Source: Opitutia bacterium UBA977 (GTDB lineage Bacteria; Verrucomicrobiota; Verrucomicrobiia; Opitutales; Coraliomargaritaceae). Taken from it: 57,803 bases of DNA. Below are positions 1 through 57,803 of this stretch, in pieces. How positions within the stretch are numbered: position 1 is the first letter of the stretch; each line of letters begins with the position of its first letter. The notes beneath the pieces are model-generated. The model saw nothing but the letters and a program-made list of their open reading frames with translations. It was not told where the DNA came from and did not search any database. The DNA is taken from NCBI GenBank assembly GCA_002292345.1, contig DBBT01000048.1, forward strand, positions 1-57,803. The letters are read 5' to 3'. The position numbers were made by a program, and so were the translations under genes.

Positions 1-269
1 GCCAATAGACCCGGGCGGTCAAAGGAGTGTGAGCTGACACACTCGTCTTCAAAGTTTTTGCCCCAGATCGACTCGCCACCCCGGCCAGTGCCAGTTGGGT
101 CGCCACCTTGAATCATGAACTCCTCGATAATACGGTGAAAAATGATGCCGTTGTAGTAGCCGTTTTTGGCGTGAGTACGGAAGTTTTCGCAAGTTTTAGG
201 TGCGATATCGTCGAACAGCTTGAATTCGATACTGCCCTGTGTGGTTTCAATAATGAGATTTTCTGACAT
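1..269 (-). CDS. Cyclophilin-type peptidyl-prolyl cis-trans isomerase (partial)
   Basis: Only the first 89 codons are present; the gene runs off the left edge. It starts at the ATG whose complement lies at 267-269. The translation has the short bacterial cyclophilin N-terminus: a beta strand '[13 protein letters not shown]', then 'APKTCENFR', the active-site strand '[19 protein letters not shown]' and '[11 protein letters not shown]'. The catalytic Arg of FHR and the QGGDPTGTG loop are visible. No signal peptide is seen, so it is probably a cytoplasmic foldase. The family assists proline isomerisation during protein folding. The C-terminal substrate-binding part cannot be judged. Confidence 0.93.
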
Positions 270-360
270 AATTATTTGATGTTTACGTGTTTTGATAAAA
301 CTTTGGCTAGTAGGTTGGCTTCCGCGCTCAGGCGCAACCGAATTTTCTGTCCGATTCGAC

Positions 361-1434
361 TTAGATGAATCTACCAGCGCCTTCGGGGAAGTAGGCAGCG
401 TCGCCTTCGAGTCCGAGTGTGAGAGTGATATTGAGGAAGGTGAGTTCGCCCATCGAATGGCAGAGCATAAAGCGATGGTCGTTGTGCATTTGCGCCAGTT
501 CTTTGCGTAACTGGTAAGTCTTTTCAGTACTGGAAATTTGGTCGGCGCACATGCAGTTACGCAAGTGCTCCATACGGTGCAGTGCAAATTTCAGGCGTCG
601 TCGTATTAAAGAGCGCTCTTCGCGTTGATATTGTTGACTCGTCTCTAGATTGATCAGGTCGGTGCAGAGCTTGACCACCGGCAGGTTGTTTTTGAAAAAC
701 TGCGGTAAGTAGAGGCTGCGGCGGCCCTCGTAGCTTTGTTGGTCGAAGTCGATCGCGCGCACACGGTATTGGTTTTGCTCAAAGTCAGGAGTCACTTCCA
801 CCACATAGTTATAGGCGCGCATGTCGCCGAGCAGGCGCACGAAGCAGCGCTCGTTAAATTTAATGAACTCCTTGGCAAGGCGGACTTCGTGCAAGTCGGA
901 ACGCGGCAGGTAGTCGCGAATGAAGTCGTCGCCGGGCACGCCGATAATGTGCTCCTCGATCAAGGTGTCGCCATGGACCAGAAAGTTGATATGATTCGGA
1001 GAGAGTAGCTCTTCGAGTTCAAGCCCGTAGACACGCGACGCATCGGCTTTTTTGACGTAGAAATAGTCGTGGTTATCGTTGTATTGATTCACAATGCGTA
1101 CGCGCATTGGTTTGGTATTACCGAAGGTACAAAAATCGACGCGATCAATGTAGAGATTGCCTAGGATCGATTCGTCGCCACCCGAGCGGAGCTGGACGTA
1201 GATGCGTTTCAGGCCTTCATAGACATCACGGCCGAATTGTTGCTCATAGATCAAAGTCTGCCATAGCGTGTCGTTGCCCTCCTTGTTGATCAGCGGAAAG
1301 GAGTCGTCGTATTTGAGTAAATCTTCGTAGCTAACGGGTAGCTCTAGGCTGCGGTGGAAGATGCTGAGGTATTCTCGGAAGAGGTTGTTAATTGGGAAGA
1401 ATTGCTTTCGCTGTTGGGTGACGGCTGGCTGCAT
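361..1434 (-). CDS. Uncharacterised protein with protein-kinase/APH-like motif order
   Basis: A 357-residue protein I do not recognise as a named family. It has no signal peptide or membrane segment. Its motifs occur in the order expected of an atypical kinase fold: a strand with Lys ('FYVKK', 125-129), an acidic helix ('LELEELL', 138-144), a hinge-like 'EEHIIGVPG' (160-168), a catalytic-loop-like '[12 protein letters not shown]' (201-212; compare HGDxxxxNxL) and a metal-loop-like 'AIDFDQQSY' (227-235). The N- and C-terminal thirds are helical and charged. The kinase assignment is my inference from motif spacing. It stands alone, tail-to-tail with no partner, about 90 bp from the cyclophilin start and upstream of the SRP RNA on the opposite strand. 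Confidence 0.72.
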
Positions 1435-1564
1435 GTGTCAGAAGATCGAAGATTCAGCCGCGAAGGTCGAACCTGAAAGGAGTCGGGGCGTGATTTTCCC
1501 TTAATTGGCTGAAAAATAGTTCATTTTAGTGTTGATCGAAGGGGGAGAGTGGATGTCTTCTGTC

Positions 1565-1668
1565 GGTGGCCGGGTCCTATGCAATGTTGGACAGGTTGAC
1601 CTCGTCAGATCCGGAAGGAAGCAGCGAACACCTAATCCTCATGTGCCGTAGGGTGCCTGGCCACTTTT
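1565..1668 (+). ncRNA. ffs: Small signal recognition particle RNA (4.5S type)
   Basis: The segment contains the SRP RNA apical-loop hallmark CCGGAAGGAAGCAGC (1611-1625), with the two asymmetric internal-loop sides that bind Ffh. The ends pair: GTGGCCGGG near 1566-1574 with the complement in GTGCCTGGCCAC ending at 1664, which gives one long hairpin of about 100 nt. A short T run follows (TTTTGT). The RNA would bind Ffh and direct co-translational membrane targeting. Its position directly upstream of dnaX mirrors the scr-dnaX order of Bacillus. The exact ends are estimated from pairing. Confidence 0.93.
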
Positions 1669-1801
1669 GTGTCTGCAGATATGAATTGGCTCGAATCCGG
1701 AGCTATCTTCAGTCTCACTTTACTGGATTTTCGAAAAGAGCAAAGTTCTTGAAAAAGCCCCTTGCAACTTCCCTCAAATCAGAGCTTTTTTTAAAGCCTC
1801 G

Positions 1802-2935
1802 ATGGAAAAAGGTTATCAAGTAATCGCACGCCGCTGGCGCCCTAAACAGTTTGATGAACTGGTGGGGCAGGATCATATCGTGCGCACCCTACGCAATGCG
1901 ATTGATACTAAGCGTATAGCACATGCCTATCTGTTTGTCGGGCCGCGCGGCACGGGTAAAACCAGCACCGCGCGCTTGTTTGCCAAAGCGCTTAATGCTG
2001 AAGGCGGACCGAGTGCTACCCCTGACAACGATTCCGAGATCAGCCAAGCCATCATGGGTGGTTCCTGCATGGATGTGATCGAGATCGATGGTGCTTCGAA
2101 CAACAGCGTCGATCAAGTACGTGAACTGCGCGACGACTGTCAATACGCGCCAACGCAGTGCACCTACAAAATCTACATCATTGATGAAGTACACATGCTC
2201 TCGACTGCTGCGTTTAATGCGCTGCTGAAGACACTCGAAGAACCTCCTGAGCACGTTAAATTTTTCTTCGCGACGACCGAAGCGCATAAAGTGTTGCCGA
2301 CCATCGTCTCGCGTTGCCAGCGTTTTGAATTCCGTCCCATTTCGGACAACGTCATTGCTGATAAGCTAACCGAGATTTCAAAGGCTGAAGGTATCGAAGT
2401 CGAAGCTGAGGCCATTGCATCGATTGCCCGTCTCGCCAATGGCGGCATGCGTGATGCGCAGTCGATTCTCGATCAAATGATTTCATTCTGCGGCAGTAAA
2501 ATCGCCGATAGCGACGTGCTCGATGTGTATGGCTTGGTTTCAGGCGAGCGTATTGCCGAACTCGCTAAAGCGCTCGGTTCACTTGATTATCCAGCGATCA
2601 TTGCCGCGGTCGATCTCTATGCTGAAGAAGGGCGCGATTTATTCCGCATTTTGCAGGATCTCGAAGTGTATGTTCGTGAAGCACTTCTAGACGCGATTCA
2701 GAAGGGTGGTTCCAGCGATCAACTCGGCGTCGCACTGACAACCGAGTCGATTATGCGTATGCTCGATGCCTTGAATCGTGGTGAAGCATCGGTGCAACGC
2801 GGACTGTCAGAAAAAGTAAATTTTGAGGTGGTGCTATTGAAAGCAGCCGAAGAGTCCCGCTCGCGTGCGATCGACAGCTTGATCAAGCAATTGGCAGGCG
2901 CAGGGGCGACGCTACCCGAAAAAAAAAAGCCCTAG
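1802..2935 (+). CDS. dnaX: DNA polymerase III clamp-loader subunit DnaX (zero-frame, gamma-like product)
   Basis: The 377-residue zero-frame product contains the complete AAA+ clamp-loader motor. Visible are the N-terminal '[15 protein letters not shown]', Walker A GPRGTGKT (47-54), Walker B 'IYIIDEVH' (124-131), '[19 protein letters not shown]', the arginine-finger SRC (170-172) and the collar domain to about residue 360. It loads the sliding clamp at replication forks. The reading frame ends within a few codons of an A10 run, and an open frame continues in -1, so a longer tau form is likely. The zinc-binding cysteines usual after Walker A are missing: the segment reads '[16 protein letters not shown]'. 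The start matches the family N-terminus. Confidence 0.96.
2919..2929 (+). promoter_or_regulatory. dnaX slippery site (A10-G) for -1 recoding
   Basis: Ten consecutive A residues (2919-2928) followed by G make zero-frame codons GAA AAA AAA AAG CCC TAG. The A AAA AAG heptamer is the same slippery sequence used in E. coli dnaX, and longer A runs cause transcriptional slippage in Thermus dnaX. An AGGGG at 2902-2906 could act as an upstream stimulatory Shine-Dalgarno-like element. A small CGCC-TGA-GGCG hairpin lies downstream at 2945-2955. Slippage by -1 avoids the TAG at 2933 and enters a frame open to 3294. Confidence 0.75.
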
Positions 2936-3294
2936 TCCCGTCAACGCCTGAGGCGATCGAGGTCGAAGCGACACTGGTTGTTGATACACCAGTAAAAGTC
3001 GCACTGGATGCGCCGGATAGTGTGGTCGATGCATTGCTCGATGTGGAGCTGCCAGACGTGGATCCAGAGCACGCAGCAATAGATGCTGCCGCAGATCTAC
3101 AGGCGCAAAAGTCGGCTGGGAGTTTTTCTACAGTAAAGGCAGCACCAGCAGTTGTACACTCTGGTGAGTCACTCATAACCGAAGAGGTCGCGGCATCGCG
3201 CATCGGTGCTGAAATTATGGCAGCCTTGGCAGCTAAATTCAACGGCAGTCTCACAGAGATTCGCTATCCGGATGAGGACGATATGCTGTTTTAG
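2930..3294 (+). CDS. dnaX: DnaX tau-specific C-terminal extension (reached by -1 shift)
   Basis: In the -1 frame from the A10 run there is no stop until TAG at 3292-3294. This gives a predicted tau of about 497 residues. The extension begins with an acidic, Ala/Val/Asp-rich linker of about 85 residues and ends with a plausibly folded '[19 protein letters not shown]' and 'YPDEDDMLF'. In well-studied bacteria the tau tail contacts the polymerase alpha subunit and the helicase. Here only low similarity to those domains is apparent, so the function is inferred from position. It would not be translated alone from a good start: the first ATG (3022) has no clear ribosome binding site and falls inside the linker. 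Confidence 0.7.
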
Positions 3295-3352
3295 CAGAGC
3301 TACTTGCACTTCACGGGAATAAATGCAGCATGAATGTTATCTTATCTTTTAA

Positions 3353-3982
3353 ATGAACCACTTATCCCGCACCACTATCTCCATTACTGCCCTGCTTAGT
3401 TTGATTGTGGGGGGCTTTTTAATTCAATTCAGCATGGCCGACGAACCAAATACTCTTCCCGAATCAATTGATGAAACTGTGAGCGAATGTGCGAGCGCCT
3501 GTGGGCTGCCTTCGCATGTGGATCTAGGCGGTGATCGCTTTCCGGTCTTACGCAGCGATGCCGAGTGGCAGGAGCGCCTGACAGACATTCAGTATGAGGT
3601 CGCCCGTAAACAAGGCACCGAGCGGCCCTTTGCCAATCCATACAACGACAATAAGGAGACTGGATTGTATCGCTGTGTCGGCTGTGATACGCCGCTTTTC
3701 AGTAGCACCACAAAGTTTGATTCTGGCACTGGTTGGCCGAGCTTCTTTACGCCAATTGATAAACGCACAATAGGTGAAACGCGTGACGTGAGCTATGGCA
3801 TGACCCGCGTCGAAGTGCATTGCGCGGTCTGCGGTTCGCATCAAGGCCACGTCTTCTCTGATGGTCCAGAGCCTACGGGACTTCGTTACTGCATCAATTC
3901 CGCATCATTAAATTTCGAAGCCGCTGAGTCTGCCGATGCGATCAAAAAGTTGGTTGAGGTATGGTATAGCGAAGCGAAATAG
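3353..3982 (+). CDS. msrB: Exported peptide-methionine (R)-S-oxide reductase MsrB
   Basis: The 209-residue protein has an N-terminal hydrophobic segment (about residues 8-27) that should export or anchor it, a spacer containing 'CASACG', and a full MsrB domain from about residue 65. Structural zinc ligands are the two CxxC pairs Cys108/Cys111 ('YRCVGC') and Cys157/Cys160 ('[13 protein letters not shown]'). The catalytic cysteine is Cys180 in 'RYCINSASL'. The '[10 protein letters not shown]' loop is present. It reduces the R-epimer of methionine sulfoxide in oxidised proteins, here probably in the periplasm. Reductant supply would need a membrane thiol relay, which is not seen nearby. It follows dnaX by 58 bp but need not be co-transcribed. 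Confidence 0.95.
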
Positions 3983-4108
3983 TAGCTCATATTTCGAGCT
4001 CTCGGCATTGTTCACTTTTTAGTTATGGATGGGATGCCGACCGGTACGTATGGCTTCGTCATTTTCAACGGACAGTCGAGAGGCAGGAGGACGCACCAAC
4101 GGTCTTAT

Positions 4109-5878
4109 TCACTTCGCAAAGACTGCGCCGCTGAGTGCGGGGAGTCGTGTGCTTGATGCGCGACCATCGGTGGCGTAGACGAGGCTCAGTCCATCGAGAT
4201 AATCATTGCCGAGCGTCGCGTCGCCGTTACCTCGGTTGAGAATGATCACGAGGCGCTCGTCGCCGAGGCTACGTTCGAAGGTGAAGACCTGTGAGCCATC
4301 GCGGGTGTCGAGGACTTTGAAATCGCCGCGGCGTAGGGCGGCGTATTTGTGGCGCAAGGCAAGGGCGCTTTGGTAGCTATCGCGTATCTCAGAATCAATT
4401 CGGTTCCATGCCGTGGGCATGCGGTCTTCGGGATCGTCCGCGCCCCACATGCCGATTTCAGTACCATAGTAAATCATCGGTGCGCCGACATAGGTGGCTT
4501 GAAACAGGGCGAGCATTTTCCAGATGCGGCGTCCGTCGGCGTCGGGAGCTTCGTTATTGTAGCCATGCGTGCGGGCGTTGACACGTTCGCCGTCGTCGTA
4601 GTCGAACCAGTCGTCGTTCTTGTATGCTGCAAAACTATGGCGATTCGCAATGGCAGAGGCCACGCGCTGCGTGTCGTGTGAATCGATCAGATTTTGCAAG
4701 ATGTGTTGCGTGTCGGCTGAATGCGTTTGGCGCTCTGCTTCGAGGCGCTGTGCAAATGCACTGGCATTGATTTTACCATCGATCAACCAGCCTTTGACGG
4801 GGATGGCAAAGCCGCGGTAGTTCATCGCAGAGCCGAAATGTGTGTCTCTAAGGAAGTCGGCGGAACTGCCCCAGATCTCAGCGGAGGTGAATGCCTCCGG
4901 TTTCAGCTGGCGTATGAAGGCGTGCCACTCTTGCCAGAACCCGTGCGGCACTTCTTCGGCTACGTCGAGGCGCCAGCCGTCGATGCCGTCGGAGGGATTG
5001 CCATCGTCGTTCGGGTCCATCCAACGCTTGCTGGCATTGAAGATATAGCGCTTTGGGCCAGGCGCTAAGTTCTGGCCGGATGGGTCGTTGGCGAATTCCG
5101 GTAGGCTCATGAATCCAGACCACCCATTGTAATCGAATTCATTGCGCGCCGTGCGGGGATCATCGAAGGTGGTGATGTCATACCAACGTGCGTAGCGGGA
5201 CTTTTGAAATTTGGTGCGGATGTCGTCAAAGGCAAAGAAGTCGCGCCCGGTATGATTCCATACACCATCAATGATCACGCGAATATCACGGGCTTTGGTT
5301 TCTTGCAGAAGTTTGAGAAACAGCTTATCGGCAGCTGTCCATTGCCAAGAGCGGGGACTGCTGGTCTCTGATGCGATGAGTGCCAGATCACCCTGTGGAT
5401 CGGGACCAAAGTACGGGTCGATATGGTGAAAGCTGTTGCCGTCGTATTTATGCAGGGAGTCGGCGTAGAAGATCGGGTTGAAGTAAATCCCGTTGATGCC
5501 GAGCTCTTGGAGTGTGTCGAGTTTGTCGATCACGCCTTGAAGGTCGCCGCCGTAGCGTCGATCGAGCAGCGTGTCTTGAAAGTGTGGGCTGACTGCCTGC
5601 TCCCACGGGGCGCGTTGATTCCAATCAGCATCCCAATCCATGACCTGCCAGGAGTGAGGGACTTTTTGCGGCTCACTCAGTGAGGCACGGGTGGGGTCGT
5701 TACTCGAATCACCATTTGCAAAACGCTCGGGGAAGATTTGATACCAGACGATGTCCTTCGCCCAATCGGGAGTGAAGGAGGCACCGTGGAGGCTGATACT
5801 TAAAAAGAATAGCGTGAGTGTTGTGAGAGTTTTTTTAAGCACACGAAGCGCGGGCAGCACGGAGATGGCGTAGCCCAT
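4109..5878 (-). CDS. Secreted GH13 alpha-amylase family glycosidase (neopullulanase-like)
   Basis: The (beta/alpha)8 barrel starts at 'DIVWYQIFPERFANG', followed by 'RRYGGDLQGVIDKLDTLQ' as in the neopullulanase/cyclomaltodextrinase branch of GH13. The conserved regions carry the catalytic triad: Asp305 in 'DGWRLDVAEEV', Glu334 in 'TSAEIWG' and Asp402 in 'LIDSHDTQRV', plus 'DGVWNHTG'. A Greek-key C-domain closes the protein. The signal peptide is 'LKKTLTTLTLFFLSISLHGAS'. Because 12 residues precede it, the GTG at 5842 may be the true start. It hydrolyses alpha-glucan linkages outside the cytoplasm. It is last in a minus-strand series of three GH13 genes, 153 bp after the previous stop. The exact substrate cannot be told from sequence. 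Confidence 0.93.
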   Translation of the reverse strand: MGYAISVLPALRVLKKTLTTLTLFFLSISLHGASFTPDWAKDIVWYQIFPERFANGDSSNDPTRASLSEPQKVPHSWQVMDWDADWNQRAPWEQAVSPHFQDTLLDRRYGGDLQGVIDKLDTLQELGINGIYFNPIFYADSLHKYDGNSFHHIDPYFGPDPQGDLALIASETSSPRSWQWTAADKLFLKLLQETKARDIRVIIDGVWNHTGRDFFAFDDIRTKFQKSRYARWYDITTFDDPRTARNEFDYNGWSGFMSLPEFANDPSGQNLAPGPKRYIFNASKRWMDPNDDGNPSDGIDGWRLDVAEEVPHGFWQEWHAFIRQLKPEAFTSAEIWGSSADFLRDTHFGSAMNYRGFAIPVKGWLIDGKINASAFAQRLEAERQTHSADTQHILQNLIDSHDTQRVASAIANRHSFAAYKNDDWFDYDDGERVNARTHGYNNEAPDADGRRIWKMLALFQATYVGAPMIYYGTEIGMWGADDPEDRMPTAWNRIDSEIRDSYQSALALRHKYAALRRGDFKVLDTRDGSQVFTFERSLGDERLVIILNRGNGDATLGNDYLDGLSLVYATDGRASSTRLPALSGAVFAK

Positions 5879-6031
5879 TTAGGGGTGAATGAGATAGGTG
5901 CCCATGAGGGCAATCGAATGAGCAAAATGAAATGGGGGAGACTGTCGTGGATTCAGGCAAAATAATGGCGGACATTTGGATTGCCCGCCTAGCATCTAAT
6001 TGAGCGATTAGCATGCTCATGTTTGTTTTTA

Positions 6032-9000
6032 TTACTCAACAATAACTCGATAGAATTTTTTCGATATGCTCTCGGGGTCGAGCGTTTCGGTGTCGATCCA
6101 GTTGATGACTGCGTTGGTTCCAGGGATTCCTGTGTCTTCATTATCCCAGCTAATGGCAGTCAGGTCTTCTTTGGATTCGACGCCGTAAGAAATGCTGCTG
6201 ACGCCATACCATGATAGGGTGAATTTGTTGCTGAGATTAATTGAGTTTTCGATGACCTCGAGTTTAGAGCTGTTGTCGTTGAAGTCGGTGCCAGCGGTTG
6301 CTTCGTCGGCGTTATTCATGCCGTCGCCGTCGAGGTCGCCGGCGGGGTCGATCAGTTCGACGGATGGGCTCGAGTTGCTAGCTACACCTTCGATACTAGC
6401 GACGCTGATCGGTATCACAAAGGCGTAGAGGTTGTCGCCATACGCACCAGTATAAGTATAACTGGTAACGTTGCCGACGTTTTGGTTGAACTGAGTCTCG
6501 TCGGTGCCATTACGTTTGATCACCAGTTTGTAGGAAATGATGTTATCGTCTAGGGTATTGGCAGGGGAGGCTGCCCAAGTGAAGGTTACTGCATTGCCCA
6601 TTACGTAGCTCTTGCCTGTGCTATTGGTTGGCTGTGTTGGAGCAGGTGGTGGGGTGACGTCGTAGACTTTGAGGTATTGAGCTTCGTAGGGTGCACTTGC
6701 CCATGCGTCTAGCGCCTCATTGAAACTCGGAGTCCCGAGATCGTCAGCTACAGATGGTACCTTTTTGAGTCCAACAAAGAAACCGTTCGATTCAATCTGC
6801 GTTTTTGTGTAGTTGCTCGGCCATAGCCAGACGTCGCGGCGGCTTGAGTCCTGGGTATTGTAGGCTGCGATATTTTTGACGTTATAGCTGCGTCCGTCTT
6901 CGAGACCTAAAAGTGGAGTGAGGCCTGTGGGCAACTTAAAGTTGTCACTTTGATCGTTATTACGATCTAGATTTGAAAATGCTAAGACGACGTCTGAAGT
7001 TGCAGGGGAGTTATTTGCTGTTTCGTATTTGGCTGCGGCAAAGATTTGATTGTTAAATCCATCGCCGTCAAGGAACCAGCGATTCGAACTGCGTAGAGCT
7101 GGACTGTTACGGCGCGCGGTTTGGATGCCGGAATAGACTGGGTAGAGCTGATCGTTGCCTACGTCGGAGTCATTCCAAATCGGCATCATTGAATTCCATC
7201 GTTTAAAGTGAGGAATAGTTTTTCCAAAGTTAGTTTCATAATGCTCATAGCCATAGTTAAAATTGTCGTTGGCGTCATCATTGCCTTTATTATCGGTCAC
7301 AATACCTAGCTCTTGACCGGGAAAGATGAGTGACGCTGAGCCCATCATTCCGACTGCAGCATTTCGCACGAGTGCTTGCCAAGGGTCGGCGTAGTTTTCT
7401 TCATCATGTGAGGTTGTGTTGGCGAGAACGAGTGCTTGTCCGTAGGAGTTGCGGCGGTCTTCGAAAATATTTTTGTAGTCCTGCGCATTGCCTGCCGATT
7501 TTAAGGGAAAGACGATGTTCTCATTGAGAATTTCAAAGTGACGACTAGAGCGATAGGTCACTTCTCCGCCATCGAGTGATTCACTCATCATTACGAAGTT
7601 CCACTTGTGGCTGCGAGCTACGTTGATGATATATTCCCATGCTTGCGGTGGTAGGCCTTGGCCGAAGTCGCAGCGTAGGCCATCGATGCCTTTCGCATCC
7701 CATGCGTAGCGAGTCGCGTCGTCGCCATCCGAGGAGATGGAATTGCGATTCTGTCCAGTTGGACGGGTTTCATTGAGCCAATGCACTGCGTATTCGGCAA
7801 AGTAGTCCCAGACGCGGCGTGTCGTGTTCACGGATGCGCCGTTTTGAGTGAAGTCACTGACAATCCATTCGGCATCTGTGAAATCGAACCAATCACCCTC
7901 GCTTTTGTGACTACTTCCTTCAGTTCCATTATCGTCATTGTATTCGACGAGGGCGTCGTAACGGCCGAAGTAAACATCTTTTACATCGTTCCACTTGCCA
8001 AAGTCGAAACGGTCAGGGCCAGGTGCAATATCAGAGGCGCTGGTGGCACGATCACCATAGTTTTCACCTCCATCTACGAATGGGTTGATTCCGCCAACAA
8101 CAGATGGATTGTAATCTCTTGAGAAGAAGCGTGCGTCTCGATTACGGATTTCATCAAAAGTCGACCATGCGGCTTCGCCATCGCGTTGGAATAGATCGAC
8201 TCCGATTTGAGCGAGTTCGATATCGAAAGCGGTATGATTAAACGGAGCGTCGAGCATGATGCCTACGCCTTTACTATCGGCTGCTGCGGCAAAGTCTTGA
8301 AAGGCAACCATTGCAGCTGCGCGATTTGCCTCGAGAGTTACATTGCTGTCGTAGTTGGCACTCATCAGTTCATTGACTGCGAAGAAATTCTTCACGGCGT
8401 AGGGGCTGCCTGGCTCGTAAAGTGCACTGCCACTACCATAGCCATCGACTGGTTCGCGTCCATCAATGCCATTCGGATGGATCGGTTGGAACCAAAGCCA
8501 GTTCATTCCGAGGTCTTTCAAGTAGTCTAGGTTCCATCGGCTGCCAGTGTAGTTGCCGCCACCGTCGGTGAAATTGTGTGGTGCGTTCGTGTCGTCGTGC
8601 AGATCTTCCAGTGTGGAACGTGTTGCAAACGTGTCACCATCAGCTTCGACATTGAACACGTTCATTACGTAGAGCTGCACGTTGCGTGAATCGACTGGAG
8701 CGACGACGACGGCGTGGTCGCGTAGGCCATACCAGATCCAATTGTTTGGATCGTTGCTGTTTTCTGCAATTGAATCCGATGTTTTGAAGCGTGCTGTTAG
8801 ACGATAAGCTCCTGTCTTGGACGCTGGAATCGTGAGTTCCCAGATACTGTTGGCATCCATATCGGTCATATTGATCGGTGCGTAGTAATGTCCAGTCGTA
8901 GTATTAGTATCAGCGGCAGAATCGCTGATGCTATTACCATCAACGGGATGAATGCCGTCTGCATAGCCATCAGTGTTTTTATCAATGCGGGCTAGGTCTC

Positions 9001-9235
9001 GACGATTGATATTGGTGAACACTTCAACGTCCGTGATGTTGCTGTAGCTTGAAAGATCCCAAAGCACTTCGATGTCGGCAGTGGTGCTGGCAATTTCATC
9101 AATGAAGACATGCGAGGTCGAATACTCGGCATTTCGGAAGTTGTAGTTAGGCGCACGCACTTCTAAATAACCAACTGCGTGGGCTAGGCTGGCTGTCGCG
9201 AGCAGGAGTGCGGGGATGTTGAGTGTGGCTTTCAT
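6032..9235 (-). CDS. Secreted multidomain GH13 alpha-amylase with Fn3 and Verrucomicrobia-type C-terminal domain
   Basis: The ATG at 9235 gives 'MKATLNIPALLLATASLAHA', a clear signal peptide. A TTG three codons earlier is less likely. An N-terminal beta domain (to about 180) precedes the GH13 barrel, with catalytic residues Asp523 ('DGLRCDFGQG'), Glu552 ('MMSESLDG') and Asp611 ('TSHDEENY'). Near residue 880 comes an Fn3-like domain ('NAVTFTWAASPAN'), then one thrombospondin type 3/dockerin-like calcium motif ('DLDGDGMNNADE'). The C-terminal domain ends 'KKFYRVIVE', a type common at the ends of secreted Verrucomicrobia proteins. It probably degrades starch or related glucans at the cell surface. 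It begins 9 bp after the stop of the giant amylase gene, so the two are almost certainly one operon. Confidence 0.92.
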   Translation of the reverse strand: MKATLNIPALLLATASLAHAVGYLEVRAPNYNFRNAEYSTSHVFIDEIASTTADIEVLWDLSSYSNITDVEVFTNINRRDLARIDKNTDGYADGIHPVDGNSISDSAADTNTTTGHYYAPINMTDMDANSIWELTIPASKTGAYRLTARFKTSDSIAENSNDPNNWIWYGLRDHAVVVAPVDSRNVQLYVMNVFNVEADGDTFATRSTLEDLHDDTNAPHNFTDGGGNYTGSRWNLDYLKDLGMNWLWFQPIHPNGIDGREPVDGYGSGSALYEPGSPYAVKNFFAVNELMSANYDSNVTLEANRAAAMVAFQDFAAAADSKGVGIMLDAPFNHTAFDIELAQIGVDLFQRDGEAAWSTFDEIRNRDARFFSRDYNPSVVGGINPFVDGGENYGDRATSASDIAPGPDRFDFGKWNDVKDVYFGRYDALVEYNDDNGTEGSSHKSEGDWFDFTDAEWIVSDFTQNGASVNTTRRVWDYFAEYAVHWLNETRPTGQNRNSISSDGDDATRYAWDAKGIDGLRCDFGQGLPPQAWEYIINVARSHKWNFVMMSESLDGGEVTYRSSRHFEILNENIVFPLKSAGNAQDYKNIFEDRRNSYGQALVLANTTSHDEENYADPWQALVRNAAVGMMGSASLIFPGQELGIVTDNKGNDDANDNFNYGYEHYETNFGKTIPHFKRWNSMMPIWNDSDVGNDQLYPVYSGIQTARRNSPALRSSNRWFLDGDGFNNQIFAAAKYETANNSPATSDVVLAFSNLDRNNDQSDNFKLPTGLTPLLGLEDGRSYNVKNIAAYNTQDSSRRDVWLWPSNYTKTQIESNGFFVGLKKVPSVADDLGTPSFNEALDAWASAPYEAQYLKVYDVTPPPAPTQPTNSTGKSYVMGNAVTFTWAASPANTLDDNIISYKLVIKRNGTDETQFNQNVGNVTSYTYTGAYGDNLYAFVIPISVASIEGVASNSSPSVELIDPAGDLDGDGMNNADEATAGTDFNDNSSKLEVIENSINLSNKFTLSWYGVSSISYGVESKEDLTAISWDNEDTGIPGTNAVINWIDTETLDPESISKKFYRVIVE

Positions 9236-9244
9236 TGGATGCAA

Positions 9245-12200
9245 CTAAGGTCGTGTGATTTCGATCTTGAAGAAACGATGGTCAACAAAGTCGGGGTGTG
9301 GTGAAGTGGCTGTACCGTCGTCGGTGAAGACGTGGGCTGGATCGTCCTCGGTGATGCTGAAGCTGCTGCCTGCGGTTTGCCAAGTCTGTGTAAGATCATC
9401 GACATACCAGACGCGGTAGCTGCGGCCTGCGAGGACGGGGAAGGTCAGAGTGAAGTCGCCGTCGCCGTCGCTTTCAATGAGCCCCTGAGGTAGACGGTTG
9501 AATTCTGCTACTCCGAGGTCGAGCCCAAGCACGTATTCTTCGAGGTTGCTGTAGGCATCGCCGTCATCATTGCCAGTCGTGCCGTTAGAGCCGACATCGC
9601 TCTCGGGGTCGAGGCCGTTGTCTAACTCCCACCAGTTGGGCAGGTCGTCGCTGTCGTTATCGGTGGTGCCGCTTTCGAGGCTTAAGGTGATCGAGAAGTT
9701 GTTTTGCCCGTCTATATTGGTGAGCTCGACTTGTTGAGTGAGGGCTTGATTACGCATGTTGAGTGCGTCCCATTCGGTGACGCCTGCCACATCGTCGACG
9801 GCGCCGCCGCTGAATTCTGTATTTGAGTCGTAGGTGATTTGTGCCACGACGGGTTCGCTGCCGCCACGATTGGCAAGGCGTATCCGACCGTCGGATAGAC
9901 TGAGTGGGTCGAGGTCGTATTGGCCGCGGCTGATCAAATTCCAGAGGTTGGGAGAGAGGCCATTGCGGATGTAGAGCTTGTTGACGTTGGTGCCGTCGAG
10001 TGTGTAGGCGGCTTCTAGCTCTGGTAGGGTGTCGTCGAGTGTGATGGTTTTTACGATATTGTTGTCCGCCGAAGTAAACGTCCATCCGTCGCTGCCGCTG
10101 GCCGTGACGACGTAGAGTTCATTGACATATTGGGAGGTAGTTCCGCCGGAACCATTGGCAAACCAATCTTTAAAGGCGGAGGTGCGACGTGCGCCGATCT
10201 CGCTGCCGTCAACGTTGGCGGTGCCTTCGTCTTCGGTTTCGCCGCCTGCATAGGTGGGCTGGGTGCCGATGATTTGGTAGACTGCACCTGTTGACGTGTT
10301 GCGCGCAAAGGCAGCGACACAGCGACCACCGATGGCTTCGAACACGGCGAAGGAGCTAGCGTTGTAGAGCAGGTATTCGACTTCGCCGTCGAGGTCGATG
10401 TCTTCCGAGCTGGCGGTGGCAGTGGGGGGAGCAGTTGCTGCCCAGGTATCGACGCGTTTATAGAGTGCGGCAAATCGCATTTGCGATTGAGCGCGCTTGG
10501 AGAGGTCGGCGAGATTGTTAAAATCGGTGTCGGGATAAATATAGGCCCCGGTACTGAATTTGCTCAGGTCGTTGTTTTGCTGATCGTGGAAGGCGGTGAC
10601 AAACATGGCGGCGTGTGCGGCTGTGCGCCCGAGTTGTCCAGTGCTATTGTTGCTGATGGCATTAACGTTCGCCCATGTGTCATCTGCGATGCCGCTCACA
10701 CCGACTTCGCCAAAAGCGGCGGTGAGTGGGCCGCCAGAGCGCACAATGAATTCCTTACCCGCTAGGCCTTCCTCGCGGCCGCTTTGACCATCATACCAGT
10801 TTGCGTAGTCTTCTTGAGTTGCATGATCGATAAAGTTCTTCGCAGTGGGTGCTAAACTCAGGCCTGTACCGCGATCTACTTTGCTCCAGTTGTCACCTGC
10901 GCCGTCGGCAGGCTCTGAGAGGTCGACTTGACCAGTGACGATGTCTTCGAGTGTGACGAGCTCGATCCACGGACGGTTGGCAAGCCAGCGCAGATTGAGG
11001 TCGTAGCCATCGGCGTTGGTGCCAGTGCGGAAATCTTCCCAGTCGTTGAGTAGGCAGAGCACTTGGTCGGTCGTGCCGCTGCGTGCGCGGCGGCTGAGCA
11101 GTTCACGCAGGGAGAGGTTGAGCCCGTTGTCTTCGTTGAGGAAGCGGAAGGTACTGGCAAAGTCGTGAATGGGTAAGAGCTCGATACCATTGACCTCGTT
11201 GATGCGGTAGCCTGCTTCGCCGAGTGCATTGGTGCGGCCGAACCATTTAAAATAGTGGCGCATTTGATCGACCACTGTATGGCTAAATCCCATCGAACCG
11301 ATCGTGCCGAGCACGCCGCCGTCGACGACACGTTCGGCTGGCCAGAAGATGTTGGAGGATGGTGCGGCACTATAGATTTCGGTGAGCACGGTATTCGCCA
11401 GGTCGACGCTGTCTTGTGTGAATGCTGTCGTGGCAAAGGGGACGGCTTGGTCGGCAAAGGTAGTGCCGAAGAGCATGGCATCGCCCGAGACGAGAAGGCT
11501 GCTGATGCGGGAGTTGAGGGTCGGACCATCGCGGTAGGCTTTGCCTAAGGATGGATCGACGGCTGCCCATTGCAGTGCAGAGGCGAGGGTCGGTGTAATG
11601 TGCAGATTAACTGCTACATCGAAGGCATCGTGCGCATCGATTAGGCGGAAGTAGCCAGCGCCAGCATCGTCGTTGATGCGATCGTGCATTTCGTTGGCCG
11701 AGCGGATGGGCTGGTTCCCGTGAGTGATGAGTGCGACCTTTGCGCGTTTGCCGCGATCATTGTCGCCAGTGCGGCTGAACCAGCTGTAGAGGATGCTCTT
11801 GTCGCCGCCGAGACTGCTTTGATCTTTGTAATAAGAGGAGGCGATGAAGTCGTTACGAATGGAATCGCGCACGTCACTGCGCCCGCCGATATCGCCCGCA
11901 CCTGGGCCGGAGTTGTCGATGCCATCGCGTGTCGTGTAGACTTGGAAGTTGAGGTTGTCGGCGTTGCCGTTCCAGCCCGCGTCGAGCAAGGCTTGGCGGC
12001 TGATCGATACTTCCAGTGCATCGAGTTCTGAATTGAAGTAGGCTTGGCCGAAACCGTTTTCGCTGGTCTGCGTACGACGTACGACGCCTTTGGCAAAGAG
12101 ATCTTCACCGATGGCGGTGGTGTTATCGCCGGAGTCGGTGTCGATATAAACGGCGCCGTTGTCTGCTTGATAAATCGCGACGACTGCCTCCCAAAGCATG

Positions 12201-15200
12201 TTGGTGCGTGTGTCGACGTCTTCGGGTAGGGCTGACTCGCCGACTGCGGTATTGCCCGTATCGATGACGATATAGGCGTCGAGATTGCCTTCCTCGGCAA
12301 ATGCTTGGAGGTCTTGGAAGTCGAAACGGAAGTAGAGCTTCCCATCGCCGCCGCCGTCGCGGAAGTAGAAGGCTACGATATCGCGCGAGCTATCGAATCC
12401 ATCGTAGGCTTTGTAAATGTCAGTGCCTTGGTTATTGGTGCCATTGCCATCGTATTCGTCGAGGGCGAGAAGATCGTCGATCGTCCAATCGGTAAATTCG
12501 TTGAGATTTGCAACGTCGCCGACTGAGTCGTCGTCACCGGGGCCGATGATGATCGAGTTCGCTGGCGGTGGCGGCACGTTGTCGTCTTCGAGTGGCCGGG
12601 TGCCGTTGGCGAGTTCGGTGGCATTGTCAAAGCCGTCGCCGTCGGGATCACCGCTGCCGCCTTGATTAATGTCGCCATCTGCGGCGGTTACGGTGCGTAG
12701 GCTATCAACGCCGTCGTCGAGTGGGTCGAGGCCATTGTTTTTTTCCCAGCCGTCGGGCAGGCCGTCGCCGTCGGTATCGCGATTAAGCGGGTCGGTTTCG
12801 GACCATGCTTCAGTGGCGTCGTAGCTCCGGTCGTCATTGCTATCACCTTCGATCATGCCGTCGAAATTGGTATCTTCGCCATAACCATCACTGGCAGCAT
12901 CGCTGTCTGTATCGGGATTATTTGGATCGGTTTCGAGCCATGTATCTGCCGAGTCTAAGATGCCGTCTGGCCAACTGCGCGCGAGCCAAGGATCAAAGGT
13001 CGGGTCAATGGTGGCACCGTCGCCGTCGATCCAACCATTGCGATTAGCGTCTTCAATGCCGTCCAATATGCCGTCGTTATCGCTATCCGGATTGCTGGGG
13101 TCGGTGACTGTGCCGCCGACTTGCTTGGCGCGGTCGCCGCCGAGGCTCTGACTATCAACGTCCGGGACTTTGCCATAATTATCGAGCGTGTTGTAAAAGG
13201 GTGGATCTAGGTCACCGATGAAATTCGGATAAGCATCACCATCTGTGTTAGTGGTAATATCTGTCGGCGGGTCGCCAGAGATGGTGCGCCAGCCGACTTC
13301 GAGCCCATCGGGCAGACCGTCGCCATCGCTGTCCGGAGAGAACGGGCTGGATTTGCCGTAAGCGAAGTAAGTATGCACCTCGCCGTTGGTCCATTGCTCG
13401 GGGTTCGGCTTAGGAGCCGGGGTGATGCCGCCGTCTGGGCTTTGGTTGGGCAAAAATTGAGCGGTGTTTTCGTCGTTGTCGAGGAGGCCGTCGTCATCGT
13501 CGTCAGTATCTGTGTCGTCTTCGTCGACGAGCTCTCGGAATAGGACAGTGGTGTTGCGGTCAGCGGTGGCACTGCCTCCTGGAGCAGTCACAGTGGCGGT
13601 GAAGCGATACGTACCTTGGTCGATGTCAGACCAAAGGAAATCCCAAAACTGACTGTTACCTTCTTCGCTCGCAGTGGGCGTGCCAACGCTGGATCCTTTG
13701 AGATCAATAAAGTTAAGGGAGACATTGGTCGCATCGAGATTGGTGGCGACTTGGATGGTGAATTGACGGTCTTCTGGAGCAGGAGTCGGAATGTCGGGTA
13801 AGACGATTTCAAAAGTGCGTCCATCGGAATCGAGTTCTGGTGGATTGACGATTAGCACACGTGGTGTCGTGACTGGGAGGGCGCGTACGATTCGAGTGGA
13901 CTCGAAGTCCGTGGCTGGAGAGGGACGATCGTGCGTGACGGTGATCTTGTGGTCGTAGCTCGGTAAATCGTTGTAGAGGTTCGGCAGCGTGAAGGCTAGC
14001 GCGTGATACTCGGGGGTTTCATTGTAAACGATGGAGTAATTTTCGCGGCTTTGTGGTTCGCCAGCGTTGCCTTCTTGAGTAGAGCCAATGCTGATGAGAA
14101 AACGATCGATGAGCTGCTGCTCTGAGAGTCCATCTGCGAGCAATTTACTGAAGTAGACTTTCATCACGTAAGTCTGATCGACGATCTGCCCATCTTGTGA
14201 TGGGAACGCAATAAATATGCGCTCGTTTGGTCCTGCAGTGTTTACGGTGCGTGTTAGAGTGGTGTAGTGCCCCGTCGTGTCATTTAGATTGAAATCTTCA
14301 AACCCCGCAGATGATACCTCACGCAAGCGCACCTTTATGTCGGCTGTTCCAGAGGCTGGGACATTGATATAATCGAAGCGCCACTCTTTGGCGTAGGAAG
14401 GATCGCTGGGAGTGATGTTGAGGCTCGGGGTGAGCTCAGATGCGCGTACCCACATATTGCTATCATTGGTATCCCATGCTTCATTACCGTTGAGGTCTTC
14501 GAAGGTTTCGCCAATGTCGCGAGTGCCATTTTGATTCGTGTCGGTGAAGGGTTCGAAGCCGAAGCCGTTGCCATAACTGCCGCCAGTATTAATATCGTCA
14601 TTGCTCGTAACCGAATCTTCGATACGATACCATACTTCCTTGACGGTGTTGTCGGTGCGCACGACCACGCCGTAGTTGGAGCCGCCGATGGTATCACCAT
14701 TGTTTTCGGGATAGCGGATTTCACCCTGAGCGCGTTCAGTATCGTAGTAGAAGGTTTGTATGAAAGTGTTGTAGATAGACGCTTGGCCCGAGCGATTCAG
14801 GAAAGCACGAGCGCGAAGCACGTGCATGCCTTCTTCGAGGCCTGTAGCCGTGAGCGCAGTGCCTTGTGGGTCTTTGGCATAGTCGAAGTGTGGGTAAAAA
14901 GTGGCGGTGGTCGCATCAAAGTTGTTGATTGCGTATTGGGTCAGCATCTTGGTTTTACGATCAACTGAGGCGGCGTTGCCGGGGAACCAGCTGTAGGCAA
15001 GTTCTTTAAATATGGATATTTTATAGCGTAGTGTGGTGCTGCTGGGTGGAGTTGGTATCGTGGCCGACATCCACCAATCAGTGGTGTCAGCGTCGTTGCT
15101 GTGCTGATAGCTTAGCTCGACGGCCTGAGTCGTGCCGTTTCCACTGCCAGCCGCGCCTTCGGGGAAGCTTCCGTCGCTGGTGTAGTAGACGTACATCTTA

Positions 15201-17674
15201 TAGCCTGCACCGACGGAGTTGGTTTTCGCCCAAAGCGTGATTGCGCTACCATCGTCATCAAACATGTTGCTGGAAACTCCTGCATCGTCAGCGACGGCAC
15301 CTACAGGATCGTGATAAAGAAAGTCGGCCGTGTCGCCGTCAGTGAAGCGAGAGCCACTTCCTTCGATGATGGTGAATCCGGCTTGGCCAATTGTTGTGGA
15401 AAAGGTCTCTGCGCCGGCGGAACCGGTGATGTCGCGGGATCCGGTGACTTGTGCCGCAAACAGTTCCGGGTGGATACGATTGATGAAAGTCGGCTGCTCG
15501 AAACCAAGGAACATATCCCAAGAAAGTGCTGGTGGATGATCGCGGTTGACGGGGTCGTTATTGGCGACCCCCACATTGGTCGATGCCGGTCGTGTGCCAT
15601 TGAGGTCAATGCCGCCATCGAGTTTGAACAGTACATTCTCTGCTGAGCCATCGACGCGGGCAATGATGTCGAGGTCGCTGCCATCGGTGATGCGTGGAAT
15701 GGTAGCGGTATAAGTGTAGTCACCGCTGTCAGGATTGCTAATGATTGGCTGGCTTTCGGGGGGGAGTGTGTCGCCGTGGAAGTCAGCATCACCGTTAGGG
15801 CCATCGCGACGGAGGATATCGACCGTGCCGACTTCGACGCCGCTTTGGTAAAAGGTGATGGGGCGTCCACCGGAAGCGGACCAGAGGGTGGAAGGATCGG
15901 GGTTTTTCCAGCCGAATACAAAGTAGCCGCCAGCAGGGATGGCGGTGGTGCCGTTGGTGAGATCGGAAGCGTATTTGTAAAACCCCCCGCCATAGTCGGA
16001 ATAGTTATATAAGTAGGCATCACTGCCGCCAGCAGTTGCTGGATAGCTGGTGTCGAAGCTGCGTCCGTGCCCTGTCGAGTAATCGTCATTGAGCATGAAC
16101 AGCATGGTGACGCCGTCGCTATCAGGCATGCCGCCGTTTTCGCGTTTATCCATACGCTCATAGATAATGACATCGCCGTCGGCGTATTTGCCGACTTGGT
16201 AACCGCGAGCGAATTGTTCGTGGATGTAAAGGATGTTGGGGACGCGGCGGTCATCCCATTGGCCGAGGAAGGAGGTGTTGGCGTGCCGTGGAAAAGCGCC
16301 GCCGGATTCGCCGAGCGTTTCGGCTTGGTAGTTGCCGTCGGTGTAAAGCAGCCCGAGACCTGCTCGTGTGAAATACATGGCGTGCTGCAGTTCGCGGCGA
16401 GAGGCGTAGTCGTTGTCGTGGCTCTGCGCGTGCATCACTGTAAGCGAGGGGTCGAAGCCACCAGCTCCAGCACTATCAAAGCCACTGAGACCATTCCAAG
16501 GACTGCCGAGGCGATCGTTGAACTGTTGGCGTAGTGGGTTGTCCACCAAGCGCATGCCCGAATCGAAATAGGGGCCATAGCCAGGAGGCTCGCCGAGGTG
16601 CTCGCCGAAGAGCATCGCATCGTCGCGGGGTGCTTCGGTGTTAAATAGGGAGTCGCGGTGGTTGGCATCGCTGAAACCGCGTGTCAGGTTGAACTGCCGC
16701 TGCACTTGGCCAGAATATCCGTAATCGTCGAAGTCTTTGCCCTCGCCAAAAGTGGCACCGAAAAAATCGGCGCGGATGTGTTTGACTGCATCGAGGCGTA
16801 GGCCATCGGCCTTGGTGCGATCCATCAACCAGCGCGCGGCGCGATTGAGGTAGGCTTCGACATACTCTTCGTACACACCAGAGTTGTCGGTGAGGTATAG
16901 CTGCGCACGAGCTTTGATTTGTGCATCTTCCGGTGTCGGATTACCTTCGGAAATGAGGAGTGCTTCAGCAAGAGGCAGTAGGCCGCCGAAACCGATGTAG
17001 CTGCCGTCTTTGTCGTACGCGTATTGCTCAGGACGTTCGAGGTCGCGGATTAACTTGATCTTAGGGAAGGTATCACCTTCGTTTGGGCCAAAGTTGTAGT
17101 TAGTGGTGCCGGGCTCCTGTGCGATATCGATCAGGTCGGCGAGACCGAGGTGTTGCACCTGCCAAGCGCTGTTCCAGTCGCGGGTGTTATCCCACTTGCG
17201 GTAAAAGCCTTCTTGCGTGGTTTGCAGGTGGAAGTCCTCCGGCACGAGACCTGGGTAAACATCGATCGGAGTGTCTTCATTGAACCCCGGGATATCAAAG
17301 GCACGGTGGTTCATGATATTGTCAAAATAGATACGGATGCCAAAGCGGTGAGCCACTCGAACGAGCTCGAGCAGTTCGGCTTCGGTGCCGTAGCGAGTGC
17401 GGACCGTGTTGCGCTGGTCTTTGCCGCCTAGATCAAACGGGTCCCACAGGTCGTAGCCGACCGAGAGGCCGCCGCTGCCCTTGGTTGGGGGAGGGAGCCA
17501 GAGGGACGAATAACCCGCCTCAGCGAGCTCCGGCATCTTACGGGTGATCTCAGCCCAATCCGTATTGAAATACTGCAGCATCGCTTCGCCATGACTGATT
17601 CGGCCAATTAAGCAAAGTAGCCCGAAAAGGACCACTTTGGCGTAGCAGGTGTGTCTATGATTAAAGAGAGGCAT
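9245..17674 (-). CDS. Giant secreted amylolytic protein with GH13 and GH57-like modules
   Basis: The protein has 2809 residues. A signal peptide (to about residue 29) is followed by a GH13 alpha-amylase barrel whose catalytic residues are Asp295 ('DGLRLDAVKHI'), Glu358 ('LFGEHLGE') and Asp420 ('AQSHDNDY'). Beta-rich, probably carbohydrate-binding modules run from about 560 to 1360. Asp-rich thrombospondin type 3 calcium repeats occupy about 1390-1690 and recur near 2680-2720. A glucodextranase/DOMON-like domain (about 1715-1960) precedes a GH57-like barrel with 'HGNQP' (near 1985), 'FWPAERVVD' (near 2109) and 'LLNDWEDF' (near 2210). The C-terminus ends 'HRFFKIEITRP', a sorting-type domain. 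An operator-like palindrome lies 92 bp upstream of the start. It probably cleaves both alpha-1,4 and alpha-1,6 links of extracellular glucans; this is inferred from the family pairing. Confidence 0.93.
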   Translation of the reverse strand: MPLFNHRHTCYAKVVLFGLLCLIGRISHGEAMLQYFNTDWAEITRKMPELAEAGYSSLWLPPPTKGSGGLSVGYDLWDPFDLGGKDQRNTVRTRYGTEAELLELVRVAHRFGIRIYFDNIMNHRAFDIPGFNEDTPIDVYPGLVPEDFHLQTTQEGFYRKWDNTRDWNSAWQVQHLGLADLIDIAQEPGTTNYNFGPNEGDTFPKIKLIRDLERPEQYAYDKDGSYIGFGGLLPLAEALLISEGNPTPEDAQIKARAQLYLTDNSGVYEEYVEAYLNRAARWLMDRTKADGLRLDAVKHIRADFFGATFGEGKDFDDYGYSGQVQRQFNLTRGFSDANHRDSLFNTEAPRDDAMLFGEHLGEPPGYGPYFDSGMRLVDNPLRQQFNDRLGSPWNGLSGFDSAGAGGFDPSLTVMHAQSHDNDYASRRELQHAMYFTRAGLGLLYTDGNYQAETLGESGGAFPRHANTSFLGQWDDRRVPNILYIHEQFARGYQVGKYADGDVIIYERMDKRENGGMPDSDGVTMLFMLNDDYSTGHGRSFDTSYPATAGGSDAYLYNYSDYGGGFYKYASDLTNGTTAIPAGGYFVFGWKNPDPSTLWSASGGRPITFYQSGVEVGTVDILRRDGPNGDADFHGDTLPPESQPIISNPDSGDYTYTATIPRITDGSDLDIIARVDGSAENVLFKLDGGIDLNGTRPASTNVGVANNDPVNRDHPPALSWDMFLGFEQPTFINRIHPELFAAQVTGSRDITGSAGAETFSTTIGQAGFTIIEGSGSRFTDGDTADFLYHDPVGAVADDAGVSSNMFDDDGSAITLWAKTNSVGAGYKMYVYYTSDGSFPEGAAGSGNGTTQAVELSYQHSNDADTTDWWMSATIPTPPSSTTLRYKISIFKELAYSWFPGNAASVDRKTKMLTQYAINNFDATTATFYPHFDYAKDPQGTALTATGLEEGMHVLRARAFLNRSGQASIYNTFIQTFYYDTERAQGEIRYPENNGDTIGGSNYGVVVRTDNTVKEVWYRIEDSVTSNDDINTGGSYGNGFGFEPFTDTNQNGTRDIGETFEDLNGNEAWDTNDSNMWVRASELTPSLNITPSDPSYAKEWRFDYINVPASGTADIKVRLREVSSAGFEDFNLNDTTGHYTTLTRTVNTAGPNERIFIAFPSQDGQIVDQTYVMKVYFSKLLADGLSEQQLIDRFLISIGSTQEGNAGEPQSRENYSIVYNETPEYHALAFTLPNLYNDLPSYDHKITVTHDRPSPATDFESTRIVRALPVTTPRVLIVNPPELDSDGRTFEIVLPDIPTPAPEDRQFTIQVATNLDATNVSLNFIDLKGSSVGTPTASEEGNSQFWDFLWSDIDQGTYRFTATVTAPGGSATADRNTTVLFRELVDEDDTDTDDDDDGLLDNDENTAQFLPNQSPDGGITPAPKPNPEQWTNGEVHTYFAYGKSSPFSPDSDGDGLPDGLEVGWRTISGDPPTDITTNTDGDAYPNFIGDLDPPFYNTLDNYGKVPDVDSQSLGGDRAKQVGGTVTDPSNPDSDNDGILDGIEDANRNGWIDGDGATIDPTFDPWLARSWPDGILDSADTWLETDPNNPDTDSDAASDGYGEDTNFDGMIEGDSNDDRSYDATEAWSETDPLNRDTDGDGLPDGWEKNNGLDPLDDGVDSLRTVTAADGDINQGGSGDPDGDGFDNATELANGTRPLEDDNVPPPPANSIIIGPGDDDSVGDVANLNEFTDWTIDDLLALDEYDGNGTNNQGTDIYKAYDGFDSSRDIVAFYFRDGGGDGKLYFRFDFQDLQAFAEEGNLDAYIVIDTGNTAVGESALPEDVDTRTNMLWEAVVAIYQADNGAVYIDTDSGDNTTAIGEDLFAKGVVRRTQTSENGFGQAYFNSELDALEVSISRQALLDAGWNGNADNLNFQVYTTRDGIDNSGPGAGDIGGRSDVRDSIRNDFIASSYYKDQSSLGGDKSILYSWFSRTGDNDRGKRAKVALITHGNQPIRSANEMHDRINDDAGAGYFRLIDAHDAFDVAVNLHITPTLASALQWAAVDPSLGKAYRDGPTLNSRISSLLVSGDAMLFGTTFADQAVPFATTAFTQDSVDLANTVLTEIYSAAPSSNIFWPAERVVDGGVLGTIGSMGFSHTVVDQMRHYFKWFGRTNALGEAGYRINEVNGIELLPIHDFASTFRFLNEDNGLNLSLRELLSRRARSGTTDQVLCLLNDWEDFRTGTNADGYDLNLRWLANRPWIELVTLEDIVTGQVDLSEPADGAGDNWSKVDRGTGLSLAPTAKNFIDHATQEDYANWYDGQSGREEGLAGKEFIVRSGGPLTAAFGEVGVSGIADDTWANVNAISNNSTGQLGRTAAHAAMFVTAFHDQQNNDLSKFSTGAYIYPDTDFNNLADLSKRAQSQMRFAALYKRVDTWAATAPPTATASSEDIDLDGEVEYLLYNASSFAVFEAIGGRCVAAFARNTSTGAVYQIIGTQPTYAGGETEDEGTANVDGSEIGARRTSAFKDWFANGSGGTTSQYVNELYVVTASGSDGWTFTSADNNIVKTITLDDTLPELEAAYTLDGTNVNKLYIRNGLSPNLWNLISRGQYDLDPLSLSDGRIRLANRGGSEPVVAQITYDSNTEFSGGAVDDVAGVTEWDALNMRNQALTQQVELTNIDGQNNFSITLSLESGTTDNDSDDLPNWWELDNGLDPESDVGSNGTTGNDDGDAYSNLEEYVLGLDLGVAEFNRLPQGLIESDGDGDFTLTFPVLAGRSYRVWYVDDLTQTWQTAGSSFSITEDDPAHVFTDDGTATSPHPDFVDHRFFKIEITRP

Positions 17675-17765
17675 CAGAATAAGTGACCTAATTTAAATAT
17701 TGGCCGAATATGGATTTTCTAAACCAGACTAGCTATGTTTCGCTGCGAGGGTAATAGGTTCCATA

Positions 17766-17780
17766 GTTCAACAGTTTAAC
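17766..17780. promoter_or_regulatory. Putative LacI-family operator, giant amylase promoter
   Basis: GTTCAACAGTTTAAC is a near-palindrome around a central A (arms GTTCAAC and GTTAAAC). It lies 92 bp upstream of the start codon of the minus-strand giant amylase gene, in the 275-bp space it shares with the divergent LacI-family gene. Confidence 0.65.
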
Positions 17781-17887
17781 CGCGCGGAGGGCTGACTGTC
17801 GAGTGAGTCCGTGCATTGGAGCGATCATATCTGTCAATTGGAGTGATTAGAGCATAAAATAGTCCCATTTATGTCCTTTATACGCAC

Positions 17888-17902
17888 ATTCAACTGTCGA
17901 CT
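17888..17902. promoter_or_regulatory. Putative LacI-family operator, upstream of regulator gene
   Basis: ATTCAACTGTCGACT shares the TTCAACTGT core and a mirrored GTCGA half. It ends 47 bp before the regulator start codon, which suggests autoregulation. Confidence 0.6.
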
Positions 17903-17933
17903 AGTCTGAGTCGTTACACTTTTCTAAAAGTCG

Positions 17934-17948
17934 GTTCAACTGTCCAAT
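17934..17948. promoter_or_regulatory. Putative LacI-family operator abutting the regulator start codon
   Basis: GTTCAACTGTCCAAT ends one base before the regulator ATG at 17950. Its core TTCAACTGTC is shared with the sites at 23455 and 34464. Binding here would block the start of the regulator message. The right half is degenerate. Confidence 0.55.
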
Positions 17949-17949
17949 T

Positions 17950-18996
17950 ATGCCTAAGTCCCCTGAACGACGCCCCAATATGCAACAGATCGCGGATGCT
18001 GCGGGTGTGAGTAAATCGGCTGTTTCCTTAGCTCTGCGCAACGATCCACGGATTCCGGAGGCAACCCGTGTGCGGATTCAACGGTTCGCCGATGAGATGG
18101 GCTACCGGCGCAATCCGGTGGTGGATTCGCTAATGACGCAATTGCGCGCCGGACGCCAACCGACTTTTCAGGCCAACCTTGCGTTGATCAATTGTTCGCC
18201 GCTCAAGGATCTCAGCCAGAACCACACGTTTAAACGCCTTCGTGAGGGCATCCTGCAGCGTGGTGAACAACTCGGCTATGGCATCGAGGAGTTTTGGTTA
18301 CAGCAACCTGACATGCGGCCAGAGCGGTTAAAACAGATCGTCGAAACGCGCGGCATTCGTGGGCTCATTTTAATTGCAGCGCTAGATTTGGATGCGATCC
18401 ATGGCAGCTATTCTAAGTTTTGGTATGACTTTGCCTGTTCGGTCATCGGCGTGACGCATTTAAATAACCAATTGAATTGTTCGTCGAATGACCAATATTT
18501 GACCGCTCGCCAAGCGACTCAGAAAGTGCTGGAGATGGGCTATAAACGTCCACTGTTGGTTTTGCCTGCAAAAGATGATGCGCTACTGGATGAAAAGTTC
18601 AGTGCTGGCTTTTTCAGTGTATCCCGGCATCTGCCACAGATGGACAAATTGGATATGCTCGCTTTGGACACTGAGGATATTGCTACGGCAGTGGCGGAAA
18701 TTCGCAAGCAGCAGCCCGATGTGGTGCTGACTAACAAGCTGGAACTCTATGACGCGCTGGTCGAAGATGGTCTGAAGATCCCGAAAGAACTAGCACTGGT
18801 GCACTTAGATTGGCACGTCGGCATCCCGCACTTAGCCGGCATGCGTCAGAATAATCGTGAAGTCGGCAGCGCCGGCGTCGATTTGGTGGTCGGCCAATTG
18901 CAGAAGAATGAATTCGGCGCACAGGAGCATCCTAAGGTTGTGCAGATCGAAAGCATCTGGGTCGATGGGCCGAGTTTGAGGAGCTTTCCGGATTAA
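17950..18996 (+). CDS. LacI/GalR-family transcriptional regulator of the glucan locus
   Basis: The 348-residue protein begins with a LacI-type helix-turn-helix, 'MQQIADAAGVSKSAVSLAL' (residues 11-29), and the hinge helix region 'RVRIQRFADEMGYRRNP'. A periplasmic-binding-protein-like effector domain follows. It would bind palindromic operators and release or tighten on binding a sugar, probably a malto-oligosaccharide judging by the neighbours. Two operator-like copies lie in its own upstream region, and others precede the amylase, PEP-CTERM, lipoprotein and malQ units. It is divergent from the giant amylase gene and its stop overlaps the stop of the convergent downstream gene. Whether it represses or activates cannot be read from sequence. 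Confidence 0.94.
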   Translation: MPKSPERRPNMQQIADAAGVSKSAVSLALRNDPRIPEATRVRIQRFADEMGYRRNPVVDSLMTQLRAGRQPTFQANLALINCSPLKDLSQNHTFKRLREGILQRGEQLGYGIEEFWLQQPDMRPERLKQIVETRGIRGLILIAALDLDAIHGSYSKFWYDFACSVIGVTHLNNQLNCSSNDQYLTARQATQKVLEMGYKRPLLVLPAKDDALLDEKFSAGFFSVSRHLPQMDKLDMLALDTEDIATAVAEIRKQQPDVVLTNKLELYDALVEDGLKIPKELALVHLDWHVGIPHLAGMRQNNREVGSAGVDLVVGQLQKNEFGAQEHPKVVQIESIWVDGPSLRSFPD

Positions 18997-19730
18997 GGAC
19001 GGCTGTCTTGTGCTTCTTGTATTTTAAACAAAAAATTTGGTATGCCGCTATTGTAGGTCACGGTGGTGACTCGAATGTGTGATATATCAGCAGTTTCCTC
19101 GTCGATAAATTGGAGTTCCTGTGGCGCTTCAATTTGATTCGAGAACTTGCTGAAGCTATTAATTTGAAAACTGCGTAAAAGCACTTCTTTTGTTTCTGTG
19201 TTAGCTAACCGATAGAGATTAGCACCAATGATGCGTCTTTTTCCTTGCACATCCGAGGTCACTTTCGATGTTTTATCGATTTCATAAGTGAATTCGATGC
19301 GGTAATCATTAAATATTTTATGCGATAATGGAAAGCCATCGACAGCTCTAAAGTGATACTCGGGGTTGAGCATGAGTAAGTCGAACAGTTGAGAGGCGGC
19401 TTCATCAGCTTGCTTTGTTTCAACCTTCAACTGCCCATCAGTATCCAAGATGCTCACGACTGAGCCTTGGTTGAATAACAACGTAAAGGTATTACGACCA
19501 TTACTATTGTTTACACTGAATCGGATCATGGACTGCCCTTTTTTCACTATAAAAAGTTGCCGCTCACCTTCGTCGGTGATTAACAAGGCGTTTATCCGTA
19601 TTGATTGCACGCCTGCGTGTGACTGTAAAATTTTCTCTCTAAGCCCTGCTTGAGCATAACCCTGTATGGGGAGGCTGACCTGTAGCCAAGCCATAGTTCC
19701 AACAAGTAAACTTAGTGAGAGATGCTTCAT
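18993..19730 (-). CDS. Secreted protein, possibly LolA/LolB-like fold
   Basis: The 245-residue protein has a signal peptide ('HLSLSLLVGTMAWLQVSLPIQGYAQA'). It is predicted to be periplasmic, with alternating beta strands ('SIRINALLITDEGERQLFIVKKG'; 'YRIEFTYEIDK'; 'RRIIGANLYRL') and few cysteines. This pattern recalls outer-membrane lipoprotein-sorting folds, but I see no diagnostic motif and the call is tentative. Its stop overlaps the stop of the LacI-family gene. It starts about 75 bp downstream of the first PEP-CTERM gene on the same strand, with a strong terminator between them, so it may be transcribed separately or at a low level by read-through. Confidence 0.8.
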   Translation of the reverse strand: MKHLSLSLLVGTMAWLQVSLPIQGYAQAGLREKILQSHAGVQSIRINALLITDEGERQLFIVKKGQSMIRFSVNNSNGRNTFTLLFNQGSVVSILDTDGQLKVETKQADEAASQLFDLLMLNPEYHFRAVDGFPLSHKIFNDYRIEFTYEIDKTSKVTSDVQGKRRIIGANLYRLANTETKEVLLRSFQINSFSKFSNQIEAPQELQFIDEETADISHIRVTTVTYNSGIPNFLFKIQEAQDSRP

Positions 19731-19756
19731 TTGGTAAATTTAATACTAGGCACAAA

Positions 19757-19786
19757 AAAACCGTTGATTCATGTATCAACGGTTTT
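19757..19786 (-). terminator. Intrinsic terminator of the first PEP-CTERM gene
   Basis: A perfect 12-bp stem (19757-19768 with 19775-19786) surrounds a 6-nt loop. In the minus direction it ends in a run of Ts (complement of the A run 19754-19760). It lies 20 bp past the stop of the 19806-20444 gene. The reverse direction has only four Ts. Confidence 0.85.
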
Positions 19787-19805
19787 GTGGTTTTGAAAAT
19801 GTGTA

Positions 19806-20444
19806 TTAACTGCGCCGGCGCACTGCGATGTAGCTAAGACTGAGTAGTCCTGCGATTAGAGCATAAGTGCCTGGTTCTGGGACGGGGGTGACAGAGAACG
19901 TTCCAGTGTAGTTGTTTCCGCCATCGTTGATGAAATGAGGGCCATCAGAATCTGTGGTAGCTGACCAAAATACTTCGACGCTGTAGTCTCCAGCAATCAG
20001 TCCGTTAGCGATATTGATCACGCCATCAGTTAGGCCAGTCCAACGCTGATCGCCGCTGTTCGTGTATTCGAAACCTGCAAGGCTAGTGAATGTAGCATCG
20101 GCGCCAAAGCTGATTCCAGTAGTCGTGAAATCACTCGGCGTGCCAGTGGTCGTCTCGTAGATGCGATAGTTGAGTTGGGCTCCGTTTACATTACTTCCTC
20201 CGTTCTTGTAGGTGAGAACTTCAGCGGTGCTGAAGCTTATATTGCCCCCAACGTTGACTGAGCCGAGAGCAGCGCCTTCAAAGTCGGTTAGATCGGTGCC
20301 TGCTTGATAGGCCTCATAGATGGTCGCGGAGCCACCATCGACGGATACTCCGACGTATGCTCCAAACGCTCCGGATGCCGCGCTCAAGCTAGAAGCTGAT
20401 GTTAGCAGTAATGCGGTTGAGATTAATAGTGCTATTTTTTTCAT
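19806..20444 (-). CDS. PEP-CTERM sorting-domain secreted protein
   Basis: The 212-residue protein has a signal peptide ('MKKIALLISTALLLTSASS'), a beta-rich Gly/Thr/Asp body and a C-terminal PEP-CTERM tail: 'VPEPGTYALIAG', a hydrophobic helix and 'RRRS'. Proteins with this tail are cut and sorted by an exosortase; none is encoded in this window. The body shows no recognisable enzyme motif. An operator-like palindrome lies 86 bp upstream of the start, which places it in the putative glucan regulon. A role in surface binding of substrate or in the envelope matrix is only a guess. Confidence 0.9.
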   Translation of the reverse strand: MKKIALLISTALLLTSASSLSAASGAFGAYVGVSVDGGSATIYEAYQAGTDLTDFEGAALGSVNVGGNISFSTAEVLTYKNGGSNVNGAQLNYRIYETTTGTPSDFTTTGISFGADATFTSLAGFEYTNSGDQRWTGLTDGVINIANGLIAGDYSVEVFWSATTDSDGPHFINDGGNNYTGTFSVTPVPEPGTYALIAGLLSLSYIAVRRRS

Positions 20445-20529
20445 AAGTACATTTGTGTATGATTTGAGTGGGGTTTTAAATTGATAACTAAATATTCACA
20501 GATCCTTCATTTTTTTGAAAGCTTTTTGC

Positions 20530-20544
20530 ATTCAACAGTTTAAC
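20530..20544. promoter_or_regulatory. Putative LacI-family operator, first PEP-CTERM gene
   Basis: ATTCAACAGTTTAAC is identical in 14 of 15 positions to the site upstream of the giant amylase gene. It lies 86 bp upstream of the minus-strand start at 20444. Confidence 0.65.
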
Positions 20545-20693
20545 GGCTTCAAGATGCCAGAAGTTCATCTATATAAAAAGCTCATGGTTTCGTGTCTATT
20601 TATTGTTTTTATGAGTGTTGATCGCAGTGCGGAGTGCCTTGTTTTCGGGGGCAAATATAAGATGCTATTTTTGTGGTTTTAAACCGTCGCTCT

Positions 20694-20708
20694 ATTCAAC
20701 AGTTTAGT
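20694..20708. promoter_or_regulatory. Additional putative LacI-family operator
   Basis: ATTCAACAGTTTAGT keeps the core TTCAACAGTTTA. It is 250 bp upstream of the first PEP-CTERM gene and 314 bp upstream of the second, so it may be an auxiliary (looping) site. It sits at the left edge of a palindromic-repeat block. Confidence 0.5.
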
Positions 20709-20930
20709 TGCGAGGCGGTCGGAGCCTACAAAACGTAGTATCGCGATTGTTACAGCGGGTAGCGGCGTTCGTCCCGAACGCCGTGCATAGGTTCGCCAGG
20801 GCGGCGGAAGTGTGCTGGTTAACCAAACGTAGAAGCGACACTTTTGTCGCTTGACGGTGCGTGAGCTTGTGGAAGCAAAGCGACAAAAGTGTCGCTTTCA
20901 CGAAAGAACTCAATCTTGGTGAATTTTCCC
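20709..20930. repeat. REP-like palindromic repeat block between the PEP-CTERM genes
   Basis: This gene-free stretch holds a 9-bp-stem hairpin at 20763-20783 (arms CGGCGTTCG/CGAACGCCG). It also holds two copies of one palindrome: AAGCGACACTTTTGTCGCTT at 20833-20852 and the inverted version at 20877-20898. Such clusters resemble extragenic palindromes that fold in RNA. A minus-strand frame of 69 codons here reads through the palindromes and is not credible as a gene. The rest of 20445-21021 contains only the operator-like sites and AT-rich leader sequence. Confidence 0.7.
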
Positions 20931-20933
20931 GCG

Positions 20934-20948
20934 AATCAACTGTTGACT
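20934..20948. promoter_or_regulatory. Putative LacI-family operator, second PEP-CTERM gene
   Basis: AATCAACTGTTGACT contains the perfect 11-bp palindrome TCAACTGTTGA (20936-20946), the best copy of the motif in the window. It lies 88 bp upstream of the start codon at 21022. Confidence 0.68.
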
Positions 20949-21021
20949 AGCCTTGCGATTTTCTCGGATTCGATTAAGGCTTTTATTTATCTGTAATCAA
21001 TTGAACTCAATTCGACTCACT

Positions 21022-21825
21022 ATGAAAAGAACACTTCTGATTGCCTCAATGTCCGTGCTGGTGAGCAGCGCGTTTGCTTTAACTGCTTTCGATGACGCGT
21101 CTGATGCTGCATACAGCGATGGCTGGACTGGAAATGGCACCGAAGGTTTTGACAATGGTGGAACAGGGTTTGCAGGATGGGGTTTCACTTCGACTGCAAA
21201 CACTACATCTGAAATATCCAGTTCGACAGCTGTGGGTTCTCCGGGGGGAGACATTAACTCGTCCGGAACTGATGCTTTCCGTATCGCGGCAAATAATGGC
21301 GAATCATTTGATGTGTTTCGTACCTTTTCCTCTTCGTTGGGCGCAGGGGATGTGTTTACTTTCGACCTTGCAGCGAATTTTCGCAATGGTTCGAAAGGGG
21401 TCGATATCCGAAGCGATAATACTGCGGTTTTTAATTTTAGTATTGCGGATGATAGCTACTTTTTCGGACAGCCGGGCTCGGGTATTAATTTAGGTGATGG
21501 CGCAGGACAGGACTGGGGTTACGTGAGTGACGGTGTCTACAGTCTTGAGTTTGAGTTTGTGACGGAGACGTTCATGACTGCTAGAATTCAACGCACATCT
21601 TCTGCGACTCCATCTCAAAATCGTAGCTTTGAACTCGCAAACATCACATTGTCTGGAGCGGTTGATAACTTTAAGTTCTACGTTTCAGGTACTGAAAGCG
21701 ATATTCCTGCGAATAGTTTATACGTGAACAATCTACAAGTCTCTGAAGTCCCCGAACCCGGCACTTATGCGTTGATCGCCGGCACCTTGGCTTTGCTTTG
21801 CGTGGCGATGCGTCGTCGGGGATAG
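21022..21825 (+). CDS. PEP-CTERM secreted protein of the 'DGW...GGxGFxxW' family
   Basis: Starting at the ATG 21022 the protein has 267 residues with the signal peptide 'MKRTLLIASMSVLVSSAFA'. An in-frame extension to 20953 is possible but would bury that signal. The body begins 'DDASDAAYSDGW' and 'GGTGFAGWGF' and continues as a jelly-roll-like beta domain. The C-terminus is a PEP-CTERM tail ('VPEPGTYALIAG', helix, 'MRRRG'). The body resembles the secreted protein at 34531-35382 in motif order, although that one lacks the tail. It is probably exported and sorted by an exosortase. A perfect operator palindrome lies 88 bp upstream. Glucan binding is a guess from the context. Confidence 0.9.
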   Translation: MKRTLLIASMSVLVSSAFALTAFDDASDAAYSDGWTGNGTEGFDNGGTGFAGWGFTSTANTTSEISSSTAVGSPGGDINSSGTDAFRIAANNGESFDVFRTFSSSLGAGDVFTFDLAANFRNGSKGVDIRSDNTAVFNFSIADDSYFFGQPGSGINLGDGAGQDWGYVSDGVYSLEFEFVTETFMTARIQRTSSATPSQNRSFELANITLSGAVDNFKFYVSGTESDIPANSLYVNNLQVSEVPEPGTYALIAGTLALLCVAMRRRG

Positions 21826-21850
21826 TTCAGCACTTCGTTCTCGCGTATAA

Positions 21851-21883
21851 AAAAGACCACAGTTTCGGCTGTGGTCTTTTTTT
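21851..21883 (+). terminator. Intrinsic terminator after the second PEP-CTERM gene
   Basis: A 12-bp stem (21851-21862 with 21869-21880) around a TTTCGG loop is followed by T7, starting 25 bp past the stop codon. The A run on the left makes it potentially bidirectional. Confidence 0.9.
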
Positions 21884-21890
21884 GATTCGC

Positions 21891-21952
21891 GATGGGCCTG
21901 ATCCCCCGAAGCTTGCTTCGGCTTTTTGTGGAGGGCAACGCTCCGTCGTTGC
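21891..21952 (+). repeat. Dispersed 62-bp repeat, copy 1
   Basis: The segment contains CCCCGAAGCTTGCTTC followed by TTTTTGTGGAGGGCAACG and ends CCGTCGTTGC. A second copy, about 88% identical by eye, lies at 28313-28373. Here it is intergenic. It contains an inner GAAGCTTGCTTC palindrome. Confidence 0.8.
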
Positions 21953-21959
21953 TAGTGCG

Positions 21960-22120
21960 TGGGACAGGAGTGTGGGCGACTCGCCCACGTCGAACCGATG
22001 TTGATGCAAACGAGGGCGAGTCGCCCTCGCTCCTGAAGACTGCCTTCCCGGAGGATGGACACTCCTGTCCATTTATTCTCTCGGTTGAGTTCGTGATGAG
22101 CGGGACAGGAGTGTCCCACC
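21960..22120. repeat. Cluster of four short hairpins (REP-like)
   Basis: Four compact inverted repeats follow one another: 21972-21988 (GTGGGCGA arms), 22011-22029 (CGAGGGCGA arms), 22055-22072 (ATGGACA arms) and 22102-22117 (GGGACA arms). The phrase GGGACAGGAGTGT occurs twice. Frames reading through this block on either strand are low-complexity artefacts. The remainder of 21884-22262 contains no supported gene. Confidence 0.7.
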
Positions 22121-22262
22121 TCCTGGCGTTCGAACAGTCGCATGATTGGCTTGAATCAATTGACGGGTTTAGATGCCCCGTCGCAAATGTTGTCTGGGTT
22201 TTCGACTCCAAATGCAATGGCCGGTCACTTAAAGGAAGCCACCGACTTTAAATCCTCATCGC

Positions 22263-23402
22263 TCAATAAAACCCGAACACTGGGCCGTCCATACGTTTTT
22301 CATAGCCATCTTGAGAGATCGTCTGGCGCTCGGATTGTGAGAAGTCTTTGAGCTTAAACACGGGCAGGATGGGGCGGCCGTCGCCGGCTTTATCGTAGCT
22401 CACGCCTTTCTCTTCGATGAATAGGTAGCAACCGAATTCGCCGCCGGGGATTTCGCCGATCACGACGCTCAGATCCGTGGCCTCGCCGGGAGTGAGTTTG
22501 AACCAATCGCCCGCGGTGAGCTTGGGTAAATACTCCGATACGGGCGGCGCATTGTGGGTCGGCTCATCGTCTGGTGTCCACTTGCCAGGATTCGATTCGG
22601 TGAAGCCAGCGGAGAGCACGGTGCGTCCTTTGACTCCGACGATCAAAATGTCGTCGGCCGTGCCTACAAATCGAAAGGTGCCGCCTTTGGTAGAGCGGAA
22701 TTTCCCCTGATAGACGGCAATCCATTGACTCGGCTGCACCAGATTTTCGACGCCATAGGCGCGCGGCGCTTCGTCGGCACTCATCAGTGGTATATAGAAG
22801 TGTGTGGCGTAGAGCTTCTGCGGGGCGCTGAAGAATTTTCGAAATTCAGTGAGCCGATAGTTGCGCATGAAATCTTTACCCGCATCCATCCAGCCTTGTT
22901 TGGGTGGGTTTTCGCGGTAGCGGTCTTGCTTGAAGTCAATGAAGGTGCCTTCGAGTGCGCCGGCGAGTGGAGAGGTATTACCAAACAGTGTGGCGAAGCC
23001 AGATTCGCCGCCGCCGCCGCCCAGTCCGCCGCCGAGGTCGCCGGCACTGCCGCGTGCTTTGATCGCGCTCTTGTTGATGCTGGGCTTGGGCACGTCAACT
23101 TTAGGTAGGTTAATTTCGGAGGGGAGATCGACCGCGATTGGTATTTGAGTGGAGATTGCAGTGCTGCGCTGTGAGCGCATCGTCTTTAATTTATACTCAC
23201 GCTGCTTGGGTTGGATTGCTTCTGGCGGAATTACGACTTCGATTTCTGCTTCGTCCTCTGTGAGGATAATAAACATTTTCCAGCTACCGATCCCCAAGCC
23301 CACCAGCAAGTGTAGTGCTAAGCTGGCAACTAGGATCAGTAATAGCGGGCGCTTGAGTAAGCGTTGTATGACGGTAGGTGAGGTTTGTGGGGATTCGATC
23401 AT
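22263..23402 (-). CDS. TonB-like periplasmic-spanning protein with non-TonB C-terminal domain
   Basis: From the ATG at 23402 (the in-frame TTG at 23417 is less likely) the protein has 379 residues. A short basic cytoplasmic N-terminus precedes one membrane helix, 'LLLILVASLALHLLVGLGIG' (about 21-40). Then comes a Pro/charged linker ('VVIPPEAIQPKQREYKLK'; 'VDVPKPSINK'), a Gly-rich hinge ('GGGLGGGGG') and a C-terminal beta domain of about 230 residues with 'GTFRFVGTADDILIVGV', reminiscent of PA14 folds. N-terminally it looks like TonB/energy-transducer proteins that contact ExbB, but no TonB C-terminal YP motif is seen. It is divergent from the lipoprotein-TPR-ExbBDD operon. Confidence 0.85.
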   Translation of the reverse strand: MIESPQTSPTVIQRLLKRPLLLILVASLALHLLVGLGIGSWKMFIILTEDEAEIEVVIPPEAIQPKQREYKLKTMRSQRSTAISTQIPIAVDLPSEINLPKVDVPKPSINKSAIKARGSAGDLGGGLGGGGGESGFATLFGNTSPLAGALEGTFIDFKQDRYRENPPKQGWMDAGKDFMRNYRLTEFRKFFSAPQKLYATHFYIPLMSADEAPRAYGVENLVQPSQWIAVYQGKFRSTKGGTFRFVGTADDILIVGVKGRTVLSAGFTESNPGKWTPDDEPTHNAPPVSEYLPKLTAGDWFKLTPGEATDLSVVIGEIPGGEFGCYLFIEEKGVSYDKAGDGRPILPVFKLKDFSQSERQTISQDGYEKRMDGPVFGFY

Positions 23403-23454
23403 TCGGTATTTAAGCAAGCTAGTGCGTTGTGTCTTACGCGGGAACCATGAATTC

Positions 23455-23469
23455 GTTCAACTGTCAAAT
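23455..23469. promoter_or_regulatory. Putative LacI-family operator, lipoprotein/ExbBD operon
   Basis: GTTCAACTGTCAAAT lies in the 128-bp divergent space between the TonB-like gene and the tandem-GH13 lipoprotein gene, 76 bp upstream of the ATG at 23531. It could control both directions. Confidence 0.62.
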
Positions 23470-23530
23470 GGGGCGAGTTGTGCGCTTCGCTTCAGAATCG
23501 TTGTCTTGGAATTAACAAAGATAAGTGTTC

Positions 23531-26500
23531 ATGTCTCCCCATACAATGTTACTCCGCCTTACTTCACTTTTTTGCGCTTGCTCAGTGGCAGGTTGTCTCG
23601 ATGCCAGCGATCTTTCGCTCAAAATTCCCGTGCAGTCAGATATTGCGGAGTCGTCACTATGGGTGGCACTTGATGCAGGGCCAGGCTTCGGTTCGACCGT
23701 GGTAGAAGTTGCTGTCGAGCAGCGTGTATTTCTGGCATTTCAAGCCGATGTCATTCTAAAGATTGAAGGCAATGCGGTGCTCGAGGCGCGTCACTATCAA
23801 AACTATAAATGGCAAGCCGCTCCGGTCGATGCGTTCAAGGTGACGGCACTGGGCGATGCAATACAGCTGCAATTGAAAGCCCCGGGGCGCGAGTTTGACC
23901 GTGTGCGTGCGGTGCAGTGGTTTACGCTGAACGAGCATGTCATCGTTACTTCGGACCAGGCGCGGATTGCACGTTCGGCAGAGGATCTTTATGTGCCAGA
24001 ATATTATTCGGTGAGTCCGGCAGGCGCGTTGGAATTGAAGGGGCGCTTTGGTGCCATCGATGCCAAACCACGAATCTACCAAATGCTGCCACGGTTGTTT
24101 GGTAATGCCAACGAGACGCGCCAGGTGAATGGCACTCTGGCTGAAAATGGTGCAGGCAAGTTCAGCGCGTTGAATGAGCGTGTGCTCGCGGGATTCCGTG
24201 TGGACGGCTTTACGCACATCTGGCTGACCGGCGTGTTGCAACAAGCGACGTCGACCGATTATAGTGCCGTCGGGCAAGCGCCAGACGATCCAGATTTATT
24301 AAAAGGCATCGCAGGTAGCCCTTATGCGATTCGAGACTATTTTGATGTATCGCCAGACTTTGCGGACGAACCGGCCAAGCGCCTTGAAGAGTTTCAAGCG
24401 CTGACTGAGCGCATGCAGGCTGCTGGCTTGTCGGTGGTGATCGACTTTGTGCCAAATCACGTAGCGCGCAGCTACGAGTCGGATATTCGCCCGGATCTGG
24501 TGTTTGGTAACAAGGATCGCACCGGATTATATTTTGATCCGGACAACAACTTTTTCTATCTCACGCCTGAAGTCGCCGAGGGCAGTGGGCCGTTGCGTTT
24601 ACCGACGGTCGATCGGCACACTGGCAAGATTATCAATGAGACCGCGCGGTTGGTGGGCAATGCGGATGGCTATTTCGGCCCAGAGCGTGTGCATGGGCGC
24701 GTGACAGGCAATAACGTGGCGAGCTGGCGCCCGTCGAATGGTGACTGGTATGAAACCGTGAAATTAAATTACGGCTTCGATTTCTTGAATCGAGATCGTG
24801 CGCCGGATTATCCAAGTGCGATCAGCCCGCGTAAACGAGTGCCTGATACATGGCAGAAGATGGATGCGATTATCGCATATTGGCAAGAGCTCGGCGTGGA
24901 TGGCTTTCGCGTGGATATGGCGCATATGGTGCCACCTGAATTTTGGAAGTGGATGATCCATCGTGCGCAGACGCGTGCGCCTGACGTGTTCTTTTACGCA
25001 GAAGCATATAATGATGATCCGGCGAAAGTGCCGAGCCGAGATCCGGCGATCCGTGAGAACGATAGTGTGATGCTTACTTTGCTAGATGCCGGATTTCAAG
25101 CGGTGTATGATGATCCTGGATACGATACTTTGGAGCATTTGACTGCAGGTGAGCTCTGGGCGAATGATTTGGATGCGGTGGAGTCTGAGCTCGGCGGGTT
25201 CTTCTTCGACTGTGCGGTGCGCTATGCTGAGAACCATGACGAGATTCGTTTAGCGCATCCTGAAACATGGGGCGCGCAAGGCATGGAAGTTGGCCGTCCT
25301 GTATCGGCGACATTGTTTGGTCTCTCGCGTGGGCCTGTAATGGTCTATCATGGTCAGGAAGTCGGCGAACCAGGCCTGGGCCGCGAAGGCTTTGGTGGTG
25401 ACGATCAACGCACGAGTATTTTCGATTACTGGTCGCTGCCTGAATTGAACAAATGGTGGAACGACGGCGCGGCAGACGGTGCGGGGCTTTCGGACGCTCA
25501 ACGTGCGTTGCGCGCATGGTACGTGCGCTTGATGCATTTGCTCGGTGAACCTGCTTTTGCATCGGGTGTGTCGATTCCGCTCAATGCGGCAAATCAGGCG
25601 AATCCATATTTCGGCAAAGTGGCCGACGTGGGACCTTCAGGGCATTGGCTGCATGCCTATGTGCGCAGTGATCGACGCCAGGATTCGAGCTATTTGGTGA
25701 CGAGTAACTTTCACCCCAGCGCAACGCTGCGGCATGTGCGTGTGCGGTTGCCAGAAGCGGCTGTTGCTGCGCTCGACCTAACTGAGACGACGGACGAGTG
25801 GTTGGTGTTGAAAGATCAACTGGCACTCGACGGTCAACCCGTACGAGCGATTCGGGTGTCAGAGGCGCTGCGCGAAGGGATTTATTTGGATCAACTCGCA
25901 CCGCTTGCGTCCTATTACTGGGAGATTCAGACTGCAGATTCGCTGAGTGAGGGCATACAAGAGAGCCCCAGAGTGGATGCTGGGCAGGCATTTCTAGGTG
26001 CGCCGCCAGTCACTCGCCTGCGTGCGGGTGAGTCTGTATCGCTCGATCTGCGTCGTTTTGGAAATCCCGGTGCGACGCATCGCTTTGCGGCGACTGGCGG
26101 CGATGGAATCAGCGTTTCGATTGATCGACTTAATCATCGCTTGATTGTGTCGACAGATGTTGCCGCCTCGGGCTTGCATGCTGTGCGGCTGGGCCTAGAA
26201 CCTTTGAGCGGTCAAGGCCGCACGCTCGAAAGCAGCCTGCCGCTGGTAATCGATTCAGTGCCGATGCATACGTTTCGTTTGCAAGGCTATGAAGATGCTG
26301 CGTCGGTCGCGATGGTCGGCGAGTTGAATCAATGGAATGCATCCGCTGATCCGCTGCAACGTATCGAGGGTGGCTGGGCGCGCTCGGGTGCGTATCCAGC
26401 AGGTCGTGTGTTGTATAAATATGTGATTGATGGCCGTTGGGAGACTGATCCTGCTAACTCTGATCGTGAAGCAGACGGTCATGGCGGTTTTAATAGTGTG

Positions 26501-28297
26501 GTGACGATCGGTGGCGGCTCGGCCACGTCCGCTGCGCCCACGCTGTTTGTCAGTTCGATCGATGCCGCGACGCTGACCTTACAGTCGGACAAAGCACTGC
26601 GCACGGTGATTGCCGAGGCACTACCGAAGTCCGGTGGAGTGGTGCGCCTGCCCGCGACAATCGACGGTGCGATGGTGCGCGTCCAGTTACCTGCGGCGAT
26701 TTCAGGTGAGATGCTTCGAGTGTTGGTCGAGGATGTCGATGGCAAGGTCGGGTTGCCTGCGATCACCTATGCCGGTGAACCGAGTGAAGATATTTGGCAG
26801 GATGATATTATCTACTACGCATTTACAGATCGTTTTAATGATGGCAATCCAGTGAACAACCTGTCCGTCGATGACCCTAAAGTATTGCCAGCTGCGAACT
26901 ACCACGGCGGCGACTTTGAGGGCATTACTCAAAAAATGGAATCGGGCTATTTTGAAGACCTCGGTGTAAATGTGATTTGGCTCGCGCCTTTGAATCAAAA
27001 TCCCTCAGACGCGTGGGTTGAGTATCTGGAGCCGTTCCGCTCTTATACTGGCTATCACGGTTATTGGCCAATTGAGCGTTATGGCGTGGAGACACGTTTC
27101 GGTGGTGAATCTGCGCTTAAAGAACTCGTGAGTGAGGTGCATGGTCAAGACATGAAGGTGTTGGCTGATTTCGTGTTGAAGCATGTGCACCAAGACAGCG
27201 CGATCCGTGCCGAGCACCCAGAACTGTTTGGGCAATTAAAGTTAAGCGATGGTTCACGTAATTTACGCCGCTGGAATGATAACCCATACACTACATGGTT
27301 TGAGCCGTTTTTGCCTGCGTTCGATTTTCGAAATCCTGAGACGGTTGAGTTCCTGTTAGAAGATGCGGTGCATTGGATGGGGGCGTATAATTTGGATGGC
27401 TACCGTCTCGATGCGGTGAAACATATCCGACCTGATTTCTGGTGGCGCTTCCGCACACGCATGCGCGATCAATTTCCTGAGGCGAATCATTATTTCGTCG
27501 GTGAGACGTTTCAAAACCGTCATGTGATCTCTGATTTTGTTGGTGGTAATATGCTCGATGGTCAGTTCGACTTTCCGCTCTACGATGTGCTGGTGCCGTG
27601 CTTTGCACAGGGGCAGGGCGACTTTGTTCAACTCGAAGCGGCGCTGCGTCAGTCCGAGGAAGTGTATGGTCGCAGTGTCCGTATGTCGGCTCTGCTTGGT
27701 AATCATGATAAGCCGCGCTTCATGGCGTATGCCGATGGTGACTTGCCTGACCCGGACGAGGCTGATGAAGAAGAAGTCGGCTGGAGTCGCCAGTTAAAAG
27801 TCGATGATGTGGCGGCCTATGAGAAATTAAAGCAGGCGATGACGTTTTTGCTGACGATCGATGGTGTGCCGATGATTTATTATGGCGATGAAATAGGCAT
27901 GACTGGAGCGGGTGATCCAGATAATCGGCGTATGTTGCGTTTTGGTGATGATGTCTCGTCGGCCGAAGCAAAGGTGCGAGAGCATTTCTCAAAGTTGGCG
28001 CATGCGCGCCGCACGCATCCGTCGCTGTATCTGGGCAGTCGACGTGTTTTGGTCGCCGATGCGAATCGCTATGCGTATGTGCGAGCCTATGCAGATGATC
28101 GTGCCTTGGTGCTGTTTAACCGTTCAGACGAGTGGGTCACTTTTGAGCTCGAATTGAATCCAGAAATTACGAACGGCGAGTTGCTGGATGTGTTGAGTCA
28201 CACTCGAATTTCCGTGCGTGATGGCAGCGCCACGGTGTCTGTGAGCCCGATGTCTTCTGCAGTTTATACGAATAGTCAGGAGTCGCATGCGAACTAG
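23531..28297 (+). CDS. Surface lipoprotein with two GH13 alpha-amylase modules and a central CBM48-like domain
   Basis: Started at ATG 23531 (a GTG at 23525 and an ATG at 23546 are alternatives) the protein has 1588 residues. It begins with a lipoprotein signal ending in the lipobox VAGC (Cys22). GH13 module 1 has Asp462 ('DGFRVDMAHM'), Glu491 ('FFYAEAYND') and Asp570 ('AENHDEIRL'). A glycogen-binding CBM48/E-set-like domain spans about 910-995 ('VAMVGELNQWN', 'VLYKYVIDGRWETDP'). GH13 module 2 starts near 1087, with Asp1294 ('DGYRLDAVKHI'), Glu1325 ('FVGETF') and Asp1393 ('LGNHDK'). Both triads look intact. It is probably anchored in the outer membrane and cuts glucans before uptake, analogous to SusG. 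It overlaps the next gene by 11 bp. Confidence 0.93.
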   Translation: MSPHTMLLRLTSLFCACSVAGCLDASDLSLKIPVQSDIAESSLWVALDAGPGFGSTVVEVAVEQRVFLAFQADVILKIEGNAVLEARHYQNYKWQAAPVDAFKVTALGDAIQLQLKAPGREFDRVRAVQWFTLNEHVIVTSDQARIARSAEDLYVPEYYSVSPAGALELKGRFGAIDAKPRIYQMLPRLFGNANETRQVNGTLAENGAGKFSALNERVLAGFRVDGFTHIWLTGVLQQATSTDYSAVGQAPDDPDLLKGIAGSPYAIRDYFDVSPDFADEPAKRLEEFQALTERMQAAGLSVVIDFVPNHVARSYESDIRPDLVFGNKDRTGLYFDPDNNFFYLTPEVAEGSGPLRLPTVDRHTGKIINETARLVGNADGYFGPERVHGRVTGNNVASWRPSNGDWYETVKLNYGFDFLNRDRAPDYPSAISPRKRVPDTWQKMDAIIAYWQELGVDGFRVDMAHMVPPEFWKWMIHRAQTRAPDVFFYAEAYNDDPAKVPSRDPAIRENDSVMLTLLDAGFQAVYDDPGYDTLEHLTAGELWANDLDAVESELGGFFFDCAVRYAENHDEIRLAHPETWGAQGMEVGRPVSATLFGLSRGPVMVYHGQEVGEPGLGREGFGGDDQRTSIFDYWSLPELNKWWNDGAADGAGLSDAQRALRAWYVRLMHLLGEPAFASGVSIPLNAANQANPYFGKVADVGPSGHWLHAYVRSDRRQDSSYLVTSNFHPSATLRHVRVRLPEAAVAALDLTETTDEWLVLKDQLALDGQPVRAIRVSEALREGIYLDQLAPLASYYWEIQTADSLSEGIQESPRVDAGQAFLGAPPVTRLRAGESVSLDLRRFGNPGATHRFAATGGDGISVSIDRLNHRLIVSTDVAASGLHAVRLGLEPLSGQGRTLESSLPLVIDSVPMHTFRLQGYEDAASVAMVGELNQWNASADPLQRIEGGWARSGAYPAGRVLYKYVIDGRWETDPANSDREADGHGGFNSVVTIGGGSATSAAPTLFVSSIDAATLTLQSDKALRTVIAEALPKSGGVVRLPATIDGAMVRVQLPAAISGEMLRVLVEDVDGKVGLPAITYAGEPSEDIWQDDIIYYAFTDRFNDGNPVNNLSVDDPKVLPAANYHGGDFEGITQKMESGYFEDLGVNVIWLAPLNQNPSDAWVEYLEPFRSYTGYHGYWPIERYGVETRFGGESALKELVSEVHGQDMKVLADFVLKHVHQDSAIRAEHPELFGQLKLSDGSRNLRRWNDNPYTTWFEPFLPAFDFRNPETVEFLLEDAVHWMGAYNLDGYRLDAVKHIRPDFWWRFRTRMRDQFPEANHYFVGETFQNRHVISDFVGGNMLDGQFDFPLYDVLVPCFAQGQGDFVQLEAALRQSEEVYGRSVRMSALLGNHDKPRFMAYADGDLPDPDEADEEEVGWSRQLKVDDVAAYEKLKQAMTFLLTIDGVPMIYYGDEIGMTGAGDPDNRRMLRFGDDVSSAEAKVREHFSKLAHARRTHPSLYLGSRRVLVADANRYAYVRAYADDRALVLFNRSDEWVTFELELNPEITNGELLDVLSHTRISVRDGSATVSVSPMSSAVYTNSQESHAN

Positions 28298-31200
28298 TGG
28301 TGCATCCATTAGCGATGAGGCTGATTCCCCGAAGCTTGCTTCACTTTTTGTGGAGGGCAACGCCCCGTCGTTGCCATTGTGCAAAACAGGCGTGTGGAAA
28401 CGACAGAGCGTTGTTTTCTTGTGGTCATGTCGCCTGCGGCTCGGAACCCTCCAGGAATATGTCTCGGGGCTGGTCTCTCGGGGCATTGCTGGCTGTGTTG
28501 TTTGGCTGACGCTTTGTCTGGCCTGTTTGCCCACGTCAATGCTCCGCGCAGAGGCACAGGTGCAGGCGTTTCCGGATTTGGATTTGCCGACACTGGGGCA
28601 ACGGGCGCAGGCAGCGTTGCAAGCACACCCAGATCAAGCGATTCCGTATATGATCGAGATTCGTGGGCGCCTGTCGGGCGCTGCGAGCGCTGAGTATTTA
28701 GCCATCTATCGTGAGAATATATTTATGTTGGGCCTCGCTCACATGAAGTGGTTTCAAGCGTCTGGAGATGCGGCGCATTTAAGCGAAGCGATCCCGTATT
28801 GGGATGAGTTTGTGAAAAACTTTTTGTCGGATGAGCGGCATCTGCTGGCGATGTTCAATTGGGCGGATTGCCTCTATGGTGTCGAGCAGTGGGACGGTGC
28901 GGTCAGTCGCTATCAGGATGTGTTTGGTATTTATAATCAGCAAATCGCTGCAGATGATTTACTTGGTTTGCTCAATCGCTTGGTCGTTGCCGCTGCGGCT
29001 GCCGAGCGTGATGCGGACATTCAAGCGATCTTGCGGCAGTGCCTTGAGCCGACGTATAGTTCGGAGATTCGATTGTTCTGTTTGAATGCATTGTTTGACC
29101 GTGCACTCGTGACCAGTGATTTGAATGATCTCATGGCGCTCGTGGCGGAGATCAACGCAGACCGCGGTTTTCGTTATGATCTTGGGATTAACCTCAGACT
29201 ACTCAGTGTCGGCGATCGCTTTGAAGAGGAGGAGCAATATTTAGAGGCGGGGCTGTTATTCTCGATGGTGCTGCCAGTGGAGCAGTTGTTGTTCGTGGTC
29301 GAAGATCGATTAATTGAGCTAGAAGAGCGGCTGTTCAAACGACAGTATATCGCATCCAAGAAATCGGCGTTGGTCGTCGAGCGCGATCAGCTGCGGGAGC
29401 AACGTGCATTGCTGGCAGGGGCTCCGAAATACACTGCTAATTTACGCTGGCGACAGGCGCGTGTGCTACGCCTGATGGGGCGCACCTATGAGGCATATTT
29501 TGGGTTTCGCCGATTGATCGAGGACTATCCGCAACATGTACAGGTGGAGCAGTTCCGTTATGCAGCGATCTTGCAAGGATTGGAGTGTGGCTACAAGGCG
29601 GAGGCGGTTGAGATGGCTGAAGCGTATTTGGACGAACCTGCTTTTGTCCTGTTTGAAAAACCGATCGCGGTACAGCTAGCACGATTATATAAGCAGGGTG
29701 GTGAGGTCGATAAGCTATATGTCTTAGCCGATGAGTTCTTACACCGTTTTCCATTTGATCCTGTGTCGGCGCAGATGACGCATTCGCTCGGGCATGCTTG
29801 GTTTGTTAAAGGCGATACCGAGGCGATTTTAGAGGACTTCCCGATTTGGAGTGAAGAGTTTCCTGACGGAGCGTTTATCGACAGTGTGAAGTATTGGTCC
29901 GGCATGGCTTATTTGTTTGTGGGCGATTTTGAGCAGGCGCTACGTGCGTTTAAGGCGTTGATTGAAGCGCATGCCGGTAGTGTGTATTTTCAAGAGGCAC
30001 GATTTCGTTGTGGCGTCGCTTATTTCGGCAAAGGAGATTACGCGCAGGCACGAGCCATTTTCGAGGAATGGGTGGCAGTCGCTGGGAATCATCCGTTACA
30101 AGCCGAAGCGCATGTCTTCTTGGGCGATCTGGATGCCATGGAGGCGGCGGTGGAGGCTGCGCTGCAGAACTACGAGTTGGTCGAGACATATCAAGGGGCG
30201 CAGTCATTAATTGATCATGCATATTTTGAGTCTGCAGCACTGCTGCTAGCGAATCGACGCTTTGCGAATCATGATCTGTGCCTGCAGCGCTACTTAGATC
30301 GTTTTCCCGATTCACCTGCGGGTGCAGAAGCTGTGATGCGCATGGCGGATGCTAATTTAGAGCGGGGTGCAGTCGCTGCGGCATTTGATTTTTACCGTGA
30401 TGGGATCAGCCGATTTGGTAATAAAATCGATTCAGACCATGTGGATTTATTGATTGATGCGTGGTGGCGATCCGATGCAGCCATTCGCGAAGGTTTTGAA
30501 GCAACGAATCAGTTTATCAGACAGTTGCTCGCAGATGAAGATTTCCGTAGTGAGATGCTTAATAACCGCGTGGCACAGATCGGTTATTTCCAAGAGAATT
30601 CATCTATACCAGTGCCGCTGCAGGAGTCGTTGACGATTCGTCAGCCGCTCTACGATGCATTGAAAGATGTTACAGATGCCTCGGTCGAAGGCAGTGGTCG
30701 CTCACTGGAGATCAACGATTATCCTGAGCTTGCTGATTGGATGCGTCAGTCGCGCAATCAACTGGATCAATTGCCTGACGAGTTGCCCGCAGCAGTCTTT
30801 AAAGAGATGCGCAAACAAGCGGTGGCTGATGGTGCGTGGGCTTTGGCGCTACGTTTACTTCGAGTATTGAACCAGCGTGCAGATGTGGAAGTGAGTCCTG
30901 TTGAACTGGGCTTCGACGAGGTTGAGTTGGCGAGTCCGGCGACGTTGGTCTGGATCGCAGGCATCGAAGCGCAGAAAGACCCAATCGAAGCACGTGGTTT
31001 GCTGTTGCAGGCGATTGAGCGTGCACCAGCGGGACCCGCCGTGGTTGATGCATTGTTTATGCTTGCTGAATTAGAGGCAGAGGACGGCTTTTTCGATTCA
31101 GCAGCGGATTACTATGAGCGTATTTTGAATGATCACTTCGATAGTGAGCGTGCCCAGCAGTCTGCTCGAGGACGGGGTGATGCGCTGCGTCTTGCGCGTC

Positions 31201-31532
31201 GTTATGATGATGCGATTAAAGCGTATAGTTTGATCTTGAATCAACGCGATTGGCGCGGGGAAATCTGGGCGGAAGCGACTTTTAATATTGGTCGATGCTT
31301 CCTGGATCAGGAGCAACTTGGCAAGGCGCAAGGATTCTTCGAACGCACTTATTTGGCCTATAGTGGTTATCCGATTTGGGCAGGTAAGGCTGCGATGGAG
31401 AGTGCTGCGTTGCTGGAAGCCAGCGGCGATGTCGAGTCTGCCCGTCGCACTTATAAGTTCTTTGTGGATTCACCCCGAGGCTCAGAGTCGCCATTGTATG
31501 AGGTCGCCCGTCAACGTATGAAAACGCTATAA
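28287..31532 (+). CDS. Tetratricopeptide-repeat secreted protein of the ExbBD operon
   Basis: The protein is a long array of helical repeats of TPR type, such as 'LLFSMVLPVEQLLFVVEDR', 'AKGDYAQARAIFEEWV'-like units ('GKGDYAQARAIFEEW') and 'AIKAYSLILNQRDW'. The N-terminus is uncertain. The ATG at 28287 overlaps the amylase gene, and the first ~28 codons are made of a dispersed repeat. A secretion-like segment 'GCVVWLTLCLACLPTSMLRAEA' only begins about 70 residues in. The true start may be a non-ATG codon near 28400-28470. It precedes the 31538 gene by 5 bp. TPR proteins scaffold complexes, and its fixed place with ExbB/ExbD suggests a periplasmic partner of the motor. No enzymatic motif is seen. 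Confidence 0.88.
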   Translation: MRTSGASISDEADSPKLASLFVEGNAPSLPLCKTGVWKRQSVVFLWSCRLRLGTLQEYVSGLVSRGIAGCVVWLTLCLACLPTSMLRAEAQVQAFPDLDLPTLGQRAQAALQAHPDQAIPYMIEIRGRLSGAASAEYLAIYRENIFMLGLAHMKWFQASGDAAHLSEAIPYWDEFVKNFLSDERHLLAMFNWADCLYGVEQWDGAVSRYQDVFGIYNQQIAADDLLGLLNRLVVAAAAAERDADIQAILRQCLEPTYSSEIRLFCLNALFDRALVTSDLNDLMALVAEINADRGFRYDLGINLRLLSVGDRFEEEEQYLEAGLLFSMVLPVEQLLFVVEDRLIELEERLFKRQYIASKKSALVVERDQLREQRALLAGAPKYTANLRWRQARVLRLMGRTYEAYFGFRRLIEDYPQHVQVEQFRYAAILQGLECGYKAEAVEMAEAYLDEPAFVLFEKPIAVQLARLYKQGGEVDKLYVLADEFLHRFPFDPVSAQMTHSLGHAWFVKGDTEAILEDFPIWSEEFPDGAFIDSVKYWSGMAYLFVGDFEQALRAFKALIEAHAGSVYFQEARFRCGVAYFGKGDYAQARAIFEEWVAVAGNHPLQAEAHVFLGDLDAMEAAVEAALQNYELVETYQGAQSLIDHAYFESAALLLANRRFANHDLCLQRYLDRFPDSPAGAEAVMRMADANLERGAVAAAFDFYRDGISRFGNKIDSDHVDLLIDAWWRSDAAIREGFEATNQFIRQLLADEDFRSEMLNNRVAQIGYFQENSSIPVPLQESLTIRQPLYDALKDVTDASVEGSGRSLEINDYPELADWMRQSRNQLDQLPDELPAAVFKEMRKQAVADGAWALALRLLRVLNQRADVEVSPVELGFDEVELASPATLVWIAGIEAQKDPIEARGLLLQAIERAPAGPAVVDALFMLAELEAEDGFFDSAADYYERILNDHFDSERAQQSARGRGDALRLARRYDDAIKAYSLILNQRDWRGEIWAEATFNIGRCFLDQEQLGKAQGFFERTYLAYSGYPIWAGKAAMESAALLEASGDVESARRTYKFFVDSPRGSESPLYEVARQRMKTL
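28313..28373 (+). repeat. Dispersed 62-bp repeat, copy 2 (inside a coding frame)
   Basis: It matches copy 1 at 21891-21952, with CCCCGAAGCTTGCTTC, TTTTTGTGGAGGGCAACG and CCGTCGTTGC shared. It falls within the annotated 5' part of the TPR gene, just past the amylase stop, so that part of the frame may really be intergenic. Confidence 0.8.
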
Positions 31533-31537
31533 ATATC

Positions 31538-32632
31538 GTGAATACTCTTATTAACAGATTCTATTGCGCACTCGCTTCGATGCTATTAATTAGCGGCTAC
31601 CACGGGGCGCTTCACGCAGCCGAGCTTCCTGTTCGTATTCAATATCCAACTCAAGTGAACGATGTGATTTTGACTGGAATCGACGGGGACAGTGTAGTCT
31701 TTCGCCCGAAAGGTCGTGATCGAGGTGGGCGCGCTTACCTTAAACTAGATGATCTACTGCAGCAGGGAGTTGTGCTGAATTTTCTCTTTCAGCAATCCTA
31801 TTACGATGCGGTTGCCGCCTTGGATGCAGGGCAGACACGCGAGGCCTTGCCCGTTCTGAAACGTGAAGTTGCACCTTTCCTTGATTACATGTCGCTTAGT
31901 GAAATTCCGGGTAACATGCTGCCCACTGTGCTCTCGTATTTAGAGGCCTTACGTGCAGCGAAGCAGTGGACTGCGGCGACGGATGTGGCGACGCGGATAC
32001 CTGTGGCAATTGCACCGGCGCTCACGCTCGATCAGCTGCGTTCACTGAGTCTCGAATTGCTTGCCGCTGACGAAATCCCCGCTTTGTCGCGATTGCAGCG
32101 GCATTTGTTAAGTGCAAGGCATCTGTCGCAGGATCATCTTGAGGTGTATCTACGATTGGCTAATGATTGGCGCGAGGCAGGCGAGTATGTCAGAGCCTAT
32201 GAGCTTTACCGCAAGGTTCAGATACACGAAGGGCCGAATCAAATCCAAGCGCGTTTGTGGGTAGCGTATTGTAGTTTCTATCTAGGCCACGATCTGGTGC
32301 CGCAAGTATTTTTGGATGAATTGCCGGAGATGGATGTTAACACGGCAGGATATTCTTTGCGCGAATTGATTAAAGCGCGGCTGGCTATTCGCAAAGGAGC
32401 CTTCGCTGCTGCGATGCGTTCGGCCGCAGAGGGCAAAACCTATGCTGTGACAACCGATCCGTGGTATCCAGAATTGCTCTACACGGTTGCAGTTCTTTAT
32501 GGTGAGATGGCCCTGCACGAAGCTTCCATTGCCGCGCACCGCGAAGTCTCTATTCTTTTTTCAGAAACACCGTGGGCGATTCAAAGTTTAAAAGCTCTCG
32601 AAATCACAACCCCTGAAGTATCCACCTTATGA
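31538..32632 (+). CDS. Uncharacterised periplasmic helical-repeat protein
   Basis: The 364-residue protein starts at GTG 31538. It has a signal peptide ('FYCALASMLLISGYHGALHAAE'), a short beta domain ('VRIQYPTQVNDVILTGIDGDSVVFRP') and then helical repeats resembling TPR ('YVRAYELYRKVQIHEGPNQIQ'-like units). No named family is recognised. It lies between the TPR gene (5 bp gap) and exbB, whose ATG overlaps its stop by 4 bp (ATGA). This implies translational coupling and a shared job with the ExbB/ExbD motor. A periplasmic adaptor role is inferred from this position only. Confidence 0.85.
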   Translation: MNTLINRFYCALASMLLISGYHGALHAAELPVRIQYPTQVNDVILTGIDGDSVVFRPKGRDRGGRAYLKLDDLLQQGVVLNFLFQQSYYDAVAALDAGQTREALPVLKREVAPFLDYMSLSEIPGNMLPTVLSYLEALRAAKQWTAATDVATRIPVAIAPALTLDQLRSLSLELLAADEIPALSRLQRHLLSARHLSQDHLEVYLRLANDWREAGEYVRAYELYRKVQIHEGPNQIQARLWVAYCSFYLGHDLVPQVFLDELPEMDVNTAGYSLRELIKARLAIRKGAFAAAMRSAAEGKTYAVTTDPWYPELLYTVAVLYGEMALHEASIAAHREVSILFSETPWAIQSLKALEITTPEVSTL

Positions 32633-33411
32633 AACTATTAATGAATCAACTTACGAAGAATTTACGCACGCGTTCGCTTGCGAGTATTGCGTTTCTCGCC
32701 CTGGCTTCATGCCTGAGCGCGCAAACCGAAATCGTAGTCGAGGCCGCGCCTGCCGAGGAAGCGATTACACTTTGGACGATGTTCCAGCAAGGCGGCTGGG
32801 CGATGTATCCATTGCTGATGTTCTCTGTCGCACTGGTCGGGCTCGCTGCGTATTGTGGCTTACTAATTCGGGAGTCGCGTTTCACGCAACCAGAAGCTCG
32901 TGACGACCTGCGCGTAGCCATCAGTAATCGAGATGCCGACGCTGGGCTTGCGGCTTGCGCTGCGCACGAAGGTTATATGACAAGTATCTTGGAGCTAGGT
33001 TTTCAAACCGTGCAAGAGGGGCACGTCACTTCATCGGCGGTTAACGAAGCATTAGAGGAGCGCGCCAGTAAGGTGCTAGCGAAGCCTCTCGTGTTTGTGC
33101 AATACTTGCAGGTGATCGCCTCGGTCTCGCCAATGATGGGGCTGCTCGGCACAGTCAGTGGTATGGTAAAAGCCTTCCGTAACATCGCCTCGCAAGGACT
33201 CGGCAAGCCTGAGTTGTTGGCCAATAATATTTCGGAAGCCCTAGTCACCACCGCGTCGGGCCTACTGATTGCGATTCCCGCATTGATGGCTTATTTTTAT
33301 TTTAAAAACAAATACATGGCTGCGTCGTCTGGGATTTATGAACAGATCGGTTCGATGACCCGACTGATGGCCAAGCACGGCATGGTCGATGAGTCGAACA
33401 AATCTGCTTAA
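32629..33411 (+). CDS. exbB: ExbB/TolQ/MotA-family proton-channel protein
   Basis: The 260-residue protein begins with a signal-like segment ('SLASIAFLALASCLSAQ'), a short periplasmic stretch and then the ExbB core. TM1 is 'YPLLMFSVALVGLAAYCGLL', and the paired TM2/TM3 are around 'IASVSPMMGLLGTVSGMVKAF' and 'ISEALVTTASGLLIAIPALMAYFYF'. The conserved 'PMMGLLGTV' and 'ALVTTASGLLIAIPA' are diagnostic. With ExbD it forms an inner-membrane motor that uses proton motive force to energise outer-membrane transport. The extra N-terminal region is longer than in E. coli ExbB. Its start overlaps the previous stop, and exbD follows by 29 bp. Confidence 0.95.
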   Translation: MKLLMNQLTKNLRTRSLASIAFLALASCLSAQTEIVVEAAPAEEAITLWTMFQQGGWAMYPLLMFSVALVGLAAYCGLLIRESRFTQPEARDDLRVAISNRDADAGLAACAAHEGYMTSILELGFQTVQEGHVTSSAVNEALEERASKVLAKPLVFVQYLQVIASVSPMMGLLGTVSGMVKAFRNIASQGLGKPELLANNISEALVTTASGLLIAIPALMAYFYFKNKYMAASSGIYEQIGSMTRLMAKHGMVDESNKSA

Positions 33412-33440
33412 TTGATAGCGTTATACCGCAATACAAATTT

Positions 33441-33851
33441 ATGAAACCTCGCGCTATAGAAGACACCATCGACCTTCCGGATCTGACTCCGATGATCGAT
33501 ATCGTCTTTCTGCTGATTGTCTTCTTCATGACGGTCGCTAAAATGCAGGTTCAGCAAATGGTGCCGATCTCGGTACCGATTGCCGAAGCCGCGACGATTC
33601 CCGAAGATCGTGGCGCACGAATGACTGTGACCTTGAAAAACGATGGCTCCATTTTTTTTGGGCCACAGGCAGTCATACTCGAAGATATTGCTCCTTTGAT
33701 CGCTCAAGGCAACGCCACTCAATCCGGTCTCAAAGTGTATATTCGCGCCGATGCCATGGTGCCGTTTAAAGAAGTGCGTAAAGTCTTCGCGGCGGCGGCG
33801 GAGGGTGGGGTGCCCAATGTCGTATTCGCCACCTTCCAAAGCGACAAATAA
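33441..33851 (+). CDS. exbD: ExbD/TolR-family biopolymer transport protein (first copy)
   Basis: The 136-residue protein has a short N-terminus, then 'IDLPDLTPMIDIVFLLIVFFM', which contains the single membrane helix with the proton-relaying Asp of 'PMIDIVF'. A periplasmic alpha/beta domain ends 'VPNVVFATF'. Partner of ExbB in the force-generating complex. A second exbD follows after only 8 bp. The two share the TM sequence but differ in the periplasmic part, so a heteromeric rod is possible. Confidence 0.95.
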   Translation: MKPRAIEDTIDLPDLTPMIDIVFLLIVFFMTVAKMQVQQMVPISVPIAEAATIPEDRGARMTVTLKNDGSIFFGPQAVILEDIAPLIAQGNATQSGLKVYIRADAMVPFKEVRKVFAAAAEGGVPNVVFATFQSDK

Positions 33852-33859
33852 CACTCTCC

Positions 33860-34291
33860 ATGAAAGCACGCAGGCTACAGATTCCAGAAGACAACGTCGA
33901 TCTGACTCCGATGATCGATATCGTTTTCTTGCTGCTGATTTACTTCATGGTCACCACATCGATCATCAAAGAAGAGGCCGATCTGGGCGTGAAACTCCCA
34001 TCCAGTATGGCCGCGCCTCCAGGCACGCCGTTGCCGGAGCAACACTATATCGATATCCTGTTGGATGGCACCATCTTGCTAAATGGTATGCCGACCGATA
34101 ATCCAGGGAACCGCGCCTTGCCGAATCTGACGCGTACCTTGATGCAGCTCAAGCTGTCCTCCGATCGCGCTGGCCTTAAGACGCTGGTGATCCTGCAACC
34201 CGATCCAGAGACTTACCAGCAAAGTGTAGTCAACGTGCTCAACGCACTGAAGGCCGTCGGTATCAGCTCGATTTCATTTGGCGAAGGGTAG
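33860..34291 (+). CDS. exbD: ExbD/TolR-family biopolymer transport protein (second copy)
   Basis: The 143-residue protein has 'VDLTPMIDIVFLLLIYFMV' with the conserved Asp, and a periplasmic domain different from its neighbour ('LPEQHYIDILLDGTILLNG', 'LVILQPDPETYQQSVVNVL', 'GISSISFGEG'). It is last in the operon; about 240 bp without a gene follow. Two ExbD-like proteins with one ExbB suggests specialised subunits. The gene symbol reflects the family only. Confidence 0.94.
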   Translation: MKARRLQIPEDNVDLTPMIDIVFLLLIYFMVTTSIIKEEADLGVKLPSSMAAPPGTPLPEQHYIDILLDGTILLNGMPTDNPGNRALPNLTRTLMQLKLSSDRAGLKTLVILQPDPETYQQSVVNVLNALKAVGISSISFGEG

Positions 34292-34463
34292 TAGGCTAGT
34301 TAGAAGTGCCAGAGGTCCCGACTGCCATGCGTTGAAAGGTTGACTGCGTTCAGCCCAGACGATCAAACTGAAACGGCGTTTGTGACGAACACCGCCATCT
34401 TGATATTAATTTCGTATGCCTACATTATCCGCTGATCAATTATGTATTTTTGGATTTGGGCCA

Positions 34464-34478
34464 GTTCAACTGTCAAGT
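34464..34478. promoter_or_regulatory. Putative LacI-family operator, malQ unit
   Basis: GTTCAACTGTCAAGT matches the site at 23455 in 13 of 15 positions. It lies 67 bp upstream of the ATG at 34531, in the gap after the exbD genes. Confidence 0.62.
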
Positions 34479-34530
34479 AGAGAGCAAGTTTTCAGTCTGC
34501 GAAGCGGCCTTCTAAGGTATATTTAACTTA

Positions 34531-35382
34531 ATGTTGATGGCGACTTATACCCCTAGAACTCTGACATTTGTCTGTGTACTCGCATATGCGTTCGCTTTGA
34601 GTGTGAGCTCGGTGGCTGCGCAGAGTTTTATCGCTGGTGAAGATGAGGCGTTTTATGAGGCCTATAACGATGGATGGCGTACGGGGGATTGGAGCGGTCG
34701 TGGATTTGGTCAGTGGCGTTTGTTTGCGCCTGAGTATGCGGCAGCTGAGGAAGAGCAGTATGTCGGCTTTTTTATCGCAGAGGCAGGCAAAGAGACGGAC
34801 TTAGCGCAGACGGCGCGTGAGGATAAGGCGTTCGGAATCTTTGCGAATGGCACGGGCTTTGAAGAGACGGTCGCGTTTCGTTCGTTTGAGCAGCCTTTAA
34901 ATGTAGGTGATGTGTTTTCGCTGCGATTTGAATTTGATGGATTTAACAGCAAGTTTGAGCGTGATTCGGAGAAAACCTCCAGTGTCGGCATCGCGTTGCA
35001 TCTGCAGACGGCGATCAATGACTTGAGTGAATTGAGAGAGGGTCGCGCCGTGGTGCTCGCGCTGATCGAAGGCCTGAGCACATACCAAATTCTGGATGCG
35101 GATGCGCGCTTCAATACACGAGTGTTTCTCGACCCAGAGGGGGTTGAGGTCGGTGTAACGATCGGTGCTGCGGGGCGCTATGATTTGCAGCTGACGACTT
35201 TGAGCGATAATGTGGTGCATCACTTCATTGGACGAACGCTGAAGCAAGCTGAGCCTAAAGGGGGGGAGACTGTGACATTGGATCCGCAGCTCAATGGCTT
35301 TGCCTTGTTTAATCTGAACGGCGGTAAAAGTAATGCCTATTTTGGGGCCTTGCAAATTTCACGGCAGGAGAGGCAGTTATAA
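34531..35382 (+). CDS. Secreted protein of the 'DGW...GxGFxxW' family
   Basis: The 283-residue protein has a signal peptide ('TFVCVLAYAFALSVSSVAAQ') and then a beta-rich body beginning 'DEAFYEAYNDGW', 'SGRGFGQWRLF', 'KAFGIFANG', 'AFRSFEQPLNVGDVFSLRF'. The same landmarks in the same order occur in the PEP-CTERM protein at 21022-21825 ('AYSDGW', 'GTGFAGWGF', 'DAFRIAANNG', 'FRTFSSSLGAGDVFTF'), so the two are homologous. This one lacks the sorting tail. Its stop overlaps the malQ start by one base, so translation is coupled. Carbohydrate binding or capture is a hypothesis from context. Confidence 0.88.
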   Translation: MLMATYTPRTLTFVCVLAYAFALSVSSVAAQSFIAGEDEAFYEAYNDGWRTGDWSGRGFGQWRLFAPEYAAAEEEQYVGFFIAEAGKETDLAQTAREDKAFGIFANGTGFEETVAFRSFEQPLNVGDVFSLRFEFDGFNSKFERDSEKTSSVGIALHLQTAINDLSELREGRAVVLALIEGLSTYQILDADARFNTRVFLDPEGVEVGVTIGAAGRYDLQLTTLSDNVVHHFIGRTLKQAEPKGGETVTLDPQLNGFALFNLNGGKSNAYFGALQISRQERQL

Positions 35383-36965
35383 TGCCATCATTTTCAGCAA
35401 AACCACTTTTTAATAAAGACTGCGGCTTGCTCGTGCATCCGACCTCACTGCCGAATCAGTATGGCGTCGGCGACTTCGGACCATCCGCAATTGCTTGGTT
35501 GGAGCTGTTGGCCCAAAATGGGCAGACTGTTTGGCAGATTTTACCGCTTAATCCTGCTGGTTATGGAGACTCGCCCTATCAAGGGCTGTCTGCGTTTGCG
35601 GCCAACCCGGTGTTCCTCAGTCCGGAGGATTTGCATGCCCGTGGCTTGATTGACGAAATCGAATTACGCTCGTTCGAATTAGAGAATCGATCGGTTGTCG
35701 ATTTTACTGCGGTCTATCGCAATAAGACAGAATTGTCAGCCCGTGCGGCAGTTCGTTTTTTTGAATTGGATAGTGGTGATCCGTTGCGCCTTAAATATGA
35801 TGCGTTTGTCACGGCCGAGAGCGACTGGCTGGAAGGTTTCGCATTGTATAGTGCACTCAAGGCGAGTTTCGGCGGAGTGGCGTGGACGGATTGGCCGGAG
35901 CCGCTTCGACAGCGTGAACCTGGCGCGCTGGCACAGGCAGTGCACGATTTGGATGTGGAGTTGGAGCAGGTGCGTTTCGAGCAATTTTTATTGCGCGAGC
36001 AGTGGGATTCGGTGCGTGCCACAGCACGTCGTTTGAACATCTGTATCGTGGGGGATTTGCCAATTTTTGTGGCGCATGACAGTGCGGATGTTTGGTGCGA
36101 GCGTGGGTTGTTCCGCCTGAACGATGACGGCAGCCCTTCGGTCGTGGCTGGTGTGCCGCCCGACTATTTTTCGGAAACTGGGCAACTGTGGGGTAATCCT
36201 CTTTACGCTTGGGATGTGCATCGTTCGGATGGTTTTTCTTGGTGGCGTAAGCGCTTGCGCAAGATATTGAATTGGGTGGATGTCGTTCGCATAGATCACT
36301 TCCGTGGCTTTGAAGCGTGTTGGGAGATTTTAGGCGGTGCGGAGACTGCGGAAGATGGTCGTTGGATCGCAGCGCCGGGGCGTGAGGTCTTTAATTTATT
36401 TGTGGAAGACTGGGGCTTGCCCTTGCCGGTGATTGCTGAGGACTTGGGAGTGATTACAGACGGAGTCATTGCGCTGCGGGACGACTTTCAATTGCCTGGT
36501 ATTCGGATTGAGCAATTTGCGTTTGGATCTGATGAGATGAAGAAAACTTTTTTGCCGGAGGTCTATGACGAGCACTGCATCGCCTATACCGGTACGCACG
36601 ATAACGATACGGTAGTTGGTTGGTTTAACAGCGATGCTGGTGAGGATAGCACTCGCACGCAGAGCGACATCGACACGGAGCGCGCCGAGGCGCTTGCCTA
36701 TTTTGGCACCGACGGTTCAGAGATACATAAGGATTTTATTCGCAGCTTATACCGATCCAATGCGGCGGCGACGATTGTTCCGATTCAGGATCTAATTGGA
36801 CTCGGATCCGAAGGTCGCATGAATACTCCGGGACAATCCTCTGGTAGTTGGGGCTGGCGCATGACGAGTTACAGCGATGTGCTGACAGCGCTTGCGGAGC
36901 TTTCCGAGTTGACCAGTGCATGTGGCCGAGGGCAGGCCGCTCTGTCATCATATATTGCCCGTTAA
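35382..36965 (+). CDS. malQ: 4-alpha-glucanotransferase (amylomaltase)
   Basis: The 527-residue GH77 protein has no signal peptide. The N-terminus 'GLLVHPTSLPNQYGVGDFG' and 'WQILPLNPAGYGDSPYQGLSAFAANP' are typical of amylomaltases. Catalytic residues are Asp305 ('VRIDHFRGFEACWEI'), Glu353 ('IAEDLG') and Asp407 ('YTGTHDNDT'). It disproportionates maltodextrins in the cytoplasm, moving glucan chains between acceptors and releasing glucose. Its start overlaps the previous stop, and the transporter gene follows after 26 bp. This defines a maltodextrin import and processing unit under the operator at 34464. Confidence 0.96.
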   Translation: MPSFSAKPLFNKDCGLLVHPTSLPNQYGVGDFGPSAIAWLELLAQNGQTVWQILPLNPAGYGDSPYQGLSAFAANPVFLSPEDLHARGLIDEIELRSFELENRSVVDFTAVYRNKTELSARAAVRFFELDSGDPLRLKYDAFVTAESDWLEGFALYSALKASFGGVAWTDWPEPLRQREPGALAQAVHDLDVELEQVRFEQFLLREQWDSVRATARRLNICIVGDLPIFVAHDSADVWCERGLFRLNDDGSPSVVAGVPPDYFSETGQLWGNPLYAWDVHRSDGFSWWRKRLRKILNWVDVVRIDHFRGFEACWEILGGAETAEDGRWIAAPGREVFNLFVEDWGLPLPVIAEDLGVITDGVIALRDDFQLPGIRIEQFAFGSDEMKKTFLPEVYDEHCIAYTGTHDNDTVVGWFNSDAGEDSTRTQSDIDTERAEALAYFGTDGSEIHKDFIRSLYRSNAAATIVPIQDLIGLGSEGRMNTPGQSSGSWGWRMTSYSDVLTALAELSELTSACGRGQAALSSYIAR

Positions 36966-36991
36966 TATTTTACTTCAAGCGACTAATTACT

Positions 36992-38758
36992 ATGAACAAA
37001 CCCCGTCTCTCTTTTTGGCAAATATGGAATATGAGCTTTGGCTTTTTCGGCATCCAGTTTGGTTTTGCCCTGCAGAATGCCAATGTGAGTCGTATCTTCG
37101 AAACACTCGGAGCCGACAAGCATGCAATACCGCTCCTCTGGATTGCCGCACCTTTAACTGGTTTGATTGTTCAGCCCATCGTTGGATATTTTAGTGATCG
37201 AACCTGGTGTAAACTCGGGCGCCGCCGGCCTTATTTTTTAGGTGGAGCGGTCTGTGCCTCTATGGCGCTCATTGGCATGCCTAATTCTGCTTACCTCTGG
37301 ATGGCCGCTGGTATGCTATGGATTATGGATGCGTCTATCAATGTATCTATGGAGCCTTTTCGTGCTTTTGTTGGCGACGTGCTGCCTTCTGAGCAGCGCA
37401 CCAGAGGCTTTGCGATGCAGAGCTTTTTTATTGGTGCAGGCTCAGTGATCGCTTCGGCTTTACCCTATATGTTAACCAATTGGTGTGGGGTGTCCAACGT
37501 CGCAGCCGAGGGGGTGATTCCAGATTCGGTTAAATGGTCTTTTTATCTAGGGGCAGCAGTGTTCTTCGCCGCCGTGCTCTGGACTGTTGTCAAAAGTAAG
37601 GAATACAGCCCTGACGAACTGGCGGCCTTCGAGGGATCCGAGTCTGCTGAAGATGAGTCTTCGGCGCGTAACCGAGTCGCGGGCGAAGCTGCTGCTTCTG
37701 AGCTTCGTTTGAAAAAGAAGGCGCAGCATGGGCCGATCTTTTTAATCGTAGGTGTATTATTGTCCGCCGCAGTCTATTTTGTGGGATGGGAACAAGAGCT
37801 CTATATCGTGACTGGTGGATTTGTTGCGCTTGGGATACTGCTTCTGCTCTCAGTCGTGCTTCAGAACAAAGGTGCGTCATCAAACGGTCTAGTCGTCGTT
37901 ATGGATGATTTATACGCCATGCCTAAAACGATGAGACAGCTGGCGGTCGTTCAATTTTTCTCTTGGTTTGCTCTCTTCTCCATGTGGATCTATACCACTG
38001 CCGCCGTAACGAGCCACCTCTACGATATGCGGATTGGTCTTGAAGACGTGGCCAGTTTGGAGCAGGCAGCAACTGTGATTAAAGCCAGTGGTGTAGATGC
38101 AGAAATAGAGTCTGCTTACAACGCGGTGCTACGAGATCTCGAAGGCTACCGTGCTGAAATTGATTTAGGTGCTGTCGAGGTCGTTGGAACCATGCGCACG
38201 GCTAACTTCTTTATTAGTTATGGTGATCTCGGTGGCCTTTCTGCCGCTATGCAGGAACGCCTCACCGTCATTCGGCAGGAATACAATACCGGCGCGGATT
38301 GGGTCGGTATCGCGTTTGCGGTTTATAATGGCTTTGCTGCCCTGATCGCATTTGCGCTGCCTGTCTTTGCTAAGTGGACGAATCGAAAAGTGACCCATGC
38401 TGTGGCACTCTTGTGTGGCTCACTTGGTCTGATTTCAGTCTATTTTCTCCCTGGCCCTAACTGGATTCTGTTATCAATGGTCGGCGTCGGCATAGCCTGG
38501 GCGAGTATCCTATCAATGCCCTATGCGATACTCTCTGACTCATTGCCTGCGAAAAAGATGGGGCTCTACATGGGCATCTTTAATTTCTTTATCGTTTTAC
38601 CGCAGATGCTTGCGGCAACAATCCTTGGCTTGCTCGTTACAAATCTTTTTAGTGGCCAGACCGTCCTTGCTTTAGTTCTTGGTGGAGCGACTTGGATCGT
38701 CGCAGCGATTTTAACTCTATTTGTCGACGATCTGAATGACGACAATGCCATCGACTAA
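36992..38758 (+). CDS. MFS sugar:cation symporter (GPH/SLC45-like, maltose/maltodextrin candidate)
   Basis: From ATG 36992 the protein has 588 residues with about 12 membrane helices. It begins 'LSFWQIWNMSFGFFGIQFGFALQ' and has 'QPIVGYFSDRTWCKLGRRRPY', the typical loop 2-3 of sugar symporters in this branch. The central cytoplasmic loop (about 205-250) is charged. An unusual insertion of about 80 residues (near 348-429) separates 'WIYTTAAVTSHLYD' from 'YNTGADWVGIAFAVYNGFAA', which are nearly adjacent in relatives as I remember them. It probably imports maltose or short maltodextrins across the inner membrane, feeding MalQ 26 bp upstream. The substrate is inferred from neighbours. Confidence 0.9.
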   Translation: MNKPRLSFWQIWNMSFGFFGIQFGFALQNANVSRIFETLGADKHAIPLLWIAAPLTGLIVQPIVGYFSDRTWCKLGRRRPYFLGGAVCASMALIGMPNSAYLWMAAGMLWIMDASINVSMEPFRAFVGDVLPSEQRTRGFAMQSFFIGAGSVIASALPYMLTNWCGVSNVAAEGVIPDSVKWSFYLGAAVFFAAVLWTVVKSKEYSPDELAAFEGSESAEDESSARNRVAGEAAASELRLKKKAQHGPIFLIVGVLLSAAVYFVGWEQELYIVTGGFVALGILLLLSVVLQNKGASSNGLVVVMDDLYAMPKTMRQLAVVQFFSWFALFSMWIYTTAAVTSHLYDMRIGLEDVASLEQAATVIKASGVDAEIESAYNAVLRDLEGYRAEIDLGAVEVVGTMRTANFFISYGDLGGLSAAMQERLTVIRQEYNTGADWVGIAFAVYNGFAALIAFALPVFAKWTNRKVTHAVALLCGSLGLISVYFLPGPNWILLSMVGVGIAWASILSMPYAILSDSLPAKKMGLYMGIFNFFIVLPQMLAATILGLLVTNLFSGQTVLALVLGGATWIVAAILTLFVDDLNDDNAID

Positions 38759-38969
38759 GCAGCGATTCACGAAAAGTACGTGCCTACAATCCCGCATTGT
38801 TTCATACGATGCTTCTTTTTAGTTGGTAGAGCTAGCGGAGCGCGCCGTTCGACAAGGTCGAGAAATGGCCTGTATTTGTTCGCCTTGCAATGTTGCAGTG
38901 GATTTCGATGTGCGTATCCAACAGTTCGCTCTTGGATTGTGGCATGAGCTGTTCATGTTCTATCTCCTA

Positions 38970-39968
38970 ATGAATACGCATTTAAAATCGATGATTCTGA
39001 GCTCCACCGGAGCCACTGAGCTGATTGAGCTGGGCGTGATCCAGAGTCTTTGGAGCGGCTATGGTTCGATTGTGCGTTATGGGTTGAAGGGCGGGTCTGT
39101 GCAAAGTGTGGTCGTCAAACACGTGTCGCTGCCGGCGGCAGTGGCACACCCGAGGGGGTGGAATACGGATCGGTCGCATCAACGTAAGCTCAAGTCCTAC
39201 GAAGTGGAGGCCGCTTGGTATCGCGACTGGAGTGCGCGCTGTGGCCCGGGTTGCCGCGTGCCGAAGTGCCTGGCGTTGGAATCGGTAAGGCACGAGTCGA
39301 TCATGGTATTGGAGGATTTGGATGCATCGGGATTTGCGCTGCGTCGCACGACGGTGGGTGAGACTGAGCTACACGCCTGCTTGTCGTGGTTGGCGCATTT
39401 CCACGCGACTTTTATGGGGGCCGAGCCGACGGGCGTGTGGGAGCAGGGCACGTATTGGCATTTGGATACACGGCCGGATGAGCTGGCGATCTTAGCGAAG
39501 GAAGACCCGGCATTGAAAGACGCGGCAGTTGCGATCGATCAAAAGCTTAGGGCTAGTCCATATCAGACGCTGGTGCATGGCGATGCCAAGCTGGCGAACT
39601 TTTGTTTTTCAGAAGATGGCGCGTCGGTGGCGGCGGTGGATTTTCAGTATGTAGGAGCAGGGTGTGGGATGAAGGACGTCGCCTACCTTGTCGGCAGTTG
39701 TCTCGACGAACATGCTTGCGAGCGGGAGGAGTCTGCGCTGTTGGGGCTGTATTTCGGTGTCTTGCGTGGTGCATTAACGGCCCAAGGAACTAACCTCGAT
39801 CTGGATGCCTTGGAGCGTGATTGGCGGTCGCTTTATCCGGTGGCATGGACGGACTTTCATCGCTTTCTAAAAGGCTGGAGCCCGGGGCATTGGAAGATCA
39901 ATGGCTACAGTGAGCGCTTGGCGCGTGAAGTGCTTGCCAGTTTACAGGAAGCTGCACGATGCGATTAA
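38970..39968 (+). CDS. APH/ecdysteroid-kinase-like phosphotransferase
   Basis: The start is taken as ATG 38970 (332 residues); upstream in-frame codons to 38823 are possible but look non-coding, and 38991 is another candidate. Kinase-fold landmarks are the Lys strand 'SVVVKHVS', the hinge '[12 protein letters not shown]', the Brenner motif '[13 protein letters not shown]' with catalytic Asp and Asn, and the metal loop '[21 protein letters not shown]'. This pattern matches the EcKinase/DUF1679 branch of the aminoglycoside-phosphotransferase superfamily, small-molecule kinases whose bacterial substrates are mostly unknown. It overlaps the next gene, an inositol-phosphatase-like protein, by 10 bp, so the two are translationally coupled. 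Antibiotic resistance is not implied. Confidence 0.85.
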
Positions 39969-40852
39969 GTGCGGAAGATTTGATTCAGCTCGTTGGGTGC
40001 GCGGCGACGGCAGTGAAGGAGGCAGGCGTCTTGATTGCTCAGCACGATGGTCGTGAGGTTCTGGTGCAGCACAAGGCCGGCGGGGAGAGTCTCGCCTCGC
40101 AGGTAGTGACGGAGGTGGATGAGCTGAGTCAGGCGATTATCCTAAGGCACTTGCTGCCGAGCTGTGCGGCCTACGATCTCGCACTGCTGACTGAAGAGCA
40201 ACCAGATGATGGCAGTCGTTTAGAAAAAGATGCATTCTGGTGTATTGATCCGCTCGATGGGACTTTGCCATTTACGGAATCGATCCCCGGTTATGCGGTT
40301 TCGATTGCGTTGGTGGCGCGGGATGGTACGCCGTTGATTGGGGTGGTCTATGATCCCTCGACCGGCACGCAGTATCAGGCCGTGCAGGGGCAGGGGGCGT
40401 TGCGTGATGGTGAGCCTTGGACGTTGTCACCATCGTCAGGGGCTGCGCCTCTAAGCTTTATTTCAGATCGTAGCATCGTGAGTCACCCGCAGTTTGACGC
40501 GGCGCTGGCGCAGTTGCAGGTATTGGCGAGTGAGCTCGGCCAGGACGGGCTGCAAACAACTTTGACGGGCGGTGCGGTGATGAATGCGTTGTGGGTATTG
40601 GAGCATGCGCCTGCGTGCTATTTCAAATTCCCGAAGCCGCAAGCCGGCGGCGGCAGTCTGTGGGATTATGCTGCGACGGCGTGCATCTACGCAGAGTTGG
40701 GCGCGTGGTGCAGTGATGTTGCCGGACAGCGCTTGGATTTAAATCGAGCAGATTCTACATTCATGAATCACCGCGGCGTGCTAGTTGCCTCGGATCGTTC
40801 ATTGGGGCAGGCCTTGCTGGCTGTACTTGTCGACCTTAGTGATGGCGAATGA
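39959..40852 (+). CDS. Inositol monophosphatase/CysQ-family phosphatase
   Basis: The 297-residue protein has the superfamily metal-binding residues Glu79/Glu80 ('LLTEEQ') and 'DPLDGT' (97-102), then '[22 protein letters not shown]' and the C-terminal '[16 protein letters not shown]'. Members dephosphorylate inositol phosphate, fructose-1,6-bisphosphate or 3'-phosphoadenosine 5'-phosphate. The sequence does not decide between these. Its start overlaps the kinase-like gene upstream. A kinase-phosphatase pair acting on the same small molecule is an attractive but unproven reading. Confidence 0.9.
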
Positions 40853-40918
40853 GGAAGTACGTTCCCCTCTGTATTATAAATCAAAGTCGGATTTGAAGTC
40901 TGGCTTTGCGGCTTGAAC

Positions 40919-42697
40919 TTACATGCGCTCCAACGGCTTAATGCCAAGCAGCTCTAGGCCAGTCATCAGCACAGTGCGGGTGCGTGCGCAAAGTAACAGG
41001 CGGCGGGCTTTGATTTCGGTATCCTCGACCATAACTTTATCGGCATTGTAGAAGCTGCTGTAGGCACCAGCCAATTCATACAAATAGGTGCAGAGAAAGT
41101 GCGGGCGCAGGTCATTGAGCGTTAGCTCCAGTGCCGTGACGAAGCCCATGATCTTACGTGCGAGGGCAAGTTCAGCCTCAGTCTCTGCTTGGCTTGCCGC
41201 TTCGATTGGCGCTTCGGGATCGACGCCGACTTTGCGGAAAATACTGTTGATACGTGCGACTGCGTAGAGCAGATAGGGCGCGGTGTTGCCCTCGAAGCTG
41301 AGGAGGCGATCCCAACTAAAGACGTAGTCTTGTGTGCGGTTGCTGGAAAGGTCGGCGTATTTTATTGCACCAATACCAACGGATTCAGCGATCTCGCGTC
41401 GCTCGGCTTCGTCGAGGTCTGGATTTTTCTCGGTGACGACGTCGAAGGCGCGGTTGCGGGCTTCGTCGAGGAGTTCCTGGAGTTTAATCGATTCGCCGGA
41501 TTTGGTTTTAAAGGGCTTCTTGTCGGCTCCGAGAATAGTGCCCCAGAAGACATGATTCATTTCTGGCTGTGCATAGCCCTTGGCCTTGAACCATTTTTCG
41601 GTGGTCAGAAAAAGCTGCTGAAAGTGGTCTTGCTGGCGGGCGTCGGTGAGGTAGATGATCTCGTCGGCCTTAAACTCTTCCAAGCGATAAAGCACGGTCG
41701 CCAGATCGGTAGAGGCGTAGTTGCTGGCGCCGTCTTGCTTGCGAATGTTGAATGGAAAGGGGCGTTCGTTATCGCGCGAGAATTTTTTGATCTCGTCGTG
41801 CCAGACGACCAGTGCGCCGTCGCTTTGTTCGGCGAGGCCGACTTCGGTCAGCTCGGCGTAGATGCGTTGCACTTTGTCGCGGTAGAAGGATTCGCCGAGG
41901 GTGATGTCGATCTCGACGCCGATTTGCACAAATAGCTTATCAAACGCGATTTTGGAGATTTCGACGATTTGGTTCCAAATGGCGGTGTTCTCGGTATCGC
42001 CGTTTTGTAGGAGCACCAGCTCGTTGCGGGAAATATCGCGCAGTTCAGGTTGCTCGAATTCGAGTGCGCTGCCGTCTTTGTAGAGTTGATCGAGGGTGAC
42101 GAGGGCATTTTCGCCCAGCTCGGACAGGTCGACGCCGTCGCGCTTGATCTTCATGATCAAGGTGCCGAAGTTGGTGCCCCAATCGCCGATGTGGTTGTCG
42201 CGGATCAGGTCGGCTCCACAGAAATCGAGCAGGCGAGCGATGGCCTGGCCAATCACCATTGGGCGCAAGTGGCCGATGTGTGCTTGCTTGGCGGTATTAG
42301 CACTCGGATAGTCGATGATGACTTTGCGACCGTCCTTGAGGGCTTTAGCGCCGCTTTGGTAGTCCTCTTTGGTGGAGAACGAGAGTTGCCACTGCCAAAT
42401 GAACTCCGGCGTGAGCGTAAAATTGATGAAGCCAGGGCCAGCGATATCGAGCGTGACGAACGCAGGGTCGAATTCGTCGGAGGCTTCTGCAGCGGAAATC
42501 AGGCGGGTAGCAAGTTCGCGGGGATTGAGCCCGTTTTGCTTCGCAAAGGCGAGCACGCCATTAGCCTGATAGTCGCCGAAACGTGGATCAGCAGGGCGCA
42601 CGCCGGGCACAAACTCCGAGCCGAAGCCTTCTGTCTGGGCTGCGATTGTCGATAGCGCACTTTCGATTGCCTTAGATGGATTGAACCAAACCTTCAT
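40919..42697 (-). CDS. argS: Arginyl-tRNA synthetase
   Basis: From ATG 42697 (12 codons after an in-frame TTG) the protein has 592 residues. The class I signature is 'SANTAKQAHIGHLR' (HIGH motif). An N-terminal additional domain precedes it. Further landmarks are 'RDNHIGDWGTNFG', 'QQDHFQQLF', 'KTKSGESIKLQELLDEA' and, in the anticodon-binding helices, 'NRTQDYVFSWDRLLSFEGNTAPYLLYA'. The C-terminus ends 'KPLERM', like other ArgS. It charges tRNA-Arg in the cytoplasm. It is divergent from the phosphorylase-like gene and appears monocistronic. The length is normal. Confidence 0.97.
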   Translation of the reverse strand: MKVWFNPSKAIESALSTIAAQTEGFGSEFVPGVRPADPRFGDYQANGVLAFAKQNGLNPRELATRLISAAEASDEFDPAFVTLDIAGPGFINFTLTPEFIWQWQLSFSTKEDYQSGAKALKDGRKVIIDYPSANTAKQAHIGHLRPMVIGQAIARLLDFCGADLIRDNHIGDWGTNFGTLIMKIKRDGVDLSELGENALVTLDQLYKDGSALEFEQPELRDISRNELVLLQNGDTENTAIWNQIVEISKIAFDKLFVQIGVEIDITLGESFYRDKVQRIYAELTEVGLAEQSDGALVVWHDEIKKFSRDNERPFPFNIRKQDGASNYASTDLATVLYRLEEFKADEIIYLTDARQQDHFQQLFLTTEKWFKAKGYAQPEMNHVFWGTILGADKKPFKTKSGESIKLQELLDEARNRAFDVVTEKNPDLDEAERREIAESVGIGAIKYADLSSNRTQDYVFSWDRLLSFEGNTAPYLLYAVARINSIFRKVGVDPEAPIEAASQAETEAELALARKIMGFVTALELTLNDLRPHFLCTYLYELAGAYSSFYNADKVMVEDTEIKARRLLLCARTRTVLMTGLELLGIKPLERM

Positions 42698-42915
42698 GGG
42701 GAGCAGAGCAAAATCCAGAGCGCTCGGCGTCAAGCTCTGCTTTTGGGAACTTTCAACGTGTCTTAAGTACTTATACCAGTTAGGCCGAGTATGGTGCGCT
42801 GTTCTATTTCGAGAATCCCGTTCTTTAGGCTCGACAATACCCCTTCTAATCGCCTAATACATAAATGTTTATGCCTTCTCGATGGGCAAATTAATCGGTT
42901 CCTACATTTTATTAA

Positions 42916-44250
42916 ATGAGAAAGAATATTATTAGTGCTCGTAAGTTCATTAAGCCTTCATTCAGCTTTCTAGTTGAAAAGAAGCGTGACGGTGGCGAAT
43001 TCTCCGACGCGGAGATCCGCTATATCGTCGATTCCATTTTGGATGATGACCTTCCTGAATTTCAACAATCAGCTTTAGCAATGGCTATCTTTTTTCAGGG
43101 TATGTCTGCCCAGGAGACAGCGATTTTTGCTGAGGAAATGATGCTGTCTGGAGAGGTGATCGACCTGACTGGCATCTCCCGCCCAAAGATTGATAAATAC
43201 TCAACTGGTGGTGTTGGTGATAAGACCACACTCGTGCTCGGTCCGCTAGCAGCTGCTTGTGGCGTGGTCATGCCAACTATGAACGGCGTTGATGAAGAGC
43301 ATGTTATTAGTAATCTTGATAAACTGTCTTCAATTCCGAATTTCAATCCGATCCTCGATTTGAAAGGCTTTAAAGCTCAGTTGAAGAAAGTTGGTTGTAC
43401 CTTTATTAAGCAAGACCCGGAAATCTCTCCAGTAGACGCGAAATTTTATAAATTGCGTCAGTTGACTGGCACGATTCCGAGTTTACCGTTGATCACTGGC
43501 AGTGTGCTTAGCCGAAAGTTGGCTGAAGGTGCGGAAGGTCTCGTAATCGATGTGAAGTGGGGCAACGGTTCGTTCATCAAGGATGTCGAACAAGCCAAGC
43601 AGTTGGCACGTTCGATCACGCGTGTCGGTCGTTCAATGAAGCGCCGTTGCGTGGCATTGGTGACTGATATGAATCAACCCCTGGGTGATACTGTTGGAAC
43701 TGCGCTTGAAATTAAGGAAGCGATTCAGTTGCTCAAGGGTGAAGGGCCGGAGGATTTGCAAGAGTTAGTGCTCAAGCTTGGTATGGAAATTGTGCGCCTC
43801 GCTGGGGTAGCTGGTTCGACACTCTCCGCAAAGCAGACTGTGCAACGTCATCTTAAAGATGGTTCTGCGCTGCAGAAGTTTAAAGATATGGTCGAGGCGC
43901 AAGGCGGTGATATCTCTGTGATCGATGATCCCGATAAGTTCCCAACAGCGAAGCACGTGCGCAAGTTGCCAGCCCCGAAGCGTGGCTATGTTCACACTAT
44001 TAATGCTGGTCTGATCGCCGAAGGCGTACAGAAGTTGGCGTTGAAGAAAAATGGCACATACGATCCAGCAGTGGGTGTTTCTGAAATCAAGAAGGTCGGC
44101 ACGCAAGTCAAGCAAGGCGAGCCATTGATGATGATCCACTACAACGACGAAGCTAAGATGGAAGAAGCACTTGAGTATCTCAAGACGGCATACCGCCTCG
44201 CTCCGAAGCGTCCGAATCCACCGCTACTAATCGTCGAGCGCGTCGCGTAA
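42916..44250 (+). CDS. Pyrimidine-nucleoside phosphorylase homologue with altered signature loop
   Basis: The 444-residue protein aligns end to end with thymidine/pyrimidine-nucleoside phosphorylases: N-terminal helical domain, 'KYSTGGVGDKTTLVLGPLAAACGVVMP', 'FYKLRQLTGTIPSLPLITGSVLSRKLAEG', 'DVKWGNGSF' and the C-terminal all-beta domain. The family catalyses phosphorolysis of pyrimidine nucleosides. The signature normally reading like SGRGLGHTGGTLDKLE is here 'NGVDEEHVISNLDKLSS'. His is kept, but the Arg, both Gly pairs and the Thr are replaced, so substrate or phosphate binding may differ. The other substrate residues (Arg of LRQ, Ser of LSRK, Lys of DVKWG) remain. A terminator follows at 44271. 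Confidence 0.88.
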   Translation: MRKNIISARKFIKPSFSFLVEKKRDGGEFSDAEIRYIVDSILDDDLPEFQQSALAMAIFFQGMSAQETAIFAEEMMLSGEVIDLTGISRPKIDKYSTGGVGDKTTLVLGPLAAACGVVMPTMNGVDEEHVISNLDKLSSIPNFNPILDLKGFKAQLKKVGCTFIKQDPEISPVDAKFYKLRQLTGTIPSLPLITGSVLSRKLAEGAEGLVIDVKWGNGSFIKDVEQAKQLARSITRVGRSMKRRCVALVTDMNQPLGDTVGTALEIKEAIQLLKGEGPEDLQELVLKLGMEIVRLAGVAGSTLSAKQTVQRHLKDGSALQKFKDMVEAQGGDISVIDDPDKFPTAKHVRKLPAPKRGYVHTINAGLIAEGVQKLALKKNGTYDPAVGVSEIKKVGTQVKQGEPLMMIHYNDEAKMEEALEYLKTAYRLAPKRPNPPLLIVERVA

Positions 44251-44270
44251 ATGACGCCATAATTTCCAAT

Positions 44271-44302
44271 AAAGCCCTCGTCGTTATGACTGGGGCTTTT
44301 TT
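44271..44302 (+). terminator. Intrinsic terminator after the nucleoside phosphorylase homologue
   Basis: AAAGCCC (44271-44277) pairs with GGGCTTT (44293-44299) across a 15-nt loop and is followed by Ts, 20 bp past the stop codon. Confidence 0.8.
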
Positions 44303-44526
44303 GTGTGCCCGGCAGTATGCCGAGCCAACTGTAGCACCGTCGGTATCATTCTCGACAAGCGGGTTGGTGTAATTGGAGTAGTGCACTGAGGGCTTTGGGC
44401 GGGCAACTGCGATTCGTTGCCTTTAAGTCCAAACGTCGCACCAGTTGAATTTTGTCGAATGAACTACCATTTGAGGCGTGATGGAGGCTAGACAAAACCA
44501 AATTCGCCTTCATATTCATTATATTT

Positions 44527-45393
44527 ATGAAGATTTATATGAATGATAAGTTGATCGATGCCAGTGAGGCTACTGTCTCAGTGTTCGATCATGGGTTGCT
44601 CTATGGTGACGGTATTTTTGAAGGCATTCGCCTCTATGATGGCTGTGTATTTAAGCTCGATGAGCATTTGGAGCGTTTGGAGTATTCCGCCAAAGCGATC
44701 ATGCTCGAATTAGCGTGGACGCGCCAAGAGATCTCGGATGCGCTGTGCGAGACTTGCCGTGCGAATGGTTTGAGAAATGGTTATATTCGTTTGGTCGTGA
44801 CGCGTGGTGTTGGCAGTCTTGGACTTTCGATTAAGAACTGCGATAAGCCGCAACTAATTATCATTACTGATACGATTCAATTGTATCCGCAGGAGTTTTA
44901 CGACAATGGTCTGAAGATTATTACCGTCCCGACCCGTCGTTGTAATCCTTCGGCACTGCCGCCAGCAGTCAAGTCACTCAACTACCTGAACAATATTCTG
45001 GCTAAAATCGAAGCTCAGCACCTTGGCTACCATGAGGCGATTATGCTCAATGATCAGGGCTATATTGCGGAGTGCACTGGTGATAACATCTTTATCGTCC
45101 ACAAGGGCGAGTTGATCACGCCCGCTGCAAGTTCTGGTGCTTTGAAGGGAATTACCCGCGATACTGCATTAGCGATTGCTGATGAGCTGGGTATCCCTTG
45201 GCGCGAGGCGAATATGACGCGCTACGACGTATGGGTTGCAGAGGAAGTATTCTTAACTGGGACGGCTGCCGAAATCGTGCCAATCGTTGAGATTGATGCG
45301 CGCGTGATTGGTAATGGTAAGCCTGGCCCAGTGACCGCGAAATTCCTCGAGAGTTTCAAACGCCGAGTCTCGATTGAGGGCACAATGCTTTAA
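44527..45393 (+). CDS. ilvE: Branched-chain-amino-acid aminotransferase (class IV)
   Basis: The 288-residue fold-type IV PLP enzyme has 'SVFDHGLLYGDGIFEGIRLYDG' near the N-terminus, the pyridoxal Lys in 'PPAVKSLNYLNNILAK', 'EAIMLNDQGYIAECTGDNIFIV' (with the conserved Glu that contacts the PLP ring nitrogen) and 'EVFLTGTAAEIVPI'. It transfers amino groups between 2-oxoglutarate and the keto acids of Leu, Ile and Val. D-amino-acid aminotransferase is a close relative, but the 'GIFEGIR' and 'GTAAEIVPI' signatures favour IlvE. It stands alone, with 276 bp upstream that contain the preceding terminator and nothing else recognisable. Confidence 0.93.
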   Translation: MKIYMNDKLIDASEATVSVFDHGLLYGDGIFEGIRLYDGCVFKLDEHLERLEYSAKAIMLELAWTRQEISDALCETCRANGLRNGYIRLVVTRGVGSLGLSIKNCDKPQLIIITDTIQLYPQEFYDNGLKIITVPTRRCNPSALPPAVKSLNYLNNILAKIEAQHLGYHEAIMLNDQGYIAECTGDNIFIVHKGELITPAASSGALKGITRDTALAIADELGIPWREANMTRYDVWVAEEVFLTGTAAEIVPIVEIDARVIGNGKPGPVTAKFLESFKRRVSIEGTML

Positions 45394-45574
45394 TGTGCGC
45401 GGCAAAGCTCAATTCTGCTGATTGCAGCCTTGCTCAAGTATTTTCTTGGCGGTGAGGCACATCTTTCGTTGGTGACTGTCAAAAGCTTGTAAACCGATTA
45501 ATAAAAGGCATCTGATCACCTTGAATTTAAGCTTTCGCTTTGCCAAGCAACCCGACTTTTATATTATATAAGAT

Positions 45575-46084
45575 ATGGCTGAGAATTTGAAGTGCAGTAT
45601 CTGCGATCAGGAAGCCACCGTGCATCTGACGCAGATCGTTAATAATAAGATCCATAAAGTGGATCTCTGTGAGGCTTGTGCCCAAAAGAAAGGGGTCACA
45701 GATCCGGAAGGCTTTTCGTTGGCTGACATGATGTCGAAGACCCCACTCACGCCGGTCTCTGGCGAAGCACAGTTGTTATGCGCAAGCTGCGGGTATGAGT
45801 CGGCAGATTTTCGCCGCACGGGGCGCTTGGGGTGTTCAGATTGTTATGGGGTTTTTAGATCATTGGTCTTTCCGGTGCTTGAAGATATGCATGCGGGCAC
45901 CGCCCATCAAGGCAAGGTGCCAACGGCAGCATTGGGTCGTCAATCCAGACAAATGCAGTTGAAGAAGCTAATGGATTCGTTGGCGCGTGCTGTAGCCGAG
46001 GAAGCTTACGAGGACGCCGCTAAATTTCGCGATCAAATTAAAGTAATTAATGAGGCTGAAGAGTTGGAGGTCTCTTCTAAATGA
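45575..46084 (+). CDS. mcsA: McsA, zinc-finger activator of the protein arginine kinase
   Basis: The 169-residue protein has the McsA layout: zinc pairs 'CSICDQ', 'LCEACAQKKG', 'LLCASCGYE' and 'LGCSDCYGVF', then a C-terminal UVR (UvrB/C-type) helix 'QLKKLMDSLARAVAEEAYEDAAKFRDQIK'-like segment (about 127-158). In Bacillus, McsA stimulates the arginine kinase McsB and adapts substrates to ClpC. Its stop overlaps the mcsB start (ATGA), which implies translational coupling. Confidence 0.95.
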   Translation: MAENLKCSICDQEATVHLTQIVNNKIHKVDLCEACAQKKGVTDPEGFSLADMMSKTPLTPVSGEAQLLCASCGYESADFRRTGRLGCSDCYGVFRSLVFPVLEDMHAGTAHQGKVPTAALGRQSRQMQLKKLMDSLARAVAEEAYEDAAKFRDQIKVINEAEELEVSSK

Positions 46085-47169
46085 TCGAATCACTCATCAA
46101 TGATGAGCTCGCTGAGTTGACGCAGTCAGCCAAGAAGGCGGCTCCGGTTGTGCTTAGCACCCGCATTCGATTGGCCAGAAACTTGGTCGGTCAGCCATTC
46201 CCCGAACGTGCGGATGTATTGCAGCGCCGCGAATTACTCACCCGTTGTGCAGATCAACTGAGTGCGCTGCCGCAGATGAACAAGGGCAACTTTTTTGATA
46301 TAGCTGATTTATCCGTCTTGGAGAAGCAAGTGTTGGTCGAGCGTCACTTGATTAGCCGAGAACTGTGTGACGGCGAAGCAGGTGCTGGGGTTTATATTAA
46401 TAAGGGGCAGACTTGTTCGGTAATGATCAACGAGGAGGATCATCTGCGAATCCAGTTTTTGAAGGCAGGTTTTAATTTGAAATCAGTCTGGAAGTTAATT
46501 GATGCGCTTGATTCAGAGTTGGAAAAGACCATCGATGTGGCGTTTTCCGAGGATTTTGGCTATTTGACGGCTTGCCCTACAAATCTGGGCACCGGATTGC
46601 GTGCGTCGGTGATGATGCATTTGCCAGGGCTGGTGATTTCTGGCCAAATGGAGCGTGTGATTCGTGCGGTCAGCCAATTAGGAATTACCGTGCGTGGCCT
46701 TTTTGGTGAGGGTTCGGATGCCAGTGGGCACATTTTCCAGATTTCGAATCAACAGACTTTAGGCGAGAGTGAATCTGATATTTTGGAAAGTTTAGCGAAT
46801 GTGCTAAAAACGGTGATCGATCATGAGTTAAACGCGCGCTTTAAGTATCTTGAAGAGAACCGCGCGAAGTTGCTCGATCAAATTGGCCGAGCCTTTGGTG
46901 CGCTGAAGTATGTACATGTCATCGCTTCGGACGAAGCGCTGAATTTACTCTCATTTATTCGCTTAGCGGTCGATTTCGGTATTTTGCCAGAAGCGAATCG
47001 CGCCGACGTCGATCGACTCGTGATCGAGAGCCAACCTGGGCATGTGCAGTATGCTGCGCAAGAGGGGATTGCGCCTGAAGCTCGCGATATTGCGCGTGCG
47101 GATAAACTTCGGAAAGAATTTTCAAACCTTCCGGCTCTAGCTTTTGACAAATTGGAAGAACAGGAGTAA
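46081..47169 (+). CDS. mcsB: McsB protein arginine kinase
   Basis: The 362-residue phosphagen-kinase-fold protein has the phosphate-binding 'VLSTRIRLARNL', the catalytic loop 'NEEDHLRIQ', 'FGYLTACPTNLGTGLRASV' and an adenine-site 'ITVRGLFGEGSDASGHIFQISNQ'. The C-terminal 'EARDIARADKLRKEF' has the RDxxRA phospho-arginine sensor (residues 335-340). McsB phosphorylates arginines of proteins to mark them for ClpC-ClpP degradation. It lies between mcsA (4-bp overlap) and clpC (22 bp). Confidence 0.96.
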   Translation: MIESLINDELAELTQSAKKAAPVVLSTRIRLARNLVGQPFPERADVLQRRELLTRCADQLSALPQMNKGNFFDIADLSVLEKQVLVERHLISRELCDGEAGAGVYINKGQTCSVMINEEDHLRIQFLKAGFNLKSVWKLIDALDSELEKTIDVAFSEDFGYLTACPTNLGTGLRASVMMHLPGLVISGQMERVIRAVSQLGITVRGLFGEGSDASGHIFQISNQQTLGESESDILESLANVLKTVIDHELNARFKYLEENRAKLLDQIGRAFGALKYVHVIASDEALNLLSFIRLAVDFGILPEANRADVDRLVIESQPGHVQYAAQEGIAPEARDIARADKLRKEFSNLPALAFDKLEEQE

Positions 47170-47191
47170 TTACTAGCAAACTATACTAATT

Positions 47192-49675
47192 ATGGAACCA
47201 ATGAATAACTTTACCCCGCGAGCTCAACAAGTTCTGGCTCTGGCTCGAAAGGAAGCGGATCGCTTTCATCATAACTACGTGGGCACCGAACACTTATTGT
47301 TAGGGCTAATCAATTTAGGGCAGGGGGTTGCCGTGAACGTACTACAAAAAATGGGGCTCGACCTACAGACCGTGCGCTCAGCAGTTGAAAAGCAAGTGGG
47401 CACGGGGCCAGAGAGTAAGCCTTCAGGGAATATTCCATATACGCCTCGGGTTAAAAAAGTCTTGGCGCTGGCTGGTAAAGAGGCCAGGGCCCTGAATCAT
47501 TCATATGTCGGTACGGAACACATTTTGCTTGGTTTGTTGCGTGAAGGTGAGGGCGTTGCCGCACGTGTGCTTAAATCACTTGAAGTTGATATTGAGCGCT
47601 GCCGTAATGAGATCCTTTCAGAACTCGATCCAAATTTCTCCGGAGAACCAGAAGAAGCTGCCGCAGGCCCTGGGTCTTCGGATGAGAAGAAAGAATCCAA
47701 GACGCCTGCGCTGAAAGCCTTTGGTCGCGATTTAACTGAGATGGCAAAAAAGGGCGAACTCGACCCAGTAATCGGCCGTAAAGATGAGATCCGCCGTATG
47801 GTTCAGATCCTGTGCCGTCGTACAAAGAGTAATCCGGTTCTTATCGGTGAAGCGGGCGTTGGTAAGACTGCGATTGTTGAGGGGTTAGCGCTGGAAATTG
47901 CCTCAGGCGTCGTTCCGGAAATTTTGGTCGAAAAGCGTGTGATCACACTGGATTTGGCACTCATGGTCGCTGGCACGAAGTATCGCGGTCAGTTTGAAGA
48001 GCGTATCAAAGCAGTGATGGACGAGATTCGCCGTGCGAAGAATGTGATTATCTTCATTGATGAGCTGCATACTATTGTTGGTGCAGGTGCTGCCGAAGGT
48101 GCAATGGATGCCTCGAATATCTTTAAGCCGGCACTAAGCCGCGGTGAGTTGCAGTGTATTGGTGCCACTACTCTTGCGGAATACCGTAAATACATTGAAA
48201 AAGACAGTGCCTTGGATCGCCGATTTCAGTCGGTCAAGGTCGACGCACCTTCGATCGAAGATACGATATTGATCTTAAGGGGCATCCGGAGTAAATATGA
48301 AGACCACCATAAAGTGAAGTTCACCGACGGTGCGCTAGAGGTCGCTACTAAACTATCTGAGCGTTATATAACGGCTCGTTTCTTGCCAGATAAAGCAATC
48401 GACATCTTGGACGAAGCTGGTGCACGTGCACGTATCGAGTCGCTCAAACGTCCCCCCGAAATTGAGGAGATGAATGCTACGATTGAAGATGTCTGTGCAA
48501 AAAAAGAAGATGCTATTAGTGGGCAGCACTTCGAAGAAGCCGCTAAATTCCGCGACGAAGAGAAGCAACTACGTCAAAAACAAGTCGACATTATTGAGGC
48601 ATGGAAGAAGAGCCGCGAAGAGATCAAAATCGTTGTGGATGAGGAAGATATGCTCGAAGTAGTCGCTGCTTGGACGGGTATCCCGTTGTCACGCATGGAG
48701 CAAAAAGAAAGCAAAAAGTTACTCAAGCTCGAGAGCCATTTACAGTCTGAAGTCATTGGTCAAAATATAGCGACCGAAGTCGTCTCTAAAGCGCTTCGTC
48801 GTTCACGTGCTGATTTAAAAGACCCGCGCCGTCCGATAGGTTCGTTTATGTTTCTTGGACCCACTGGGGTTGGCAAAACCTTACTAGCAAAAGTGTTAGC
48901 GGAAGAGATGTTTGGTAATCAAGATGCCATCATTCAGATTGATATGTCTGAATATATGGAGAAGTTTGCAGTCTCACGTTTAGTGGGTTCGCCTCCTGGC
49001 TATGTCGGTTACGAAGAGGGCGGTCAGTTGACTGAAGCAGTTCGTCGTAAGCCATATTCGGTGGTGTTGTTTGACGAAATCGAGAAAGCTCATCCAGACG
49101 TGGTTCAGTTGCTCTTGCAGGTGCTCGAAGAAGGCCGTCTCACTGATAGTCTCGGACGAAAAATCGACTTCCGTAACACTATTTTGATTATGACTTCGAA
49201 TGTGGGTGCGGAGATTCTTCAACGAAATACGTCAATGGGTTTCGGGCTCGAAGTTAATGCCGAGAATGAATACGAGAAGATTCGCGAGAAGATCCTTGAT
49301 GAGACCAAGCGCGTCTTTAAACCAGAGTTTTTGAATCGCTTGAATGAGTTGGTGATTTTTAAGTCACTTGGGCGTGAAGATATGAAAGCAATCGTCGAGC
49401 TTGAATTGCGTAACGTGTCGAATCGTTTGAAGGAACAAGGTTTGGTGTTTGATTTCTCGGAAGCAGCAAAGTCATTCCTAATCGAAAAAGGATACGACGC
49501 AAAATATGGTGCGCGCCCACTGCGTCGTGCGATTGAGCGTCATCTCGAAGATTCCCTGGCTGAGGCTATTCTCGGAGGTGAAATCAAGGCGGGTGAGGTC
49601 ATTCACGTCGAAGTGCAGAATGATCAATTGAGTTTCGAACAAGGCCAGCATGTGTCTGGTGTAGCCGGCTCATAA
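47192..49675 (+). CDS. clpC: ATP-dependent unfoldase ClpC
   Basis: The 827-residue protein has two N-terminal Clp-N repeats (about 10-145), AAA+ module 1 with Walker A GEAGVGKT (219-226), a coiled middle domain containing a UVR motif (about 430-465), and AAA+ module 2 with Walker A GPTGVGKT (about 556-563) and '[14 protein letters not shown]'. A ClpP-docking loop candidate is 'TSMGFGLE'. The UVR motif and length identify ClpC rather than ClpB or ClpA. With ClpP it degrades phospho-arginine-marked and other proteins. It is last in the mcsA-mcsB-clpC operon. A terminator follows within 30 bp. No CtsR repressor gene or clpP is present nearby. Confidence 0.97.
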
Positions 49676-49703
49676 TCGCAATAAGCTTCTAATTACAAAA
49701 AAG

Positions 49704-49726
49704 CCGCAGGTGACTGCGGTTTTTTT
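49704..49726 (+). terminator. Intrinsic terminator after clpC
   Basis: CCGCAG (49704-49709), loop GTGA, CTGCGG (49714-49719), then T7. An A run on the left means it can also end the convergent UDG-like transcript. Confidence 0.9.
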
Positions 49727-49752
49727 GTCGATGCGGGATTGGTCGCTCAAGG

Positions 49753-50655
49753 TTATTGAGGGCGAAAGAAGTGTTGCTGCTTTTCGCTGATTGGCATGTC
49801 GACTTTTTCCATCACTTTCAACATATCTTCCCATGCCATGCGCTTAGTCTTCATCGTGTCATTGAAGAGCAGGTAAGAGGGTTGAAAAGTAAAGACGAGC
49901 GGTATTTTTTCGAAGGTCTGCCATGTGCCTCGAACGGCTGCTATCTTACGGTCGGGGTCTGCTCCCAACAGGCCGGGCACAGTCGCATTACCAAGCCCAA
50001 TAATGACTTTCGGGTGCACGATTTTGAGCTGAGCCTTCAAGTAGGGCAGGCAAAATTCCATTTCGGCTTGAGTGGGTGGGCGGTTCCCGTAGGGCTTGTC
50101 GTGTTGTGGTCGCCACTTCAGAATGTGGGTCATGTAAACCGTCTCGCGTGAAAGACCCATGGCGCTTAATATTTTGCATAAGAGCTCACCAGACTTTCCT
50201 TGGAAAGGACTGCCCACTGCTGCCTCTTCCTCGCTGGGAGCATCGCCACAATAAAATATATCGGCAGTCAAGGATCCTTCGCCGAAGACCATTTTTTCGC
50301 CCTCTCTCAGGCGCTCCTTAACTACTGGTGAGTTCTCCGCCTGTTGTTTGAGCCATTGCATTTGAGTCGCTGCATCAGCCGAGGGCAGTTCGATTATCGG
50401 GGCGTCGGGAAGTGGTGCGGCTGTTACAACGGCGTCTTTAGGTGGCGTTACCTTAGGCGCGGCGGCATTTGGCTTTTCCTCAGAATTGACTGCCGATTGC
50501 AGGTCGATCGCTACCACAGGAGGCACTGCCGGTGATGCTGGAGTGGCCATAGGTTTGAGTAATGCCATGGTGCTGTCTTCGATGAAGACACGGTCCATTC
50601 CTTCAAGCTGTAGGCGCTTTAGTTCCTCATAGACTGGATCGAGATCGGTAGACAT
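49753..50655 (-). CDS. Uracil-DNA glycosylase superfamily (family 4-like) protein, degenerate motifs
   Basis: From ATG 50655 (a GTG nine codons earlier is weaker) the protein has 300 residues. The first ~100 are a Pro/Ala-rich linker. The rest resembles family 4 UDGs: 'FYCGDAPSEEEAAVGSPFQGKSGELL', 'VYMTHILKWRPQHDKPYGNRPPTQAE' and 'KVIIGLGNATVPGLLG'. Key departures are visible. The N-terminal Cys pair for the iron-sulfur cluster is absent, and the usual HPS(A/Y)LL motif reads 'FQPSYLL', with Gln in place of His. Active UDG function is therefore uncertain, although the fold assignment is firm. Convergent with clpC. Confidence 0.87.
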   Translation of the reverse strand: MSTDLDPVYEELKRLQLEGMDRVFIEDSTMALLKPMATPASPAVPPVVAIDLQSAVNSEEKPNAAAPKVTPPKDAVVTAAPLPDAPIIELPSADAATQMQWLKQQAENSPVVKERLREGEKMVFGEGSLTADIFYCGDAPSEEEAAVGSPFQGKSGELLCKILSAMGLSRETVYMTHILKWRPQHDKPYGNRPPTQAEMEFCLPYLKAQLKIVHPKVIIGLGNATVPGLLGADPDRKIAAVRGTWQTFEKIPLVFTFQPSYLLFNDTMKTKRMAWEDMLKVMEKVDMPISEKQQHFFRPQ

Positions 50656-50763
50656 ATTACTAAACCTTGTCCAAGCAGCCACGAGCGTCCAGCTACTTTT
50701 CTGGTGGAAGGTAAATTACGTATCTGCGCGCGTAATTAGCGGCATCGATTAATGGCAACTTGC

Positions 50764-51309
50764 CTATTTACGTGTTTGCTTTAGGCGGATCATCTGGATC
50801 ACAACAGGGAGGACTGACAGCGCGAGGATCAAAAAAGCGAATAAAATTAGGCTCTCAACGGCACTCTGCACAAAAAGGATTCCAGAACCGATTAACCAGC
50901 CGCTGCCGCTGATGGTGTCGCTTAGACTTCTATTTATTCGAGCTTGAAAAAAGTAGCTAGCGCCAAGAAAGGCCGCCAGAAGCGCTGGAATACTATACGG
51001 ATTTATACTTTGCGAAATGAATGCGATTAATAGAGCGATGAGCATCGCGATCGCAGATGTGCCCCAGATGACTAAATTACGCCGCAGGCTTTTTTGGAAA
51101 CTGCTTTCTTGGGCTTTTATTCGCAAAAATACAAAGGTAGCAATTGTTGCCATGGTGAGAGTGAGTGTCCATATATAGAGCGCTGAATTAATCGGCACCG
51201 CATAAACTTTGACTAAGTATTCCAGGGTAAAGCATTTTGCGAAGATAAGCCCCCATAGGATGACAATCAGTGAGTTATTGTGCGTAGTGGTTTGTCTGGA
51301 TACGTTCAT
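50764..51309 (-). CDS. Uncharacterised multi-pass membrane protein
   Basis: The 181-residue protein has about five or six hydrophobic helices, including 'SLIVILWGLIFAKCF', 'LYIWTLTLTMATIATFVFL', 'WGTSAIAMLIALLIAFI', 'IPALLAAFLGASYFF' and 'SLILFAFLILALSVLPVVI'. It has basic loops and a basic C-terminal 'RLKQTRK'. No conserved catalytic motif is visible and I do not recognise a family. It stands alone, facing away from the following 606-bp gap. Confidence 0.8.
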   Translation of the reverse strand: MNVSRQTTTHNNSLIVILWGLIFAKCFTLEYLVKVYAVPINSALYIWTLTLTMATIATFVFLRIKAQESSFQKSLRRNLVIWGTSAIAMLIALLIAFISQSINPYSIPALLAAFLGASYFFQARINRSLSDTISGSGWLIGSGILFVQSAVESLILFAFLILALSVLPVVIQMIRLKQTRK

Positions 51310-51915
51310 AATTTCATTCTAATCAAATATCTCAAGAGTGCGACCCAGATGTGTATTATGCATTCCTTTCGCTGCGCTACTGGATCAATCATGGCTATGC
51401 GCTTTAAAGCAAATCTCTTAATTGTGGATAGGTCTTAGTCATTGAATATAATTCACAGCTTTTATCTTAGGACGAGATATTAAGAAATACGTTAAAGAAT
51501 TATTTTTACTTTTACCGTTTCAGTGAGCACCAGTCACCGTTCTATTTCTCAGTGAAGCCAAATTTCTGAGGTTTTGAGGTTTAAGTTCTATTTATTATAC
51601 CTGAACAAGCTGTGCTTCTGCTCTGTTTATCCAGACGAGAAAACTTCACCAATAACTAAGGCGTCGGTGTAGAGGGCGATCAATTATTCATCGACATCAG
51701 CAAAAACGAGTTACCTATTAACTATTTTACTTGTGGGATACTTAGGAGAATCCTTTGCAGTTGTGCTAGTGAGCCCATGTCGGTAAATATCCAGAAATTA
51801 CCTTAGGTACCTAGTCAGCCTGGCTGATTCGGCCTTATCTTAAGTTGCAGCATCATCATTAACCCCTACATATTAATTTTTTGAACAAGCAACCGAACTA
51901 ATAACCATCATAGTC
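51310..51915. other. 606-bp AT-rich intergenic region, no supported gene
   Basis: I see no open frame of convincing composition, no strong hairpin with a T run and no operator-like palindrome of the TTCAAC type here. It is more AT-rich than its surroundings and separates the membrane protein from the ParA pair. It could contain promoters for both sides, but none is clear enough to mark. Confidence 0.6.
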
Positions 51916-52635
51916 ATGCAACGTAAATTCAAAGTTACTACCTCAATCACTAAGTTTATGTGGGCATCGTCTCGCAAGGATGCAGAAAAGTTTAAAGAAG
52001 AACTCATCCGCAAGGGCCAACTGGATATATTTCGTCATGGCGAAACCGAAGTAAAGTATTGCTTCACTGGTGGTAAGGATTTTGTCGAAGCCCCAGAAGA
52101 TATTTCTCAGACTCGTGATCCAATTGAACAACCGCGCCGCGGCGATTGGTTGGAGATCGAACATGGCGATGTGAAAGCTTGCGCACTCGTGCGTCGCCTG
52201 ACGCGTCGTAAGGTTTATTATTTCGAAGCTCTTTCGCGCACTGAACGTTCTGTGGATCGTGAGCGTTGGCGGCTTTGGGCTGGTCAGCACAAAGTACATC
52301 CATCTTACGACGGTGTGGTGCCTCCGTTCATCGTCGATGAAGTCGTGAACTCACACGAACAGCGCGGTATGCTGACTGGCTTTAGTGCGACTCCAGATTC
52401 TTCTCTAATTCTCGAAATTCTCGATAAATATGGATACATTCCAGACGATTATGAAGTCGAGAATGGTTATTGGGCAGAGATCTATATTGACCATGCACTG
52501 TCGGAAAGAATCCTAGAGAATCAAGATGCCCCGGCTATGCCTGTTGGCTCAGATGAGACTCAAGAATTTACTGACTTCTCGGTTGGTTTTTCGGAAGATT
52601 TACCAACAATTGATGACTTTGAATCGCAGTTTTAG
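51916..52635 (+). CDS. Uncharacterised acidic protein paired with ParA
   Basis: The 239-residue soluble protein has no signal peptide. The N-terminal ~60 residues ('KFKVTTSITKFMWASSRKDAEKF') look like a small alpha/beta domain. The middle contains a basic beta segment 'LVRRLTRRKVYYFEALSRTERSVDRERWRLW', which could bind nucleic acid. The tail (about 200-239) is very acidic and ends 'DLPTIDDFESQF'. No family is recognised. It precedes a parA-like gene by 33 bp, so they are likely co-expressed. It does not have the usual ParB features (no helix-turn-helix or CTPase 'GERR' box seen). Confidence 0.82.
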   Translation: MQRKFKVTTSITKFMWASSRKDAEKFKEELIRKGQLDIFRHGETEVKYCFTGGKDFVEAPEDISQTRDPIEQPRRGDWLEIEHGDVKACALVRRLTRRKVYYFEALSRTERSVDRERWRLWAGQHKVHPSYDGVVPPFIVDEVVNSHEQRGMLTGFSATPDSSLILEILDKYGYIPDDYEVENGYWAEIYIDHALSERILENQDAPAMPVGSDETQEFTDFSVGFSEDLPTIDDFESQF

Positions 52636-52668
52636 GCTAAAGTATTCAATACTTCACAGAATTACAGT

Positions 52669-53568
52669 ATGGCCAGAAAGCTAGCATTTGTAAATTACAA
52701 GGGAGGTGTCGGTAAGACATCTCTGATCGTCAATATTGCAGCCTGTCTTGCACAAAAAGGTAAGCGCGTCTTGCTGTGTGATTTAGATACACAGTCGAAC
52801 TCTAGTATTTGGTTGATGCGGATTGAGCGCTGGAATCGTCTTAATATGGAGAAGCGTGGTTCCGTTTATTCTATTTTGGAACCAGGCGAAGCCCGTATTA
52901 AAGATCTGATCGTTAAGGATGTTATTCGCGATAATCAAGGTAACGTACAGTTGCCCGGCTTGGATCTGCTCCCGACGACGTTCAATCTCATCGATATCGA
53001 GAATGAGTTTAAGATCGATCCACAAAACCCACATTATTTGATTTTCAACGAGCAGATACGAGAGGTTGAGCAGGATTATGATTTTATCGTCTTTGATTGT
53101 CCGCCCAACATTCTGAATGCATCGCAGCTCGCGATTTTCAGTGCTGATGAGCTTTATGTTCCAGCCAATCCAGATGCACTCTCACTGATCGGATTTACTT
53201 TGATGATTGAGAAAGTACTTCTCTTTTATCGTCGTTCAGTTGGTTTTCGTACTCCTGAGACTGGCAATTTTGCTCGTGTCGCAGGCGTGCTCTTCAATTC
53301 CATTAAAGCAAATGTAGATATTGGTGTGCCGAAGATGCGTATGCAGCTCCGCTTGAATCAGTTCAAGAAGCAGCGCTTGGTGTCTAATCAAGCAAAAATC
53401 TACAATACCACAATTCGTGATGCCACAATTGTTCGCCGTGCAGTTACCCTCGGGCTGCCCGTATGTTTGATCGAAAGCAGAGAATCGAACGATGGAGTGG
53501 GCCAGGATTATCACGATTTGACGGACGAAATTCTCGCACATAATGTCAATGCGCTTGCTGCTAGTTGA
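52669..53568 (+). CDS. ParA/MinD-superfamily ATPase (orphan, without parB)
   Basis: The 299-residue protein has the deviant Walker A 'YKGGVGKTS' (residues 8-17), 'VLLCDLDTQSNSS', 'YDFIVFDCPPN' and 'VPANPDALSLIG'. These ATPases dimerise on ATP, often bind DNA nonspecifically and position chromosomes, plasmids or protein complexes. The C-terminal third ('MRMQLRLNQFKKQRL', 'YNTTIRDATIVRRA') is rich in Lys/Arg, consistent with DNA binding. No ParB lies beside it. The upstream acidic protein may be its cargo adaptor; this is inferred from linkage. Confidence 0.93.
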   Translation: MARKLAFVNYKGGVGKTSLIVNIAACLAQKGKRVLLCDLDTQSNSSIWLMRIERWNRLNMEKRGSVYSILEPGEARIKDLIVKDVIRDNQGNVQLPGLDLLPTTFNLIDIENEFKIDPQNPHYLIFNEQIREVEQDYDFIVFDCPPNILNASQLAIFSADELYVPANPDALSLIGFTLMIEKVLLFYRRSVGFRTPETGNFARVAGVLFNSIKANVDIGVPKMRMQLRLNQFKKQRLVSNQAKIYNTTIRDATIVRRAVTLGLPVCLIESRESNDGVGQDYHDLTDEILAHNVNALAAS

Positions 53569-53749
53569 GTACCGCTAGCTTACGTGCTCAAGGGCTCTCG
53601 TTTGCTGATATGAGGATTTCTTGTCTGGCACAAAACACTGGAGCAACTCCTTAGTTACGTGCTGATGATCGTAACAAAGGATGCATGTCTCCGCCTCTGG
53701 ACTCGGATGACTTGAAAGACCTTCGACAGCTGTCCGAAGGAGCCAGAGC

Positions 53750-55045
53750 TTAGGGCTCGTCGTTGCCTAGTAGGAAAGGGTGCAGGGCTGATAACATGCG
53801 CTCGGGTACAGAACCGACGATGTATGTGCCGTCATCTCGCGCTTCTTCTTTGCGCACTCCGCCTTCGCGGTGTAGACGAGCGACCAGATCATAGCGATTA
53901 TGCGGTATGATTAAGCGCAGTTGGGCAAAGTCGCTTTCGACAATGGCTTCGATACGTTCTAGCAATTCAGGAATGCCTTCGCCTGTATGTGCGCTGACGA
54001 AGAGTGCCTCCGGATATCTAAAAGACAGGGTGAGGCGTATATCTTCACTCCAAAGGTCGTCGATTTTGTTGAATACTGTGATGATTCTCTTTTCATCGGC
54101 ACCGAGCCCATGAAGAACCGAAAGTGTGGTTTCTGCATGAGCTTCGATCTCGGGGCTGTTAACATCCAGCACATGGATTAGGAAGTTGGAGACGACTGCT
54201 TCCTCTAGGGTTGCTTTAAAGGCATTGACTAGGCGGTGGGGCAGGTTGCGCACAAAGCCGACAGTGTCGGTTATAATTAGAGGTTGTCCGCTAGGCAGCG
54301 GGCAACGGCGCGAGGTGGGGTCGAGCGTGGCAAATAACTTGTCCTCCACGAGAATATCCGAATTTGTTAGCTGGTTGAGCAACGAAGACTTGCCGGCATT
54401 AGTGTAGCCGACGATTGCGCAGGTAGGCACGGGCACCGTCATACGTTTTTTACGCTGCACATGACGGTGCTGGATTACACTTTCGAGCTCACGCTTCACG
54501 CGAGTGATTTGAGTGCGTACCATGCGTTGGTCCAGCTCTTGTTGCGTCTCGCCGGCATCTCGTTGCGTCGAGCCACCACCACGTTGCCGGCTTAGGTGTG
54601 TCCATGCGCTTTTCAAGCGTGGTAAATTGTATTCGAGACGCGCCAATTCAACTTGCAAGACAGCCTCCTTAGTTTGCGCCCGTTTACCAAAAATATCGAG
54701 AATCACCTCTTGGCGATCGATGACCAAGATTTTGTCATCCGCGGCTTGCTCCCAGTTTCGCTGCTGCGCGGGAGTGAGCTCATTATCAAACACGATGACG
54801 TCGCAATTATGCGCTTTCGCTTGTTCGATCATTTCTTTGGCCTTGCCTGTGCCAAGCAGAAATTTTGCCTGAGGCTTGCGGATCGAGAGTTGTACTTCGT
54901 GCTGTATACCGATGCCAAGGGTGGTGACGAGTTCACGCAGCTCATCGAGGAGGCTGCGTGTGGTGACGTTGTCTTCACCGGGCAGGGTGATGCCGATGAG
55001 CATGGCCCGTTCGACCATTCTTGGTTTTTCTTTAACGTCGTGCAC
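53750..55045 (-). CDS. hflX: Ribosome-associated GTPase HflX
   Basis: The 431-residue protein has an HflX N-terminal domain ('LLGTGKAKEMIEQAKAHNCDVIVFDNELTPAQQRN', shown by its 'ELTPAQQRN' box), a long coiled linker including the Gly-rich 'RGGGSTQRDAGETQ', and a G domain with G1 'GYTNAGKSS', G3 'DTVGFV' and G4 'NKID'. HflX splits stalled or stressed 70S ribosomes. It starts at GTG 55045; an ATG at 55018 is an alternative, but the intervening residues ('VKEKPRMVERA') look family-like. It is isolated, reading toward the ParA gene. Confidence 0.96.
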   Translation of the reverse strand: MHDVKEKPRMVERAMLIGITLPGEDNVTTRSLLDELRELVTTLGIGIQHEVQLSIRKPQAKFLLGTGKAKEMIEQAKAHNCDVIVFDNELTPAQQRNWEQAADDKILVIDRQEVILDIFGKRAQTKEAVLQVELARLEYNLPRLKSAWTHLSRQRGGGSTQRDAGETQQELDQRMVRTQITRVKRELESVIQHRHVQRKKRMTVPVPTCAIVGYTNAGKSSLLNQLTNSDILVEDKLFATLDPTSRRCPLPSGQPLIITDTVGFVRNLPHRLVNAFKATLEEAVVSNFLIHVLDVNSPEIEAHAETTLSVLHGLGADEKRIITVFNKIDDLWSEDIRLTLSFRYPEALFVSAHTGEGIPELLERIEAIVESDFAQLRLIIPHNRYDLVARLHREGGVRKEEARDDGTYIVGSVPERMLSALHPFLLGNDEP

Positions 55046-55166
55046 TAGGTTTTGGTTCTAAATAGATGATTTTTGACAACCTACCCCCTTTGTGTGCGAA
55101 AACAAACCTGAATTGTAAGCATTTTTTAAGTTCGCTCAGAAGCCTATGAATGGTTCAAATTTCTAA

Positions 55167-55850
55167 ATGCTTAAAGCCAGTGACCTTTTTGATTTCCCTG
55201 AGTCGTTGCCATTTGATCAAGTTTTCTCTGCGGAGCTTGCTCCGTGGCAGTGGGTGCCGTTGATTGCTCATGCACTGAAAGCGTTCCCGTTTGAATCGCT
55301 TAGAGGTGACATCCCACCTGGGTTACATGTCGAGGGGCAGGTTTTCATTCATCCATCAGTTAAGTTGCCGTCATTTGGTTCGATCACTGGCCCAGCTTAT
55401 ATCGGCGAAGGCTGTGAGTTGCGACCAGGCGTTTATATTCGTGGCTTCGTGATTACTGGTGCGAATTGTGTGCTAGGTAACTCTTGTGAATTTAAAAACT
55501 GTCTGCTACTGGATGACGTACAAGTGCCTCATTTTAGTTATGTCGGTGACAGTGTGCTTGGTAATAAAGTGCACTTGGCCGCCGGAGTGACATGTTCGAA
55601 CCTACGTTTAGATCAATCTGAGGTGCCTGTGCAGCTGCCAGATGATTCACGCTGCGGCTCTGGCTTGCGTAAACTCGGGGCACTCGTCGGTGATGCCGCG
55701 GAGGTGGGTTGCAACTCAGTGTTGAATCCTGGGTCAATCCTTGGGCGACGCTCACTGGTAATGCCGTCGATGGCGTTTCGTGGTTATCTAAAGGCGAACT
55801 CAATCGCTTCTATTAAAGAGAAAATTGAGACTGCTCCACGTATCGATTGA
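55167..55850 (+). CDS. Left-handed beta-helix (hexapeptide) sugar-nucleotide-type transferase
   Basis: The 227-residue protein has a short helical N-terminus, then hexapeptide turns ('VFIHPSVKLPSFGSI', 'AYIGEGCELRPGVYIRGFVI', 'CVLGNSCEFKNCLLLDDV', 'SYVGDSVLGNKVHLAAGVTCSN'). These resemble the acetyltransferase half of GlmU. There is no nucleotidyltransferase domain. Relatives near GlmU act on sugar-1-phosphates or acylate UDP-sugars. Without the catalytic context the substrate is open. It stands alone and is convergent with the HAD pair. Confidence 0.87.
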   Translation: MLKASDLFDFPESLPFDQVFSAELAPWQWVPLIAHALKAFPFESLRGDIPPGLHVEGQVFIHPSVKLPSFGSITGPAYIGEGCELRPGVYIRGFVITGANCVLGNSCEFKNCLLLDDVQVPHFSYVGDSVLGNKVHLAAGVTCSNLRLDQSEVPVQLPDDSRCGSGLRKLGALVGDAAEVGCNSVLNPGSILGRRSLVMPSMAFRGYLKANSIASIKEKIETAPRID

Positions 55851-55866
55851 TCTAATTCGACTGGTG

Positions 55867-56529
55867 CTACAACCCGAAGGCAGCTTTGAGTTCGAACAGA
55901 CTGTTGAAAGCTGCGTCAGCTCCAGCCTCTAACATCTCGGCTGTACTATGCGCGCCGGTGGCGATACAGTAGCAGGGAAGGCTAGCATTATGTGCGGTTT
56001 CGATATCAGTTGGTGAGTCGCCTATCATGCAAGCACCGTCAGCCGAGGCGTTTATTTGCTCCAATACATAGCGTGTCAGTTTTACCTGTGGCTTGTGCCA
56101 TTCCGTGTCTGTGTTGCCGATGCAGATGGGTATGTATTTGGAGAAGCCAGCATATTTGCTGACTTTGCGAGCAGTGTCACCGTGCTTATTGGTGAAGATG
56201 ACTTGCGAGATATGTGCCTTATGGGCCCTTTCGATAAGCTCCAGTCCGCCGGCTAAGATAATCAAACCATCGAACATGATCTCTGGGAAGCGAAGCCGAA
56301 AGCGCTTGGAAGCTTCGTCTAAGTCTGCCTCATCAATAAACAGCGCCATGGTTGATGCCATCGGGCCACCGAGGCTACGGCGTATTACCGCAGGGTCGGG
56401 GATGCCGCCGCCCATTGATTCGATGACGTCGCCGTAAGCGCGAATGATCGCAGCAGTTTGGTCGATCAAGGTACCGTCCATATCCCAAAGGATGGCTTTT
56501 GGTAGCGGGAGTGTCGGAGTTCGTTGCAT
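55867..56529 (-). CDS. HAD-superfamily hydrolase (phosphoglycolate phosphatase-like), copy 2
   Basis: The 220-residue protein has HAD motif I 'LWDMDGTLID', motif II 'IFTNKHG', motif III Lys in 'EWHKPQ' and motif IV 'MIGDSPTDIETAHNA'. It has an alpha-helical cap of the phosphoglycolate-phosphatase/beta-phosphoglucomutase class (C1). It probably dephosphorylates a small sugar phosphate. Its start is immediately adjacent to the stop of an upstream paralogue with matching motifs, so the pair arose by tandem duplication. Confidence 0.92.
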   Translation of the reverse strand: MQRTPTLPLPKAILWDMDGTLIDQTAAIIRAYGDVIESMGGGIPDPAVIRRSLGGPMASTMALFIDEADLDEASKRFRLRFPEIMFDGLIILAGGLELIERAHKAHISQVIFTNKHGDTARKVSKYAGFSKYIPICIGNTDTEWHKPQVKLTRYVLEQINASADGACMIGDSPTDIETAHNASLPCYCIATGAHSTAEMLEAGADAAFNSLFELKAAFGL

Positions 56530-57192
56530 CTAGACTTTAGCGGTTTCGGGTGTGAGATCGAAAAGTGCGGCTCCCAGCTCGTAGAGGTCGGCGTAGATGC
56601 CGGCTGGCTGTGTTGCCGCCGCCAATTCAGTTTTGCTATGACTGCCTGTTGCGACGAGGTACGTTTTGAGCTGGCCCGCTTCTGCGGCGGCAAAGTCAAA
56701 GGGCGAGTCGCCGATGAGAATGGTATCTTTGGAAGATGCTGTTAAGCATTCGAGTGCATGAGCAGTGAACTCTGGATCAGGCTTGCGGTGAGGAGTATCT
56801 CCGGCGCCGATAATCGCATCTAGGTATTGTGCCTGATCTAAAAAGTCTAAAATTGTGCGCGATTGATTGCCATTTTTATTGGTAAAAACTGCGAGTTGAT
56901 AGCCGCGCTGCTTAAGTTCATTTAGTATCCAATTGGATCCTGGTAGAGCGATAAGATCTTCGAACATGATTTGCTCAAAGTGATGTTGGAATATCGGCAG
57001 TGCGGTATTGACGTATGCTTCACCCAGCAATTTAGCAAGTGTCACTGGCGCAGAGCCACCAACAGTCGCTCGTACGGTGTCATAGTCTGACTCTGGCAAC
57101 TCGAGTTGCTGTTGTGTAAATACGACGCAACGATGAATTGTGGTGAAATGGTCTATCAGTGTGCCGTCTAAGTCGAAGAGTACCGTTTTCAT
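56530..57192 (-). CDS. HAD-superfamily hydrolase (phosphoglycolate phosphatase-like), copy 1
   Basis: The 220-residue protein has motif I 'LFDLDGTLID', motif II 'VFTNKNG', motif III Lys in 'TPHRKPDPE' and motif IV 'ILIGDSPFDFAAAEAG'. It is the same length as, and clearly related to, its downstream neighbour. The stop codon directly abuts the neighbour's ATG, so they are co-translated. The substrate is not deducible. No signal peptide is seen. Confidence 0.93.
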   Translation of the reverse strand: MKTVLFDLDGTLIDHFTTIHRCVVFTQQQLELPESDYDTVRATVGGSAPVTLAKLLGEAYVNTALPIFQHHFEQIMFEDLIALPGSNWILNELKQRGYQLAVFTNKNGNQSRTILDFLDQAQYLDAIIGAGDTPHRKPDPEFTAHALECLTASSKDTILIGDSPFDFAAAEAGQLKTYLVATGSHSKTELAAATQPAGIYADLYELGAALFDLTPETAKV

Positions 57193-57721
57193 ATAAAATA
57201 TTTTTAATTCAGCTCCTTTGTTTGAGCAACTTGAGACTTTATGAGTATTCTTCGGATTGCTGGCAAGTGCACGAAAGCGTTCACGGGCATTTAATTATAA
57301 GTATTGGCTGAGTGAGTTCAGTATGAGCGCGCTATTCGACTCACAAGTGATGGCATAAATATAGTGGAAGCGCTTGCTAGGCTTGGCCGCAGTCGAGAGT
57401 AGCGAGCCACACCTTATACGATCAGCTTTGTCCGCGGGTTACTACTGCAGATGAGCGGTTTGAATCCTATGTGCACGGGATTTTTTGCGGATATAATTGA
57501 GGCGTAATCAGGGTAGAAAAATTAGTGATTGAGCTATGAATTATTTGCAAATGCCTGTCTGTTGACAGGAAATAGCGTCGCTATTCAGAGCCGTGTTAAT
57601 CAGAATTTTAGTTCACTGAAAAAAAGATAAAATTCCTCCAAAGGACTATTGACAAGTGGACGAACTGGAAGAGCATATCGGCTCTTCTTTAGGGATATGT
57701 GCTCCGTATATTTCTCCAGAT
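57193..57721. other. 529-bp region before tRNA-His without a supported protein gene
   Basis: No convincing coding frame is present on either strand. The one open frame overlapping the tRNA on the minus strand reads out the antisense of the tRNA. A hairpin with GAAGAGC arms (57669-57688) and a promoter-like TTGACA box lie in the last 80 bp. Confidence 0.6.
57649..57678 (+). promoter_or_regulatory. Possible sigma-70-type promoter of tRNA-His
   Basis: TTGACA at 57649-57654 is followed after 18 bp by GCATAT (57673-57678), a weak -10. The tRNA begins 44 bp downstream. The -35 is consensus but the -10 overlaps a hairpin, so confidence is low. Confidence 0.35.
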
Positions 57722-57799
57722 GGTGGCTATAGCTCAGTTGGTTAGAGCACCGGCTTGTGGTGCCGGGGGTCGCGGGTTCGAATCCCGTTAGCCACCCCA
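57722..57799 (+). tRNA. tRNA-His (anticodon GTG)
   Basis: The cloverleaf is complete. The acceptor stem is GTGGCTA/TAGCCAC (57723-57729 with 57789-57795). The extra G at 57722 can pair with discriminator C 57796, the histidine identity element. The D-loop is AGCTCAGTTGGTTAGAGC, the anticodon loop TTGTGGT, and the T-arm GCGGGTTCGAATCCCGT. The 3' CCA (57797-57799) is encoded. Confidence 0.97.
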
Positions 57800-57803
57800 T
57801 TTT

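Follow-up and report, generated by a model that had tools for sequence, protein, structure and literature searches.

Results

Genes of the alpha-glucan locus

The stretch of DNA analysed here (57,803 nucleotides, the window) carries a gene for a LacI-family regulator of 348 amino acids (17950..18996, + strand). The protein is composed of an N-terminal LacI helix-turn-helix domain (PF00356, E 2.7e-11) and a periplasmic-binding-protein-like sensor domain (PF00532, E 2.6e-6), both above the cut-offs; a search of solved structures with it matched mostly the helix-turn-helix part and gave no clue to the effector. Full-length or nearly full-length orthologues were detected in 15 of 43 genomes of the family, its own included.

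According to Pfam, the target genes around the regulator are related to alpha-glucan use (GH13, GH77 and an MFS sugar transporter). A giant protein of 2809 amino acids (9245..17674, − strand; the giant amylase) has a GH13 match at residues 39-150 only, and we infer one operon of its gene with 6032-9244 and the GH13 gene 4109-5878, which follow on the same strand. One PEP-CTERM protein of 212 amino acids (19806..20444, − strand) scored 19.6 bits, slightly below the Pfam cut-off of 20.7, and 18993-19730 comes next after its gene on the same strand. The other (21023..21825, + strand; PF07589, 24.6 bits) was given its ATG start by hand, the longest ORF beginning at TTG 20953. A membrane-anchored protein without a Pfam match (22263..23402, − strand), "TonB-like" by reading and context only, is encoded divergently from a tandem GH13 protein of 1590 amino acids (23525..28297, + strand; PF00128 in three stretches, E 6e-59). 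The latter gene is followed on the same strand by genes for a TPR protein, the 31538 product, ExbB, the 33441 product and ExbD (28287..34291, + strand); the 33441 gene is ExbD-like by its place only. The last unit (34531..38758, + strand) includes the 34531 gene, without a Pfam match, GH77/malQ (35382-36965) and the MFS sugar transporter gene (36848-38758).

Operator sites in the window and the genome

We detected eight exact matches to TTCAACWGTY in the window against 0.44 expected, and at least eight were found in 0 of 100 shuffles. Seven, scanned on the + strand, start at 17767, 17889, 17935, 20531, 20695, 23456 and 34465; the eighth (55899, − strand) lies inside an ORF. A sequence-only reading of this DNA had counted eight such sites in the locus and a perfect palindrome in the copy at 20934. 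Its eight are the seven exact sites plus 20935..20947 (+ strand, ATCAACTGTTGAC), a near-match without the first T that does contain an 11-bp perfect odd palindrome, TCAACTGTTGA. The seven exact sites and the near-match are all located in promoters of the one alpha-glucan locus.

The giant-amylase operator is 17767..17779 (− strand), TTAAACTGTTGAA when read towards the gene. The regulator gene has the operator TTCAACTGTCGAC upstream (17889..17901, + strand) and a second one, TTCAACTGTCCAA, adjoining its ATG (17935..17947, + strand). The PEP-CTERM gene 19806-20444 is preceded by 20531..20543 (− strand) and by an outer operator, 20695..20707 (− strand), also present in genomes G001 and G011. The divergent genes 22263 and 23525 share 23456..23468 (+ strand), and the malQ unit has TTCAACTGTCAAG at 34465..34477 (+ strand). 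From the first base of the site to the start codon we measured 61 bp for the LacI-family gene, 88 for the PEP-CTERM ATG 21023, 69 for the tandem GH13 gene (GTG 23525), 66 for the 34531 gene, and, leftward, 87 for the PEP-CTERM gene starting at 20444 and 93 for the giant amylase starting at 17674. The 62-92 bp reported earlier for six sites was thus correct to a few bases, and the two remaining sites had been placed correctly, at the regulator ATG and further out.

The source assembly (2,431,222 bases, 139 contigs, 88.8% complete) contains 25 exact matches, 17 of them outside the window (15 in called ORFs, 2 between genes). With only those two of 17 between genes, intergenic matches number 9 of 25 genome-wide and seven of the nine belong to this locus; the motif is not equally frequent in intergenic DNA across the genome. 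In the fetched regions of 11 genomes, at up to two mismatches, 48 sites fell in 26.8 kb of intergenic DNA versus 15 in 344 kb of coding DNA. Chance matches, or a general promoter element with no dedicated regulator, could draw on the looser pattern TTCAACNGTYNAA, which with one mismatch allowed was not enriched genome-wide (60 matches versus 95 for the reversed control pattern). The excess of exact sites over expectation, the clustering of intergenic matches at a single locus and the conservation of the motif over several genera despite diverged flanks make this explanation exceedingly improbable.

Operator architecture

For the operator matrix, 67 sites were hand-picked as promoter-located and 63 remained after identical ones were dropped; G001 (near-identical to the own genome), coding matches, G028 6979 and G028 36135 were left out. 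In G028, G030 and G062 the site falls within a gene when the longest ORF is taken, yet ahead of the conserved start. From these 63 promoter sites, picked for the core, we predict an odd palindromic operator of 15 bp, R-TTCAAC-W-GTTGAA-Y. The centre is A or T in 58 of 63 sites, that is, odd and not even with a central CG, positions ±7 are R in 61/63 and Y in 55/63, and the information ends at 15 bp; the core letters are inflated by site selection, and the centre and ±7 letters are affected to a smaller degree, although W was demanded in part of the pattern used for picking.

Conservation and sites in genomes lacking the regulator

The motif was present upstream of the regulator in 15/15 orthologue loci, versus 0 of 24 readable LacI paralogues, and an operator at the regulator's ATG was found in 8/13 regulator loci, including G027 with three mismatches. 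In relatives, the corresponding target promoters carry it as well, unlinked operons on other contigs included: tandem-GH13 genes on other contigs had it in 3/3 cases and then in 2/2 more, and regulon-type malQ in 11/12 loci, the malQ of G019 being without a site. Among 18 loci of the other malQ type, 17 have upstream DNA (L183, which has none, was left out), and two of these (G021, G005) carry a site with up to two mismatches within 300 bp. The regulator, giant amylase, tandem GH13 and regulon-type malQ mostly co-occur among genomes.

The conserved motif stands beside the regulator and before these promoters at mostly one distance, and it is therefore very probable that a single regulator governs the set. 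The single LacI glucan regulon proposed from the first reading is thereby supported, and we are largely confident in assigning it to the gene at 17950.

Another transcription factor might read the motif, with the LacI-family gene merely one of its targets. Two intergenic exact matches lie outside the window, before a phosphorylase gene (G000 C135:44478) and at C96:43804, the latter with C at +19 and a neighbour gene without a Pfam match. The TGTRAACTGTTGAA form precedes 8 of 30 phosphorylase loci, all of the same genus: in G000, G004 and G011 with the regulator, and in G005, G007, G008, G009 and G010 without a regulator orthologue. It was absent before the phosphorylase in seven regulator-bearing genomes (G001, G003, G019, G020, G027, G028, G036); weaker variants occur in G003 and G020, and T at +19 is present in 5/8 phosphorylase sites. 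The phosphorylase site was rejected as independent confirmation and not counted as regulon evidence, as it follows the genus and not the regulator. A similar site, TTCAACTGTCGAA, lies 108 bp ahead of malQ in G005, also lacking the regulator. While these sites speak for another factor, the motif's association with regulator orthologues and not LacI paralogues speaks against it, as do its absence at the giant amylase of the regulator-less G053, the odd palindrome with C and G flanking the centre, which suits a LacI-family dimer, and a recognition helix almost invariant across 11 aligned orthologues. We regard this alternative as unlikely.

A fixed register between operator and predicted promoter

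In 48 of 53 site-gene pairs (43/47 in the first count), the base 19 bp from the operator centre on the side of the served gene is T, against a background of 5/13 and 6/17 in control matches. Operators serving two divergent genes, such as 23456, which has T at 19 on both sides, showed it on the second side too (9/10 and 4/5), and unserved operator sides had it in 5/23. The T, present also at 17889 towards the LacI-family gene, is invariant across five promoter classes with flanks 31-39% identical. Of seven sites first examined after the rule, six had T (L218 12851, 15633 and 16518; L219 946; L206 5189; L207 174), L206 3948 being the only exception. Excluded from the 53 pairs were the majority of the near-duplicate promoters in G001, G003 and G011, LacI sites close to the ATG, outer sites (20695 and copies), promoters without a site (G019 malQ) and L206 5189, an apparent copy of L218 16518. 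G028 15665, a LacI pair in the first count (centre A), was reassigned to the giant gene after its centre was seen; with this pair left unmoved, the centre is T in 47/53.

In a sigma-70 matrix scan, only 10/53 promoters had their best -35 at +18 or +19 (in shuffles the per-position peak had a median of 4, a 95% value of 5 and a maximum of 6); the register claim is therefore based on single-base counts with controls. The fixed register is seen in 48/53 pairs, while the -35/-10 assignment that would place the operator upstream of -35 is weak. The consistent spacing noted earlier holds, though it was understated: the near-constant distance is from the operator centre to a conserved T of a probable -35. 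This +19 register is new here and consistent with a -35 element. Leftward of its centre, the outer operator 20695 has TTTAAA at +18..23, with the T at +19, and TTATAT at +41..46, and therefore possibly marks a further, more distant promoter of the PEP-CTERM gene 19806-20444.

The register favours activation from about -54 rather than simple blocking, and as to regulatory sign we lean towards activation of the target promoters by the LacI-family protein. A classical LacI-type repressor, the sugar-free form hindering initiation and maltodextrin releasing it, would keep the same regulon and regulator. Repression is the commonest LacI-family mode, MalR of Streptococcus pneumoniae included, in the available part of that report (PMC4451989); the site distances fall within the 30-140 bp ahead of the start codon that the available survey text (PMC4052901) gives as usual for the LacI family, and the ATG-proximal second operator is compatible with blocking. 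However, blocking needs no fixed +19 T, which shared operators carry on both sides, and the predicted promoter is downstream of the main operator, not beneath it. We give the repressor tentative credit, short of probable.

Discussion

Activation of the alpha-glucan promoters by a LacI dimer at odd operators, with limitation of its own gene, is in our judgement rather likely the best explanation of the observed motif, its places, conservation, register and co-occurrence. The 17950 protein would bind R-TTCAAC-W-GTTGAA-Y as a dimer, and, besides the regulator gene itself, its regulon would comprise the units of the giant amylase, of the two PEP-CTERM genes and of 34531-malQ-MFS, together with the 22263 gene and the tandem-GH13/TPR/ExbBD operon divergent from it. 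The operator centre would be near -54, about 18 bp ahead of a weak -35 (T at +19), in fixed register, with a -10-like TAnnnT at about +40 to +43 from the centre. Loaded with a maltodextrin-like sugar, the regulator most likely contacts RNA polymerase and activates the promoters; it would restrain its own gene via the second operator, 17935 being a probable negative feedback site. The fuller picture, of a dedicated LacI-family activator in a marine verrucomicrobial family, with a register-locked operator (T at 19 bp, near -54) that may drive two divergent promoters by having this register on either side, switched on with effector and limited at its own start codon, we hold with equal belief and doubt.

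As far as the accessible text goes (PMC4451989), MalR of S. pneumoniae is alike in the LacI-family control of malQ-type and amylase/pullulanase genes through several short palindromic operators. Its operator, however, is even with a central CG (CGCAAACGTTTKSG) and its repression was demonstrated, whereas the operator here is odd with a central A/T, the promoter register is fixed, and PEP-CTERM and ExbB/ExbD genes are partners. CcpA, in the portion of the report available (PMC3463425), resembles our proposal as an activator of ackA, pta and ilvB from sites upstream of -35 with helix-face dependence (the pta cre at -55). CcpA is, in contrast to the local regulon here, global and mainly a repressor, with HPr-Ser-P as partner, and pta was downregulated in that study. 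Operator placement upstream of -35 is no proof of activation: at the lev operon, CcpA acts from this kind of position as a repressor, via the activator LevR (same portion of PMC3463425). Searches of open-licence literature listings gave no report of such a regulon in Verrucomicrobiota.

For uncultured Puniceicoccaceae/Opitutales, the analysis provides a testable alpha-glucan (starch/glycogen) regulon in which the regulator, the operator and the targets are specified to the base. Comparative genomics alone could potentially use the register of operator and promoter to guess whether a site belongs to an activator or a repressor, and the regulon also raises the question of how a LacI-family protein at an odd operator might contact RNA polymerase. 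Of the LacI/GalR family features, the site range (30-140 bp; here 61-93 bp in six units), the palindromic operator and the motif upstream of the regulator, in keeping with the autoregulation frequent in the family, are present, and the even operator with central CG, a usual and not universal form, is absent. Odd-palindrome regulators (LacR, GalR, EbgR) make up 4% of the 1303 surveyed in the available part of that work (PMC4052901); compared by operator form only, theirs are odd too, but 17, 19 or 21 nt long, and the operator here spans 15 bp.

Motif distribution and operator shape

The pattern scan detected eight exact TTCAACWGTY matches in the window, against 0.44 expected, and 0 of 100 shuffles gave eight. 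The sequence-only reading had placed eight sites in the locus; seven exact matches are found there (between 17767 and 34474), the remaining exact match is inside an ORF (55899), and the eighth site of the locus, at 20935, is ATCAACTGTTGAC, which has the perfect palindrome claimed for that copy (11 bp, odd). The whole assembly (2,431,222 bases, 139 contigs, 88.8% complete) contains 25 exact matches. All 17 outside the window were retrieved, 15 within called ORFs and two between genes, and thus the genome-wide search, suggested by the same reading as a check, places seven of nine intergenic exact matches in this one locus. A longer motif form with one mismatch allowed gave 60 matches genome-wide versus 95 for the reversed control, so that strict sites alone are informative.

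The matrix of 63 distinct sites describes the operator as R-TTCAAC-W-GTTGAA-Y, with little information beyond ±7. At least one perfect half-site is present in 61 of the 63 and the centre is W in 58; site selection inflates the core letters, the centre and ±7 letters being less affected. According to the available text of PMC4052901, even palindromes with central CG dominate the surveyed LacI-family motifs and odd palindromes make up 4%, whereas the operator here is odd with central W.

The regulator and the conserved sites

The protein encoded at 17950..18996 (+), 348 aa, has a LacI HTH and a sensor domain; its genome has five LacI-family HTH matches. Orthologues (57-100% identity over at least 298 of 348 residues) are present in 12/57 genomes of the relatives search, own genome included, and in 15/43 of the family search. 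Twelve loci in named records are from Verrucomicrobiota, mainly Puniceicoccaceae or Opitutales/Opitutia (11 labelled MAG), and the names of the isolates point to a marine or saline origin. The recognition helix is almost invariant among 11 orthologues in an alignment of 14 proteins. Short pieces with 55-59% identity to one regulator end (L053 in G024, L055 in G034, L202 in G032, and contig C234 of G057), in genomes without a full copy, are possibly remnants of a lost orthologue.

The motif is upstream of the regulator in 15/15 orthologue loci (12 in the first set plus G058, G060 and G062), within the stretch common to the regulator and the giant amylase gene, 9245..17674 (-). The distance to the regulator start is often 61-79 bp, and the flanks have diverged; in G028 and G019 the single site there faces the giant gene. 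The retrieved regions of 11 genomes contain 48 sites with at most two mismatches in 26.8 kb of intergenic DNA and 15 in 344.4 kb of coding DNA. The same promoters have the motif across genomes: the giant amylase, the PEP-CTERM units (19806..20444 (-) and 21023..21825 (+)), the divergent pair of 22263..23402 (-) and tandem-GH13 gene 23525..28297 (+), and the malQ unit 34531..38758 (+). The tandem-GH13 gene retains its site on a contig apart from the regulator in G020, G027 and G030, and also in G058 and G062, which are more fragmented. Among 12 genomes with regulon-type malQ (56-100% identity), all except G019 have a site at most 1.5 kb upstream of it; the other malQ type has one within 300 bp in 2/17 readable loci. 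In G005, a 99%-complete genome without a regulator orthologue, TTCAACTGTCGAA lies 108 bp upstream of a second-type malQ (L176).

Probable pairing of motif and regulator

Long or strong giant-amylase matches among the 57 genomes occur in the 12 with the regulator and in G053, from another family, where no regulator match was found in the relatives search and no site in 6.5 kb spanning the giant-gene start and upstream DNA. A tandem-GH13 gene product with at least 62% identity was detected in 11/57 genomes, all of which have the regulator; in G019, another regulator-bearing genome, the tandem-GH13 matches are weak only. The paralogue control covered 30 LacI-family loci (24 readable paralogues, two orthologues, four unreadable). 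Sites with at most two mismatches were found in 0/24 readable paralogue upstream regions of 330-400 bases; a 3-mismatch form occurs upstream of one paralogue in G008, and the related core AAACTGTTAAC upstream of another in G004 (L275). At L275, TTGGTAAAACTGTTAACCAA lies 56 bp before the HTH codons of another LacI-family gene (helix SIATVS); this palindrome differs from the motif yet has the same AACTGTT core, and is perhaps the own operator of that gene.

Against the pairing, eight same-genus genomes have a TGTRAACTGTTGAA site before a PF00343 carbohydrate phosphorylase, and five of the eight lack the regulator. These sites may be relics, or a second protein may recognise a core of similar sequence in them. 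The own-genome copy, GTAAACTGTTGAAC (L228, contig C135), lies about 171 bp upstream of the phosphorylase reading frame and is kept within the genus, regulator-less genomes included.

Operator-to-promoter register

With every site oriented with its gene downstream and positions counted from the operator centre, a single position beyond the operator is conspicuous, +19, which is T in 43/47 site-gene pairs (1.22 bits versus 0.30, the 95% mark for the best column of shuffled flanks) and in 48/53 pairs of a larger set, where the centre base is T in 48/53. T at +19 occurs without exception in five promoter classes with a flank identity of 31-39% (giant, LacI, 34531 and the PEP-CTERM classes PEP1 and PEP2), and is found in 6/6 own-genome pairs; controls gave 5/13 coding matches, 6/17 own-genome matches outside the locus and 5/23 unserved operator sides. 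The tandem-GH13 class is seemingly exceptional (6/10), its operators having T on the side facing the divergent 22263 gene in 9/10 and on both sides in 6/10. Single operators between LacI and the giant gene have T at 19 on both sides in 4/5.

T or G follows at +20 in 45/53 pairs, C/A is weakly preferred at +21 to +23, and TAnnnT is in excess starting at +40 to +43 (15/53 per three-base window, compared with 12 at the 95% mark and a maximum of 16 in shuffles). Together with T at +19, these features are most simply read as weak -35 and -10 elements of a promoter, which predicts an operator position near -54; a matrix scan, placing the -35 at +18/+19 in 10/53 promoters, supports this reading only weakly.

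Predicted regulatory mode and effector

A polymerase-blocking repressor has no need for a fixed register, and an activator needs one. According to the available text of PMC3463425, CcpA, of the LacI family, activates from sites upstream of -35 in a helix-face dependent manner, and the pta cre is listed at -55; the same paper, however, found pta to be downregulated, and the lev site upstream of -35 acts in repression. We favour a regulator that would activate its target promoters, and a second operator at its start codon, present in 8/13 loci, that would provide negative feedback on its own gene; we infer both signs. The targets (amylases, malQ and an MFS sugar transporter) point to a maltodextrin-like putative effector.

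LacI-family maltose regulons such as MalR (PMC4451989, available text) are already known, and therefore the probable alpha-glucan regulon here adds to an existing type, from which it differs by the odd operator and unusual register. In listings of open-licence literature, no LacI-family alpha-glucan regulon of such kind was found for Verrucomicrobiota.

The giant gene product, 2809 aa, is kept whole in relatives; its recognised domain is a partial GH13 at residues 39-150, with no Pfam match outside. The 384-aa product of 22263..23402 has no Pfam match; its gene is adjacent to the shared operator in many relatives too, ExbB/ExbD genes lie close by, and the protein is possibly an energy-transducer variant.
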